Shown: positions 1 through 64,000 of the stretch, piece after piece
Layout: every line of letters begins with the position of its first letter
How positions within the stretch are numbered: position 1 is the first letter of the stretch
Origin: Owenia fusiformis
Lineage: Eukaryota; Annelida; Polychaeta; Sabellida; Oweniidae
Length of the DNA stretch: 64,000 bases
NCBI GenBank assembly: GCA_903813345.2
Contig: CAIIXF020000010.1
Span: forward strand, 25,692,425-25,756,424
Direction of reading: 5' to 3'
The notes under the pieces: model-generated
Told to the model about the DNA's origin: nothing
What the model saw: only the letters and a program-made list of their open reading frames with translations
Databases searched by the model: none
Position numbers and translations under genes: made by a program

Positions 1-800
1 AGAAAGTGGCTACAGCCCAGCAGAATTGTTGTATGGCAGGAAACTTTGTACTCCTGTTCCTATAGCTACTGATAATCTCAAACCAAATGGACTCATATTA
101 GTGATTTCTGTGCAAGGGACACTAAACTCAAACAACGTCAAAAAAACTCATCTATGACAATCGGCACAATGTAAAACCATTAAAATCACTGGAACGCGAC
201 ACTATTGTTAGGGATGTAAATGCTAGTGTTGAGAGCAAGCATGATAATGTACCCTGATCATATCTTGTATCTACACCATCTGGATTATTGAGATGTAATA
301 GCAAATTTCTCATTCCTAATCACAAGGGAGAGATAGTGAGTGATAATGATAATGAGCCCTTGATTAGAAATGTGCCAGATCCACCTAGACTTATATGTGA
401 CAAAACTGATATTGTTAAGGTGGGTGTTATGAACATTGAAACTAACATTTATTGATTTATAGATGTCACTAGTAGGACATTGCATAATCTCAAACTAAAA
501 TCAGAATGCATGAAAAAGCTTTGGGTTAGAGAATATACAAGTTTTGAGCAAATAAAGAAACCGCACCTAAAATGAAAACTGAACTTTATTCTGTGGAATA
601 TTTGGGATATAAACTGGTTAAACATTACAGGGGGCCATTGTAAGTCAATAGACACACCAAAGAAACAGACAGTGACATTATATACAAGTGAAGCTTCTAG
701 TTCTAAGACTCGCTATGGAAGGATTGTGAAGCATCCATTAAGACTGATAGAACAAGATAACTTAAATACTTTTTTGTTAGGATTAGGTGTAACAAAACTA
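1..800 (+). mobile_element. Fossil Ty3/Gypsy pol 3' end
   Basis: Conceptual translation of the first bases gives SGYSPAELLYGRK, the conserved segment near the C-terminal side of Ty3/Gypsy integrases. Near 700-740 TRYGRIVKHPLRL resembles the basic tail that closes many Gypsy pol proteins. The piece enters from the left edge, so its 5' part lies outside the window. It is broken, with several breaks, and old. No LTR can be recognised after it; 800-1170 is AT-rich and shows nothing else. Confidence 0.7.
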
Positions 801-1178
801 TAAACATGTATTTCTTAAAAGTCAATTATTTTGTAAAGTTTTGTAAAGATTACTGCATTGTTTTAAAATCTACAAAGTCTTATCATAGTATGAGAAAATA
901 TATGCTGCATTGACATGTAAAAATGCATGAGAATAAAATACATATACTCTGTACTTAGTAAGAAACATAATTCAGTTAATATACATATAAGGTATTATTT
1001 TATTCGATTGTAGATACATACATGTAGATGCTATGATATATATCCCAGTTTAAGAACATTTCATTGTTCATACTTTACTTAAAGTAACTCAGTTTTATAC
1101 ACAGTCACAGTTGTTACCAGATATGTGTGTTAATAACTATCATTCAGCGAAAAAGCAACATTGAACATTTCCTTTTAA

Positions 1179-1872
1179 CCTTTACCATGCTGCCTTATTT
1201 CAGCAAATATATCCCACGCAACTGGCTTATTTTTCAAAGAGTGCAAAAAATGATATACCTGGACTAAATAATTAATATCTCAATAACTACTGAATGAATC
1301 TGGATAAAATTTTCACAAAGGGAAGATACAGTGGCCTGGCTCATGAAAAAAATGTTCTCATGAATTTTTTCATACATTAACACGACTGGGCATAAATATA
1401 CCATGAATACTCCTCCGGAATCCGCCGCTCCGCCTCTTCGTCTGGTCAGAATCCAAATCTGAATTTGCAGCGATCAAATGTTCAATTTTTCAATTCAGAA
1501 AATATTCTAGTTTCTATTTTCGATGACCGTTATCGGCTTCCAAGAGCCTAAAGAGCTCGAAATCGTAATCTATTTCCTCCACATTTTCGTTGTGATCGTA
1601 TTTGTCCACCATTTTGTACGATTCGTTCACTAAAAACGACTAAAACACTGTTTAAATTGTTGAATTGAGAATTATTTTTCGAAATATCGCCATTTCTAGG
1701 TCAACAGGAAGTCATGTTAGGCACTGAATAAATCTGGCAATCTAATTGGACAATACGAATGGCGCGAAAAAGTAAAGTTTTTAAAAGTTTGAAATCGGGC
1801 GTACGGGTCCGCCGGCAGTTGTGAGAGACATTTTAGTCTCGGCGGACGAGTCCGCCGGCAGCACGCTAAAGG
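1179..1872. mobile_element. piggyBac-like MITE (TTAA target)
   Basis: A 694-bp element is bounded by TTAA on both sides (1175-1178 and 1873-1876). Its ends are inverted: CCTTTACCATGCTGCC on the left and the complement of GGCAGCACGCTAAAGG on the right. TTAA duplication plus a CCTTT start is the piggyBac pattern. The right subterminal part carries two copies of a GTCCGCCGGCAG motif. No transposase is present, so it is non-autonomous. The GC-rich block at 1405-1445 lies inside it. Confidence 0.65.
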
Positions 1873-1983
1873 TTAAAATAAAATATTGTATTATTTCAAA
1901 AATTCCTCAGAAAGGGAGAACTGAGACAGTAAATAAAGTCGTTTAAACTTATTTATACTCTTATTCTGTTGGAATATATATGA

Positions 1984-2455
1984 TTGGTTACAGTACAAAC
2001 AGGACTTACATTATGTGGTACTCGTGTGATAATTCCCAAATCTCTACAAGAACGTGTGTTGAACATAGCTCATGGAGCGCATCATGGAATTGTTGCGACA
2101 AAATCACTGTTGCATGAGAAAGTGTGGTTTTACAAATTGGACCAAGCATTTGAAACACTGATAAGCCAATGTATGCCTTGCCAAGGTATGTCAAGACGCA
2201 ATCCTCTTCCCCTATTATACCTGGTGAACTACCAGGAAGCGTCTGGAGCAACCTCAATATGGATTTTTATGGTCCATTGCCTGCAACCAATGATCACATC
2301 ATGGTCATCATTGATGAATACAGTAGATATCCAGTGGTTAAATTTGTATCATCCATTACAGCAAGAGCTATAATACCCAAAATGGAAAATATTTACTCAA
2401 TGTTTGGAATACCTGGGGCCCAGTTGTTCAGAACCACTAACAATACAACTTTTAT
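1984..2455 (+). mobile_element. Fossil Ty3/Gypsy integrase piece
   Basis: The translation holds an H2C2 integrase zinc-binding region (GTRVIIPKSLQERVLNIAHG, then CMPCQG). It is followed by the start of the rve integrase core (SVWSNLNMDFYGPLP, VIIDEYSRYPVV). It has the same orientation as the piece at 1-800 but covers an earlier part of pol, so it is probably a second copy. It is broken, with about two or more breaks, and no LTRs are visible. Confidence 0.75.
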
Positions 2456-2458
2456 TGG

Positions 2459-2560
2459 GGTTGTCGAGTTGGCCGAGAGGGCTTAGGCGCCAGGCACATT
2501 CAGTGTAGGCGATTGGGCGCCGTACCACGCGGTGTGCTCCGTGCGTTTATTCATATTAAC
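2459..2560 (+). repeat. tRNA-Leu-like relic, possible SINE head
   Basis: The stretch reads TTGGCCGAGAGGGCTTAGG followed by CGCC. This closely resembles the D-arm and box A of type II tRNAs (Leu/Ser: TGGCCGAG then GG then TAAGGCGC). No matching box B is visible downstream and no acceptor stem can be paired. It is therefore more likely the head of a decayed tRNA-derived SINE than a working tRNA gene. AT-rich sequence with repeated AATTGCAATTA motifs follows up to 2700. Confidence 0.4.
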
Positions 2561-2749
2561 TTAATTGCAATTAACTTAATGTTTGGTCTAATTGCAATTA
2601 GTTAATTTCAATATTAAATTCTGCATTTTAATTTCAAAATTAACTAATTGTTAAATTCACTATTAAGCTAATAGTGAAATTAAGATAATAGTGCAATTAA
2701 GACAAACTTCCTTAGTTACCATCCCAGGATGCAATTGTACATCCTTAAA

Positions 2750-5316
2750 ATGGCTTCTGTGAGTGTGGACAGTCCACCATCTAAGAAAAGAACCATGAGT
2801 GCATGCCGCTCCAACAACTGGGAGACAAATGAGGAGCTTTTGCTCATAGAGTTGGTAAAGGAGAACCATGCCATCTTATTTGGTAATTTCGATCAGGATC
2901 ATTTAAGTGGAAATAATAAATCGAAGCTAACCAGAAATCTGATGACTAAAAAATGGGACGAGTTAAACTGAATAAACCAAATACAACTGTGGCGCAAATC
3001 AAGGTCAAGTGGCAGAATATGCAGGCAATGGCAAAGGAATATGCGTCCAAGATGAGAGGCCATTCCAATGGCACTGGAGGGAGACCACCACTGGACACAA
3101 TACTCAACTCTAAGGGAAAACCATTTACACTTAAACAACAAGGCATATGTAAAAATATATTGGAGTTTATGGGCCATAAACCTCAGTTTTCAAAGATCCC
3201 AGGTGGAGGAATGGAGACTTCAATAGGCTATAAAAATAAAACTGATGAATCTGAAGGTTGGTTTATTTACTAGATTCTACATGTACTTGTATTTAACATT
3301 CCTTCCATGATATACAGGGTGGTCCAAAAAAAAGTGAACCCCTGCAACTGGCCATATTTCCCTTATTACTTGCAGGAATTATTTTTTATTTTCACATGTT
3401 GTAGAGGAAGGTCTAAAATTTATGTTGGTACCATACATTTGTCTTAGTCTTGAAATTTGTAGAAATTATAAGCCCTAACCAAACATTACTGAAAATGGAC
3501 AAATTGTGATTTTCAATATCCACGATTCTTCAACCCTTTAACACCTTTCCCCTGAGAATTGTTTAAGCTGCAGTCTTAAAGAACTAATACTTTCTGACTT
3601 TGTTCAATTTTAAATCTTGAACATTATGGCTTAAAACTAGCATCCTACATTTGTTAGTTGCAAAGTTATTGTGATCCAAAGAGATGTGCTAAGCTTCCAC
3701 AGACGAAAACATTTTCCAGTGAAACCATGAACATACCCCTATATGATCTTGAAATGTCAATATCTTCATAAATCATGGACCAATTCTAATGATATATGGC
3801 TCAAAACATTGAATATTGGATTTTCTTTTAATTTTTTAAAGATATTTGATGAAGGGGTTATCAGATTCCTGGTCACAGGGGGTAACTTCCTTCCATAAGA
3901 GGCCCCTCTCTAACTGTTGGTGTAGGTAACATACCCCTGAACTGTTGAACAGTTAAAAATGCTTCAAAATGATCAATGAAAGTGTGAAATGTGTTTTCTG
4001 CTTGAATAGTGTCCCTTTTGTCATATGGTAGGGTTTTAAACTTGTATCTCTAACTGAAAGCTGTTTAAGATCATCCAATGTGTTTCAACAATTTCCGTGA
4101 ATCACATTTGTAAAATTTTGTACAATATCTAATTTCCAGGCATGTTTGTTAAACGCTTGTAATTTTTTCAAAATTTAAGACTGAGAATAAATTATGGCAT
4201 CAACCAAAATTTTAGATCTTTCTCTACAACATGTGATAATATGAGCCAATTCATGCATGTATTAAAAAAATTGTAGCCAGTTGCAGGGGTTCACTTTTTT
4301 TTGGACCACCCTGTACATATGATATACATCATACAGTACTATTACCCATATCTAGTATTTAAAGCATTAATACTGTACAGTATATGCATTTTTGAATTGG
4401 GACAAATTGTTGCAAATTGCACTACATTTTACTACATAGCTCAGTGCCATCTATTTATTTACCAATATTAATAGACTGTCATAAATTATTCTTGGGAGTA
4501 TCATGTCATAGGACAGTGCCAAAGGGAATAGTGAAGAAAAGAAAACATTCCAGTCTGCGCTTGTCACAAATAAAAAAGATCCCAACTATCTCCCCAAAAA
4601 ATCAAATGAAAAAACATTTTTTTAGGACTACTAGTACCCCTCATTATAAATAAAAGCTACAGTGCTATATTAAGGGCATCTTAAGGTAACTTCTCCATGC
4701 TACTATCTTTTAGTCCTTAAGTAATTATTAAATGGTGCATTAGTAATCATATGCAACTTTCACTATTTTAGAATTTTAAAATAAAATATAACAGTTGTAA
4801 AATCCGAAATTAACTTGAAAATATGTGATCAATTTAAAAATAATTGCTACTGGAACATTAACATGTTCAGGTTAAAATCATATCACATTATTAAGTCTGG
4901 TGACTTAAGTCTTATTTATTTGATTTATGAAGTGCTGATGATGAAAGGAATAAACATAAATTCTTCTAAGGAAATAGTCCCGGGGGCATCTGTATAAATA
5001 TGTTGTTGTGTATCAGTCATTTTGTCTTGTTTTAAGACTTGTCTAAGAAATAGTTAATAAATAAAATAAAATAATTTAAAAAAAAGTTAAAAGTATGCAT
5101 TTGCTTTCAGTTGTTGAGGATGTTGCCATCGTCAGCAACCACTCAATCGCTGCTGTCACTAATCATGTAGTACCTGTACCTGTAGCTGGATGCAGTGCAT
5201 CTCAAGATGATGGACTATCAGGAGGTGCAAGGCCAAGGTACAAGGAAGACCTCAAATCTGCCAAGGCCAACAGGTGCACCCCATCAGACAGGTTGACAAT
5301 GGTCCACCATTCAATG
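2750..5316 (+). pseudogene. Myb/SANT-like DNA-binding domain gene, two exons seen, frameshifted
   Basis: Exon 1 (2750-3254) starts MASVSVDSPPSKKR; I chose this ATG over the one at 2729 because it has an A-rich Kozak-like context. The Myb/SANT-like domain runs from WETNEELLLIELVKENH through KKWDELN and then TTVAQIKVKWQNMQAMAKEY. These two halves lie in different frames, so there is one frameshift near 2960-2970. Exon 1 can end GAAG/GTTGGT in phase 1. A pyrimidine-rich acceptor before 5111 opens exon 2 in the matching phase (VVEDVAIVSNHSIAAV and on to SDRLTMVHHSM, donor GTGAGG at 5317). The intron contains the MITE at 3315-4313. Such domains occur in host regulators and in Harbinger-type transposons. 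I cannot tell which this is, and the frameshift favours a pseudogene. Confidence 0.55.
3315..4313. mobile_element. Tc1/mariner-like MITE, 999 bp, TA target
   Basis: The left end reads CAGGGTGGTCC, eight A, then GTGAACCCCTGCAACTGGC. The right end is the exact inverted copy, giving a perfect 38-bp terminal inverted repeat. TA flanks both ends (3313-3314, 4314-4315), the target duplication of the Tc1/mariner superfamily. The interior has no recognisable transposase. It sits in the intron proposed for the Myb/SANT-like gene. Confidence 0.85.
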
Positions 5317-6863
5317 GTGAGGAATTTTACAAATTTGCCCGTTTTTACCCCTGTGGCCATGTGCTAATGGACTTACCCACTTTTTCTGGCACTATGTTCT
5401 GATAAAAAGGCTTGTTTTCAATAGTTCGTGAGCTTTTTTGTGTGATAGGTCCAAAATATCGGTAGATAAAGACGATAATTCGATCATTTTTCAAATAAAT
5501 TCCGTACTTTTCCCTCCTCCTTTTGAAGAGTTCAATGCAGTTAAATTGCGAACGTGTGTTAATTCACCGTAATAATAACCCGGCAAATAGGATACGATTA
5601 TGCCTCTCATTTGACTTTTCTATCAGGTAATAATAATAATAATTTTCCATTAAAATTGCTTTGTTTCAATCAATGACACGCACAATTGTTATTCTATGGA
5701 CTGTTTGTAACCCTGGGAAAAGTTTGATTTCGTTTAGTGCTATATCTGTACTTCCTGAAGTAAATTTCCGGGAAGATATGAATTGAAATTATTTAGAATA
5801 AAATGTACAATCCCAAGAATAGGGAACTAACTGCATATGAGAAGGTAGTCAACAAGTATGCAATCGACCACCCTGGTCCAAATCATTTGACAGTTACTGA
5901 AAATCAATGTTTTTTTGAAGTGACCTAAGCTTTCGTCTAGAGGGGGGGGTGGGGGGGTTGTTGTCCAAACGAAATTACTTTCGTCTCCATATGAACATTG
6001 ATATTTTGACCCCGCCCCTTATGTAGTAATATTATGTGGTAAAAGGTTATACATCTGTCGGAATGCAGGATGTCTGTGCCCTATTTCGAATAAATTCATA
6101 TTAGCCCCATTTACACTACACGTGACATTCCAAGACGTCTTGGTGAAAACGTATTAGAAATATTATGTTGAGTTTACACCATGTTGATTTCAGTACAAAC
6201 CTCCGAAAATGCTAAGAGTGGTTGTTTTTATATCTCAGATTTACATTACCCCAGATCTGCCAGAGGCTACTTGCCATAATTTAGGAAAGTGATTTGTGAC
6301 GTTATCACGTTATTTGTGATGGAGATTCTCCGGAGTCTAAAAGCCTAGTGAGAACCATGAGGTGATATTGACATCTGCACAAGAGAGTGAAGTGAACAAA
6401 TTTTCTTCAAAATTCAGAATCCTGATTTTTACTATCATATACATTTTGCACTTGTTCTTCAAAGTAGCCTATTTACATACTGTATGGGTTCCTTAGAAAC
6501 TATGGTATAGAATTAAATATAATATGAGAAATGAGATCTTCTATGCTTGATGTAGACTAGATTATGACAGTGTATCATTTCTGTCATTATTACACTTTGA
6601 CTTTAATTAGCTCCAGAGCTTTCAATTCTAGGCTCGGTTTCAAATCGATTAAAGGATCTGGGAAAAAGGGGGGGGGAGGGGATGCGGTCGTCCCCAACGC
6701 CCTCCCCTTCCGATGCTTATACAACAAAATAACCTTATTTATAAAAACAAGATTCTCACTACTCACACTCCCTTAAGTCTAAATTTTGTTTCCTCAACAA
6801 ATTTTCTACCACATCTGTACATACTCATAAATCATTCCTGAAAATTTACAGGTGATATCTGTA
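5317..6863 (+). other. Non-coding stretch with one small unrecognised ORF
   Basis: A 42-codon frame at 5801-5929 begins MYNPKNRELTAYEKVVNKYA and follows a possible acceptor (ATTTAG). It could be another exon of the Myb/SANT-like gene, but I do not recognise it. G-rich runs occur at 5941-5957 and 6667-6678. From about 6805 the sequence is a copy of the repeat also seen at 12.7 kb, into which the LTR element at 6869 inserted. Confidence 0.3.
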
Positions 6864-6868
6864 GCGGT

Positions 6869-7023
6869 TGTCATAATATATAGTCTTAACAATTATGTAA
6901 GCATTCATCAGACTGTACCATGTGCTTTTGTTGTTATGATTATTATGTAAATAGGTCACGTGACCAGATATGATGCAACAATAAATCAATACTTAGAAGT
7001 CACTGATCTATGAGTTCAGTTCA
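6869..7023 (+). repeat. 5' LTR (155 bp)
   Basis: It starts TGTCATAATA and ends GAGTTCAGTTCA. It contains the perfect palindrome GGTCACGTGACC at 6954-6965 and an AATAAA at about 6981. It is identical to the LTR at 12190-12344. Confidence 0.92.
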
Positions 7024-7074
7024 TGGTGTCTAGATTGGGATTGAAATTTGGAATTTCATAGTTAAAATAATAGC

Positions 7075-9153
7075 TTGGAGTTATTATACAATATGGCCTA
7101 CAAACTAGAACCACCAGAGATCTTCGACGTGACCAAGCCGAGAGAGTGGCGACACTGGAAGGCACGTTTCACGAGGTTTAAGTCTGCTGCAAATTTGACG
7201 GGTCAAGATGGCGGTCAAAATGAAGGCGATGTTCGAGATGATACAAATGTCATTGACACGCTAATATACTGTATGGGAAGTAATGCAGAGACTATTTACA
7301 AGACATTCGTATATGCGGAGGGTGAAAACAAGAAGTCGTACCAAACTATTATGGAAAAATTCGACCACTATTTTATGCCCAAAGTTAACCTGATCGAGGA
7401 GCAGAAGACATTTCATTCAATGGTTCAGAAATCAGGTGAGACTTGCGATAGCTTTTTACGTCGTTTATATGATCATGGGGACGTTTGCGAGTTTGAAAAT
7501 ACAGAGAGGGAAATCATGCATCAATTTATAAATGGGATGTTGAACTCTGATCTAGCTGAGAAAGTCAAAATTATGGACTATAAAAAGCTGACACTTGCGA
7601 AAGTTATCGAAATGGCGCGTATTAGGGAGCATGTCGCACCCGTGCATACACAATTGGAAACCCCGCATGTCGATGACGTCACCAGGAGGGGTCGTGTCAA
7701 GTCAAAGAAGGACTATAGCAGTAAGTTTAAGTGTACTAAATGTGGACTATCTCATAAGAAGAGAGAGTGTCCTGCATATGGCAAAAACTGTCTAAAGTGT
7801 GGATTAATGAATCACTTCAAACGCTGCTGCAAGACAATTGATATAAAACATGACAAAAAGAAATTGCATGAAGTTGAACATGTCCATGATGATTATGGAT
7901 CTGATGATACTGACTGTTTGTTCCTGAGTGACTTGGTCACAGATACACAATCATGTGATACATCTACATTTATACAATCGTGTGATCCAGCAATACAAGT
8001 GTGTGATCCAGCAATACAAGTGTGTGATCCAGATACACAATCATGTGATACATCTACATTTATACAATCGTTTGATCCAGCTATACAAGTGTGCGATCCA
8101 AATACAAAGTCGTGTGATCCAGCTAATCATTCATGTGATCCTGTTACTATAATATGTGATTGTGATGATGTTATATGTCACAATGATAGTTCACCACCAC
8201 CTGATATTATATATGATATTGATAACATGCAACAGGATACCTGTGTAGATAATGATATGTGTGATATTGATGAAGTACATGAAGTGGTCGAAGAACCACC
8301 ATGGTTGATTAATCTAAATATAAATGGTGAAAACATGTGTTTTAAAATTGATAGTGGTGCTGATGCTTCGGTTATTTCTGTAGATGCATACAAAAGAATG
8401 AAAATTAACCGTCCAGTGCTAAGTAAACCTACTGCAAAATTTCAGAGCCCTGGGGGTAAAGTTAAGTGCATAGGAGCATTTGTTGCTAGGGTTGTATTCA
8501 ATGGTAGTAAAGTGTACAAAACAACAATTCATGTAGTTGATAGCTCAAATTCAGCTAATTTGTTATCCAGGGGGGCTGCTACAAGTATGGGTCTCATGAA
8601 ACGTTTGAATAACCTGGATATCAAAGATCCTAGCATGTATGGGGAAATTGGGGATGTAAAATGTAATCCTGTTTCCATTACATTGAAACCTAATGCACAG
8701 CCTTATAGTATTTCTGCACCAAGACGTGTAAGTTTACCTTTGATGCCTAAGGTCAAGGCTAAGTTGAATAAATTGTGTGAACAAGGTGTCATAACACCAG
8801 TAACAGAGCCTGTTGATTGGTGTGCTCCTATTGTATGTGCAGAAAAGAAAAATGATTCTGAGCCTAGAATATGTGTTGACTTGAGAAAACTTAATGCTAG
8901 CATAAAAAGAGAAAAGTTTGTTCTTCCAACTACTGATGATCTTGTGCATAAACTTAAAAGATCTACCGTATTCTCTACATTAGATGCTTCAAGTAGTTTT
9001 CATGGTTTGCGGCTCGATGAGAATAGTTCGAAACTCACAACTTTTATTACACCATTCGGGCGGTATAGATACTTACGCATGCCGTTTGGGTTGAATTTTG
9101 CGAGTGAGAAATATCAAAGTGTGATGATGGATATATTTAAAGGTAAAGATTAA
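7075..9153 (+). CDS. Ty3/Gypsy gag, protease and first part of reverse transcriptase
   Basis: The 692-residue frame starts MELLYNMAYKLEPPEIFDVT. Residues 1-200 are gag-like. Cysteine knuckles follow (CTKCGLSHKKREC, CLKCGLMNHFKRCC, about residues 220-255). About residues 280-350 hold a repeated spacer of the pattern IQVCDPA/TQSCDT. The aspartic protease motif KIDSGADASVIS lies near residue 425. The reverse transcriptase starts around residue 540 (GVITPVTEPVDWCAPIV, RICVDLRKLNASI, YLRMPFGLNFA). The frame runs into the MITE inserted at 9154. It is part of the element at 6869-12344. Confidence 0.88.
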   Translation: MELLYNMAYKLEPPEIFDVTKPREWRHWKARFTRFKSAANLTGQDGGQNEGDVRDDTNVIDTLIYCMGSNAETIYKTFVYAEGENKKSYQTIMEKFDHYFMPKVNLIEEQKTFHSMVQKSGETCDSFLRRLYDHGDVCEFENTEREIMHQFINGMLNSDLAEKVKIMDYKKLTLAKVIEMARIREHVAPVHTQLETPHVDDVTRRGRVKSKKDYSSKFKCTKCGLSHKKRECPAYGKNCLKCGLMNHFKRCCKTIDIKHDKKKLHEVEHVHDDYGSDDTDCLFLSDLVTDTQSCDTSTFIQSCDPAIQVCDPAIQVCDPDTQSCDTSTFIQSFDPAIQVCDPNTKSCDPANHSCDPVTIICDCDDVICHNDSSPPPDIIYDIDNMQQDTCVDNDMCDIDEVHEVVEEPPWLINLNINGENMCFKIDSGADASVISVDAYKRMKINRPVLSKPTAKFQSPGGKVKCIGAFVARVVFNGSKVYKTTIHVVDSSNSANLLSRGAATSMGLMKRLNNLDIKDPSMYGEIGDVKCNPVSITLKPNAQPYSISAPRRVSLPLMPKVKAKLNKLCEQGVITPVTEPVDWCAPIVCAEKKNDSEPRICVDLRKLNASIKREKFVLPTTDDLVHKLKRSTVFSTLDASSSFHGLRLDENSSKLTTFITPFGRYRYLRMPFGLNFASEKYQSVMMDIFKGKD

Positions 9154-9763
9154 AAGGTGGATTGGATCGAGTAGATTGGATTCATGTAAAAGGTGGATTG
9201 GATCGGGATTCTTCAAAATATGGATTTTCCTTAAAAAAATTATATTGATCTCCCATCAGACGATTAATGCTCTTCTCACTTCCACAATGTCAAATAATAG
9301 ATGTTATATCATTTTGCTTGGGTAGACTAGAAAGGTGACCTGATACACAATCTTATTCATTCCAAGGGTAATTTTAGACATTTCACAAATCATAAGGCAG
9401 ACTTTGCAAGTCGAAGATCCATATCATCTGTTTTAAATTCAAACAGAACATGGCAGAATGTCTTGGGAACACCCACACGTCAATTTGAATGACAGCTTTT
9501 ATCTACCGATCTATGTTTATTATGTCTTACTAATGTTGATTTACAAGGGAGAGCAGTTAAATGCTTTAGAGTATCTATCAACTAATTGAAGTATGTATTT
9601 GTCATTGCTTTGTCAATTCCTTAAAGGGACCCAAGTAATCACAAAATACTTTAGGCCGGAGGAAATTGCTTAGAGGGAGATCAACTAAAAAATCCATATT
9701 TTGAAGATTCCCAATCCAATCCACCTTTTACATGAATCCAATCCACTCGATCCAATCCACCTT
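9154..9763. mobile_element. TTAA-target MITE inside the LTR element
   Basis: A 610-bp element is flanked by TTAA (9150-9153, 9764-9767). Its inverted ends start AAGGTGGATTGGATCGAGTA and stay paired for about 80 bp. Within each end the module AAAGGTGGATTGGATCG occurs twice. No coding sequence is seen. Because the host LTR element has identical LTRs, this insertion must itself be recent. Confidence 0.88.
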
Positions 9764-9816
9764 TTAATCTCTACCTATTTAAAAATCATGCCGGTGTAGA
9801 AATCATAATTGATGAC

Positions 9817-12093
9817 ATGATAGTTCACGGTAAAAATAAAGAAGAGCATGATGCGCGATTAGCTGCGGTTTTGGCTACTATAAAAGAATATGGTATAAAA
9901 CTCAATCAGCGTAAATGCAAGTTCGCTCAAAAGGAAGTTATATTTTTCGGGCTAAAAATTTCAGCGAAGGGGATAAGTCCTACCGAAGATAAGGTACGCG
10001 CAATATGTAAAATTAAGCAACCGGAAGATAAATCAGCTGTTAGACGCTTCTTGGGAATGGTAAACTATTTAGGTAAGTTTGTTCCTAATATGTCTACTGT
10101 CGCTGCACCGCTGCATGTTTTATTGCGGAAAGATACCGTATTCGCTTGGGAAAGTGCACAGCAAGCTGCTTTTGACAAAATAAAGCAACTTATAAGTAAA
10201 GCGCCAGTCTTAGCATTTTATGATGTTGAAAAACCAACTATTGTTTGTGCCGATAGTAGTTCTTTTGGACTGGGTGCTTGTTTGTTTCAACGTCACGGTC
10301 CGGATGATGTTCGACCTGTTTGCTATGCATCCCGCACTTTGAGTGATGCTGAAAAGAAATATGCGATGATAGAAAAGGAATGCCTAGCATCGGTATGGGC
10401 ATCCGAGAGATTTAGTCGGTATTTGATTGGTTTGGATGAATATGAGTTGATCAGTGATCATCGTCCACTGATTCCGCTCATAAATACAAAAGATATAGAT
10501 CAAACACCGATTCGTTGTCAAAGATTGCTAATGAGACTAATGCGATTTAACCCGAAAGCAAGATATGTACCTGGCAAGGATCCAGAAATGGTTATTGCGG
10601 ATTGTCTTAGTCGCGCTCCGTTGCCAGATTGCGAGGAGAAATGTGAAATAGAGTCTCAACAAGAAGTTGAAAGATATTTATGTCATGTTGAAGACAATAG
10701 ACCGATTGAGGATTATTTGATAAACCAGATAAAGACTGTTACTTCTACTGATTCGGAACTTGAACTTGTTAAAGACTATATTGTGCATGGTTGGCCAAAT
10801 TCAATAAAGTCAGTTCCAACAGATATTAAAATGTACTATAAAGATCAAGGTATGCTTTCTATTTACAATGGAATAGTTACATTTGGTTCAAGAATAGTAG
10901 TACCAAGATCGTTGCGACCAGATATATTACAAAGAATTCATGATGGACATTTAGGAATTTCAAAATGTCGCGAAAGAGCCAAACAAAGTGTATGGTGGCC
11001 TGGCATAAGTTCAGATATTCAGTCGGTTGTTATGAAGTGTGATCATTGTTTAACACATAGTAATACTCAGAGAAAACAACCTTTGATTCCAACTCCATTA
11101 CCAGTCCGTCCATGGAGTCACATATGTGCAGATTTGTGTGAATATGAAATGAAACATTATCTTGTTGTTGTGGATTATTACTCAAGATTTCCTGAAGTAG
11201 CACTAATGAATAAAGATACAACTGCGCGAAATGTTATCGATAAGATGAAAAGCATCTTCGCACGTTTTGGGTTGCCTGATGAGTTAACCAGTGATAATGG
11301 TCCTCAGTTTACCAGTAATGAATTTGCGGATTTTGCTAATGACTATGACTTTAAACATACCACTAGTTCGCCACATTTTCCACAGGCCAATGGGCAAATC
11401 GAGCGTGGTGTCCAGATAATTAAGCGTTTTCTAACTCAGAAAGACCCTTGCAAAGCATTATTAGCATACAGGTCAACACCAATTCAAGCTACAGGATTTT
11501 CACCTGCACAAATGCTAATGGGTAGACAGTTGAGAACTACAATACCAACTATGCCTTGTAACCTAATGCCAAAGTGGCCTAATCTTAAAAATGTTGCAAA
11601 ACGAGATAAAATTACCAAACAGTCATATAAACGTTACTATGACAACCATCATGGGGTAAGGGATTTGGTTCCTTTGATTCCAGGAGATTCAGTGCGTATT
11701 AAACATGATAAAGAATCTGATTGGTCAATTAAGGGTATTGTTCAATCCAAGCATGATGCTCCTAGGTCATATATTGTAAAAACAGATAGGGGACTATATA
11801 GACGCAATAGACGTCATATAATGCCAGATAAGACAGATGTGAAGTTTCATGATAATCCTTCTCACACTCTTGAAAAGTCATATCTGCCTCAAGTTCCTGT
11901 TGTACCAATTATAGATCCACCCACTAATTGTGATAATAAACAGCCAAGTGATGCACCACTTCCAGTTACACAAGTGCAATCACCTGGTAAAATTAAACCT
12001 GACATTAGTGTGTGTCCTACTGACAGTAAACCAGTCACTCGTGCCAGTAGAGGCCTTATAATAAAAAGACCTGCAAGATATTGTAGTGATTAG
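9817..12093 (+). CDS. Ty3/Gypsy reverse transcriptase C-part, RNase H, integrase
   Basis: The 758-residue frame covers the end of the reverse transcriptase (CKFAQKEVIFFGLKISAKGI, RRFLGMVNYLGKF). RNase H follows (IVCADSSSFGLGACLFQRHG, DHRPLIPLI). The integrase zinc-binding H2C2 region is next (HDGHLGISKCRERAKQSVWW, then CDHCL). The integrase core has ADLCEYEMKHYLVVVDYYSR, TSDNGPQFTSNEF and ANGQIERGVQ, which carry the DDE residues. The tail TRASRGLIIKRPARYCSD is the usual Gypsy C-terminus. It belongs to the element at 6869-12344. Confidence 0.92.
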   Translation: MIVHGKNKEEHDARLAAVLATIKEYGIKLNQRKCKFAQKEVIFFGLKISAKGISPTEDKVRAICKIKQPEDKSAVRRFLGMVNYLGKFVPNMSTVAAPLHVLLRKDTVFAWESAQQAAFDKIKQLISKAPVLAFYDVEKPTIVCADSSSFGLGACLFQRHGPDDVRPVCYASRTLSDAEKKYAMIEKECLASVWASERFSRYLIGLDEYELISDHRPLIPLINTKDIDQTPIRCQRLLMRLMRFNPKARYVPGKDPEMVIADCLSRAPLPDCEEKCEIESQQEVERYLCHVEDNRPIEDYLINQIKTVTSTDSELELVKDYIVHGWPNSIKSVPTDIKMYYKDQGMLSIYNGIVTFGSRIVVPRSLRPDILQRIHDGHLGISKCRERAKQSVWWPGISSDIQSVVMKCDHCLTHSNTQRKQPLIPTPLPVRPWSHICADLCEYEMKHYLVVVDYYSRFPEVALMNKDTTARNVIDKMKSIFARFGLPDELTSDNGPQFTSNEFADFANDYDFKHTTSSPHFPQANGQIERGVQIIKRFLTQKDPCKALLAYRSTPIQATGFSPAQMLMGRQLRTTIPTMPCNLMPKWPNLKNVAKRDKITKQSYKRYYDNHHGVRDLVPLIPGDSVRIKHDKESDWSIKGIVQSKHDAPRSYIVKTDRGLYRRNRRHIMPDKTDVKFHDNPSHTLEKSYLPQVPVVPIIDPPTNCDNKQPSDAPLPVTQVQSPGKIKPDISVCPTDSKPVTRASRGLIIKRPARYCSD

Positions 12094-12189
12094 AAACAGA
12101 TTTATTTGATTAATACAGTGATATAATATTAACACTTACTTGAAACGTTTTAAACTAAAATGTTTGTTCATTTTTGGAAAAAAGGAAGA

Positions 12190-12344
12190 TGTCATAATAT
12201 ATAGTCTTAACAATTATGTAAGCATTCATCAGACTGTACCATGTGCTTTTGTTGTTATGATTATTATGTAAATAGGTCACGTGACCAGATATGATGCAAC
12301 AATAAATCAATACTTAGAAGTCACTGATCTATGAGTTCAGTTCA
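12190..12344 (+). repeat. 3' LTR (155 bp)
   Basis: It matches the 5' LTR base for base, including the palindrome GGTCACGTGACC at 12275-12286. It is followed at once by the target duplication GCGGT. Confidence 0.92.
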
Positions 12345-12349
12345 GCGGT

Positions 12350-13870
12350 TTTGAAGAAAACTGTCAGACATACATATGAACGGACGGATGGACAATATGG
12401 CCCCACAATATGTGGGGGGACATAAAAACGGGAATCCTATTTGATATTGTTGATGGACAGACAGACAGACAAGTGAGTGATTGCAAAAACTCACCATGTG
12501 AGCTAAAAAAGAGTTCCTTTCAGAAATTATGATAACCAATCAGTTGACTGACTCAAGAACATGGGTTCTGGTACCAAAAGAACATTTTCTTAAAAGCTGA
12601 AGAGTTACCTCATGAAAGTCCTCAGGCTGAGAGTTCCATTGTCTCTGGACAACAGTGGCCAACTGGCCAATCTTGGCTGTGAACTGGCCCTCCACATCCA
12701 CGTTTTTTCTACCACATCTGTTTGTACTCACAAATCATCCCTAAAAATTTATAGGCAAAATCTGTAGCAGTATTGGAGGAAACTGTCGTATACAGGGTGA
12801 TCAATAAATAAGGTAAAAGTATCTAGCATTTTGTAAATATTGGTCCAAACATCCTGAAATTTGGTCAGAATATACCTTGTACATTTCTAAATTAAAATGA
12901 ATATATAACTTCTGCCATCTGATTGGTTAATATTATAGTTACTATGGCAACTGGAGTCGGGGGTACCCGGGGCAATTTCATTGCGTCCAATTTGAACAAA
13001 AAATGATAAAAAATAGGACCCACGGTACTGTGCTCACACAGTTTGGAACTTCAGAGGAATGAATATCCTGACTTTCAAACAAAAATATTGATTTGGATTT
13101 GTAGTCTCGAACTTTGAGAAACTTAGACAGCACAGTTGTGTGACCTAGTTTGATGACCTTTGACCTTGAAAATTTTACTTATTTAGAGGCCTTTAGAGCT
13201 CAGTAACGTCTTTTGTGATTAAGCTGACCAAAATTTACATCCAAAAATCAATTTGAAAAATCAACTTTTTGACCTTTCAAAGGTCACTGAAGGTCAAGTA
13301 AAGGTCAAATCCTAAAACTAATGTCAGATTTGAACTCCTAGTAACTTGTAGATGATTTTCAAAAAAAAAATTGGTCAAATTGAAGCAAGTTGAAAAAACA
13401 AACTTATTTTTACTGTTTTTTGACATCAAATATCTCAAAAACGCTAAAAATTTGATGCTGACATATATTGAGCAATATGTAGGGAATGCTTAAATCTAGT
13501 TATGATGTAATTCATTGCAAGAAATGAACAAGTATAAGGTCTTCATGCTTTCTGTTGCTATGGCAACTATAACTTCAACCAATCACGTCACTTTGATCTG
13601 TAACTTAATATATCTATTCAATAATGTTTGAACATTATTTTGTGCAAATTTTATGAGGATTGGGTACAATCTGAAGAAATGCCAAATACTTTTACCTTAT
13701 TTATTGATCACCCTGTATACAGAAGGATGGACAGATGGACAAACACGCATTGGCTGATAATATGGCCCCCACACTATACGGACAAGTGAGTGATTCCTTT
13801 AAGAAAAAATTATGATAACCAATCAGTTGACTGACTTTTAAGAATATGGGTTCTGGTACGGACGTCTTGT
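12350..13870. repeat. Two copies of an older dispersed repeat, each hit by another element
   Basis: Segments around 6805-6868 plus 12345-12600, and 12705-12792 plus 13716-13860, are diverged copies of one repeat. Both contain CTACCACATCTGT, an AAACTGTC stretch, GGACGGA/GGACAGA runs, TATGGCCCC and TAACCAATCAGTTGACTGAC. The first copy is split by the LTR element, the second by the MITE at 12793. The runs of GGACAGAC-type sequence are common in many invertebrate repeats; I cannot name the family. Confidence 0.6.
12793..13715. mobile_element. Tc1/mariner-like MITE, 923 bp, TA target
   Basis: The inverted ends read CAGGGTGATCAATAAATAAG and continue GTAAAAGTAT, with TA at 12791-12792 and 13716-13717. 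The interior contains AGGTCA-type direct repeats (DR1 at 13154-13166; DR4 plus DR5 at 13281-13307) and two RFX X-box-like sites (12938-12951, 13554-13567). The stretch about 13265-13400 is homologous to the tandem array at 39300-40240. No transposase is seen. Confidence 0.82.
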
Positions 13871-14031
13871 AATATATAGATACACTGTCCAGCTGTCCCA
13901 CATGTTTTGTTAAAGAGCAACTGAAGCATACAATCTTTCCACAAAGATAAATTCAGACCAACATTTGGATATCTACATCATGTAGGTAGATTATAATTGA
14001 TTTTATTTATTTGTCATATCCAGTATTTAAT

Positions 14032-14160
14032 TTATTATAGGTTTAAACCCATATTAATATTGAAGTCATATTTGGTAAGTTAAAATCCAGTATATTAATT
14101 ATAGGAAATACCCATATTAATATTTAAGTCATGATTGGTAAGATAAAAATCCACATTAGA
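14032..14160. repeat. Two-copy direct repeat, about 64 bp unit
   Basis: The string ACCCATATTAATATT and its neighbours (ATTATAGG before, AAGTCAT and TTGGTAAG after) occur twice in tandem with small differences. The surrounding 13870-16000 shows no gene that I can support. Confidence 0.65.
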
Positions 14161-16017
14161 TATAAAAGCAGGTTCCTAAATTTGAATAACGCTATATGAA
14201 TTAAATGTTATTCAATTGTGAATATGTCATAAATAACACAATAAGACTACTAGAGAATATATGAGTTTAATAAGAAAACTCAGTTATGATATACAGTGTA
14301 ATGTTCCTCTTGTATAACACCGGGTCTTTTTTACTTTCTAAAGATACAGGACCTTTCTTTCCCTAGTACACATACACTGTAAATACACCCCAGGGGGGTA
14401 CTTCTGTATGATGGCTATATGGGGGAAGTGGGTTGCTTTTTCATTGAGAATAACATCAAGCGATTCAACACAATATTATTGTATTAAACGTTCATTTATA
14501 CGAGTAAATTGAGGTTAATCTTACCAATCTCTAAAATGACATTTCCGCATGTCCGTCATTGTGTCTGTTCGTCCCGGGTTAAAATTTAAACTATTGGCGA
14601 AACGAAATTGTTGTCAAATAGATTGATAATTATCACGCGATTACTCGGATAAAAAGATCAATTTTGAGGATAACAGGTATCTTTGATTGATTTATATAGC
14701 GCTTGTATACACGCAAAATAGTTATTAATTGCAAACCTACTGTTCTTTGATGCAGTGTCGTAATGATGGTTAATTCCTGATACGATTTGCAATTTAGATG
14801 TTATCAGGGCTGACCGACATTTTTGTAATATTCCAAACCTTTCTCCGATATTTTCGTAATTATGCATCAATAGGGTCTAAGGGGGATACGGGATGGTGTG
14901 TATGTATTTATAAGGTATGTATGCATGCTTGAATCACATTCTTTATGTAATATGACCATGTTTTCAGAGTTTAAATAGTTCCGCTTGTCGAAACCTGCGG
15001 AACGATTAAATTAACGCATCAAGGGCAAAATGATCATGGAGGTTAGACCTAGCCGGGGCCATAAGACATGTCAGATAAGAAACGAGGCCCAGGCTAGGTC
15101 TAATGTTGTTGGACTAGGGAATATCGTGATGCAAAAACAGTGTTCAACTACCACAGGTGTATCACAGGAGGAGTAATCATGATTAATTTGTAAATTGCTA
15201 CATTGTAGCAATGGTATGAGTATGATGTCACAATACACTGGGGCCTAACTGGCGTAAAGGGGTAGAAAAGGGCAAATTTTGCACATGGGGACCACATTTG
15301 ACTCAAAATATTTGCATTTATCAACCTACATTTCAGTACATTCTGTGTAATACTTGAAATGCATTGCTATAATGATTTACAAAATGAAATAATCTCGGGG
15401 AATTTGCTTCTAAAATTTTTGAATAAGATCCCTGAAGTTGATGACCCAATTTTAGGTCATTTTGGCGGGCATTTTGGCCCGTTTTTAGAGACTCAGCCCT
15501 CACCTATTTCCCCCAATATGGCTAGATTTTGTAGAAAACGTGTTAAAAGTTTGAAATGCAGCTGTTTTGAGCCTGAAATAACTCAATTGTTTGAATGCTG
15601 AATGAGCAAAAATTATGATAGTAAAATTTTCCCATTTTTGGATATTAAGGTGTTATTACGGTAAACACCACTTCCGGGTAGGTCGTGTTTTTTAATACTT
15701 TAAAAACGAAGCCATGCCAACTTCAATGGTGTGTATAGTAGGTTTAAGTATATGCATTGTGGCCATTTGAGGTATATATGTAAAGCTGAGGCCAAGTACT
15801 TTTTAAATGTGCCATTTTTAGAATAAAATCGCAAGAATATAGTCCCGTAAACTGGAACTACTTTATTCGTTAATTTTCATCAGTGAAGCAGGGATTTTAC
15901 CTAAAAATGAGTCCCTATGTTGGCGTAGTGATATTTAAAAATCGAGACGCAAACCCTATGTTAAATATAGTGTTAAGATGAAAGTTATGGATATAGTCAT
16001 TGTATGCCCTTAGCAAA

Positions 16018-16560
16018 ACCGCATGCATGCAAAGTCCATGCAAAGTCCATGCGATTTTTCCATGCAATACCCATGCAAAACACATGCAGCAGAATTTTAA
16101 CTCATTTAAAAAAACCATGCAACATCCATTCAAATCCATGCAAAGTCCATGCAACAGATCCATTCAAATCCATGCAAAGTCCATGCGACATCCATTCAAA
16201 TCCATGCAAAGCACGTTAATCCACATGCATAGTCCATGCAGGCTGCGAGAAATATTGTTAATAAGTTCCATGCAATGTCCATGCAAAATTGCATGCATCT
16301 GCATGGATTTATATGAAAACCATGCAATCCACATGCAATATTGCATGGCATGGTCCATGCAACATCCATTCAAATCCATGCAAAGTCCATGCAAAATCCA
16401 TTCAAATCCATGCAAAAGCCATGCGGCATCCATTCAAATCCATGCAAAGCACGTTAATCCACATGCAAAATTGAATGCATCTGCATGGGTTTTAACGAAA
16501 ACCATGCAATCCACATGCAATTTTGCATGGACTTGTATGGTTCATGCTACATCCATGCAT
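16018..16560. repeat. CATGCA-rich minisatellite
   Basis: Units built from CATGCAAAGTCCATGCAACA and TCCATTCAAATCCATGCAAA repeat irregularly for about 540 bp. A higher-order copy is visible: the block ending AAAGCACGTTAATCCACATG occurs near 16205 and again near 16445. The open frames across it are a by-product of the repeats, not genes. Confidence 0.85.
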
Positions 16561-16799
16561 CTGCTGTTCTGCCCGTAATATACAATTCGTATACTAGTAT
16601 CAACCTTACTGACAATGTCAATCAATCAAGGAGCACCTGTTTTAGATTGTGAGAGTTAATAATAGTACTGCTTCCTCTGCTGCACATTAGGTCAAGGATG
16701 CCATGTGATCAGAAGTCTTCTAAATGCAACATTTATAATAAGGCATTTAAGCTGACAAATGTCACCACCAATTTCATATGCAAATGAGCTAATTAACAC

Positions 16800-17005
16800 T
16801 TTAATTGACACTCAGTTTACACCTTAGTATACACCCACTTTACACTTAAGTTTACATCTACTTTACATCCAGTTTGCACTTAGTTTTCACTTAAGTTTAC
16901 ACTCAGTTTACACTTACGTTTACACCCAGTAAATAGGTGACCAATTTCACATGCAAATGAGCTAATTTACACCTAAGTTTACACTCAGTTTACACTTTAG
17001 TATAC
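16800..17005. repeat. Short degenerate tandem repeat (AGTTTACAC type)
   Basis: The motif CAGTTTACACTTAAGTTTAC recurs with variants about a dozen times. The string ATGCAAATGAGCTAAT occurs at both ends (about 16778 and 16952), so the array also contains a direct repeat of its flank. Confidence 0.7.
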
Positions 17006-18644
17006 ATCCAATTTACATCAAGAGCACATTCTGATTGGTCAGATTTTAAACTTAATTTACAGTTAGTTCACATAGTTCACCTTATCCTTAATTGGCGAAA
17101 TGCTAACTGCTTATCGCAGGGGGAGAGAATGCAAAGATATTCTGAATTTTGAAGCACTGTGATCAGAGAATAATATTAATGAAGATACAGGGGGTCCAAA
17201 GCATAACGAATTGCAAAAAATTACAAAAACAAAAATCCCATGTTAAATCGCCATGGGGATTTTCCTGGAATTTTCTGTCTAAGCGCTTTAAAAAGTATTT
17301 GTAGGAGTTATGCTATAGTAGTCTTGGAGCAAAAGTCCAGATAAGAGGTTCCGTGTCCTTTTTAGAGGCGAGCTAAGGGACATACATTTTTATGAAGTAT
17401 ACGCGATACTTATCAAGAAAAATGATGTTGGCAATTCTGGATCCGCGACGGCGTTGCTATGGTAACCAAGTAAATAAGCCACGCCCACTTTTAGGGGCTC
17501 TTTTCACTGTTTGGCCCCTATCTCCTTCATTATTGCTCTGATTTCGATGAAATCCACACCAAATGGAAGGTAATAGATAATGCAATCAAAATATATTAAG
17601 TTGGCAATTCTGAATCCGCGGCAGCGTCACTATGGTAACAACGTAAATATGCCACACCCACTTTTAGGGGCTCTGTTCAGTGTTTGGCCCATATCTTCCT
17701 CATTATTGCTCAGCTTTAGATGAAATTTGCACCAAATGAAAGGTAATCGATAAAGCAATCATACGTTTTATGAAATATGGAATTAGGGTGATTTGCATCT
17801 TAATTATGACGTCATAACTGTTTGTTCTTGCATATTTTATTTAATCATGATGTATAACTCTGTGAAATTACTGTCTTTAAAATGGTCAGTAATGCTTTCA
17901 ACTAGTTTATTTCTTTTAGTTGAGTTTATTAGTTTATTTCATTCATACATTTATGGTCATAAAGAATTGAATAAATGTAATGAAAGATGTCTAATTCAAA
18001 TAAAAAATGTTCAATTCACACTGTTGCTATGGTAACATCATGTAGCAAAACTGTTCGCTGTAAAGAAGAATTCTTTAGGAAGTGTTACATTTTTAGCAGT
18101 TGACTGACATGTATTATTTTTAAAATTTGATGACAAAATAATCTAATATCTACAGAAAATTATTTAATTTGGATTGTGTATATTATTATGTCATAAGGGA
18201 AATTATTAATCAGGGGTGCAGCCAGCTTTCAGTCGGGGGGGGGGGGGGGCTGGGGGCGATTGTGGCATAAGCAACCCAAAAATGTTTTTAAGATGAGTTT
18301 TACAAAAATTGATACAACTTCCTTCAAAATTGAGCTAGAAGCTTCAAGTCAAAAGCATTTTAACCCAATAATGACAACGGAATGCATTGGTATTTTTTAA
18401 ATAACTTTTATGTTTTTCTAACCTGGGTAGCATAACTAAGAAAAAACTAGTTTTTGTTCTAGAGGCATCCCAAATACGGTACATAGACACAAGTGCCCAT
18501 GATTTTGGGTTAAGAGGTTACGATTTCGTGGTTGTAAAACCAATTTATAATATCATAACTTTAACAAACGTGTAATTTACACTGTCATTAACTTAAACTT
18601 TGTCTGTTTGTTGTAATTCAATACTAAATAGGCAATGGTGGCAT

Positions 18645-20215
18645 TCAGAAGCGCGGCAGTGGCCCCATATGATCCGAAAAAGCATCCCAGTGCCCCAAAG
18701 TGGCCCCCAAAAGCATTCTAGTGGCCCATGTGGCCCCCCTTAGCATACTTGCGGCTCCTATGACTCCCAGAATCATCCTAGTGGCCCCAAGGTGCCCCAA
18801 AAAGCATCCAAATAGCCCCCAGATGCCCCCCAAAAGCATCATTATGTAGTCCTCAAAAGCATCCTAGTTGTCCCCAGTGGCCCCCAAAAATAAATTAGTG
18901 CTGCTATGAGGCCCTCAAAAGTATTCTAGTACCCCTCTGTGACCCATGACATCAACCCAGTGGCCCCCTGTGGCCCCAAAACGTTGCCCTGAAAAGCATC
19001 TCAGTGGCCCCAAGTGGCCTCTAAAAGCAATCTAATGGCCCCAAACTCATTCTCGAGGCCCAAAAAGCTTCCTAGTTGCCCCCCAGTGACCCCCAAAAAG
19101 CATACTAGTGACACCCAGTGGCCCAAAAAAGCATCCAAGTGACCCAATTATGCCCCAATTATGCCCCCTAAAAGCATCCTAGTGGCCCCCGAAAGCATCC
19201 TATTGACCCCTGTGGCCCCAAAAAGCATTTCAGTGGCCTCCAAAAGCCCCCTGTGGACCTCAAAATCATTCTAGTTGCCCCCAGTGGCCCCAAAAGCTTC
19301 CCATTTCCCCCGCCAGTGGCCCCGAAAAAGCATACTAGTGACACCCAGTGGCCTAGAAAAGCATCCAAATGGCCCCACTATGCCCCCCAAAAGCATCCTA
19401 GTGGCCCCCAGAAGCATCCCATTGGCCCCCTGTGGTCCCAAAAAGCATCTCAGTGGCCCCAAGTGGCACTTCAATGGGCTCTAAAATCATTCTATTGGTC
19501 CCCAGTGGCCCAAAAAGTTCCCATTTGCCGCCCCAGTGGCCCCCTAAAAGCATACTAGTGACACCCAGTGGCCCAAAAAGCATCCAAGTGGCCCCATTAT
19601 GCCCCCTAAAAGCATCCTAGTGGCCCCCGAAAGCATCCTATTGGCCCCCTGTGACCCAAAAAAGCATCTCAGTGGCCCAAGGTGGCCTCTAAAAGCACTC
19701 CAATGGGCCCCTGTGGACCCCAAAATCATTTTAGTGGGCCCCCAAAAGCATACTAGTGACACCCAGCGGCCCAAAAAAGCATCCAAGTGGTCCCACTCTG
19801 CCCCCTAAAAGCATCCTAGTGGCCCCCGAAAGCATCCTATTGGGCCCCTGTGACCCCAAAAAGCATCTCAGTGGCCCCATGTGACCTCTAAAAGCACTCC
19901 AATGGGCCCCTGTGGACCCAAAAATCATTTTTAGTTGCCCCCAAAAAGCATACCAGTGACACCCAGCGGCCCAAAACGCATCCAAGGGCCCCATTATGCC
20001 CCCTAAAAGCATCTAAGTAGCCCTTGAAACCATCCTAGTGGCCCCCTGAGGCTGCCTGAAGCATGCAAATGACTCCTCATGGCCATCAAAAGCACCCTGG
20101 TGGCCCCCTGTGACCCCTAAAAGCACCCTGGTGGCCCCAAGCATATTCCAGTGGCCCCCCGTGGCCCCCAAATGCATCCTAGTAGACCCCCGTGGTCCTC
20201 CCCAATGGCCTATGT
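18645..20215. repeat. Tandem array AAAAGCATCCTAGTGGCCCC
   Basis: A short unit of about 20-30 bp built on AAAAGCATCCTAGTGGCCCC repeats for about 1.57 kb in the loop of the foldback element. Larger copies of about 250-290 bp are visible as the run of variants CATACTAGTGACACCCAGTG, then GCATCCAAGTGG, then TATGCCCCCTAAAAGC. They recur near 19100, 19330, 19550, 19750 and 19950. The apparent proteins on either strand are repeat translations. Confidence 0.85.
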
Positions 20216-20601
20216 ACTGATATATCAATTTGAGGGACACTGGGCCCTTTCCTGTGATAAAATTCAAAAGATGTCTGCAAAAAACAAAATGACTTAGCTT
20301 CCATTTGATTAAAATTTCATATACACCAGAGCTATTATGATGACAAAGATAGAAGCAAAACTTTGGAAAAGTCGTGGAAAATGGGGATGGCATATTCACC
20401 TGGTTACCATAGCTAACATAGGCATAGCCAGGGGGTGTAATGAGTGCACCCCCCCCCCTGTAACCAATAAAAATAGAACCATTAGACAGAACAAGACTTT
20501 TAAAATGCATTTGACTCGAAGCTTCTAGCTCAGTTTTGAAGGAAGTTGCATCAATTTTTGTAAAATTAAACAAAATCTTTAAAAAAAATTGTGTCGAACC
20601 A

Positions 20602-20627
20602 CCCCCCCCCCCCCCCCCCCCCCCCCC
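20602..20627. repeat. C homopolymer, 26 bp
   Basis: An uninterrupted C run lies in the right foldback arm. Its inverted partner is a G run near 18235 in the left arm. Confidence 0.9.
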
Positions 20628-21564
20628 GACTGAGAGCTTGCTGCGCCCCTGATTAACAATTGCCCTTATGACATCATAATATAACACAATCCAAATTAAA
20701 TAATTTTCTATAGTTGTTAGGTTATTTTTTGTCACCAAATTTTAGAAATGTCAGGCAAATGGTCAAAATGTAACATTTCCTAAAGAATTCTCTTGTTTAC
20801 AGAGGACCGTTTTGCTACTTGCTGTTACCATAGCAACAGAGTGAATTGGACACTTTCATTACATTTATTCAATGTTTTATGACCATACATGTATGGATGT
20901 AATAAACTAATAATCTCAACTAAAAGAAATAAACTAATTAACTAGTTAAAAGCATTACTGACCATTTTAGAAATAATAATTTCGCAGATTTATACATCAT
21001 GATTAAAATAAAATACACAAAATCAAACAGTTATGACATCATAATTAAAATGCAAATCACCCTTTTGCATATTTCATGAACTGTATGATTGCTTCATCTA
21101 TTACCTTTCATTTGATGCAAATTACATCGAAATCTGAGCAATAATGACGAAGATATGGGCCAAACACCGAAAAGAGCCCCTAAAAGTGGGTGTGGCATAT
21201 TTACTTTGTTACCATAGTAACGCTACCACGGATTCAGAATTGCCAACTTAATATATTTTGAGTGCGTTATCTATTACCTTCCATTTGGTGTGAATTTCAT
21301 CGAAATCTGAGCAATAATGAAGGAGATAAGGGCCAAACAGTGAAAATAGCCCCTAAAAGAGGGCTTGGCTTATTTACTTGGTTACCATAGCAACGCCGTC
21401 GCGGATTCAGAATTGCCAACATCATTTTTCTTGGTAAGTATCACATATAGTTCATAAAAATATATGTCGCTTAGCTCGCCTCTAAAAAGGACACGGAATT
21501 ACCTTTGCTCCCATACTATAGTACAAATATCACAGAATGATCAGCATTAAAGATCTATACTATC

Positions 21565-21710
21565 AGTTATCACACGTTTCAGCATGTGATACAGGAAATA
21601 TTCCACGAAAGGTAATACTGTATCATCCACGAAAGCGAAGCTTGAGTGGTGATACATTGTTACCCGAGTGGAATATTTCATGTATCACATAAGCTGAAAC
21701 GTGTGATGAC
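21565..21710. repeat. Hairpin of about 140 bp, head of a CRE-rich MITE-like segment
   Basis: ATCACACGTTTCAGCATGTG followed by ATAC and GGAAATATTCCAC pairs with GTGGAATATTTCATGTATCA followed by CATAAGCTGAAACGTGTGAT. Three perfect TGACGTCA sites follow at 21827-21834, 21868-21875 and 21910-21917. Confidence 0.7.
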
Positions 21711-22213
21711 GATTTTATCACATGTCTAGGAATTTTGAGGCATTTTGATTTGGTCAGTTATGATTGTTTTCAGTACTCTGTACTCCTGGTAACTATTATA
21801 ATTTTTGATTTCGCTTTGAAACAATATGACGTCATACCGTTGTATTCGTACTTTTTGTGAAATAGTATGACGTCATATTGTTTTCCTTAGGTAGAAGTGA
21901 TATAATCAGTGACGTCACATCGTCATCGTCTCTAGTAACGTGTGAGACGACCGTGTGAGACAGGAAAACTCACACGGTAATCAACCAATCAGATTACTGG
22001 AATTTTACAGAGCATGTGATAAAAGCAGTTCTGCTCAGATTTTTAAATTGAAGTTTTAAACAAAAAATGCTAAAATAATTCTGTCTTGTTAAAAGTTCAA
22101 ATCCGCCATCTTGAATTATGATGTCACAATGACACTCTTTTGCATATTCAATTTTTTCAAGAAAAAACCCAATTAAATATGGGTCTATATAATTTATTGG
22201 GCCTTGCTTCCTT

Positions 22214-22500
22214 CTCTTGCTTCTAGGGCGAAGGGGTGTAACGTCGACACCATTTTGGGGTAACTTCGACATGTGGGGTAACTTCGACACCTTGTTGTTT
22301 ATTTGCTCTAATTTCCGATCTAGGGGGAAGCCATGTTTTTTTTCTCGCATGGATTGAGATCTCGCGAGATTTTAATTTTTCCAGATATCAAACATGGCGG
22401 AAAACGGAAATTCTACTTCTAACACGTAAGTGTCGAAGTTACCCCGTCTATTATGTCGACATTACCCCACACGTCGACATTACACCCCCTTTGCCCTAGA
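22214..22500. mobile_element. Small inverted-repeat element containing a promoter/first-exon-like core
   Basis: The left end CTAGGGCGAAGGGGTGTAAC plus GTCGACA is mirrored by TGTCGACATTACACCCCCTT then TGCCCTAG on the right. Several GTCGACATTACCCCA / GGGGTAACTTCGACA modules repeat on each side. The core has TCTCGCGAGA (22360-22369). It is followed by AAACATGGCGG and a frame MAENGNSTSN (22394-22425) ending at a strong donor AC/GTAAGTG. TCTCGCGAGA and a start-site ATGGCGG are known features of metazoan housekeeping promoters. Confidence 0.6.
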
Positions 22501-24220
22501 TTCTTTTACAAATAACTTTTTTATTTTCTTCATTTTTCCAAAAAGTTTCCAGTCTCCAAGGAGTTAATGAATGTATATGTCCTATGTGAAACCTATACAA
22601 ATAAACTGACCAATATTGAATTACAGCCCAGGATATAATGCCATCATTAGAATGAATTCTAGGTGAAAAGATCAAAACAAAGACCAAAACAGGCGAAGCA
22701 CAAAAGGTAGAAAGATTCAATGGATATATTGAAAAGAAATTTGAAGCTTAAGAAAATGGATAACTAAATGAACAATGATGATGAAACTGGAACAAATGCA
22801 CAACTAATACCTAATGGTAAAGTTGACATCAAAATCAAATAAAGTAAAACTGCATCAGGGCCGATGTTATAGGATTTTGTAAAGACTTACCAAAACCAAA
22901 ATGGCTAAGCCAGCTTTGATTGAAAGAGAGGCTGCATGAGCCTCGTTTTGGAATTAGGATTCAGTCTGATTCAAATTGCATGGTTCTTGCATGGATTTCA
23001 GTATTCTAGTAGTCTGTCATGAAGCCAGCCATACAGATGGCGCTGCGATTTTGCGGGAGATTTAAACACAAATATGTTTCAAGTTTTAACAAAGACATGC
23101 AAAGTAATGTTATAATTTCTGTAATTGTAGTATTTTTTAAATAATATTGATCAAAAACTGACACATTCATAACAGACAAAACACCTCCACGAAGCGAAAT
23201 TGTACTATGAATAGCGTAATCTGGCGAGACCAACTTCCGGTCTAATGTCACAAAAATGTAAATAATGATCTTAAGTGCTGGTATATATTAATTGATCAGT
23301 CGTTTAATTGGCATATTTTCTTGAATTTTAACATTTAATGTCCCAAACTCCCACAAACTGCAGAAAAGTATACCCCATAAATCATATTTACCAAAATAAG
23401 TGTCTCCAAGGCTTCACACCAGCGTATGCATACTGTAATGCATTTTTCACGAGTTTGAGCTGAAATTTCGCCAAAATGAAGTAGGCTAAGGGTAGTCTCT
23501 GCCAGGTTTGTTTATTGTGGTAAGCTTGTAAGTGCTCGGAAGCAAATAATTCACGTGCGCAAAATAATCAAATAATCTAATTGGTCTAAACTTTGCTGCA
23601 CATGCGCACAATGTGTGCCATGTTTTTTCTAGTGATTTCGTTTCGTTTCATGGAGTTTGCGTTTCAGTGTAACTTCCGCAAAAATGGCCGACCATGGACA
23701 GAATTAACAGGTAAAATCACTTCGAAATTTCAAGAGAACTTTTTACCTATAATTGCAAAACTTTTGTTTTATTTGTGCATTCTATCTATCAGATAAGAGT
23801 TTCAGGGGTATGTATAGGCAAATTCATTTTGGTAGGAACACTTTTTTTAGTTTGAAAACGCACCCTATATTATTATATATCAGCACTGTACATATTTTGT
23901 CTTCAAATCTTCAGAATTGATAGATAATTGAATGATGTATCACTAGTAAGGAAATCAAAGGGATTGATCGATAAAAAGTATCTGTGTAAAAAAGCATCCA
24001 TTACTTTAAGGAGACAGAATTTGATGTTACATTTGGCAATTGGGCATTCAACTAGAACTATTTGAACGGAACTAATTGTTGACCAATTCTACTGGTTCGA
24101 CAAGAGCACCAAAAGGAAGAATGAACTGAAGCCGGTAAGATCTAAACATACGATTATATATCATGTTATTCCATAATAACATGTTTTCTCTGGGAAAATA
24201 ACAGGGAATAAAATTGATAT
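22500..24220. other. No gene recognised
   Basis: Only short frames are present and none resembles a known domain or has convincing exon borders. The frame at 23593-23796 includes an ATGGCCGACCATGG context, but it closes after a few codons in the matching frame. Confidence 0.5.
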
Positions 24221-24224
24221 TCAA

Positions 24225-24330
24225 AAAATTCCGTATCAGATCCCGTATCTGCCAAAATCTCGTATCAGATCCTGTATTGGATCCTGTATCAGCCAAAATC
24301 CCGTATCAGATCCTGTATCAGAAAATTTCA
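24225..24330. repeat. Short tandem repeat CGTATCAGATCCTGTATCAG
   Basis: The string TCAGATCC(C/T)GTATC recurs about five times, separated by GCCAAAATC. It is probably a local minisatellite. Confidence 0.65.
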
Positions 24331-24519
24331 TGAGATGTAATATTGTGTTATTATGGTATATTATGATCCATATTAGTATTATAAATTATTTCTATATTAA
24401 AATTTGTTAATAAAAGTTGAAAATGTCATTCGATAAATTAGATTGTATCATTTCATGCCACCATCATTATGTGATGACATAAAAAACAAGTTTCAGAAAA
24501 ATATTATGGAATAAATAGG

Positions 24520-24700
24520 TTATTGAAGGTCATGATGGAATATGAATTTTTCTTTGAGAAAATATGATATTGGCCTCTGAAAATATCATATTTACACTCA
24601 AGCTGTCGCCCTCGGTCAATATGATATTTTCCTTGGTCAATATCATATTTTCCCTCGAAATTAAATTCATATTCCATCCCTCCCATTGAATAACCTCTAT
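24520..24700. mobile_element. Short palindromic MITE
   Basis: AGGTTATTGAAGG, then TGGAATATGAATTTT, is mirrored by AAATTCATATTCCA, then CATTGAATAACCT. AAAATATGATATT modules lie inside both arms. The fold is about 180 bp. Confidence 0.65.
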
Positions 24701-24974
24701 ATATCATATATATCAGTTTTCCATCATACGAAATTATCCCTTGAGTATTTGGAATCTATAATAGGTAATAAATAAAAAGCCTAATAATATTTTTAACAAA
24801 TATGTAGGGTTTGTAGAAAAAAACGGGTAATGGGTAGTAAATCCTCCATGCTGGGTTCAAACTTGGTACTCGGTACCCGTTCGAAAAAACCAGGTACCCA
24901 AAAAAAACGAAAAATACGAATATATAACATAATTAGATCATTAGAAACGTGTAAGATTTGTTTTGAATTCACAT

Positions 24975-25205
24975 AAATGTATGTAACTTCCTTCAAAATT
25001 GAGCTAGAAGCTTCAAATAAAAAGCATTTTAAGGCTCTTTTCTTCATCGATCATCATGGTCATATTTTTATTGGTTATGGGGGGGGGGTGCGATCGCACC
25101 ATCGAACGTCCACTGAAGTGTAAATTGTTACGTCTTACAATGTCGGAGGGGGTGCGATGGTGCGATCACACCCCACCCCATAACCAATGAAAATATGACC
25201 ATGAG
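24975..25205. repeat. Dispersed repeat shared with the foldback element, plus inverted G/C arms
   Basis: ACTTCCTTCAAAATTGAGCT then AGAAGCTTCAA is the same module found at about 18320 and, inverted, at about 20520. A following inverted pair is ATGGTCATATTTTTATTGGT with TATGGGG on the left and its mirror at 25170-25204. Confidence 0.6.
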
Positions 25206-25399
25206 GACAGAGGTACCCGTTTTTTCTACAAATCCAAATATTTAATGCACCTGTGCCCAAGGGAAAGGATCAAAAATCATTGAAAAGAAACATGAAAAGA
25301 AAGATTGTCTAATACCCTCTCCCCACCATCCAAGTACCAATATCATAATCAGAGACAACAATACCAATGTATTTTAAATTGGATTGATTTCTATTACAG

Positions 25400-28053
25400 A
25401 AAACTGAATTTACTGATGTGACATACAGATCTTTAAAGTCATATTCATCGTGCCGCTGGCTGAGCATGGAGATATGTGTTTCACATACACTGGCCCTTTT
25501 TCCAGCTCTTCAAAGTTATTTCAGCTCAGTAGGTAAGGAAACTGTTTCGAACACACTCTTGATTCCAAATTGCATGTCTGAATTTGTCAAAATCATGTTA
25601 TAAATTAAATGGATAAACATAGGATATGTAATGACAATTATTGATTTACTTTTGACTTACAAATAAAGTATTGTACTGTAAGATGACCTCATTTATTTAA
25701 TCCTATTCTTACAGCTGGTGATACATTAACAAGGTTTCAAAGGCTAAAAGAAGCAAACAATAATCCACTGTTGGAGTCCTACCTTGCATTTCTCTAGAAT
25801 GCAATTTCCATATTTCTGAGACCAAACAATCTACTCCAGAGGTCAAGTCCATGCATCCATCTTCTCCATGATCAAGAACTCTCAGTAGCAAATTAACATT
25901 ATCCAAATTTAATGATCTTAGCATCAGGTATGGTAACCTTGATGTGTTTTAGTTTACTTGCACATTTTAGATTAGGGAGTTCCTAAGAGAGCTGATGGGT
26001 CGATTTCTAACTGCAACTGTTAGTGTCACATATGTAGCTTATGAGGACCCTGACAGCCAAATTGCAGGTAAAATGCTAATAATTTAAACATGAATTAACA
26101 ATATTTTAATATGAACTCTAGGTCCGACTAATGTACACTTTTGAAATTATTTTTATGTTACTATGCAACCTCTTTACATTCAACCTTTTTTTAAATGGGG
26201 AATCAGATCTGGGAATTTACTAAAGATTTTTACAATAAAGTATTATGGTTACTATTTTCAGTTTATTTTATTGTGAAGTTGTATTTGAACATATTTTCTA
26301 TTTTAAGAATGCAAGAAGTAGCACATTTCAAAATGCATGATTTTTAGGGCTATCATTTTTATACATTTGTAAATGTCACATATCTCCACTCTCTTACCCA
26401 TGTAAAGTATTTATGACACATCAAAGCATGCAGGCTATCAAATGAAAACAATATTCTGAAACCCGTCTGCAACACTACATATGCCAAACTCTGGCTCTGT
26501 CCAACTGACAGTCAACTCCCTATTAATCTGGGAGATGCCATATTTATGCTTTATATGCTGTACTACCTATGCCTTTTCAGATGAAACCTTTTATGCAGGA
26601 ACAACTCTAAACAAGTCTGTCAGAAGTGGTTGGAGGTTTTATCTTAGAAGAAGCTTCTATAATGCCAAGAGATGTAGATTGCTTTTACAAGGGACTCCGA
26701 TCTTTTTATATACTAGTACAAGGTAAGCTCTAGAGTATCATCTTTCCTTTAAGATTGATACCTCATATGTAAAATTATGCAAAAAATTCACTTGTTACAT
26801 AACTCAATGTATGTGTATTACTTTGGTCCAACAACAACTAATAAAAATAAGCTATTGAATATGTTTCAATTCATTTTAATTTTTTTTCAGCAACTCAATA
26901 TGCTATTTTACGCTTGCCATTAAATGACCCAATCCTTGCCGCTGCAAGATTTGTTGATTTGGAGAAGAGACACGATAGCAACATGGACCAGGTTATGATA
27001 TTTGTCCACAGGTATGCTTTTGATATGATTCCCATTTTTATACTAAGTGATGAATGATCTAATTTAACTTAATGATTTAATTAGGAATAGGGTTGTCATT
27101 CACTTAAAAACTAGGTCCTATCATACAGCATAGGACATGCAGGAGAAATTATTTGAAAGTTCTCAGCTTTATAAATATTTGTGATACATTGATGCACATG
27201 AAACAATACATACGTATATTAGATAGATGTTATGAGTTAAATCCATTAAAGTATTTTTGATAATGAACAAAATGTGAGACAAAAATGAAAAAAGGAAAAA
27301 ATCCTAATTTTCTTAGAATCAAATACCATCACGGAACTATACAGTGCAAAAATAAAACTACTACTGCCTCTAAATATCGTACAAGTTTATATCCCTTCTT
27401 GTTGCTGTGAATATTGAATAAAAAATGTTTATACTTTATAAGAGCTTTAATTATATGCCAACACGTGTATAACTAGCTTTATCATATCTTCATTGAAACT
27501 TTATGGATTGTAGCATACTGTTCCTTTTCAGATATTCAATTTTTTCTATTTTTATACAAATAGGTTGAAGCATTGTCTACCTCACACAGACCATGATATG
27601 TTGCATTGGGAACACTCCTTCTACTGCACTCTTCCAGACAATGCTATTCCACCAGATGTACTATCAAATGCAGCTGAATGCAATGAAGATCATGACACTC
27701 ATTTTAGATGTGATGTTGTTTGGAATTACCTCAGTTCAAAGAAATCGGCAAGTGGGAAATTTCTATTTGGAGCCCTAGCCCCTGTGGCACTGTTGGTTTT
27801 GACACTACCTCATTCAAATGCTGAGGAGGAAAGAATATTCAATCTGATTAAACTAAACAAGAGAAAGAATCGAAATCAGTTGGATATAGACGAAACGCTG
27901 TCAAGGATTGTAACCCTCAAAATTCATATAAAGGAGCCATGCTACAAATTCCAACCAAGTGGTCGATTGCTCCAAGATTCAAAAAGGCCACCAAGGAATA
28001 TAACATGGCTCATTATAGGTCATTGTTGCACATTCACATGGGCATATATCTAG
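25400..28053 (+). pseudogene. hAT-transposase-like multi-exon gene, partial and damaged
   Basis: Exon-like blocks carry hAT signatures in order. Block 25400-25532 has CRWLSMEICVSHTLALFPAL. Block 25715-25927 has AGDTLTRFQRLKEANNNPLL, then RSSPCIHLLHDQ. Block 25971-26067 has IREFLRELMGRFLTATVS. Block 26581-26722 has DVDCFYKGLRSFYILVQ. Block 26891-27011 has ATQYAILRLPLNDPILAAAR. Block 27564-28053 has GALAPVALLVLTLPHSNAEE, the C-terminal hAT dimerisation domain, and ends with a stop. Junctions 25532/25715 (phase 1), 26722/26891 (phase 1) and 27011/27564 (phase 2) keep the frame with GT-AG borders. There is an in-frame TAG at 25795-25797, a later frame loss before 25927, and a TAA in the 26581 block. 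It is a damaged hAT transposon or a damaged host gene derived from one. The N-terminal part is not recognisable. Confidence 0.75.
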
Positions 28054-28064
28054 TCAGATATACA

Positions 28065-28660
28065 GGGTGTTTCGAAAGTATGCCCCCCCCCCCCCCCCCC
28101 CCCCCCCCTAGGCAGACATATACCAGTGTCGTCATAGTATGTGCTTATCCAAAGTTGAATTGATTCGCCAAGTATCATGGTTCAACTCTCAAAAAATTAC
28201 AGACATTTCAAAATTTAGTGTTTGGTCAAAGTTAAGTTCAATTTTACAACTAATCACTAGTCAATGTGTCCACCCGGGGCATCTTAACAGCAGCAATTCT
28301 TTTCGGGTCGGAGGGATATTGAGTTGGAAAAAGAGAACGGTGAGGGTAGAAACTCTAAGGAAACTCTTCAATAGTCCCTTAACAGGTTTTAAGAGGGTTA
28401 TAAAATTCCACACCCCTATTTGAAGGGCTTTTAAGGTCATATCTGAAAATAATTGCTGCTGTTAACATGGCCAAGGGGGACACATTGACTAGTAATGTGG
28501 TGTGAAATTGAACTTTATTTTGACAAAACACTAACTTTTAAAATGACTGTAACTTTTTCACATTTGAGAGTTGAACCATAATACTTGGCGAATCAATGTA
28601 ACTTTGGATAAGCTTTAAAATGATATATGACACATACTATGAGGACACTGTCCTCAAGAA
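28065..28660. mobile_element. Inverted-repeat MITE starting with CAGGGTG and a 26-bp C run
   Basis: The left part holds GTCATAGTATGTGCTTATCC then AAAGTTGAATTGATTCGCCA. The right part near 28560-28650 is its inverted copy (TGGCGAATCAATGTAACTTT, then GGATAAGC, then ATACTATGAGGACACTGTCC). The left terminus CAGGGTGTTTCGAAAGTATG is preceded by TA. The matching right terminus is not preserved. It directly follows the hAT-like gene's stop. Confidence 0.6.
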
Positions 28661-29261
28661 AAAAACAGATCGAATTTATTCTCAATCATCATCGATACTT
28701 CAAAGCACAATGTCTTATGTACTCACCAGAGAAACATAATTAAATCGGTACATTGAATTTTTTCTTGTCATGGTTTTATTGCCTCCGCCATGAAGAGCTC
28801 CATAGTTAGTGGCCGAATCACTCAAAATTAAGCAGTGTATAAATGTGCTGTTTTTCTGCAGTGAAAATGAAATGAACTTCAAGCTGCCCATGTCAACTTT
28901 TTCCATCAGCTTACTGTACTAAATGACCCACCAGGCCCATCAAAGCCCAAAGACACTGTATGCAGAGACATCTATTCATGTATATAGCATTTATTTTATA
29001 GAACTACAAATTTGCCATGAATGCGGACTCATTGTGGTGTTCAGTCTATCTCAGCCAATGAGAGCATGGGATTGGCCTCAATATACACTATAGAGCATTT
29101 TGTAACAGAATGGCTGTTTTAGAAACAGTGAAATTTATAAAGCTAAGTTCATAATTTGGCTATTCGGTCTACTTCAATTGCTGCACAATCATGGATACAA
29201 TATTTTCTTTCTAAAATAAATAATCTGGGTTATATGACCTAGGTTCATGAGAATAAAATTA

Positions 29262-29999
29262 AAGGAGTGGTATCGATATGGAGAACTTTTTGAACACACG
29301 TTTCTCTTAAACCAGTCATAAAAAATCTAAAAATTTAACACATCATCAATTTAATGGTCATCTTTTGAATGGTAACAATATAATTTGAAAAATATATATA
29401 TACCCTTTCATCTATATTGTTTTAGAAAACACATCAAACACTTATTTTGTTCTTGGTATCATGTTTCCAGAGTGAAATGAAACATCTTTCCGAACCTAAT
29501 TGGAACAAAACGACATAAACACAACATGTTTAGGTCTCTCAATATTGTAATTGTACAAAGGAAAATTTTGGTTGATTTTAAAAAAGTATCTTGTTAATGA
29601 AATAAACGGTTTATCTTGATTTTTATCTATTTTGGGGAATTTTGTTTTAATTTTTTGAATACTTTTTTTTAAAATCAACCAAAAATTCCTTTGTATGACT
29701 ATAATATTGAGAGGTCTAAAAACATGTTGTATATGCTATTTTGTTCCAACAAGGTTCGGAAAGACATTTTATTTCATTCTCAAGAATTGGTAGAAAGGAG
29801 CAAAAACAATTGCACTAAAAAACAAAAAAAATGTTAACAAAAACAGTTATATAAAATATTTCTAAATAATTTTCGCATTAAATTGTTGTCAATCAGTCAA
29901 CATTACATAAAATACCGTGTTTTTTACAGAATGTTTTCAATGATTGGTTTAAGAGAAAAACATTGTTGAATTCAGTTCTCCATATTGATACCACTCCTT
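29262..29999. mobile_element. Palindromic MITE, about 740 bp
   Basis: The ends AAGGAGTGGTATCGATATGG then AGAACT mirror each other. A second inverted block pairs 29465-29590 with 29665-29785 (TCTTTCCGAACC, ACAACATGTTTAGGTCTCTC, TTTTGGTTGATTTTA). Almost the whole element can fold on itself. It contains no coding sequence. Confidence 0.75.
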
Positions 30000-30679
30000 C
30001 AGAGGGAATGTTTACACTTTTGGATCAGATTTCCAAAAACTCAGTTGAAAAATGGCCCGATTGATGTAAAATGATCTGCCTGCATTCCTACTTTAGAAAT
30101 CTATCTAATTATAAAACTAGGTTCATTCACTTATGGATTGTATGCTAGCCTTTAAAATTCAACCTGGGACTTGGTTTCAGAAAGAAATAGTATTCTTCTT
30201 TATGAGCTTACCAAATTGCATTTATGTCATTTGAAGCAGTTTTAACTATTTTTGTAACTTATTATATCACTTTTTACTGGAAAACACGAAATAAATTGAA
30301 TAAGATGGATGTTAATAATTGTTAATTCAATAATTGTCTTCTTTTGGGATGCAGATTTTCATGTTTGAAAATTATATTATTGATTTTTGGTTTGTTTAGA
30401 ACATTAATAGTAAAAAAATTCATAATTCAAAATTCTCATAATAACCTCATTTTTAGGCAACATCGTGAAATCCTTGCCCTCAGCCTTTTCAAATCCATGT
30501 TTGGAAAGAGGTTTATGTACCTGAAAATACCATAGGGCCTAAGTACATGTAAGTAACACATTACAATAAAAGTTGTGAACATATGTCACTTTACCTTAAA
30601 AAAGTGTACTTAGGACTTATTTTGCTATTTTGAAAAGTAAACCATCATGACCATTGAATATTCTAGTTAATCATACATT

Positions 30680-30845
30680 CTAAAGAATTTTTAAGGCCCA
30701 ATGACTCAGATGCGAGTAGGTAGTTACCAGTTTCACCACCAGGTGGCTCATTTGGGTCAGATCTAAAGAATTTTTAAGGCTCAATGACTCAGATGCGAGT
30801 AGGTAGTTACCAGTTTCACCACCAGGTGGCTCATTCGGGTCAGAT
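30680..30845. repeat. 83-bp tandem duplication with CTCF-like and AP-1-like motifs
   Basis: Units 30680-30762 and 30763-30845 differ at only about two positions. Each holds TGACTCA and, about 35 bp on, CCACCAGGTGGC (30736-30747 and 30819-30830). Confidence 0.9.
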
Positions 30846-31092
30846 AGCATGGCGGGTATTGGAGATTAGTTCGCTTTAACTTAATATTCATCTGTTTTAG
30901 CGGTTCAATTTTCATATCACCCTTATGTATCTAATAAATATGTGAGATGTATAACCTTATGATCATGAGTAAAAAAGACTGAGAATACAGAAAACCCATC
31001 TATTTTGAGATGGGCCATAATAGGTTTGCACTTCGAAGGCCTGAAATACTTAACCACCATCAAAAGGAGTTCAATTGCACAAATCAAGCATA

Positions 31093-32117
31093 CGAGGGTT
31101 GATCATAAAGTTCTCATAATACCTCTCTAATTTCTTTATTCTTCAATATTTTCCTATGAAATTTTCACAGAATGTGCAGCATGGAATGTTTTATTAATCC
31201 AGCAAACAATATTTAGAATAACAGAAACATTAAAAAAGAAATAGTTGTCATAGTAACTTGACTTCAAGGCACCCGGGGCAAATAAATAAGCTAGCTAGAA
31301 TAGCCCCCATTAACAATGTTTAAAGACATAATAAAATGTCAAATAAGCTATCAAACACATTAAATTGTCAAATAATATGGGCTCTTGACTGCTGTGCATT
31401 ATCATAATGGTAATGTGAATTGTGTGATCTCATAATGGATCATTGTTATGCTTCATTAGAAGTGACTGTTAGACCCCATTACTGTTTTGTCAAATATCCT
31501 GAGGAAAATTGATTTTGCCCCTTCAGTTCATTTTGAACATGTACAGACAACACACAGGGTGTAATTTTTTTGATATCTTAGCAGTATATTTGTTTTAGAT
31601 CATGTTTAGTCTGACCAAAGGATCTTAGAAACTTAACATGACATTTTATCAGTATGAATTTATTTTTCTGAAGATCTCAGCATCTATTGCATTCTCTCAC
31701 CCAGTCATTTCTGATCATTAGCTTTGAGTCTCAAGACTCTGGTATCACATCTAATGGAGCATGAAAGCATCCCCTATGACATCACACAATTTACACGATC
31801 GATTTATTTAATTGTTAAAGCACTTTACAACATATTCAAGTTAACATTTTAACGTGTTTGGTAATCCATGAGAGTTTATTATGTATATAAACATGGTTAA
31901 TTAAGCTCATTTTCTCAATTATTTTTATTTGCCCCGGGTGCCTTGACTTCCCATTACTATGGCAATCGTTTCTTAATTAATATTTCTGTTAAACTAAAAA
32001 AAATCTGCTGAATTAATAAAACATTCTATGCTGCACATTCTGTGAAAATTTCATGAGAATATATTGAAAAATAAAGAAATTAGAGAGATATTATGAGAAT
32101 TTTATGATCAACCCTCG
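31093..32117. mobile_element. Mariner-like non-autonomous element with about 200-bp inverted ends
   Basis: TA flanks both ends. The termini start CGAGGGTTGATCATAAAGTT and mirror each other through ATGCTGCACATTCTGTG-type sequence as far as CAAGGCACCCGGGGCAAATA (31265) and its inverse (31928). The 1025-bp element has no transposase frame. Confidence 0.85.
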
Positions 32118-34420
32118 TACTTATCGAGGAGAAACTGTCTGATGGGATATAAAGTCAAAATGATCTCTAATTAATTATATAAATCAGAGAATTTTGAACA
32201 TGTGAAAGTTCAGTGATTCAATGCATGTGATGCATCAAATTCTGAACGCTAGGAAACTAAAAATGTTCTTACTTTTTAATGTTGTAGTTAGCCCAAACTG
32301 CAAGTCTAAAGATCACTCACAATATAAATAAATAATTTCTAATAATAAAAAAACTGGTGGGAGCTTACATGAATTAATTGAATATGAAGAACAATGTTTC
32401 AATCATAGGACACAAATGGCTACATTTTGGCAGTGTTTGATTCAATGAAGCAAACATGCAAACTTCTGGATGCAAACATTATTTTTTGGTCAGGAGTCAC
32501 TTTCAAAAATTGTTTCCTCTCATTGGAACATTTTTGCTAATTTCTGCCTCCTATCTGCCTATTTATTTGAAGAGCACATAAATACCAGACAACTGAATTA
32601 CACAAACTCTGCTTGAACTAAATTTATGGGGGTCTATGTCCGTCCGACCATCTGTGTTCCAAGCTGTAGAGACTACTAGAGTGACAGGTCGGTGGTTGGT
32701 CTTTTTCGTAAACCCAACATGAGGTGGCCATTTTGAATTTTACAAGGTCCGAATCAGAAAATCCAATGTTTCCATAACAGTCCATATATCCTCGGGATCA
32801 TAATGTTGACATGGTTGGAGAATGTTAGTAAGGGTAATTTGGGAATCAAGGAAATCCAATGTTACAATACATTCATAGTTCAAGGGAATTAAATTCAAAT
32901 ACCTATATATTCTGATAGTATGATGAAATGTCATCCTAATGATGTTATAAGATGACCAGACTTCCTAAAAATTACATTCAAAGGGACAAAGTGCGTATAT
33001 GAAGTCTCACTTTTGATCTTCATAGTATTTGAAATGGAATAATAAGTATCTGATCTTTCATTTGACACCAAAAACAGCTCAAACAGACCACATCAGAGTT
33101 GATCATGAAAAAATATTTTTGATCTATCAATTTATACATGTCAAGTTTTTAGCAATGCCATAGAAAGATGGCATTGTTGTTTGCATTAATTATCCATTCA
33201 TTTTTGATAGGATTTTCAACCATGCGCCATCTTTTAATCCAAGAGTTATTTAAACAAATACACTTTGAGAAAATTGGTCATTCACTTCTTCTGATCTCTG
33301 AACTTCAAATGCTCTTTTCTATGCGAGTAATTTTTTTCACTTCAGTATTGACCCCAATTGAAGTGCTTTTCCTTCAAAAATAGGCGCATTGTCTGTTTAA
33401 TTGAAATATATTATTATTTGGCCCATCTTGTACAAAGAAACGTAAAAATTAACAAATGTGTCAATGCTATTCTATAAAAATTAGATTTTATTCTGAACAA
33501 ATATAATAATCATTTTCCTTGAAATACATAAAATTACACCTTAAACTGATTGATATATAAAATATAAGCTATCAGTATCACACCCTAAACCTAATACTTC
33601 ATAATTTACATCATTGACAACTTCATTGTTCCATGAATAACAATTCATTCCAATAATCTATTTATGTAAAATTCTATGTTATTGAGAATTCCTGTTTTTC
33701 TTGTACAATGGCTGGTGTTTTGATAAGAAAGATTATGATGACCTGACCTGGCACTTTATTATATCATAATAATATACGTTTATTATATCATAATATACGT
33801 TTATAATATCATAATATACATTTATTAGAGTATTTCTTCAATCCCTTGAATCACAAGATTGATGGACTGTTCTTTATGTCACAATATCAGTGAACCTAAC
33901 CTAGGTGTATCTGACAATTTAGTTGGTGTTCTTAGTTTTACTGTATTTAAGTTCAATATTAAACGGTTGAAACATTGATTGTTAATTTGAAGTGATTTTG
34001 AACCTCCTGGCAGAAATTGTTTTTCAATAAATTCAGTTTCCAAATATTTGTAAACACTAATCAAAACATACACTGTAGGCCATGCACACAACTACATACA
34101 GTATGTAGTATTTTTACAATCACTTTCAAGATCCTCAACACCAAACCAAGCACATACATGTAAAGTATATTATAATAAACATCTATTAAAACTCTATTTA
34201 CAATTAATCACACCTAGTACATACAAGCAATTGTATACTAAACCACAATACAATTTGGTCCAAATCTACCTGATTTATTCAATTTGGACCACTCTGTTTA
34301 TGGCATAAGTGGGGCCTTTTTAATTGCACTAAAAGCAGGATTATAACTGCATAATTCTTTCAAAAAGTTAGCTTAAAGTAGCATTTACAATTATTACATC
34401 ATATATAAAACATATATTCA
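32118..34420. other. No gene recognised; small AT tandem repeat at 33765-33830
   Basis: The only structure I can support is three copies of TATATCATAATATACGTTTA at 33765-33830. Frames are short and without recognisable domains. Confidence 0.5.
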
Positions 34421-34499
34421 GGAGTCCATGAAGATGTATTTCTTTATATACACATTATACACATACAAGCCATTTACACCCAAATTCAAATTGTACACA

Positions 34500-35110
34500 G
34501 TACAGATCTCAAATGAAATAATCATTAACCTGGATAAATCTATTTATCCGATGGATACTAAATATATATGGGGATACCAACACAAGATAATTTTTGTATA
34601 CGCCACTAAAATCGTATCCGATCCATACAACGTGATATCCAATCGTATCCGATGGATACTATTTTTAGAAATATTTTGAAAAAATTGAAGTTTTGAAAAA
34701 ATTGAAGAAAAAATTTAAAAAATTTGAAAATAGAATTACAGGAATAAAAAAAAATGAAAAAAAATTTGGAAAAAATATTTGGAAAGTTCCAAGGTTATAT
34801 GCTCAGTGAAAATGAGGAACATTTTTTCATGCAATCATTTTATAAAAATAAGGTCACAGAGAATAAAATGAAAAAATAGAATAGAATTAGAAATCAACAA
34901 CTTTAGGTCGAATTATTTGAAGTCCATACAAAAATAGCGACCATCGGATAAATATGATATCCTATGATTTTCTCGGCTATCATTTTTATCCACTCTTGGA
35001 TATCGCCGATCTCCACTCATTCGCTGCGCTCACTCGTGGAGATGAGCGATATTCACTCATGGATAAAAATGGTATCCCTCAAAAATCATAGGATATCCTC
35101 TATTTATCTA
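34500..35110. mobile_element. Palindromic MITE-like region
   Basis: GGATAAATATGATATCCTAT then GATTTT near 34935 is mirrored by AAAATCATAGGATATCC near 35090. GGATAAAAATGG and GATATCGCC/GCGATATTC form inner pairs. Upstream, CGTATCCGATGGATACTA-like modules recur at 34540-34665 and probably belong to the same family. Confidence 0.55.
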
Positions 35111-36937
35111 TCTATCTATAATATATATTTTATGATATAACATAGACTACACAGAAGTGTAACCTGATAAGTTATGAATGTTTATTGATTCTGGAATGTT
35201 ATAGCAGTGTATATTAAACAAATATGTTAAAATATAATATCTTATGAAAATGCATCTAATGTATGGTTTCAGAAGCAGTTTTTCGAACAGTCATGGATAA
35301 TAAAAATATGTACATCAGACATAAGGTTAGGGAATATACAAGGAATAAAGATATGGTATACATGTAAATGTAGCTTGAATGTCATGAGCATGATGAACAC
35401 ATAATACATATAGCATTGCAAAATGTGACACAAGGCAGTCAAGAGCATATCTCTCAAAATCAAAGTTGATTTTAGTACTGATTATAAAAACAAATGAATA
35501 AATGGGGAGTGTAGATAATCAGAGGAAAGATTCTTAGATACATAATTATACATAATTATAATGGCTCCATTTCAATTGTTATTACAATGCACTGTACCTA
35601 ATATGGTCAAAAGTGTTCAAAACCAAAGAATTGGCAACTAAGATTCCTTCCCAATCCTTGAGTGATAGTTTCTTCAGTGCATACAAATTGAGAACCTAAG
35701 TGTGGTTGAATGTCTTAAAAGATGACGATATGAATTCAAAGTAATCCAATTGAACACAGTCGGCTATATTGCTTTAATCACATCTTGGCTGTTTTAAGAT
35801 ATTTATTAAGTAATTAGGAACTCATTATTTAAATTCTAAAATGGGGTCAGTTTAATTTTGAATTTTGTAATCATGACAAAGAAATCAAAACATTGCTGCA
35901 TATGCTTGCTATCATGTGAAAGCCACCATGATATAAATCTAACCCTGTTGATTGGCTAATCCTATAGAGGGGTGTCTCAGAACTGACCAGTCAACATGTT
36001 CACTAGAGAATTAGCAAGGAACCATGGGAGCCAGGCCTCCTTGGTACAACACAATATTTGCGAAGTCTGAATTGAACTTCTTACAAAATATTTCCAAGAA
36101 ACACTGGTCTAAATTACCCAATCACTAGTTGTTACAACATCACATACTGTAATAATCAGAGAAGTTAAAGTAAAAATTCATAAAAGTATAAATGTATTTA
36201 TCAGTATTTCATTCAAGAGAGTGAATGATATATTTGTATAATATCAAATGTAGTTTTAGAGTCATGGTTTTAGAAAACTAAATGGTATTATCCACTAAAA
36301 AGTAATAAAATAAAAATATAAACATCATACAAACTATAAACATTGATTTTCAGCTGTACAAATGTAAAAGGGTGTTGCCAAGGCAACAAGCTTGTTGTTA
36401 GGTTGTATAAAATGTTATATAAAAACTTCTCCCAACAACAAGGCAACACCAAACTGCCCCCCCACCCCCAATAGTTTGTACAAATTGGTGATAAACTCAG
36501 CATTTCCTTTCTACAAAGACATGGATTAGTTTGTGCACACTTTTGATCAATACAGTTTTGCTGAAAATGTTGAGGGCCAATTACATAAATAAACTGATTA
36601 TGAGTTTCATGGGGAGGTACAGCCTGCAATGGGGCTCCATCAGTTAGAGCATGTTGATTGTTGTACAGAAAGATGAGATGAATATTAGAATGGCAAAACA
36701 CTTATTTTCACAATCCTGACCAGTTGCTTAAAATATAGCATATTTGTCATGATTTTTCTTATTTGCAACTGTAGACCTCCCTTAAAAGAAAAGTAATTCG
36801 AAAAAATATTGAATAATTTCTGAGAATTAAATATGGTTCCCCGCACATGGAGTTACCACCATCCACAACAAGTGACACAGTCCCTTATTTGGGCATGGGA
36901 CAGTTGCCGCATAGGTGAAGTATCCATGTGTATTTTG
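35110..36937. other. No gene recognised; probable 3' flank and 3' UTR of the minus-strand Ig gene
   Basis: No frame here shows a domain. The part next to 36938 should include the 3' untranslated region of the minus-strand gene. I cannot place its poly(A) site. Confidence 0.4.
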
Positions 36938-39900
36938 CTAATGGGTTGTGGCAAAACTAAGGCTGATGAGTGATGTCATTAAGATGACTGCAAGAGAGAC
37001 GGTGACGTGCATCCCAGCATTATCTCCCACCTCACCTGTTCCTGAAAAATAAAAAAAGAATATTTGAAATACGCCTGAAACAATCTTGACACTGCTATGA
37101 ATATAAATTAGGGAGTTTCATTTGAACTAACAGATCATACAGCAATGTTCACCCCATGCAGACAGATCACCTAAAATTACATTTGTATGATGCAAGACTC
37201 AACATTCTCCAGGAAACAGAAACATTTTGCCACCCATGAAGCAAATTTATTTTTTACTGCTTAATAAATGGTGAATGACAGTCACATTGAGTATGAGTAT
37301 GAGAATAGCACGATGTCTTGATATTTCAAAGTAACTCGTTTGAATAGTGATGGCAGTAATTGAAATTACGATGTTAAGATAAAACCGCAACGAAATATTT
37401 GTAGATTTGTAGACTAAGAAATAAAAACCTCATATCGAATTTTTTTAAACAGAAAAAAACATGTATAAATAGTAAAACCTGCAGGTCTGATTCCCCCTGG
37501 TAGCATTAACATTGGTCTCTTGCATGTCACACAATTAATATTTGAAACACAACTATGATTCAAACTTTTGATCAGACATACTAGTAAGTATGATGTGGAC
37601 TTAAAGGTTATAAAGTAATATCATACTAATGTCCGATCATAAGTTTGAATTAAAGTTGCATTTCAAATATTAATTGTATAACATATACGAGACCAATGTT
37701 AATGCTACCAGGGGGAATCGAACCTGCAGCCCTTACTATTTATACATGTTTTTTTCTGTTTCGGAAAATTTGACATGTGATGTATTTTTTAGTTTTTTAA
37801 AGAAATGTACAAATATTGCATTGCCGTTTTAAACTTTTCAAACGAGTAACCTTGAAATATCAAGACGTCATGCTATCATTCACCATTTATTAAGCATTTA
37901 AAATTAATCTGCTCCATGGGTGACAAATTATTTCAAGTTTCCTGGTCAATGCGGAGTATCGCATCATACGAATGTAATTTTACGCAATCTGTCTGCATGG
38001 GGTGATATGTTATGGTATAATATAAATGCACAAATCTATTTGCTATTTTTATGAGTCTTGTTCCAATCTTTGCATTTATCTGGCGAATGTACATATCAGT
38101 TTCTGTCTTCTGACTCCATTGCATGTAAACAGTATAAGGTATCTTATATTTCAAGCAAAATCTGTTAAACAATAAGCTAGAAATCAAGCTGCAAATTCAA
38201 ACATTTGTTCCAAGAAAAAATGCACTTTAAAATGTTAGTCCTAGTAATATTATTGGTACAGAACTATTGAGGTGATGCACTGTACTCCAACTAATATTTG
38301 ATGCCATTAAATTTTGTGATTTTGTAGCTATTAATTTTTGATACTTTTCCTTTCTTCAAAACTTTGTGGCTATATAAATTTTTTGTGGATCTGTAACTTT
38401 TCGAAAATCAACCTTTTGGTTTAATCTGATGTCAGTTTGTTAGGAAGTGTATTTTGATTGAAATGTCGAATAGAATGAATTGAAAAGGTACCTAACCTTT
38501 TATCGCCCCTCAATAGATAGAAATACAGTCAACACTGAGTGAAATGAATTCCCGGAAATTTTGCGAATACAATGTTTTGTGAATTTAAACTCTTGGAATT
38601 TCGTGGCTATTATATATCAAGAATATTCCCAAAATAGCGGAAAGTGCGAAATATAACAGCATGTGAAAATTACTGGGAGTACAGTATTCATTCCCATAAA
38701 GAAAAATTGAAATGTGTTCATTGGATTTAGTCTTTTTCAGAATACATAAGAATCTTAAGAAACTATAAATGCACAAACATGCCCATATTGTGTCCCATTT
38801 CCACTCACTAATATATTGCTTTATACTCAAATCATACCTGTTCCTTTCAGTACAGTTATTCTGGGAGTGTCTTTGAACTCTTCTCCAAATGAGTTGCTGA
38901 CCGTACATCGGAATTTTTTGTCTCCTGACATACCATTTAATGGAAGAGAAGCTTCAGTGCTTACTTGTCCTGTAAATTTATAATGTTAATGCCATACATT
39001 GAGAATTGACAAACACATATATTACATGTATTCATTTCAGAATAAAACAAAGTCAGGGGGTATAGAAATGAGTCCAGTATTTTCCTCTGGTACAAACCGA
39101 GATACTGGACGCAGACCTCCATTTTTGATCCAGAGAGAGGTAGTGTGATTTTGCTCAGTAGCCTGTGATCGTTTTACAGTGTTTCCTTATCTAGAAACAG
39201 GCTCATCAGATTCCCAGGACATTGAGGAACACACAATTCTTACAAGGCATTAACATGACAAAATGTCACCGCGTTGCTCACAATATTATATGAGTTCCCC
39301 AATCTTAGACAGATTTGAATTTCTTAGAACTTGTAGATGATTTTGAATAAATAAACGTCAATTTGAAGCAAGTTGTAAAAATACCTTTTTTGACCCTGAG
39401 AAGGTCATTGAAGGGGGAATCTCAAATCTAAAGTCAGATTTGAACTTCCGAGAACTTGTAGATGATTTGGAAAAAAAAGATTGGTCAATTTGAAGCAAGA
39501 TGAAAAATACCTTTGACTGAGAATGCCATTGAAGGTCAAATCTATAATCAGATTTGAACTGTTGAGAACTTGTAGATGATTTTGTAAAAAAGATTAGTCA
39601 ATAGTTGAAAAAATACCTTTTTGACCTTGGGAAGGTCATTGGAGGTCAAATCGAAAGTCAGATTTGAACTTCTGATAACTTGTAGATGATTTTGAAAAAA
39701 GAAATTGGTCAATTTGGAGCAAGTTGAAAAAAGACCTTTTTTACCTTTTTTGAGACGTGTTGATAACTTGTAGATGATTTTGTAAAAAAGATTGGTCAAT
39801 TTGAAGCAAGTTGAAAAAAGACCTTTTTGACCTTGGGAAGGTCACTGGAGGTCAAATCTAAAGTCAGATTTGAACTTCTGATAACTTGTAGATGATTTTG

Positions 39901-42900
39901 AAAAAAGAAATTGGTCAATTTGAAGCAAGTTGAAAAAAGACCTTTTTGACCTTGAGAAGATCAAATCACAAATCTTAAGTCAGATTTGAACTTCTGATAA
40001 CTTGTAAATGACTTTGAAAAAAAGAATTGGTCATTTTGAAGCACGTTGAAAAAAGTTCTTTTTGACCTTTTTTGACCTTTAGAAGGTCATTGAAGGTCAA
40101 ATCTCAAATCTAAAGTCAGATTTGAACTTCTGATAACTTGTAGATGATTTGAAAAAAAGAATTGGTCAATTTGAAGCAAGTTGAAAAAAGACTTGAAAAG
40201 GTCATTAAAGGTCAAATCTTAAATATAAAGTCAGATTTGAAAAAAATTGAAGTCAGTCTTAACAGTATTTGCTAACTTATTGGAAGTTGTAAGAATTCGT
40301 TACAGACGCTGATTGCCAACCGCCGGTCGCCAACCGCCATCCACCGTCAAAAAAACGGAGACCATAACAATATGTCACCAGATCGCCAACCACCATCTGC
40401 CTTCAAAAAAATAACAAAACCATAACGGAAAGGTCACTTTTTGGTGGTGACATAATAAAATGAGAGTAGATTTCTTTTTATTTACCATTTCATTGACAAG
40501 ATTGGCAATTTTCTTGTGTATGGAATAAGAATACAGCTTCCAGTCGCCAAATTTTAACTTCAAAATTATCAAAAATAGAAAAATTATGAAATTTAAAGAA
40601 GTACTGGGAGAAATGAAATTGTACTGGACGCAATTAGCCATCCGCTATTAACAGGCTTGTGTCCAGTACATTTTTCATTTCATCCAGTATTTCTAAAATT
40701 TCGTCATTTTTCTTTTATCGATCACTTTTAAGCTAAAAGGATGAGTCAGGGAATACCTTTTGGTCCCTCACTTAAATGTATTTGAAATATAGATTTTATT
40801 ACTGTCTAAGATGTATTTGATTTTAATATGCATCTTTTAGTGAGTATTGATGCTTATTTAACCTCTTGCTATGAATCAAATTAGGTAATAATCATTTTCA
40901 GAGCATAAACAATTAAGGTCAAGTTTCAAGTATATTATTCAGTCAGATAGTTTATGCAGACTCCTTTACCAAACTGCATTGCCAAAAATGGTTGATAAAA
41001 ATTGAGTAACATTTGAGTAGGATTTGTTGTGATAGTTATTGAGATACTATACTGTCATTGAAAGTTCCCACAAATATCAGTCATCTTCAGTTTCTGACTC
41101 TGAAGAGGAGGTGGCATGTCTCTGGCATCATATATATGATTCTTGGGATGGCTCCTCTTTTACAAGCATATCCCATCAATCAGGTGACTGGTGCAACATG
41201 GGCATCCAAAAACCATGGCACCCTGGGGACATGTACAGTATTAGTCAGTGATAGGCTCCAGATGGCGGTCACTGCCATGCTCCACTCAGAAATGATATTT
41301 CACACTTCCAGAGTGCTGTGATAATGTATACATGCACACAGACTCTGGGCATATTGGTGGGCCTAAAAGATGGTACTTGCCATCCTGCTATAAATGGTAA
41401 TGTAATTTTCTACTTAAGCTGATATAGCGTAAGGGTTGGTTAACACTTAACAGTCAACATAACAGTAAACAGTCATAACAGTTAATAGTCGACAGTAAAA
41501 AGTCATACAGTCATCATAACAGTAAAAAGTCATAACAGTTACAAGTCATCATAACAGCTGACAGTAGTCTTCATGAAAGCTAACAGTCATCATAACAGTA
41601 CAAGTCATGACAGTAAACAGTCATCATAACAGTAGAAGTCATAACACTTAACAGTCTTCATAACAGTAAATTTATGACAAATACAGAAGATTCCTTGATA
41701 GTGCTCTATAAGGTTTCCAAAGTATCGATTTACCATTTACTGTCCTATACTGCTCAAATGCAAGCTTTTTGATCATAGTGCACATGAAAAGTGTCTTGTC
41801 ATGATGAGGCAAATCCAAGATGGCCACCATTTAAATTACTACAATTTCACTTTAGTTTTGTTTTAAACATAGAGCAGTTTTATGGATTTTTATTTTTTAT
41901 TTTTTAGAATTTTTTCAAAGTCCAAACCCTGACCCATTCCCTGACTCATCCTTTGCAGATAGGAGGCTGTATTGTTAGTTCATACACAACAAAATTACAT
42001 ATCTTGTCAATGAAATGGTAAGAACTCAATTCGTATATTTCCTGAAAAAAAATCAAAATATTTCTGTGCTTAACCCCACATTACAGAAAAACTATGTAGC
42101 TGTCATTGTATAAGAATTGGATGTTCCCCAATGTACTGAATGAATCTGATGAGCCTGTTTTACACACTGTAAGACGATCACAGGTTACCGAGTAAAATTA
42201 CAATTACCTCTCTCTGGATCAAAAATGGAGATCTGCGTCCAGTATTTCCAGTTGTACAATGAAAATACTGTGTCCAGTATTTCCAGTTGTACAATGAAAA
42301 TACTGAACGCGTTTCTATCCCCTGAAAATGAAACTGAACTGTATGTTCTGCACATACTATGAATACTCATAACCTGAAAACACTGCTATACCAATGATAT
42401 GATTGTACAATAATGATATGACATTAAAAAATTAGACCAAGGTAATGAAATTAAGTAATGACAAAGGTGAAATGTTTTATTTAGACAAGTTCACTGTTGA
42501 CATGGTTCATTATTTAATCATCCTTTCTAAAATATTTCTGAGTGGCAAGTCTACACAATTAACAATTCATAGCTACATACCCATTGATTCCTCTGTCTCA
42601 ATGTTCAATTCCTCCCAGATGTAAGTGGGTTCAGGGTATCCCATTGCAGAGCAGTTGAGGATTTCTCCACTATAGAATTCTGTCTTTTGGCCACCAGACA
42701 TGTCAAATGGCATAATCTTTAATTGTTTAATTGCATCTAAAACCATTAAAACAAATTACTGTACTACTGCCCTATTCCATTCACTTTATTTTCCAACGCA
42801 TTCACAATTCAGTATATTCTTGAGCAGTAGTTCTGTATAAAAAACTCCTCCTTGGATTAGATTATCTAGTTACTGTATAGCAATGCTGATATACTTAAAT

Positions 42901-45900
42901 CTACACAATATTGTAGACATGACAAAATATGCGGTGTTTAAAGGTCCATGTGCAGTATGGCAAGTGATTTTAGACGGTCATATCTGTCACCATGAATACT
43001 TTCTGGGCATAAATACTGCAGTGGTTTGTATTAAAACAATATGTTTTCTTTCAAGTGAAGTCCCCATGATGATAAAAATATCAATCGAACAATTCAAAAA
43101 ATTATAAATAGGGAGCCCAGGTCAACAATTTTTTCAAAATGTTGGAACTTATTTGCTCAAAAGAGGATCTTCTTTTTCTCAGATAAGTAAAAAATACCGA
43201 CTTGGGCAAGGCTAATTTTTATTGCATGAAAACATTATTGAACAAGGCCTCAAAAGTAGGTATTGAAAGTCTAGTTTTGAAGATATCAATTTTTGATGAC
43301 CAAAATCATGCTGAAAACAATGGATAGCATGAGTTTTCCCTATGGGAAAATAACATGGGAAATGTGGTTTTTAACTTCATGGCATTTCAATACCCGGGAG
43401 GGGGGGGGGGGGGTATAGTGTGCGCTGCGTATATAATCATCTCAATTGAAAATTGTCTTAATTATATTACACAAGTTTTGTTGCCTATATAGCAGATAAA
43501 ACATCAATTTCTGTAGAAATATTGTGCCAAGTTTCGAAGTTCAATAATGAGTATGCAATGTATTGACGCCGATACTGATCTTTATTAGATAGACAAACTA
43601 GTCTAGTATCAAAGAATAAACGCATGAAACACAAGGTGAAACTAGACAACATAAGCAACACCAACATCGAACAACAATGGCTGGCATATTTACAAACAAA
43701 GTGTATAGCAAAAATGGCAGCCATTTTCAAAATGGCAACTTTCTACAAAACGTGTCATTGGACAGTGTGCCATGCTTATAGTATTCACATACCAAATATG
43801 AACAAAATCGCTCCACTACTATTGGAGTTATAGTAAAAAACATTAAAACGGCCATTTTAAAAAATGGCCGCCTTCTACCAAAAGTGTCATTAGACAGTGT
43901 GCCATGCTTATTGTATCACATAGCGCTGTGCTCTCCCTACATTGAACTTACTGAGGCGCCGCGCCTCCAAGCAATTGCAATCAAATAAATGCGCCTCAGG
44001 GTTATTCCTTGCGCCACTGACAAACCCTACACATTGTTTCTCCGCCTCAAAAGATTTAAAATAACACAATCTTACCGAAAAGTTGAAGTTTTGTTTGTTT
44101 TTAAATTTTCACTTATGCAGTGTTTTATCGAACGTATATTTCTTTGCTTCAATTACAGATTTACATGGAAGAAAAGCGAACGTTCGCTATTTTAGTTGAC
44201 CGATCGTAAATTCACGTCGTCCGTATATGCAGAACTTTATCGAACGTACATTTATTTGGTTCAATGACAGATTAACACGGAAGAAAATGAATTGTTCGCT
44301 ATTTCAAACGACCGAACACAAATTTGTGCCGTTCGCATTCACTCCTCTATTTTTCTCCCAGACTTACAATAACTTTTCTCCTTATTTCGATATATTTACT
44401 TGATTTTATCAGAAGAATGTCAGAAGCACACCGCTGGCAAGTTGTCTGGCACAACACAATCGAGCGTAAGTACTTTTTAAGTGAATCCGGTCGCCCGATT
44501 AACTAAAAATGGCCCTGTTAAATTTCAACAAAAAATATGCTTTTTTGCTGAATGGACGAAGCGGCAAATTTAAATTTTAAAAGTTTATTAACAAAAATAT
44601 AAACTTAGATTACTTTTTTCAAATATTTGATAAACAGGCATAATCAGTACGTATACAGGGGTGGATCTAGGAACCAACGAGGGGTTAAAACCAAAAAGTG
44701 GGCCCAAGTTTTGAAAATTTAAGGCCCATTTGCTTCAAAATTTGGCCTAAAATTAAAAAACAAGGCAAGTAATGCTCAAAAAGGCCCACTTTTTGGGCTT
44801 TTTGGCTGGTGGGCCCACCCAAGGGGGGGGGGGGGGGGTGTGGGCCCCCAGACACAAATAAAATGTTGCACTTTAGGAGTAAAAAATATTAAAATGTTGC
44901 ACTTTCAGAATAACAAAATCCCAAAATGTTGCAATTTTTTTTTACAAAATCCTCCCTACAAAAAAATCCTGGGGAGAGCACTGTAGCGTGTATATAAAAA
45001 TGCTCGAAATTTAAAAGATGAACGCATAATTTTGAACTCGCGTAATTTTCCACGTCTACAGTATACAATTTACATAAATATCCACCAAAATACAATACAT
45101 TGACATAAAGTACTCGTATGATACTTACAATTAATGACAAAGGGTGGTGAAGTTTCACACTCTTCTTTCACTTCCACACCACCAACATCAATTTCAAGCC
45201 TACAGAACATACTAACATCATTCCACATGGTGACAAAGTGTGCCTTACAGCTTTTCATTAACCCATTCATGGACTTGTTACAGGGTAGCTCTGTACCACC
45301 TTTATTGTACCACTTCAGTTCAAAATCTTGATCATCCGGGGATATCTGTGCCATGCAAGTCACTTCTCCCTTGCCTTGTTCTACCATCAGCCCATTGTTA
45401 TTTGGGCAGTCCATCTTGCCTTAAAGGAAATAGTCATGTCTAAATGCCTTGTGTGGGCTACATAATGGCCTTAAGTGCAGTCTAGGATTAAGCCCAGAAT
45501 CCCAAGATTTAAAACTTCTACATCCCAGAAAAACAAGTGAAGAAAACAATTTTTGAATGGTACATATACAAGCTCTTGAAAGACATTTATAGTTTTACCA
45601 TGAGACATAGATATCCCAAAAGTGAAACTGTATCATCACATGAAATAATCCCATCAGATTATAGCAAAAATGGTTCCAAATCTGTACAAAACTAAAACTA
45701 AAAATAGTACCATCGGTACTGGACTTACAGGGTGTAATTCTTTTGAATATTTGAAAGCCATCTTTTAACAGAGCTAAATTGAAAGTGTAACCTTTAAAAC
45801 AAGACTGGATGCAAGTAGAAGTCATCTTGATTTTCATCAAATATTTGTTAAAGTGATGTTATGTCATATTTGAAAGCTACCTGTAAAATTACATATAGAG

Positions 45901-46991
45901 ATGTGGTTTTAAAATTCTATACTTATCAATTGTCAAACTTTAACAGGTGAAGTTGTGGTGCTCCTTATATATTCTTAGTCAAAAGACACCAATAACCTAT
46001 CAATGACAATCCAATGGTCTGTGTACCTTTTGTAATACTTGAATTTCTTCAAAACAAAAACTGAAGTGAATAAAAATATTCCAAATCAATAAATTACCTA
46101 TGACAATTAGTTTTGCTGTTCTGTCAAAGGGTGCGGTGCCTCCCTTTGGATAAACTCGACATTGGTAAAGACCAGCATCCTCTGTTGTGACTTCCTTGAT
46201 CTGAAGATTGGCGTTTCCTGAAATGGTATATTTGGTTGGGTTAGAATTAACCCCAGTGCTACCAACATAAATGAACTCCTCCCCTTCCTTCCATGTGATG
46301 GTCCATCCTTGAGCCACCTGATCAGCAGTTAGGGTGCAAAGGAATGTAACTGAACTTCCAACTCTTACTGCAGTTGTTTGTGGTTCTTCCTCAAGTTGGG
46401 CACCTGAAAATATATAATTTTTTAGCCTAATAGTAATGATTGCACATTTAATATTAAAAGGACAAGCAGTATTTTTTAACGATTCAGGGAATCTTCCCAG
46501 GGATGCTAGTAACAACTTCTCTGGGAGCTTCTCTCAACACCATCAATTAATTCATTATTCATACACTTTTAGTGAACTGGGGTATGCCCTAATATAAAAA
46601 AATTTGATCAATCGGGTGTTATTTGGTGCAATCTGAGCGTTTAATTATTTTCTAATGGAAAAACAGTTTCTTTGAATTTTCATAGAAATCTTATCAAAAT
46701 AAATTTCCATGCACACCGAGTCAAAACTTGTTTAGGTCATGGGCAATGTTTAGGTGCACATATGTTCTGAAACCAATGAGAGAGTACATTTACATACTTG
46801 ATTGCTTAGTTTGAGATTTTATTACGAGAATATTGAAGTTTAGTACTTGAGGTACGACCTAGTAGGAGTGGCAATTTTTCATTCATGCAGTTATGATCGA
46901 ACGCATGATCGAAGAACGATCTTTCTTAGAGAAACTTTTACTTACCAACAACAGATATCAACACAGAGAAAAACAATATTTTGAAATCCAT
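36938..46991 (-). CDS. Three-Ig-domain cell-surface protein, probably GPI-anchored, 344 residues
   Basis: Six coding exons, all joined in phase 1 with GT-AG borders: 46991-46946, 46403-46098, 45419-45129, 42736-42581, 38969-38838 and 37041-36938. Exon 1 is a signal peptide, MDFKILFFSVLISVVG. Exon 2 (residues 16-117) is a V-type Ig domain: SSVTFLCTL, WTITWKEGEEF, EDAGLYQCRVYP. Exon 3 (118-214) is a C2-like domain with extra cysteines: KMDCPNNN, GEVTCMAQ, LKWYNKGG, SMFCRLEI, VKEECETSPPFV. Exons 4 and 5 (215-310) form the third domain: EILNCSAMGYPEP, TYIWEELN, KKFRCTVSNSFGEE. Exon 6 ends GMHVTVSLAVILMTSLISLS then FATTH and a stop. That is a small-residue site (DNAG) and a hydrophobic tail with no cytoplasmic part, as in GPI signals. 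The layout recalls nectin/CADM-type adhesion proteins; ligand and function are unknown. Confidence 0.87.
37150..38004. mobile_element. Palindromic foldback in the last intron, with a Pol III box B-like motif
   Basis: CACCCCATGCAGACAGAT at the left end is mirrored at 37987-38004. The arms stay paired through CATTTGTATGATGC, TGCTTAATAAATGGTGAATG, AAAAAAACATGTATAAATAG, CCCCCTGGTAGCATTAACAT and TTAATATTTGAAA. On the minus strand the right arm contains GCAGGTTCGATTCCCCC, which matches tRNA box B; the left arm has a decayed copy. This suggests two inverted tRNA-derived SINE-like units. Confidence 0.7.
39300..40240. repeat. About 115-bp tandem array with AGGTCA repeats
   Basis: About eight diverged units share AGTCAGATTTGAACTTCTGA, AACTTGTAGATGATTTTG, AATTGGTCAATTTGAAGCAA and TTTTTGACCTTGGGAAGGTC. 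Perfect AGGTCA-N4-AGGTCA sites lie at 39633-39648, 39839-39854, 40084-40099 and 40199-40214. The unit matches the interior of the MITE at 12793-13715. Confidence 0.88.
41450..41675. repeat. Degenerate tandem repeat AACAGTCATCATAACAGTAA
   Basis: Variants of CATAACAGT, with ACAGTCATC or AAAAGTC between them, recur about fifteen times within the foldback element. Confidence 0.75.
43700..43925. repeat. Diverged direct repeat in an intron
   Basis: AAAATGGCAACTTTCTACAA with GTGTCATTGGACAGTGTGCC and ATGCTTAT recurs at 43860-43915 as AAATGGCCGCCTTCTACC with GTGTCATTAGACAGTGTGCC and ATGCTTAT. It lies between exons 4 and 3 of the minus-strand Ig gene. Confidence 0.65.
46404..46945 (-). other. Intron 1 of the minus-strand Ig gene
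   Basis: The donor G/GTAAGT follows the signal-peptide exon and the acceptor TTTTCAG precedes GTGCCCAACTT. Both splice in phase 1. Nothing else is recognised within it. Confidence 0.8.
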
Positions 46992-47087
46992 TATTAGAAA
47001 TTTGCTGAATGCAAAAGTACTATTTCCTGGTGGAGTTATATGACTTATTTCAAAATCTAATATGTATCACAAATTAAAGGTACGGCT

Positions 47088-47100
47088 TATCTGATTGGTT
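47088..47100 (-). promoter_or_regulatory. CCAAT box upstream of the minus-strand Ig gene
   Basis: On the minus strand ACCAATCAGATAAG lies about 100 bp upstream of the ATG at 46991. The plus-strand paralogue has the similar GCCAATCAGAATAG about 150 bp upstream of its ATG. Both being promoter parts is inference. Confidence 0.4.
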
Positions 47101-47159
47101 GATTACAACCCACCTGTATAACTATAAAAACCACCTTGATCGATTTGTCACCTTTGTAG

Positions 47160-47460
47160 AAACGATACGCAATACTGTAATATGTTCTTTGCCCTGGCGA
47201 ATCCAAAATCTAACTGGACGGCCCAACATTTGAAGTCAGGAAAAGATTTCCGCCAGTGAGTCTAATTAGGAATGAAAGGCCATTTAATACGTATAGTGAA
47301 ATTCAGCAAGAGTTGGACAGAGTATTGTACAAAGACTTTAACTACATGTATTTGCAGGCACGTAACCCAGGCATACACAAAGGTACGCAGTTGCTTGCCC
47401 TAAATGATGGAGCGAAATGTAAAAAAAAAAATAGTAAAGCAAAATATTTTGTTTCATGAT
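47160..47460 (+). other. Unrecognised short frames
   Basis: A frame MFFALANPKSNWTAQHLKSG (from about 47182) closes at a TGA at 47248-47250. The overlapping frame then runs MSLIRNERPFNTYSEIQQEL to about 47459. The two look as though they may have been one coding stretch, but I recognise no family. It may be a decayed exon or chance. Confidence 0.25.
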
Positions 47461-48199
47461 CTTTCCTGGACTATTCTTCTTTTCAAGACTCCAGACAAGT
47501 AACATCTTTCCATGATTCCATTTCCATTTTTCGAATGATAGGTGATTTAACGGGAAATACTTTTGTCATGTGTGGTTTAATACATTCATTGACACGTATC
47601 ACGAACAATGTAAACAATGAATACTGTGGCATTACACAGTCTGATATCGCTCAGCCCCATTTATGATTCATTTTTTCTATTCCTGTCAGAAAAGCTTAGT
47701 CTTGAATCTTAACTTTTTAACTGATCAAGATTTTGACATCATTTGATCATAAACATAATGTGATGTCATGAATCCATCATTGCATAGTCATGGGATATCA
47801 GTATTTTATTGTTATTGTTATTGTGTTTTATTTCAGTTTATAATAAAATCATATACATCAAATAAGATGGAAGACCCCCTAATGGGAGTATTATACATAT
47901 TACAACGTAAAATAATGAAAAAAAAAATTACAAAATGTCTACACACCACTGAACCCCATCTCCACCTCAGTCCCCCCCCCACAACCACGTACGATGCCTT
48001 TAGAAAAAGAACAGTTGATCGAGTGCCAGAAATGTGTCTCAGGATAAACTGAATAGTATGGGTCAGTTTAAGGTCATGTTTATTGATATATGTTAATTTT
48101 GTGGTCATCTTCAACACTGAATGTTTAGTTATGCATTTAATCATAACTTTTGCTTTGATATGATAATGTTGAAGGAAAGATGCACTATTGAATTTACTG

Positions 48200-50400
48200 A
48201 TTTGTTATTGTTATTTCCTTGTTCTTCCATTTAGACCAATGGTTTATGATTTATTAAATATTGCTTCAGTTTTGTCTTAAAGTGTGATACAGAATTGATT
48301 CGAAGTAAATCTCCAGGTACATCATTCCATATATCAGTGCCTTGTTTACATATCGAGAATTTTCCAATATCAGTTCTATACTTTGCTGGCCGAAGTTTAT
48401 ATTCTTGTATTGTGGAATGATCATGAATTTCATTACTAGTAGTAAAATAATATTTGAATTGCCTCTTACAGGGTTTGTTTACACCTTTAATGCATTTAAA
48501 AACATAAACAGCAATATTCATGTACACTATTTGAAATACATTCAGGATATTGGCTCTTTTGAAGTACGCCAAGAAAGTTTCCAACTATAGTTCTATCTAA
48601 AAGTGAGTTATTCATGTAGATTTTTATTTTTTCATGTTCAATTACTTTTTTGGAGACCTGAATAAGATATAATTTGTTTTTGTTGGATTCAATGCGAGTT
48701 TGTTGCACTTAAACCATTCATTAATTACAGAAAGTTCCTCATTTACTGTGGTATTGAGGTCATCAAGATTGTTACCAGAAAATAGTATATTTGTATCGTC
48801 TGCATATAGAAACATTTCTGCAGCCTCTGAAGATCTGTAAAGGTCATTTATATAAATAATAAACAAAAGAGGCCCTAGAATTGTTCCTTGTGGAACACCA
48901 CATGATAATTCAACAATATCAGATGTTTCCCCTTCAAATTGTACCACCTGGGATCTTTTTGAAAGATAACTTTGAAACCAATCGGAGGCAGTTCCCCGAA
49001 TACCATAATAATTTTTGCATCAATATATTGTGATTTAATGAATCAAAAGCTTTAGACAGGTCACACATTAATCCTATGGAATATTTGTGATCTTCTAAGG
49101 CAAGGCGTACTGATTCAACAAATTTTAAAACAGCCATGAATGTTGAGTGATCTTTCTTAAAACCATACTGATGTTCGTATAAGATGTTTTGTTTCTCTAA
49201 GAAATCAAGCAACCTGTGAGACTTACATTTTTCATAAATTTTAGAGAATACAGACAGAAGAGATACAGGTCGGTAATGTGTAAATATGTCATTGCGATCT
49301 TTTTTATGAATAGGAATGACTTTTGCAAATTTTAAATCATCTGGAAATATACCCTGCATAAATGACAGATTGATAATATAAGCAAGTGGTGAGCTTATCA
49401 GATGACTGTTTAATTTAATTACTTTTGGCTTGATATTATCTGAGCCGGCAGCAGAATCTGTCAATGAAGAAATTATTTTTAAGATTTCTTCATTATTTAC
49501 AGGTTGAAGGAAGATAGAACTAGCTACTTCTGGCATTTTACTTAAAAACTCCCGGGGAGTACTGTTTGAGGGCCCTATACTTGCTGCAGTATCTTTACCA
49601 ACATTAGAGAAAAATGAATTGAATCCATTAGCAATTTCCTTATTACCTTTAAAAGCTTTGCCATTTGTATAGAATGTAGAAGGCAATGGTTTGTAATTTA
49701 TTCTTTTCCTTTTAAGTATTTCATTTAAGATTTCCCACGTTTTTCTGATATTAGACGAGGCTTCAGTAAATTTCATTTGATAAAATCTTTTTTCAGCTAT
49801 TCTTAAGATGTGTTTTAAGCTATTTTTGTATTTCTTATACTTTTGTAAATTATCTGGTGTTGGGCTTTTTAAATAAATTGTATAAAGTTTATTTTTATTT
49901 CTACATGAGGTGATGATTGCGCTGGACAGCCATGGCTTACCATTATTTCCGATTGTTCTAACCTTTTTAACTTTTACTGGAAATGCCTTATCATATTCGT
50001 GTTGTATTATGTTAGAAAAGGTAGAATATGCTATGTTAGGGTCATGGCAATTATAAAGGTCTTGCCACTCAACATTGGTCATTTTATTGTTAAACTCCAT
50101 TAATGAGTTATCATTAATTGATCTATATTTGATCTGTTTGTTTGTTGTTGTCTTAAGCGTTTTTTCAGTCATTGCAAAAATTGGTAAGTGGTCTGTTGTA
50201 CAATCAATGATGATACCAGAAAGAGCTATGTTTGGAATATTGGTGAAAATATTGTCAATTAATGTAGCCGAGTGAGATGTGACACGGGTCGGTTTGAATA
50301 TCAAAGGAAAAAGATTGTAAGAGAATAATATATTTATAAAATTGTTAGTTGAATTATGCTGATCTGTTTTTAGTAAATCAATATTAGTATAGGGCAGAAT
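48200..50400 (-). mobile_element. 5'-truncated CR1/Jockey-type LINE
   Basis: On the minus strand the end of an AP endonuclease (SATLIDNIFTN) is followed by a linker and a reverse transcriptase (FAKVIPIHKKDRNDIFTHYR, GLMCDLSKAFDSLNH, SCGVPQGTILGPLLFIIYIN, FLYADDT). After that comes the C-terminal region (FKYYFTTSNEIHDHSTIQEY, GTDIWNDVP) ending at a stop near 48231. The 3' tail has AAATAACAATAACAAA, like short tandem tails of such LINEs. At least three frameshifts occur (near 49005, 48655 and 48585), and most of the endonuclease and any ORF1 are missing, so it is dead. It lies between the two divergent Ig genes. Confidence 0.9.
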
Positions 50401-51209
50401 TGAACATCAAATTATTAAATAACTAGTTCAAATCGGCCTAATATAAAATACCGGTTTTAAAGTTGCTAGCAACTCCCATTAAAATATCAGGTTACATCCA
50501 CACTTTAACATGGAACAGACAGTCAGGATTAGTAAGTTTAATTAACAGCATTGCTTAATACTAGATTTTGATAGGCTAAGCTTGAGGACTTTTAAATATG
50601 AAAAATGTTATTTCTGTTTTTAAATGTCTTATCACAACCCAACAAAATGATGAAGTTAAAATCTAACTGCAGAATATGAACATCAAAACATTGAAATATG
50701 TACATAGCAAATTTGAGAGCAAAACATTTTCTCATTTAATATGAAATTTGAGAAAATTGACCAGCTTTGTCAAAATATCAAAAATCCAATTATTTTGGCT
50801 GTTCCATTAGTCTGCTTCCTATTTATACCCAATGTCCCTCTTTAAGAGGGTTAGATATGCGTATGACTTATTTTATTTCACCACATTTAACAACTCTTCT
50901 TCCTGATGAATTACAATAAAGGTCTTTTTTTAAATATCAGACCATTGTCCAATACATAGTCACCCCACACAAGTTTTTGATAATAATTTTGACCATTGGC
51001 TTTCAACAGAACAAGTAACATACAGTAGCTTATGGCATCACAGGGGTCCTCTCTGCACCTTGTTACTGTTTGATTATATGTCTTCAAATGGTCTTATTAG
51101 CCCCCCGGTTTAGACCCTTTAGGAATTAGACTTAGCAGATATCATTATTGACACGTGATTATAATTTTGTATCAGTTTATCAAAGGTGAAAATACAATTA
51201 TTGTAAGCA

Positions 51210-51223
51210 GCCAATCAGAATAG
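51210..51223 (+). promoter_or_regulatory. CCAAT box upstream of the plus-strand Ig gene
   Basis: GCCAATCAGAATAG lies about 150 bp upstream of the ATG at 51365. The near-palindrome TTGATTGCAAATCAA follows at about 51245. No clear TATA box is seen. Confidence 0.4.
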
Positions 51224-51364
51224 TTGCTTTTGGCGCGTCAATCGTTGATTGCAAATCAATATTGCTCCGTGTGTAATATTAGTGAATTTAACCGGCGTCC
51301 CGAACGGAGTTTGCATTTATCTTGTGTATTTTCATACTGATTGGGATTTACTTCAAAATTCGAG

Positions 51365-54300
51365 ATGGATTTTAAACTAATGATACTTTTTGTAACAGGT
51401 GAGTGATTCCAGAATATGTCAAACTGCATTATATTCCCGATTATATCACTGATCTGAAACAGCTAACGAAATCGCCGGTGGATTATCCATAAATGTGACC
51501 TTCGAATATTACAATGTTCTCCTTAGCTGTGTTCATGTAACTGAATATTTTATGTGTTTTTCCGTCAATCAAATTTAGAAAATAAGATTTTCAGGCTAGA
51601 TCTAATGAATTTACCTTTCAGGATTTAGTAAACACTCGTATGTGGAAGCCCAAATGTTCTGACTTGCTCAAATGTTCTGGCAACCCCAAGTTCACTTACT
51701 ACAGTCAAATTTTTTATTCTGTCAATCAGTTCATATGGTTAGAATAAGGAAAGAATGTGATGTAACCACGTGTCTACTTACTAGCTTGTTCTATGTCATC
51801 CATCGGACTAGGTTACATCGTGGAACGCAGCCAAACACGACAATGAAGCCAGTATTCTGAGGTTATAAAATCTAAATCTAAATAATTTCCCATTTGCAGC
51901 CCCTTGGAGATTTCCGGAATTGAACAAAGTAGCGAACGTTCCGATCTTTCAACTTTAGTTCGTTGTTTTTTCACCACCTTATGTGTACTGTTTTCATTTA
52001 GGAGGCGGTCTTATTTGAATGCATCATTACAGGTCTTTATGAATCAATAGATCAATAAACAGCTCTAAAAATACAATTTAGCAGTTTCTTTCATTGCGTA
52101 CTGCGCATGTTAGGCACGAAAACAATTTAGCAGTTTCGTTCGTTGCGTAATTGGGCCTTCTATAATCAGTAGCAAATGCTCGGAAAACATTTTCAAAAAT
52201 ATTTACTTCCGATTTCCTTGAAGACATGATTGGGTGACACGTCATTGACACGTGATTAAGTCACATGATCGATACAGTAACTAGTCACGTGATCAGACAT
52301 GTGTCACGTGTCAGTCACGTGAGCTTGCAAAATGGACGATCTAAATTTCCAAAAATTCGGCTAAGATCAAGATAGATATGCGGTTGCCTTCAGCGTCCTG
52401 TTCGGCTGCGTTCCACGATGTAACCTAGTCCGATGGATGACATAGAACAAGCCGGTAAGTAGACACGTGGTTACATCACATTCTTTCCTTATTCTAACCA
52501 TATGAACTGATTGACAGAATAAAAAATTTGATTGTATATTATCATATCTATTTTATCACTATCTAGAATTCACGAGTTCACTTATTTTATCATATCTATT
52601 TTATCATATCTAGAATTCACAAGTTCACTTATTTTATCATATCATGGGCGTAGCGTTGCAAATTCGCTCAAAATACAACCAAATTTCAAAATTTTCATGG
52701 GGGAGAACCCCCAGACCCCCCTGAATGATCGTTTTTTGATTCTTGACTCTTGTTCCTGTGTTGGTGGCGTGCTACTTAAAAAATAGCGCTACGCTCATGC
52801 ATATCTATTTTATCATATCTAGAATTCACAAGTTCACTTATTTTATCATATCTATTTTATCATATCTAGAATTCACAAGTTCACTTATTTTATCATATCT
52901 AGAATTCACAAGAGAGGGTTCAAAAAATGACTTTTGAAAGTTAAACCCAATTTTTAGAAATATCGGACTCAGTTTTTAAAAGACAAGTCTACTTTTCCCG
53001 CAATTGAAATTGAGACCCAGCCGTAAATATAATACTCTATCTAAATACTCTATTGCTCTTGAGTGTTCAATGGTGTAAAGGTCGAACACCCATCCTGGGG
53101 ATTTGACACTCATCAATGGGTACTTTGTTACTTTGTATAAATAATTGGAAAGCCTTTTGTGGATGAAGAAGTCATATTATAAGCTTAATTTAGCTTAATT
53201 TCAACAGTCATCTCTAAAAAAAAACTGAAATTAAAAATGGAAATCACCATATCAAGTATATTTAATAAATATGTCAAATGTTCCCTACTTCTCCATACTT
53301 ATACTAGTATGTATCCAACAGACCGAATATAATATTCGGTCTGTTATGATTGATATATTTCCTGTGGAAATCGCGGTGATATTTTTTGCACATTAATTTC
53401 TCATTTATTATAAGAATGTTCACCTTGAAAATTGGTGAATATGTTGAAGAGATGTTCATCTTAAACTAGAAGCAAAAATATTTTTGTATAAGGCGGGTAC
53501 AAGTTGATATAAAATAATGAAATGTTCAGACTCACCGAAACTTCAGGATGTGTTCATAAGTAGATCTCGAAATCAATGTCAAGGACGTTTGAGTTCACGA
53601 GATCCAAACGAGATATGCAAATTTTGAACTTTGACAACACATGACCACTTGATTACCTCGGCCTTCTTCATGAATATTTCCGCTCTATTTACTATAAATG
53701 AAGAAAATTAATTGGGATAATGATAATAAATGACTAGATCTAATAAATTCCCGCACAAATGGAATTTAGCAATACGCTTCTGTAATGTTGCTCCCGCTCC
53801 ACGTGTTATTTGTTTACAAATAGACTGACGTCACTGGCTAAATCTCGTTTATCGTGAGAATTGGCATTGCCAAAATGGCTTGACCAAATCAATGGCTTCG
53901 CTACAAGAAGCGTCTGTACATTTTATGAATATCTTCAGTAAGAGGACAATATACGAAAAAATAATATTGTGAGTTCTTTATAAGGTAATCATTTTAGCAT
54001 TAAACAAACTTATTTGTAACATTTATACAACACCACATTTTACAATAGGTGACTTACAGTCTGAATATTTATTCAGACGAAGGATACAGTCTAATACTTA
54101 TACCATTCGCAAAAGTCTGTATGCTATCATTTGATGTGAAAGTCAGTCTATCCCCATGCATGGGGATCAAACCCACGGCCACTCATTTTCTTCTATATAA
54201 CAACTGGTCAGACTGACTTTTCTACATCAACATTGCATATTATATAGGTTTGCAAACATAGATATCTCATATTATGTGAATTATTATTACTTTCAGTTGG

Positions 54301-57300
54301 CTATGTGTGTGCCGGCAATATAGATATTGCACCAGCTGATACGATAGCGAAGACTGGAGAAGATACTGAACTCATGTGCCAAATAGCTGAAGCTGCAATT
54401 GACTCTGAATTTGTTTCCTGGTTTGAGTACATTACTGATAGTAATGGAAAAAGAGTGTTTGTATCTAATAAACCAAATGATATCATAGACCCTGACAAAT
54501 ATGAGGTAGATTTGAACAAGAAGTATAACATCAAGATAAAGGGTGTTACTATTGGTGATGCGGGAAAATATGGATGCCAGACTTTTACTGATGGTAATAA
54601 CTACGCTGCATACCTGACAGTTTATGGTAAGTTCATGTAATCATAACATACACTGTAGTTCATGTCTAAATAACAATCTTTAATTACCCATTTTTATTGC
54701 ATCCTTTGGGTGCTATATTGTGATCAGTTTGTTAAGCTTTGTATCTCATTCTAATGAAAGAACCTATGATCAAATTTTTCATTGTTTTATACTTTTAAAA
54801 TATAAAGTCTTCCATTGTACTATATACAGAAGCGTCTCACCTCATTTAAAAATGGCAGCCATTTTTAATGCCAAAACATGTACTTTCACCATTTGAGTCC
54901 AGTACCCTTGGTACTATTTATTTATTGTTCTACTGCTGTGTATATTGTTCATTATAAGACTAAGGTTTGACACTTCGAATCTAGGATGTGTTGCGATAAA
55001 TCAATAGTAAATAAAGTGTTAACTCTATATTTAAGTTCAGGTCCAGGAATTGTTTTGTAATATTTATATAATATTTCTTGCAGATACTCCATCTTGTGGT
55101 AACACCAATGGTGATAATGTCAAAGAAGGGGATGAGGTTACATTTGAATGTCAGATGAACTATGCAGGTGATGCTAAGCCAACTCTGAAATGGTATCGCA
55201 ACCAGGAAGAAATGGAAGATGTTGTCTTCACAACTGAAGAGAATAAGCCTGCTATGGCAACTGTTAAATTCACTGTCACCCCCGAAGATAACGGTGCTGC
55301 TCTGACATGTAGAGTAAGCAGTAGCAGTGAGCCTGACTTTGCCGGTGATGAGTGCACTAGCTCACCTGTTTTAGCAGTGAAATGTAAGTATTCTCTTTGT
55401 TGAAATACACCTTAAACCACAAGTCAGGAGAAATGGCTGAAAGAAGTACTGGACATTGGGCCAGCCCTTCCCCCTTATAATTGGGGCTCAAAATTTGTAT
55501 TCCCACAAAAACTGAGAACAGAAGAAATAATGAACATTACTGGGCATTATTTTTTAATTTTGAATGTGGACCTTTGGTTTCAAAACTGTCCCATTTATGT
55601 GCCTAAAATTTTCCCACCTAATTAAAATGGAATTTAAGTACTTTACTTACCAAATGCATGAATATTATTGTTCATACTTAATTATATTTTTCTCAAGATC
55701 AAGCTTTTCTAGATCAAAATTTCCTGATCCTGTCACCTGTTTAAATGACTTTGGAAATGGATTTCTGGACTTATGCTTGCATTTGGTATAGTAGTTTTCT
55801 GATGAGCTTGTGAGATAGTGCCAGTTAAGGGTGTTTAAAACTGAGAATCATTCAAGTTTACTATTCTAAATTATCGTATATCATAGGTCTGTGTTACACT
55901 GATAAAAACAGGTAATCATTGAATCTCAATTTATGATTCCCATATAGTTACCCTTATGTATCTGATAGTTATACAAAAACATATCTGCTCTATGCAAGAA
56001 AAGATATTTCACTTTTTGTGGTGATTTTATAATATGAGGTCTGTGGGAAATCTCCCCAATCTAGAAGTTATTTTTTACAAGAAAATCAAATTTTCAAACC
56101 ATCATATGTTATTTCACAGTAGATTTCAAATATGATACAGGGGTTTCATTGGCAACAGGTAATTTTCACTGATTGTTTCACAAAATCGCCTGTTTTTAGG
56201 GACTTTTCAATTTTACCATGTTAAAGGACAAGGTGCAATTATTGGCAAATATCCCTATGGTCAAAATGAATCATTCTTAGGTGTAACATGAAGAATAAAA
56301 TGTCATATAATACTTTGGAAAATATTAAAGTGCTCGGACACACATAAGCTGAGATAGGGATCATTTCGTTCAGTAAGGTTGTATTGACTTATATGGGGCT
56401 GTGCACCATTGACTTAACATGAGGATATCAGCAGATCCCAATAAAGGCCATTGGTTTCCATTGATTATTACAGAAATACCAAAAATACACTATGACCTGA
56501 ATCGATTGCAAACTTAATAATTTCACAATACGACACAAATGGTTTATCTCATCAAATGTGCAAATATGAAGTTTGCAATCGATTCAGGTCATACTTAAAA
56601 TTAAAAGATTGTACATTTTTTCATCATTTTTTCCCTACAAAATGGCTATAGAAAAATGCTCCAAAACAACTTTTACACTTATCAATTATCATACAAGTTT
56701 GTAAAACCAAAGATTATACTATTATATTTCATTATGTAGTAACATATTTGGATAAGATGCAGGGATACGTAGGATGTAAATGGATTTTGACAGACACAAA
56801 AATACTTTCTGGTTTGGAATCTATGCCTCTACACTTCATGATTGAATTATGACCCTAATAAGTGGCCTATACATCAATACAGTGCTGAATATAGGTCAAC
56901 AAGATACTAGTGTGCATATAAATGTAATAATTGAAGCAGAATACTCATTTTGAAAAATCAGATGAATTATTTTTTTCCCATGGGGAGATCCCAATGGAGG
57001 GTGTATAAGGTCCTTTATGATTTCCATTAATTTTGCCTGTTTTGAGAAATTCTAGTGATGATATCACTTTGACTAAACTGCGAATTTTGAATGACGTAAT
57101 TCTAAATCAAGGTTATTTCTACTCTACTTGCATCGAGGCTATTTACATGTATATTTTTTGTTTTTTATTTTTATTAGCTCTAAAACATGTCAGTCTCTCC
57201 GACATATAGGTCACTTTACATTTTATGTGTTTTTGTATCATACAAGTAAACACCACAGTCAACAGATGTATAAAAGTATAAAAATAGTTTCATTGTACAA

Positions 57301-60300
57301 TAGACTTCCAAAAATTGCTACATAATGTACATACTATGGTACAAAATGGATAAATGTTAAACTCATGAAAATGGCTACAAAATATACACACTGTGGTGCA
57401 AACTAGTTAAATGTTCTTTTTTTGTCACACTCAGAACTTGGCAAGATCTTTTACTATTTAAATTTTGCTATTCATGTTTAGTTTTATAAAAATGTTGGAT
57501 ATATCACTAATTAAGAGAACTTGAACTTGTGTATGAAAATATTGCTCTTTGGCTTGAATAGGCAGGCAGAGGTAAATATTAAATGCAATTCGTCTTCAAT
57601 CTGGTTCAGGCTACGTTTTAAGCAGTCTGTCAACTAATTGTATTTTTCTAGGAAAACTTGCTCCAAATTCAAATCTTACATAATTTTACATGTAGATGTT
57701 GAATAAATTTTGAATATTTGGTTATTAAAATTCAGTTTACATATACTTGCATCTAGTTTTTTGACTAAAAATGTCTGTACTAAATTTTTTCCCTTGTTGA
57801 GAATATGACTGGCAAAGCCTTCAAAAAACCATTAGGTCATGTCTGTAATACTCTTCTAAGTCTACTCTTCTACCAGCTTTCCATATCTAACCATTATTCA
57901 TTATAGGTCTGATGATTTATAATTCCCTACTTGGTTATTATTAGAATATTATGATGATTGCTATTAGCTTCTTTCTGTCATTTTTCATTATTAATTATGA
58001 GAATTGCAATAATACAGTTCATATTCAAACATATATAAACTAAACTAACTAGGAACTAATAAATAACTTTGTAATGCCTGAAAATACTCTGTATTCAACC
58101 AAAATAGAGTTATATACATGTTTAATGTCAAATAGATGACTGTTGATGATATGTTCTCTTTTCCTTACAGTATTTCTGTGTGCCTTCTGTAACCCTAATA
58201 ATAAGTGACCAGTAAGGCCAGAAAACTAGCTTGCTTCTTAAATACTTGATATTTATCCAACTTGATAAGATAACTATTAATCTAAATCTTCGTATCTGTA
58301 AATAACATTCGTATAAAATTGGCAACTTTTTATGTCAAGTATTATAATCAGCTTTTCTATACCCTTTGCATTTGTTCGACTTCCATCTCTCCTCCACTGT
58401 CTATTTTATGGCTGTCATTGCTATAGTCTTCCATCTCTCCTCCACTGTCTATTTTATGGCTGCCATTGCTATAAAGTCTTCCATCTCTCCTCCACTGTCT
58501 ATTTTATGGCTGCCATTGCTATAAAGTCTTCCATCTCTCCTCCACTGTCTATTTTATGGCTGTCATTGCTATAAAGTCTTCCATCTCTCCTCCACTGTCT
58601 ATTTTATGGCTGTCATTGCTATAAAGTCTTCCATCTCTCCTCCACTGTCTATTTTATGGCTGCCATTGGTATAAAGTCTTCCATCTCTCCTCCACTGTCT
58701 ATTTTATGGCTGTCATTGCTATAAAGTCTTCCATCTCTCCTCCACTGTCTATTTTATGGCTGCCATTGCTATAAAGTCTTCCATCTCTCCTCCACTGTCT
58801 ATTTTATGGCTGCCATTGCTATAAAGTCTTCCATCTCTCCTCCACTGTCTATTTTATGGCTGCCATTGCTATAAAGTCTTCCATCTCTCCTCCACTGTCT
58901 ATTTTATGGCTGCCATTGCTATAAAGTCTTCCATCTCTCCTCCACTGTCTATTTTATGGCTGTCATTGCTATAAAGTCTTCCATCTCTCCTCCACTGTCT
59001 ATTTTATGGCTGTCATTGCTATAAAGTCTTCCATCTCTCCTCCACTGTCTATTTTATGGCTGCCATTGGTATAAAGTCTTCCATCTCTCCTCCACTGTCT
59101 ATTTTATGGCTGTCATTGCTATAAAGTCTTCCATCTCTCCTCCACTGTCTATTTTATGGCTGTCATTGCTATAAAGTCTTCCATCTCTCCTCCACTGTCT
59201 ATTTTATGGCTGCCATTGGTATAAAGTCTTCCATCTCTCCTCCACTGTCTATTTTATGGCTGTCATTGCTATAAAGTCTTCCATCTCTCCTCCACTGTCT
59301 ATTTTATGGCTGTCATTGCTATAAAGTCTTCCATCTCTCCTCCACTGTCTATTTTATGGCTGCCATTGGTATAAAGTCTTCCATCTCTCCTCCACTGTCT
59401 ATTTTATGGCTGCCATTGCTATAAAGTCTTCTATCTCTCCTCCACTGTCTATTTTATGGCTGCCATTGCTATAAAGTCTTCCATCTCTCCTCCACTGTCT
59501 ATTTTATGGCTCTCATTGCTATGAAGTCTTCTATCTCTCCTCCACTGTCTATTTTATGGCTGTCATTGCTATAAAGTCTTCTATCTCTCCTCCACTGTCT
59601 ATTTTATGACTGTCATTGCTATAAAGTCTTCCATCTCTCCTCCACTGTCTATTTTATGGCTGCCATTGGTATAAAGTCTTCCATCTCTCCTCCACTGTCT
59701 ATTTTATGGCTGTCATTGCTATAAAGTCTTCCATCTCTCCTCCACTGTCTATTTTATGGCTGCCATTGCTATAAAGTCTTCCATCTCTCCTCCACTGTCT
59801 ATTTTATGGCTGCCATTGCTATAAAGTCTTCCATCTCTCCTCCACTGTCTATTTTATGGCTGCCATTGCTATAAAGTCTTCCATCTCTCCTCCACTGTCT
59901 ATTTTATGGCTGCCATTGCTATAAAGTCTTCCATCTCTCCTCCACTGTCTATTTTATGGCTGTCATTGCTATAAAGTCTTCCATCTCTCCTCCACTGTCT
60001 ATTTTATGGCTGTCATTGCTATAAAGTCTTCCATCTCTCCTCCACTGTCTATTTTATGGCTGCCATTGGTATAAAGTCTTCCATCTCTCCTCCACTGTCT
60101 ATTTTATGGCTGTCATTGCTATAAAGTCTTCCATCTCTCCTCCACTGTCTATTTTATGGCTGTCATTGCTATAAAGTCTTCCATCTCTCCTCCACTGTCT
60201 ATTTTATGGCTGCCATTGGTATAAAGTCTTCCATCTCTCCTCCACTGTCTATTTTATGGCTGTCATTGCTATAAAGTCTTCCATCTCTCCTCCACTGTCT

Positions 60301-63061
60301 ATTTTATGGCTGTCATTGCTATAAAGTCTTCCATCTCTCCTCCACTGTCTATTTTATGGCTGCCATTGGTATAAAGTCTTCCATCTCTCCTCCACTGTCT
60401 ATTTTATGGCTGCCATTGCTATAAAGTCTTCTATCTCTCCTCCACTGTCTATTTTATGGCTGCCATTGCTATAAAGTCTTCTATCTCTCCTCCACTGTCT
60501 ATTTTATGGCTGCCATTGCTATAAAGTCTTCCATCTCTCCTCCACTGTCTATTTTATGGCTCTCATTGCTATGAAGTCTTCTATCTCTCCTCCACTGTCT
60601 ATTTTATGGCTGTCATTGCTATAAAGTCTTCTATCTCTCCTCCACTGTCTATTTTATGACTGTCATTGCTATAAAGTCTTCCATCTCTCCTCCACTGTCT
60701 ATTTTATGGCTGCCATTGGTATAAAGTCTTCCATCTCTCCTCCACTGTCTATTTTATGGCTGCCATTGCTATAAAGTCTTCCATCTCTCCTCCACTGTCT
60801 ATTTTATGGCTGCCATTGCTATAAAGTCTTCCATCTCTCCTCCACTGTCTATTTTATGGCTGTCATTGCTATAAAGTCTTCCATCTCTCCTCCACTGTCT
60901 ATTTTATGGCTGCCATTGCTATGAAGTCTTCCATCTCTCCTCCACTGTCTATTTTATGGCTCTCATTGCTATGAAGTCTTCTATCTCTCCTCCACTGTCT
61001 ATTTTATGGCTGTCATTGCTATAAAGTCTTCTATCTCTCCTCCACTGTCTATTCTGTCTATTTTATGGCTGTCATTGCTATAAAGTCTTCCATCTCTCCT
61101 CCACTGTCTATTTTATGGCTGCCATTGCTATAAAGTCTTCTATCTCTCCTCCACTGTCTATTTTATGGCGGTCATTTGACTCTCTCTTATTTAGGGTATG
61201 GCCATTCAGAATAATCTTATCTGAAATAACTCATGAATTATCTGCACAAGTCCTAAATAAGTAATAAACAATAAATAAAAAGTATGTGGTATGTTTTATT
61301 TTCTAATTCAAAGTGAAGTTCATATACAATTTAATATGTAGAAGTTTCATTCACAGATAATAGCTATATATGAATAGAGCATAATGTATTTTATGCTATG
61401 TTCCTCAGTATTCTGTAAGCCTAGTTGAGGCATTGTGTTGAGCATAATGTATGTAATTTCACTCAAGCTAAATCTCACTGAGGAGTGGTCCAGATCGATA
61501 CAAACCAGCCTCTATTAGATAATGCTATATTGGCATCTATACTATCTTGCTTTGTTTAGTAACAACCCTGATTTTATTGTCAAATGTTGATATTGGTTTG
61601 TTAGGTGAGACTGCATGCTATCTCAATACATATGCTGAATTATATCTCCCTATATCTGCCTTTTAAGAATTCTCCTTGTTAGTTACAATTTCTCAATTCC
61701 CTCTCTTAATGTTGGGCAAAACCTTACATTTTGAACTCTCAAAGGCCAAGCAGAATTATGTCTACTTTACTTGGTATTCTGTCAAATCACTTGTCAGTCT
61801 GAACATTACATATTCAGGCAGAAGTAATGTCTCATTTCTACATCCATCCATATAATTTTTGAATATCCCTTCCAAACTATGTTTGATGGGATAATAATAT
61901 ACCTTGTTAGAACATTGTTAGGGATGAAGTTATCAATTTTAATGAGGGTTTGATGAACTTACAAATGTGTTATTATAATGGCAAGAGGGAAATAATTATA
62001 AATCACTCAATACATCTGTCTATTAATTGATAATTATTAGATAATTTAGAACAACATGTTATATAACTACTATGCAATGGTGAGAGGATGTCCCTCATGT
62101 TTATAAGCAAACTTTATAGAATTTGTTAACATTACAGTATCGTGTTTTTATTATATTATCTAACAATAGCAATCATCATATGTTACATTAATAAAGAGGA
62201 CCCCTTCCAAAATTTTCAGTCCTATTTAGCAAGATATTGTCAAATTTCTCCTGTGTTTATCATTTTCTAAGTTCAGTGGTTTACTGATACCAACGTGAAC
62301 AACGTGGCAGAGAAGCTATTAGTACTTGAGAATAGTCTATTCGAATAGACCATCTAAATGGACAATGTAAATGGCCATCTGGAGAGATGTAATCATATCA
62401 TTCACCTTAGACTCATTAATTATTAATTATTGAGCAGGGATGTGTAACTGACATATTATAATAGCTAATAATGTATTGTGTTACGTTTATTTCCTCTATA
62501 TATTACTTAATAACTTTTGATATATAAGCATTGTTGGAGAGATTCCTTAATTTCCATACATTGCTCAAGCTCTTGGTACAGTTGGGGCATTATAATTCTT
62601 CCGCATTTATGTATATATGATTGGGTTATGCATACTACCAATAGCCTTAATACTTTAACCCATTTCACTGTTGTAATGTAATGCTACATCTTAGTTATCA
62701 CTTAAACATTTTTAGAGAGAATTGTATTGTTTAAAAGCTGCTTCTCATGAAAATCACTTGATTCCTGTGTTTTCAGACATGCCACGTAATGTTCAGGCAA
62801 CTAGCCTTGATGATTCTCAAGCAAATGTCCTTAGCATTGGACAAAAGATTGTAGCAACAGCTGATGCCAACCCTGTCGCTGGTTTTAACTGGGAAATCTT
62901 GCCTGCTGGAGAGAACAAGACACTCATCACATCATCTGGAGCTGAAGTGAATGTCACAGAGGAGATGGTCGGTGAAAGCACATGGACTCTGAAAGTACAA
63001 AATGACGTAAACACCCCTGATGATATTGTTGTAAAGACATACACTGTAACAGTCAACTCAG
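51365..63061 (+). CDS. Ig-domain cell-surface protein, paralogue of the minus-strand gene, 3' end outside window
   Basis: Four exons joined in phase 1: 51365-51398, 54297-54626, 55084-55383 and 62777-63061, the last with donor G/GTATGT, so the gene continues. The joined protein starts MDFKLMILFVTVGYVCA, a signal peptide split by intron 1. Residues 18-121 form a V-type domain (DTELMCQIAEA, EFVSWFEYI, GDAGKYGCQTF). Residues 122-221 form a C2-like domain with flanking extra cysteines (TPSCGNTN, VTFECQMNY, LKWYRNQEE, ALTCRVSSS, DECTSSPV). Residues 222-316 form a third Ig-like domain (ADANPVAGFNWEI, ESTWTLKVQNDV) in one exon without the canonical cysteine pair. Start, phases and domain order match the divergent gene at 46991-36938. 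Intron 3 (55384-62776) holds the 50-bp minisatellite. The anchor type cannot be seen. Function is unknown; recognition or adhesion is inferred. Confidence 0.85.
51706..52535. mobile_element. Inverted-repeat element (about 830 bp) in intron 1 of the plus-strand Ig gene
   Basis: The ends CAAATTTTTTATTCTGTCAA are mirrored and stay nearly identical for about 130 bp (through GGTTACATCGTGGAACGCAG). High arm identity suggests a fairly recent insertion. The interior carries four CACGTG boxes. Confidence 0.82.
52249..52321 (+). promoter_or_regulatory. Cluster of four CACGTG E-boxes
   Basis: CACGTG occurs at 52249-52254, 52286-52291, 52305-52310 and 52316-52321; three read TCACGTG. They lie in the interior of the intron-1 element. 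Confidence 0.55.
52540..52915. repeat. Tandem repeat TATCTAGAATTCACAAGTTC, interrupted by a small insertion
   Basis: Units of TTTTATCATATCTATTTTAT then CATATCTAGAATTCACAAG recur four times. At 52643-52799 they are split by a 157-bp insertion whose ends mirror each other (CATGGGCGTAGCG and CGCTACGCTCATG). Confidence 0.75.
53317..53345. repeat. Perfect palindrome, 14-bp arms
   Basis: AACAGACCGAATAT, one A, then ATATTCGGTCTGTT. It could form a small cruciform or be a dimeric factor site; no known motif is assigned. Confidence 0.75.
54050..54240 (-). mobile_element. Possible tRNA-derived SINE
   Basis: On the minus strand GTGGGTTTGATCCCCATGCA resembles a tRNA box B (GGTTTGATCCC). It is preceded by GTCAGTCTGACCAG and followed by a unique body ending in CGTCTGAATAAATATTCAGA. 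Box A is not convincing. It lies just before exon 2 of the plus-strand Ig gene. Confidence 0.35.
56491..56593. repeat. Perfect 25-bp inverted repeat in intron 3
   Basis: TATGACCTGAATCGATTGCA plus AACTT (56491-56515) is exactly mirrored at 56569-56593, with a 53-base loop. No other structure is seen in 55384-58370. Confidence 0.85.
58380..61176. repeat. 50-bp minisatellite, about 56 units, with higher-order structure
   Basis: The unit is GTCTTCCATCTCTCCTCCAC then TGTCTATTTTATGGCTGCCA then TTGCTATAAA. Variants are TGCC/TGTC/TCTC, TTGCT/TTGGT, CCATC/CTATC and ATAAAG/ATGAAG. A three-unit pattern (TGTC-GCT, TGTC-GCT, TGCC-GGT) repeats every 150 bp in two stretches. A larger copy of about 1.0 kb is shown by matching rare variants (TCTCATTGCTATGAAG at 59511 and 60561; TTTTATGACTGTC at 59602 and 60652). 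The unit is not a multiple of three, so no long frame exists. It lies in intron 3 of the plus-strand Ig gene. Confidence 0.95.
61177..62776. other. Remainder of intron 3, no feature recognised
   Basis: AT-rich sequence without recognisable repeats or exons. A TTTTCAG acceptor at its end opens exon 4 of the plus-strand Ig gene. Confidence 0.5.
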
Positions 63062-64000
63062 GTATGTGTGATTTCCAGCATGGAATATTTTACTGTGTTA
63101 CTGCGAATATTAATGGTTATCAGGATTTAAGTAAAGAATCTAATACTTTTAAGTGCTAATTAACTCTACTTATTTATTAAATGCATATTGTAAAAGTTCT
63201 GCATTGTGATATATTTTATACCAGCTATATTATTCTGTACTAATCCAAGCATACTAAGAGAATGCTTGGTTCACGGAAAGGATGCTAATTAAAATGATGG
63301 CTTCTGTTCAAAACTTTGAACTGATGACTCTTGTATATAACTCTGCTGCACCCAGCTTGAACAGCTACTTGCTTTCCCACACAGTTGAATATTTAGAAAA
63401 TCATGGAAATCTTTGCATTTGAATGAGTTTTTGAGAATTCCTTAATATCATATATCAAAAACATAGAATTTCATTATCTGGTTTATAGTAATGGAAACTC
63501 TTTTCATTGCTGTCTATAACACCAATCAGGTTGCATGTAACAAACATGTTAACACAAGTTGCAAGTTTACTTAAACTCAAATTAAATGGCACTTTGTTTT
63601 ACATGATGTCTTTTATCATCTTTTGTCATCAACATTGCCATCAACATTGCCATTCATTCTCAGTAACATCCTTAACCGTGACAGTGTCTTCATTCTCCAA
63701 ACCTGATCTTTGCTATATGATGATATTGTGCAAACATAAAGGCATTTGGAGGATGACTTTCTTTTACTATTTGCATGACTTGCGCTCCTTTCCGCAGTCC
63801 CTTTGAATAATTTATGGAAAACTACCTTATATGTCAGAGCTCTTGATATTCCAAATTGCTATAAAACAGAACGAATTTTCTGATCTTGAAATCTCTTGAG
63901 TTCTTCTGTTTTGTTAAAATGCTCAAATGCTCCAGGATCAATATTCCCCATTAAGTAGATTGGCGCTATAGTGATTTACAGTCTTCTAGGAGACTACAGA
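63062..64000. other. Start of intron 4 of the plus-strand Ig gene, no further exon supported
   Basis: A TTCTCAG acceptor at about 63656-63662 opens a phase-compatible frame (TSLTVTVSSFSKPDLCYMMI) that stops near 63805. It does not look like an anchor or Ig domain, so I do not call it an exon. Confidence 0.4.

Follow-up and report, generated by a model that had tools for sequence, protein, structure and literature searches.

Two genes that face away from each other in the Owenia genome raise the question of whether they are a local pair of duplicated immunoglobulin (Ig) genes in a recognition or allorecognition locus, as the original prediction proposed, or members of something wider. We analysed a 64,000-nucleotide stretch of DNA containing both genes (the window), together with matches in the same assembly. 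Our preferred reading, to which we assign a probability of roughly 0.56, is that both belong, as old members, to a multi-copy Ig surface-receptor family specific to this lineage, which would serve recognition or adhesion and has spread partly by retroposition.

The genes form a divergent, head-to-head pair, with gene A on the minus strand (46991 to 36938; 6 exons, 344 aa through the stop) and gene B on the plus strand (51365 to 63061; 4 exons, 316 aa, 3' end open). Every intron of both chains has GT-AG borders and phase 1. The window contains the MDFK codons, ATGGATTTYAAR, in two places, one at each gene start (46991 on the minus and 51365 on the plus strand). Both proteins exceed the Pfam cut-offs for V-set, I-set and Ig_3 and have the order V, C2-like, third Ig domain; the V-set matches (E-values in Table 1) score above the curated cut-off, and a first domain of V-set type with a Cys-Trp-Cys core places A and B in the Ig superfamily. 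These three columns are invariant in 18 of 18 hand-chosen V-domain rows. The second domain (D2) is framed by extra cysteines in both genes. The common start exon, the phase-1 borders, the domain order and the framing cysteines had all been read from the sequence beforehand, and each was borne out.

Table 1. Positions of the features of genes A and B in the window.
Feature	Position	Strand	Description
CCAATCAGA box, gene A	47090..47098	-	107 bp before ATG
Gene A exon 1	46946..46991	-	Start codon and signal peptide (MDFKILFFSVLISVVG); ATG, donor GTAAGT, phase 1
Gene A exon 2	46098..46403	-	D1, V-set Ig domain (E 2.7e-11); closest relatives are two tandem V exons at C12:13.504 Mb
Gene A exon 3	45129..45419	-	D2, C2-like, framing cysteines; 3' part in C11 processed copy
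Gene A exon 4	42581..42736	-	D3, first half; fused to exons 3 and 5 in C11 copy
Gene A exon 5	38838..38969	-	D3, second half; fused to exons 4 and 6 in C11 copy
Gene A exon 6	36938..37041	-	GPI-type tail (GTGEVGDNAGMHVTVSLAVILMTSLISLSFATTH) and stop; tail identical in C11 copy
Gene A 3'UTR	36578..36937	-	Extent given by the reach of the C11 match
CCAATCAGA box, gene B	51211..51219	+	154 bp before ATG
Gene B exon 1	51365..51398	+	Start codon; signal peptide begins (MDFKLMILFVT)
Gene B exon 2	54297..54626	+	Remaining signal peptide and D1, V-set Ig domain (E 5.5e-10)
Gene B exon 3	55084..55383	+	D2, C2-like Ig domain, framing cysteines
Gene B exon 4	62777..63061	+	D3, Ig-like, without the usual cysteine pair; predicted splice

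A comparison of the two proteins gave 27 of 96 identical residues in D1 (28%; z = 8.4 over shuffles), 29 of 92 in D2 (32%; z = 7.1) and 19 of 88 in D3 (22%; z = 3.2), the weakest of the three. The earlier description of A and B as old, diverged members of one Ig family is supported. D3 is split by an intron in gene A, occupies one exon in gene B and forms one open frame at C10:29.16 Mb. The predicted CCAATCAGA box, a putative CCAAT/NF-Y element, does stand near both starts. The window holds six copies of it against 0.70 expected, a number that none of 100 shuffles reached; four of the six lie away from the two gene starts, so the shared box alone is weak evidence.

Several other features were noted in the same window. 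Between the two gene starts, minus-strand frames resembling a LINE reverse transcriptase (RT) were seen by eye (48642-50406). Two long plus-strand frames of 695 and 785 aa at 7066-12093 look like the gag-protease-RT and RT-integrase parts of a Gypsy-type retroelement (by eye), and a GC-rich tandem repeat with a unit of about 199 bp is present in 4.6 copies at 19080-20048.

The predicted exon chain of gene A can be compared with an intronless, 5'-truncated copy at C11:4681613-4682212. This copy comprises exons 3-6 and about 360 nt past the stop, with 895 of 962 nucleotides identical; counted along the 1035-nt coding part of gene A and on into the sequence after it, the match ends at position 1395. 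Three of the five predicted introns are crossed by the copy, each at its borders; the joins of exons 1-2-3, and with them the first two introns, lie outside it. Introns absent, exons fused at their borders and a location at another locus identify it as a retrocopy, which is damaged by one in-frame stop. There is no poly-A tail at the match end (one run of nine A lies about 650 nt beyond the stop) and no target-site duplication, the longest repeat between upstream and downstream sequence being 11 nt. Its source may have been a close relative of gene A; the joins still match the predicted chain. At its C-terminus, gene A has small residues and after them a hydrophobic stretch, the pattern of a GPI signal. 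Inspection by eye and hydropathy uphold the GPI-type tail claimed originally, and suggest that the product would be GPI anchored. An inverted repeat in the last intron of gene A (37480-37740, by eye) may be a mobile element.

Gene B can be followed in the same way through its first three exons, which share 43-46% identity with intronless genes on C5 and C6. Both exon 2 and exon 3 are spanned by four intronless relatives, in three of which the match starts within exon 1; no copy spans the join of exons 3 and 4. Part of the gene B chain may be wrong, with exon 4 unused or belonging to another gene and B ending after D2. We regard this as rather improbable. It is favoured by the four nearest intronless relatives, which have V and D2 only before their end, by the position of exon 4, 7.4 kb downstream, and by the search for an anchor exon beyond it: none was found in 20.6 kb downstream, where hydropathy scans of AG-started frames listed 2 and 18 frames, none convincing, and tblastn with nine family tails gave a best E of 0.03, on the opposite strand and with a stop inside. 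Against it, exon 4 is in phase, is open over a whole domain and can be aligned with D3 of the gene at C10:29.16 Mb (E = 2.9e-10 when six sequences were compared with no correction for composition). In the alignment, D3 of gene B has neither of the usual Ig cysteines. The third intron of gene B contains a 50-bp minisatellite of about 56 copies with 96% matches (58380-61176).

The kinship of A and B was assessed in trees of hand-chosen V domains, one with 26 domains and a second with 23, from which the long-branch rows C10_28.696, iL_C3 and C12_27.393 were left out; V exons outside both trees include those at C12:35.73, 35.77 and 27.37 Mb and C5:4.21 Mb. The AU test rejects A and B as sister genes or products of a local duplication (p = 0.0019 with 26 domains; p = 4.4e-9 with 23). 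Instead, the V domain of gene A clusters with a tandem pair of V exons at C12:13.504 Mb (support 91/68 in the 26-domain and 100/100 in the 23-domain tree), and that of gene B groups with the four intronless C5/C6 genes (92/85 and 88/86). Because A and B are rejected as a clade and their nearest kin lie elsewhere, they are a head-to-head pair of distant relatives. The 23-domain set does not reject a clade uniting both genes with the two C12 V exons (p = 0.22). Support is weak at 14 of 23 inner branches in the 26-domain tree, where long branches are present and may meet, and at 11 of 20 in the 23-domain tree; both are poorly resolved within clusters.

The nearest other family matches on C10 lie about 2.9 Mb from the pair. 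Family profiles run on the window plus 9.9 kb downstream recovered the known exons and one chance-level match (E = 0.33), and tblastn on 63001-83676 returned gene B's own exon and one match at E = 0.81. With sisterhood rejected and the next C10 matches so distant, the notion of a local paralogous pair or cluster is not supported. Paralogues elsewhere in the genome were found, on several contigs.

The V exon of gene A is about 88% identical in DNA to the two C12 V exons (dS 0.26 and 0.36; dN 0.11 and 0.09; dN/dS about 0.42 and 0.25). The match begins 9 bp before the exon and ends inside it, and the flanks yield nothing better than one match of 20 nt (E = 0.015), beside weaker ones. A V exon so alike on two chromosomes could be the result of exon copying, of conversion, or of slow exon change next to fast intron change. 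The locus at C12:13.50 Mb (L002 1509-2820) contains a third copy besides the two tandem V exons; it has a 41-nt match at its start, then a Thr/Ser-rich frame and, further on, a frame resembling a transmembrane (TM) segment.

Searches of the same assembly brought out further matches to the family. Gene A had at least 18 matches, gene B at least 26, a cluster V exon at least 29, L013 at least 37, L006 at least 13 and the C10:29.16 Mb gene at least 22; these counts are lower bounds that include the queries and come from overlapping sets. Among the matches to the cluster V exon, 15 (its own exon included) are at least 52% identical and span the greater part of the exon, and a sixteenth above 52% is a 31-residue piece. 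The shared architecture is V, C2 and often a third Ig domain, carried by multi-exon genes, which form clusters on C10 and C12, as well as by seven intronless open genes. V-exon clusters are located at C10 (28.7-29.2 Mb) and C12 (27.0-27.6, 31.4 and 35.7 Mb), and other matches on C3-C7, C11, C12, C181 and C419, those on C7 being weak. At C10:29.16 Mb, open frames for V, D2, D3 and a TM segment follow in sequence (by eye). The framing cysteines of D2 are present in nine of nine aligned copies (L008 and L009 lie outside the alignment); the usual first Ig cysteine of D2 is missing at C10:29.126 Mb and shifted in gene A. Our scan of the relatives' V exons sought phase-1 borders only and used 14 of 16 loci (L047 and L026 were dropped), so it demonstrates that such borders exist and is no independent test of phase. 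C181 and C419 are high-numbered, apparently small contigs, and their family members may represent unmerged haplotypes or missing parts of clusters. A tyrosinase-like frame was seen by eye just 3' of a V-C2-TM family gene (L050 4971-5555). Near the multi-exon genes, a tyrosine motif gave 6 sense and 4 antisense matches, a balance on which we base no claim; the L050 candidate is located past the tyrosinase-like frame.

The seven intronless open genes (L006, L008, L009, L010, L011, L012 and L013; 248-525 aa) align across the domain junctions of the family without introns. Four, on C5 and C6, have V and D2; in the three on C3, C4 and C181, V and D2 are followed by D3, a TM segment and a tail. A single clade of six intronless V domains is rejected (p = 3e-6; iL_C3, the seventh, was omitted because of its long branch), and therefore the intronless genes probably have two or more origins. 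None shows nine consecutive A in the next 1.2 kb downstream (or as far as the locus extends) or a clear target-site duplication, so the case for retroposition, by which we suggest they arose, rests on their missing introns. The same two absences would also fit a lineage that was intronless from the outset, or import of the genes by a virus. We hold this to be very improbable, since the intronless genes occupy two tree positions among multi-exon relatives, and an IMG/VR scan with two of the seven as queries, which detects close relatives only, returned no viral relative. Their short flanks showed no virus-like frame by eye, though a frame of 330 aa does lie beside L010.

The ends of the intronless genes differ. 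TM segments and tails are present in L010, L011, L012 and L013, hydrophobic C-terminal stretches in L008 and L009, and no clear TM or GPI end was found in L006. Three of the four TM-type tails carry a YxxL/V motif. The ITIM consensus of cytoplasmic tails is [I/V/L/S]xYxx[L/V/I]. VLYADL (L013) and IRYSAV (L010) fit it, FIYADL (L012) nearly so, and L011 has none; per tail, the strict motif arises in 4-7% of shuffles.

What known proteins does this family resemble? Comparison with solved structures covered PDB chains. The best match was DCC for gene A (2.6e-9) and CADM4 for gene B (5e-11), with neurotrimin (6e-8) and, over D1-D2, weaker matches to SIRP-alpha (6e-5) and CD22 (3e-4) also for gene B; Robo1 was likewise among the best. 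As these are general Ig relatives only, no named family was assigned. Single exons were folded, because the window holds no contiguous translation of a spliced protein. By itself, D3 of gene B reached a pLDDT of 48.5 and was set aside. A model of D2 of B with D2 of A (pLDDT 67.1) matched general Ig folds in Foldseek, Necl-4 among them and none at E <= 0.001.

On this evidence, A and B might belong to a lineage-level expansion of ordinary proteins for cell adhesion or neuronal wiring (IgLON/DIP/lachesin or nectin/CADM type), an alternative that we take seriously and yet judge unlikely. Three Ig domains with a GPI-type or TM end, best PDB matches among adhesion and guidance molecules, and the Necl-4 match of the D2 model all speak for it. 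CADM and nectin-like proteins have the order V, C2, Ig, which the ectodomains here fit, and then a TM segment and a conserved cytoplasmic motif. Gene A has a GPI-type tail and no TM-plus-tail end, the search past gene B's last exon found no anchor, and the D2 fold match has 25-26% identity. The PDB matches do not look like those of an orthologue, being weak and confined to part of the protein (aa 86-225 with CADM4, aa 51-104 with DCC). Moreover, we know of no extra D2 cysteine pair or scattered intronless copies, as found here, in either group. The Wirin group (IgLON, DIP/Dpr, lachesin) likewise consists of small Ig proteins, with three Ig domains in IgLON and DIP. Dprs and DIPs are GPI anchored according to the published account, as gene A may be. 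Among PDB chains, the best full-length match does not fall within this group, neurotrimin being a weak match, and TM segments with cytoplasmic tails occur in four of the intronless relatives here. SIRP and CD22, vertebrate ITIM receptors with a V-C2 ectodomain, share with the family the weak D1-D2 matches and an ITIM-like tail motif in two relatives, with a near-fit in a third; this likeness need not mean orthology, and gene A differs by its GPI-type tail.

A further alternative, and the role originally suggested, is an allorecognition locus in which polymorphic V domains discriminate self from non-self. Ig allorecognition genes have a V-like first domain, several Ig domains, a surface anchor and many copies, as in the Alr genes of Hydractinia and Podocoryna, and the family has the same shape. 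Dispersal alone does not exclude such a role, as the Podocoryna report describes 22 putative ALRs in one complex and some on other chromosomes (PMC13119343). No complex surrounds the A/B pair, however: most members of an Alr-type set would be expected in one histocompatibility complex, but the window pair is isolated, and the family, known here from the genes of one assembly, is spread over many contigs. Selection points the same way. The C5/C6 intronless genes have dN/dS of 0.25-0.32 at dS 0.48-1.43 in 6 of 6 pairs, and one V subfamily 0.07-0.25 in 6 of 6 pairs. In the other V subfamily (45 pairs), dN/dS is 0.24-0.54 in the 7 pairs with dS <1, the remaining 38 having dS >1 or infinite. Gene A against its damaged C11 copy gives 0.57. 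No pair with finite dS has dN/dS >1, although pairwise averages from one assembly can mask single diversifying sites. Owenia is also a solitary tube worm, with no obvious colony fusion to control. Allorecognition is unsupported for this family, and we consider it very improbable.

We return to the reading of A and B as members of a multi-copy family of recognition or adhesion receptors. In its most likely mode of action, the N-terminal V domain would bind a ligand on another cell or on a microbe. Signalling would fall to those TM members whose tails carry YxxL/V, and GPI-type members such as gene A would act as ligands, decoys or co-receptors; immune use of the family is conceivable. What the sequences show directly is the family's anatomy, its kinship, one processed copy and constraint. 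The family would have grown by tandem duplication in the C10 and C12 clusters and by retroposition of mRNAs, which would have given rise to one damaged gene A copy and the seven intronless open genes. A broader idea, which we put forward tentatively and consider doubtful, is that this lineage-specific repertoire of invertebrate Ig receptors was seeded repeatedly by retroposition: spliced mRNAs would have landed at new sites, some staying open and constrained with differing anchors (GPI-type, or TM with an ITIM-like tail), so that inhibitory receptors and tethered ones arose as pairs away from the parent clusters.

Large Ig receptor families outside the vertebrates are familiar from a few animals. 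No paper in the library searched combined Owenia, the immunoglobulin domain and a gene family. The set described here is notable for its conserved anatomy and its clusters, for a V exon that two chromosomes carry in nearly the same form, and for open members that lack introns alongside a damaged processed copy. If expressed, the family could be used to ask whether immune-type receptor repertoires are built by retroposition, and whether an animal of this kind evolved signalling tails with YxxL/V that pair with GPI forms.
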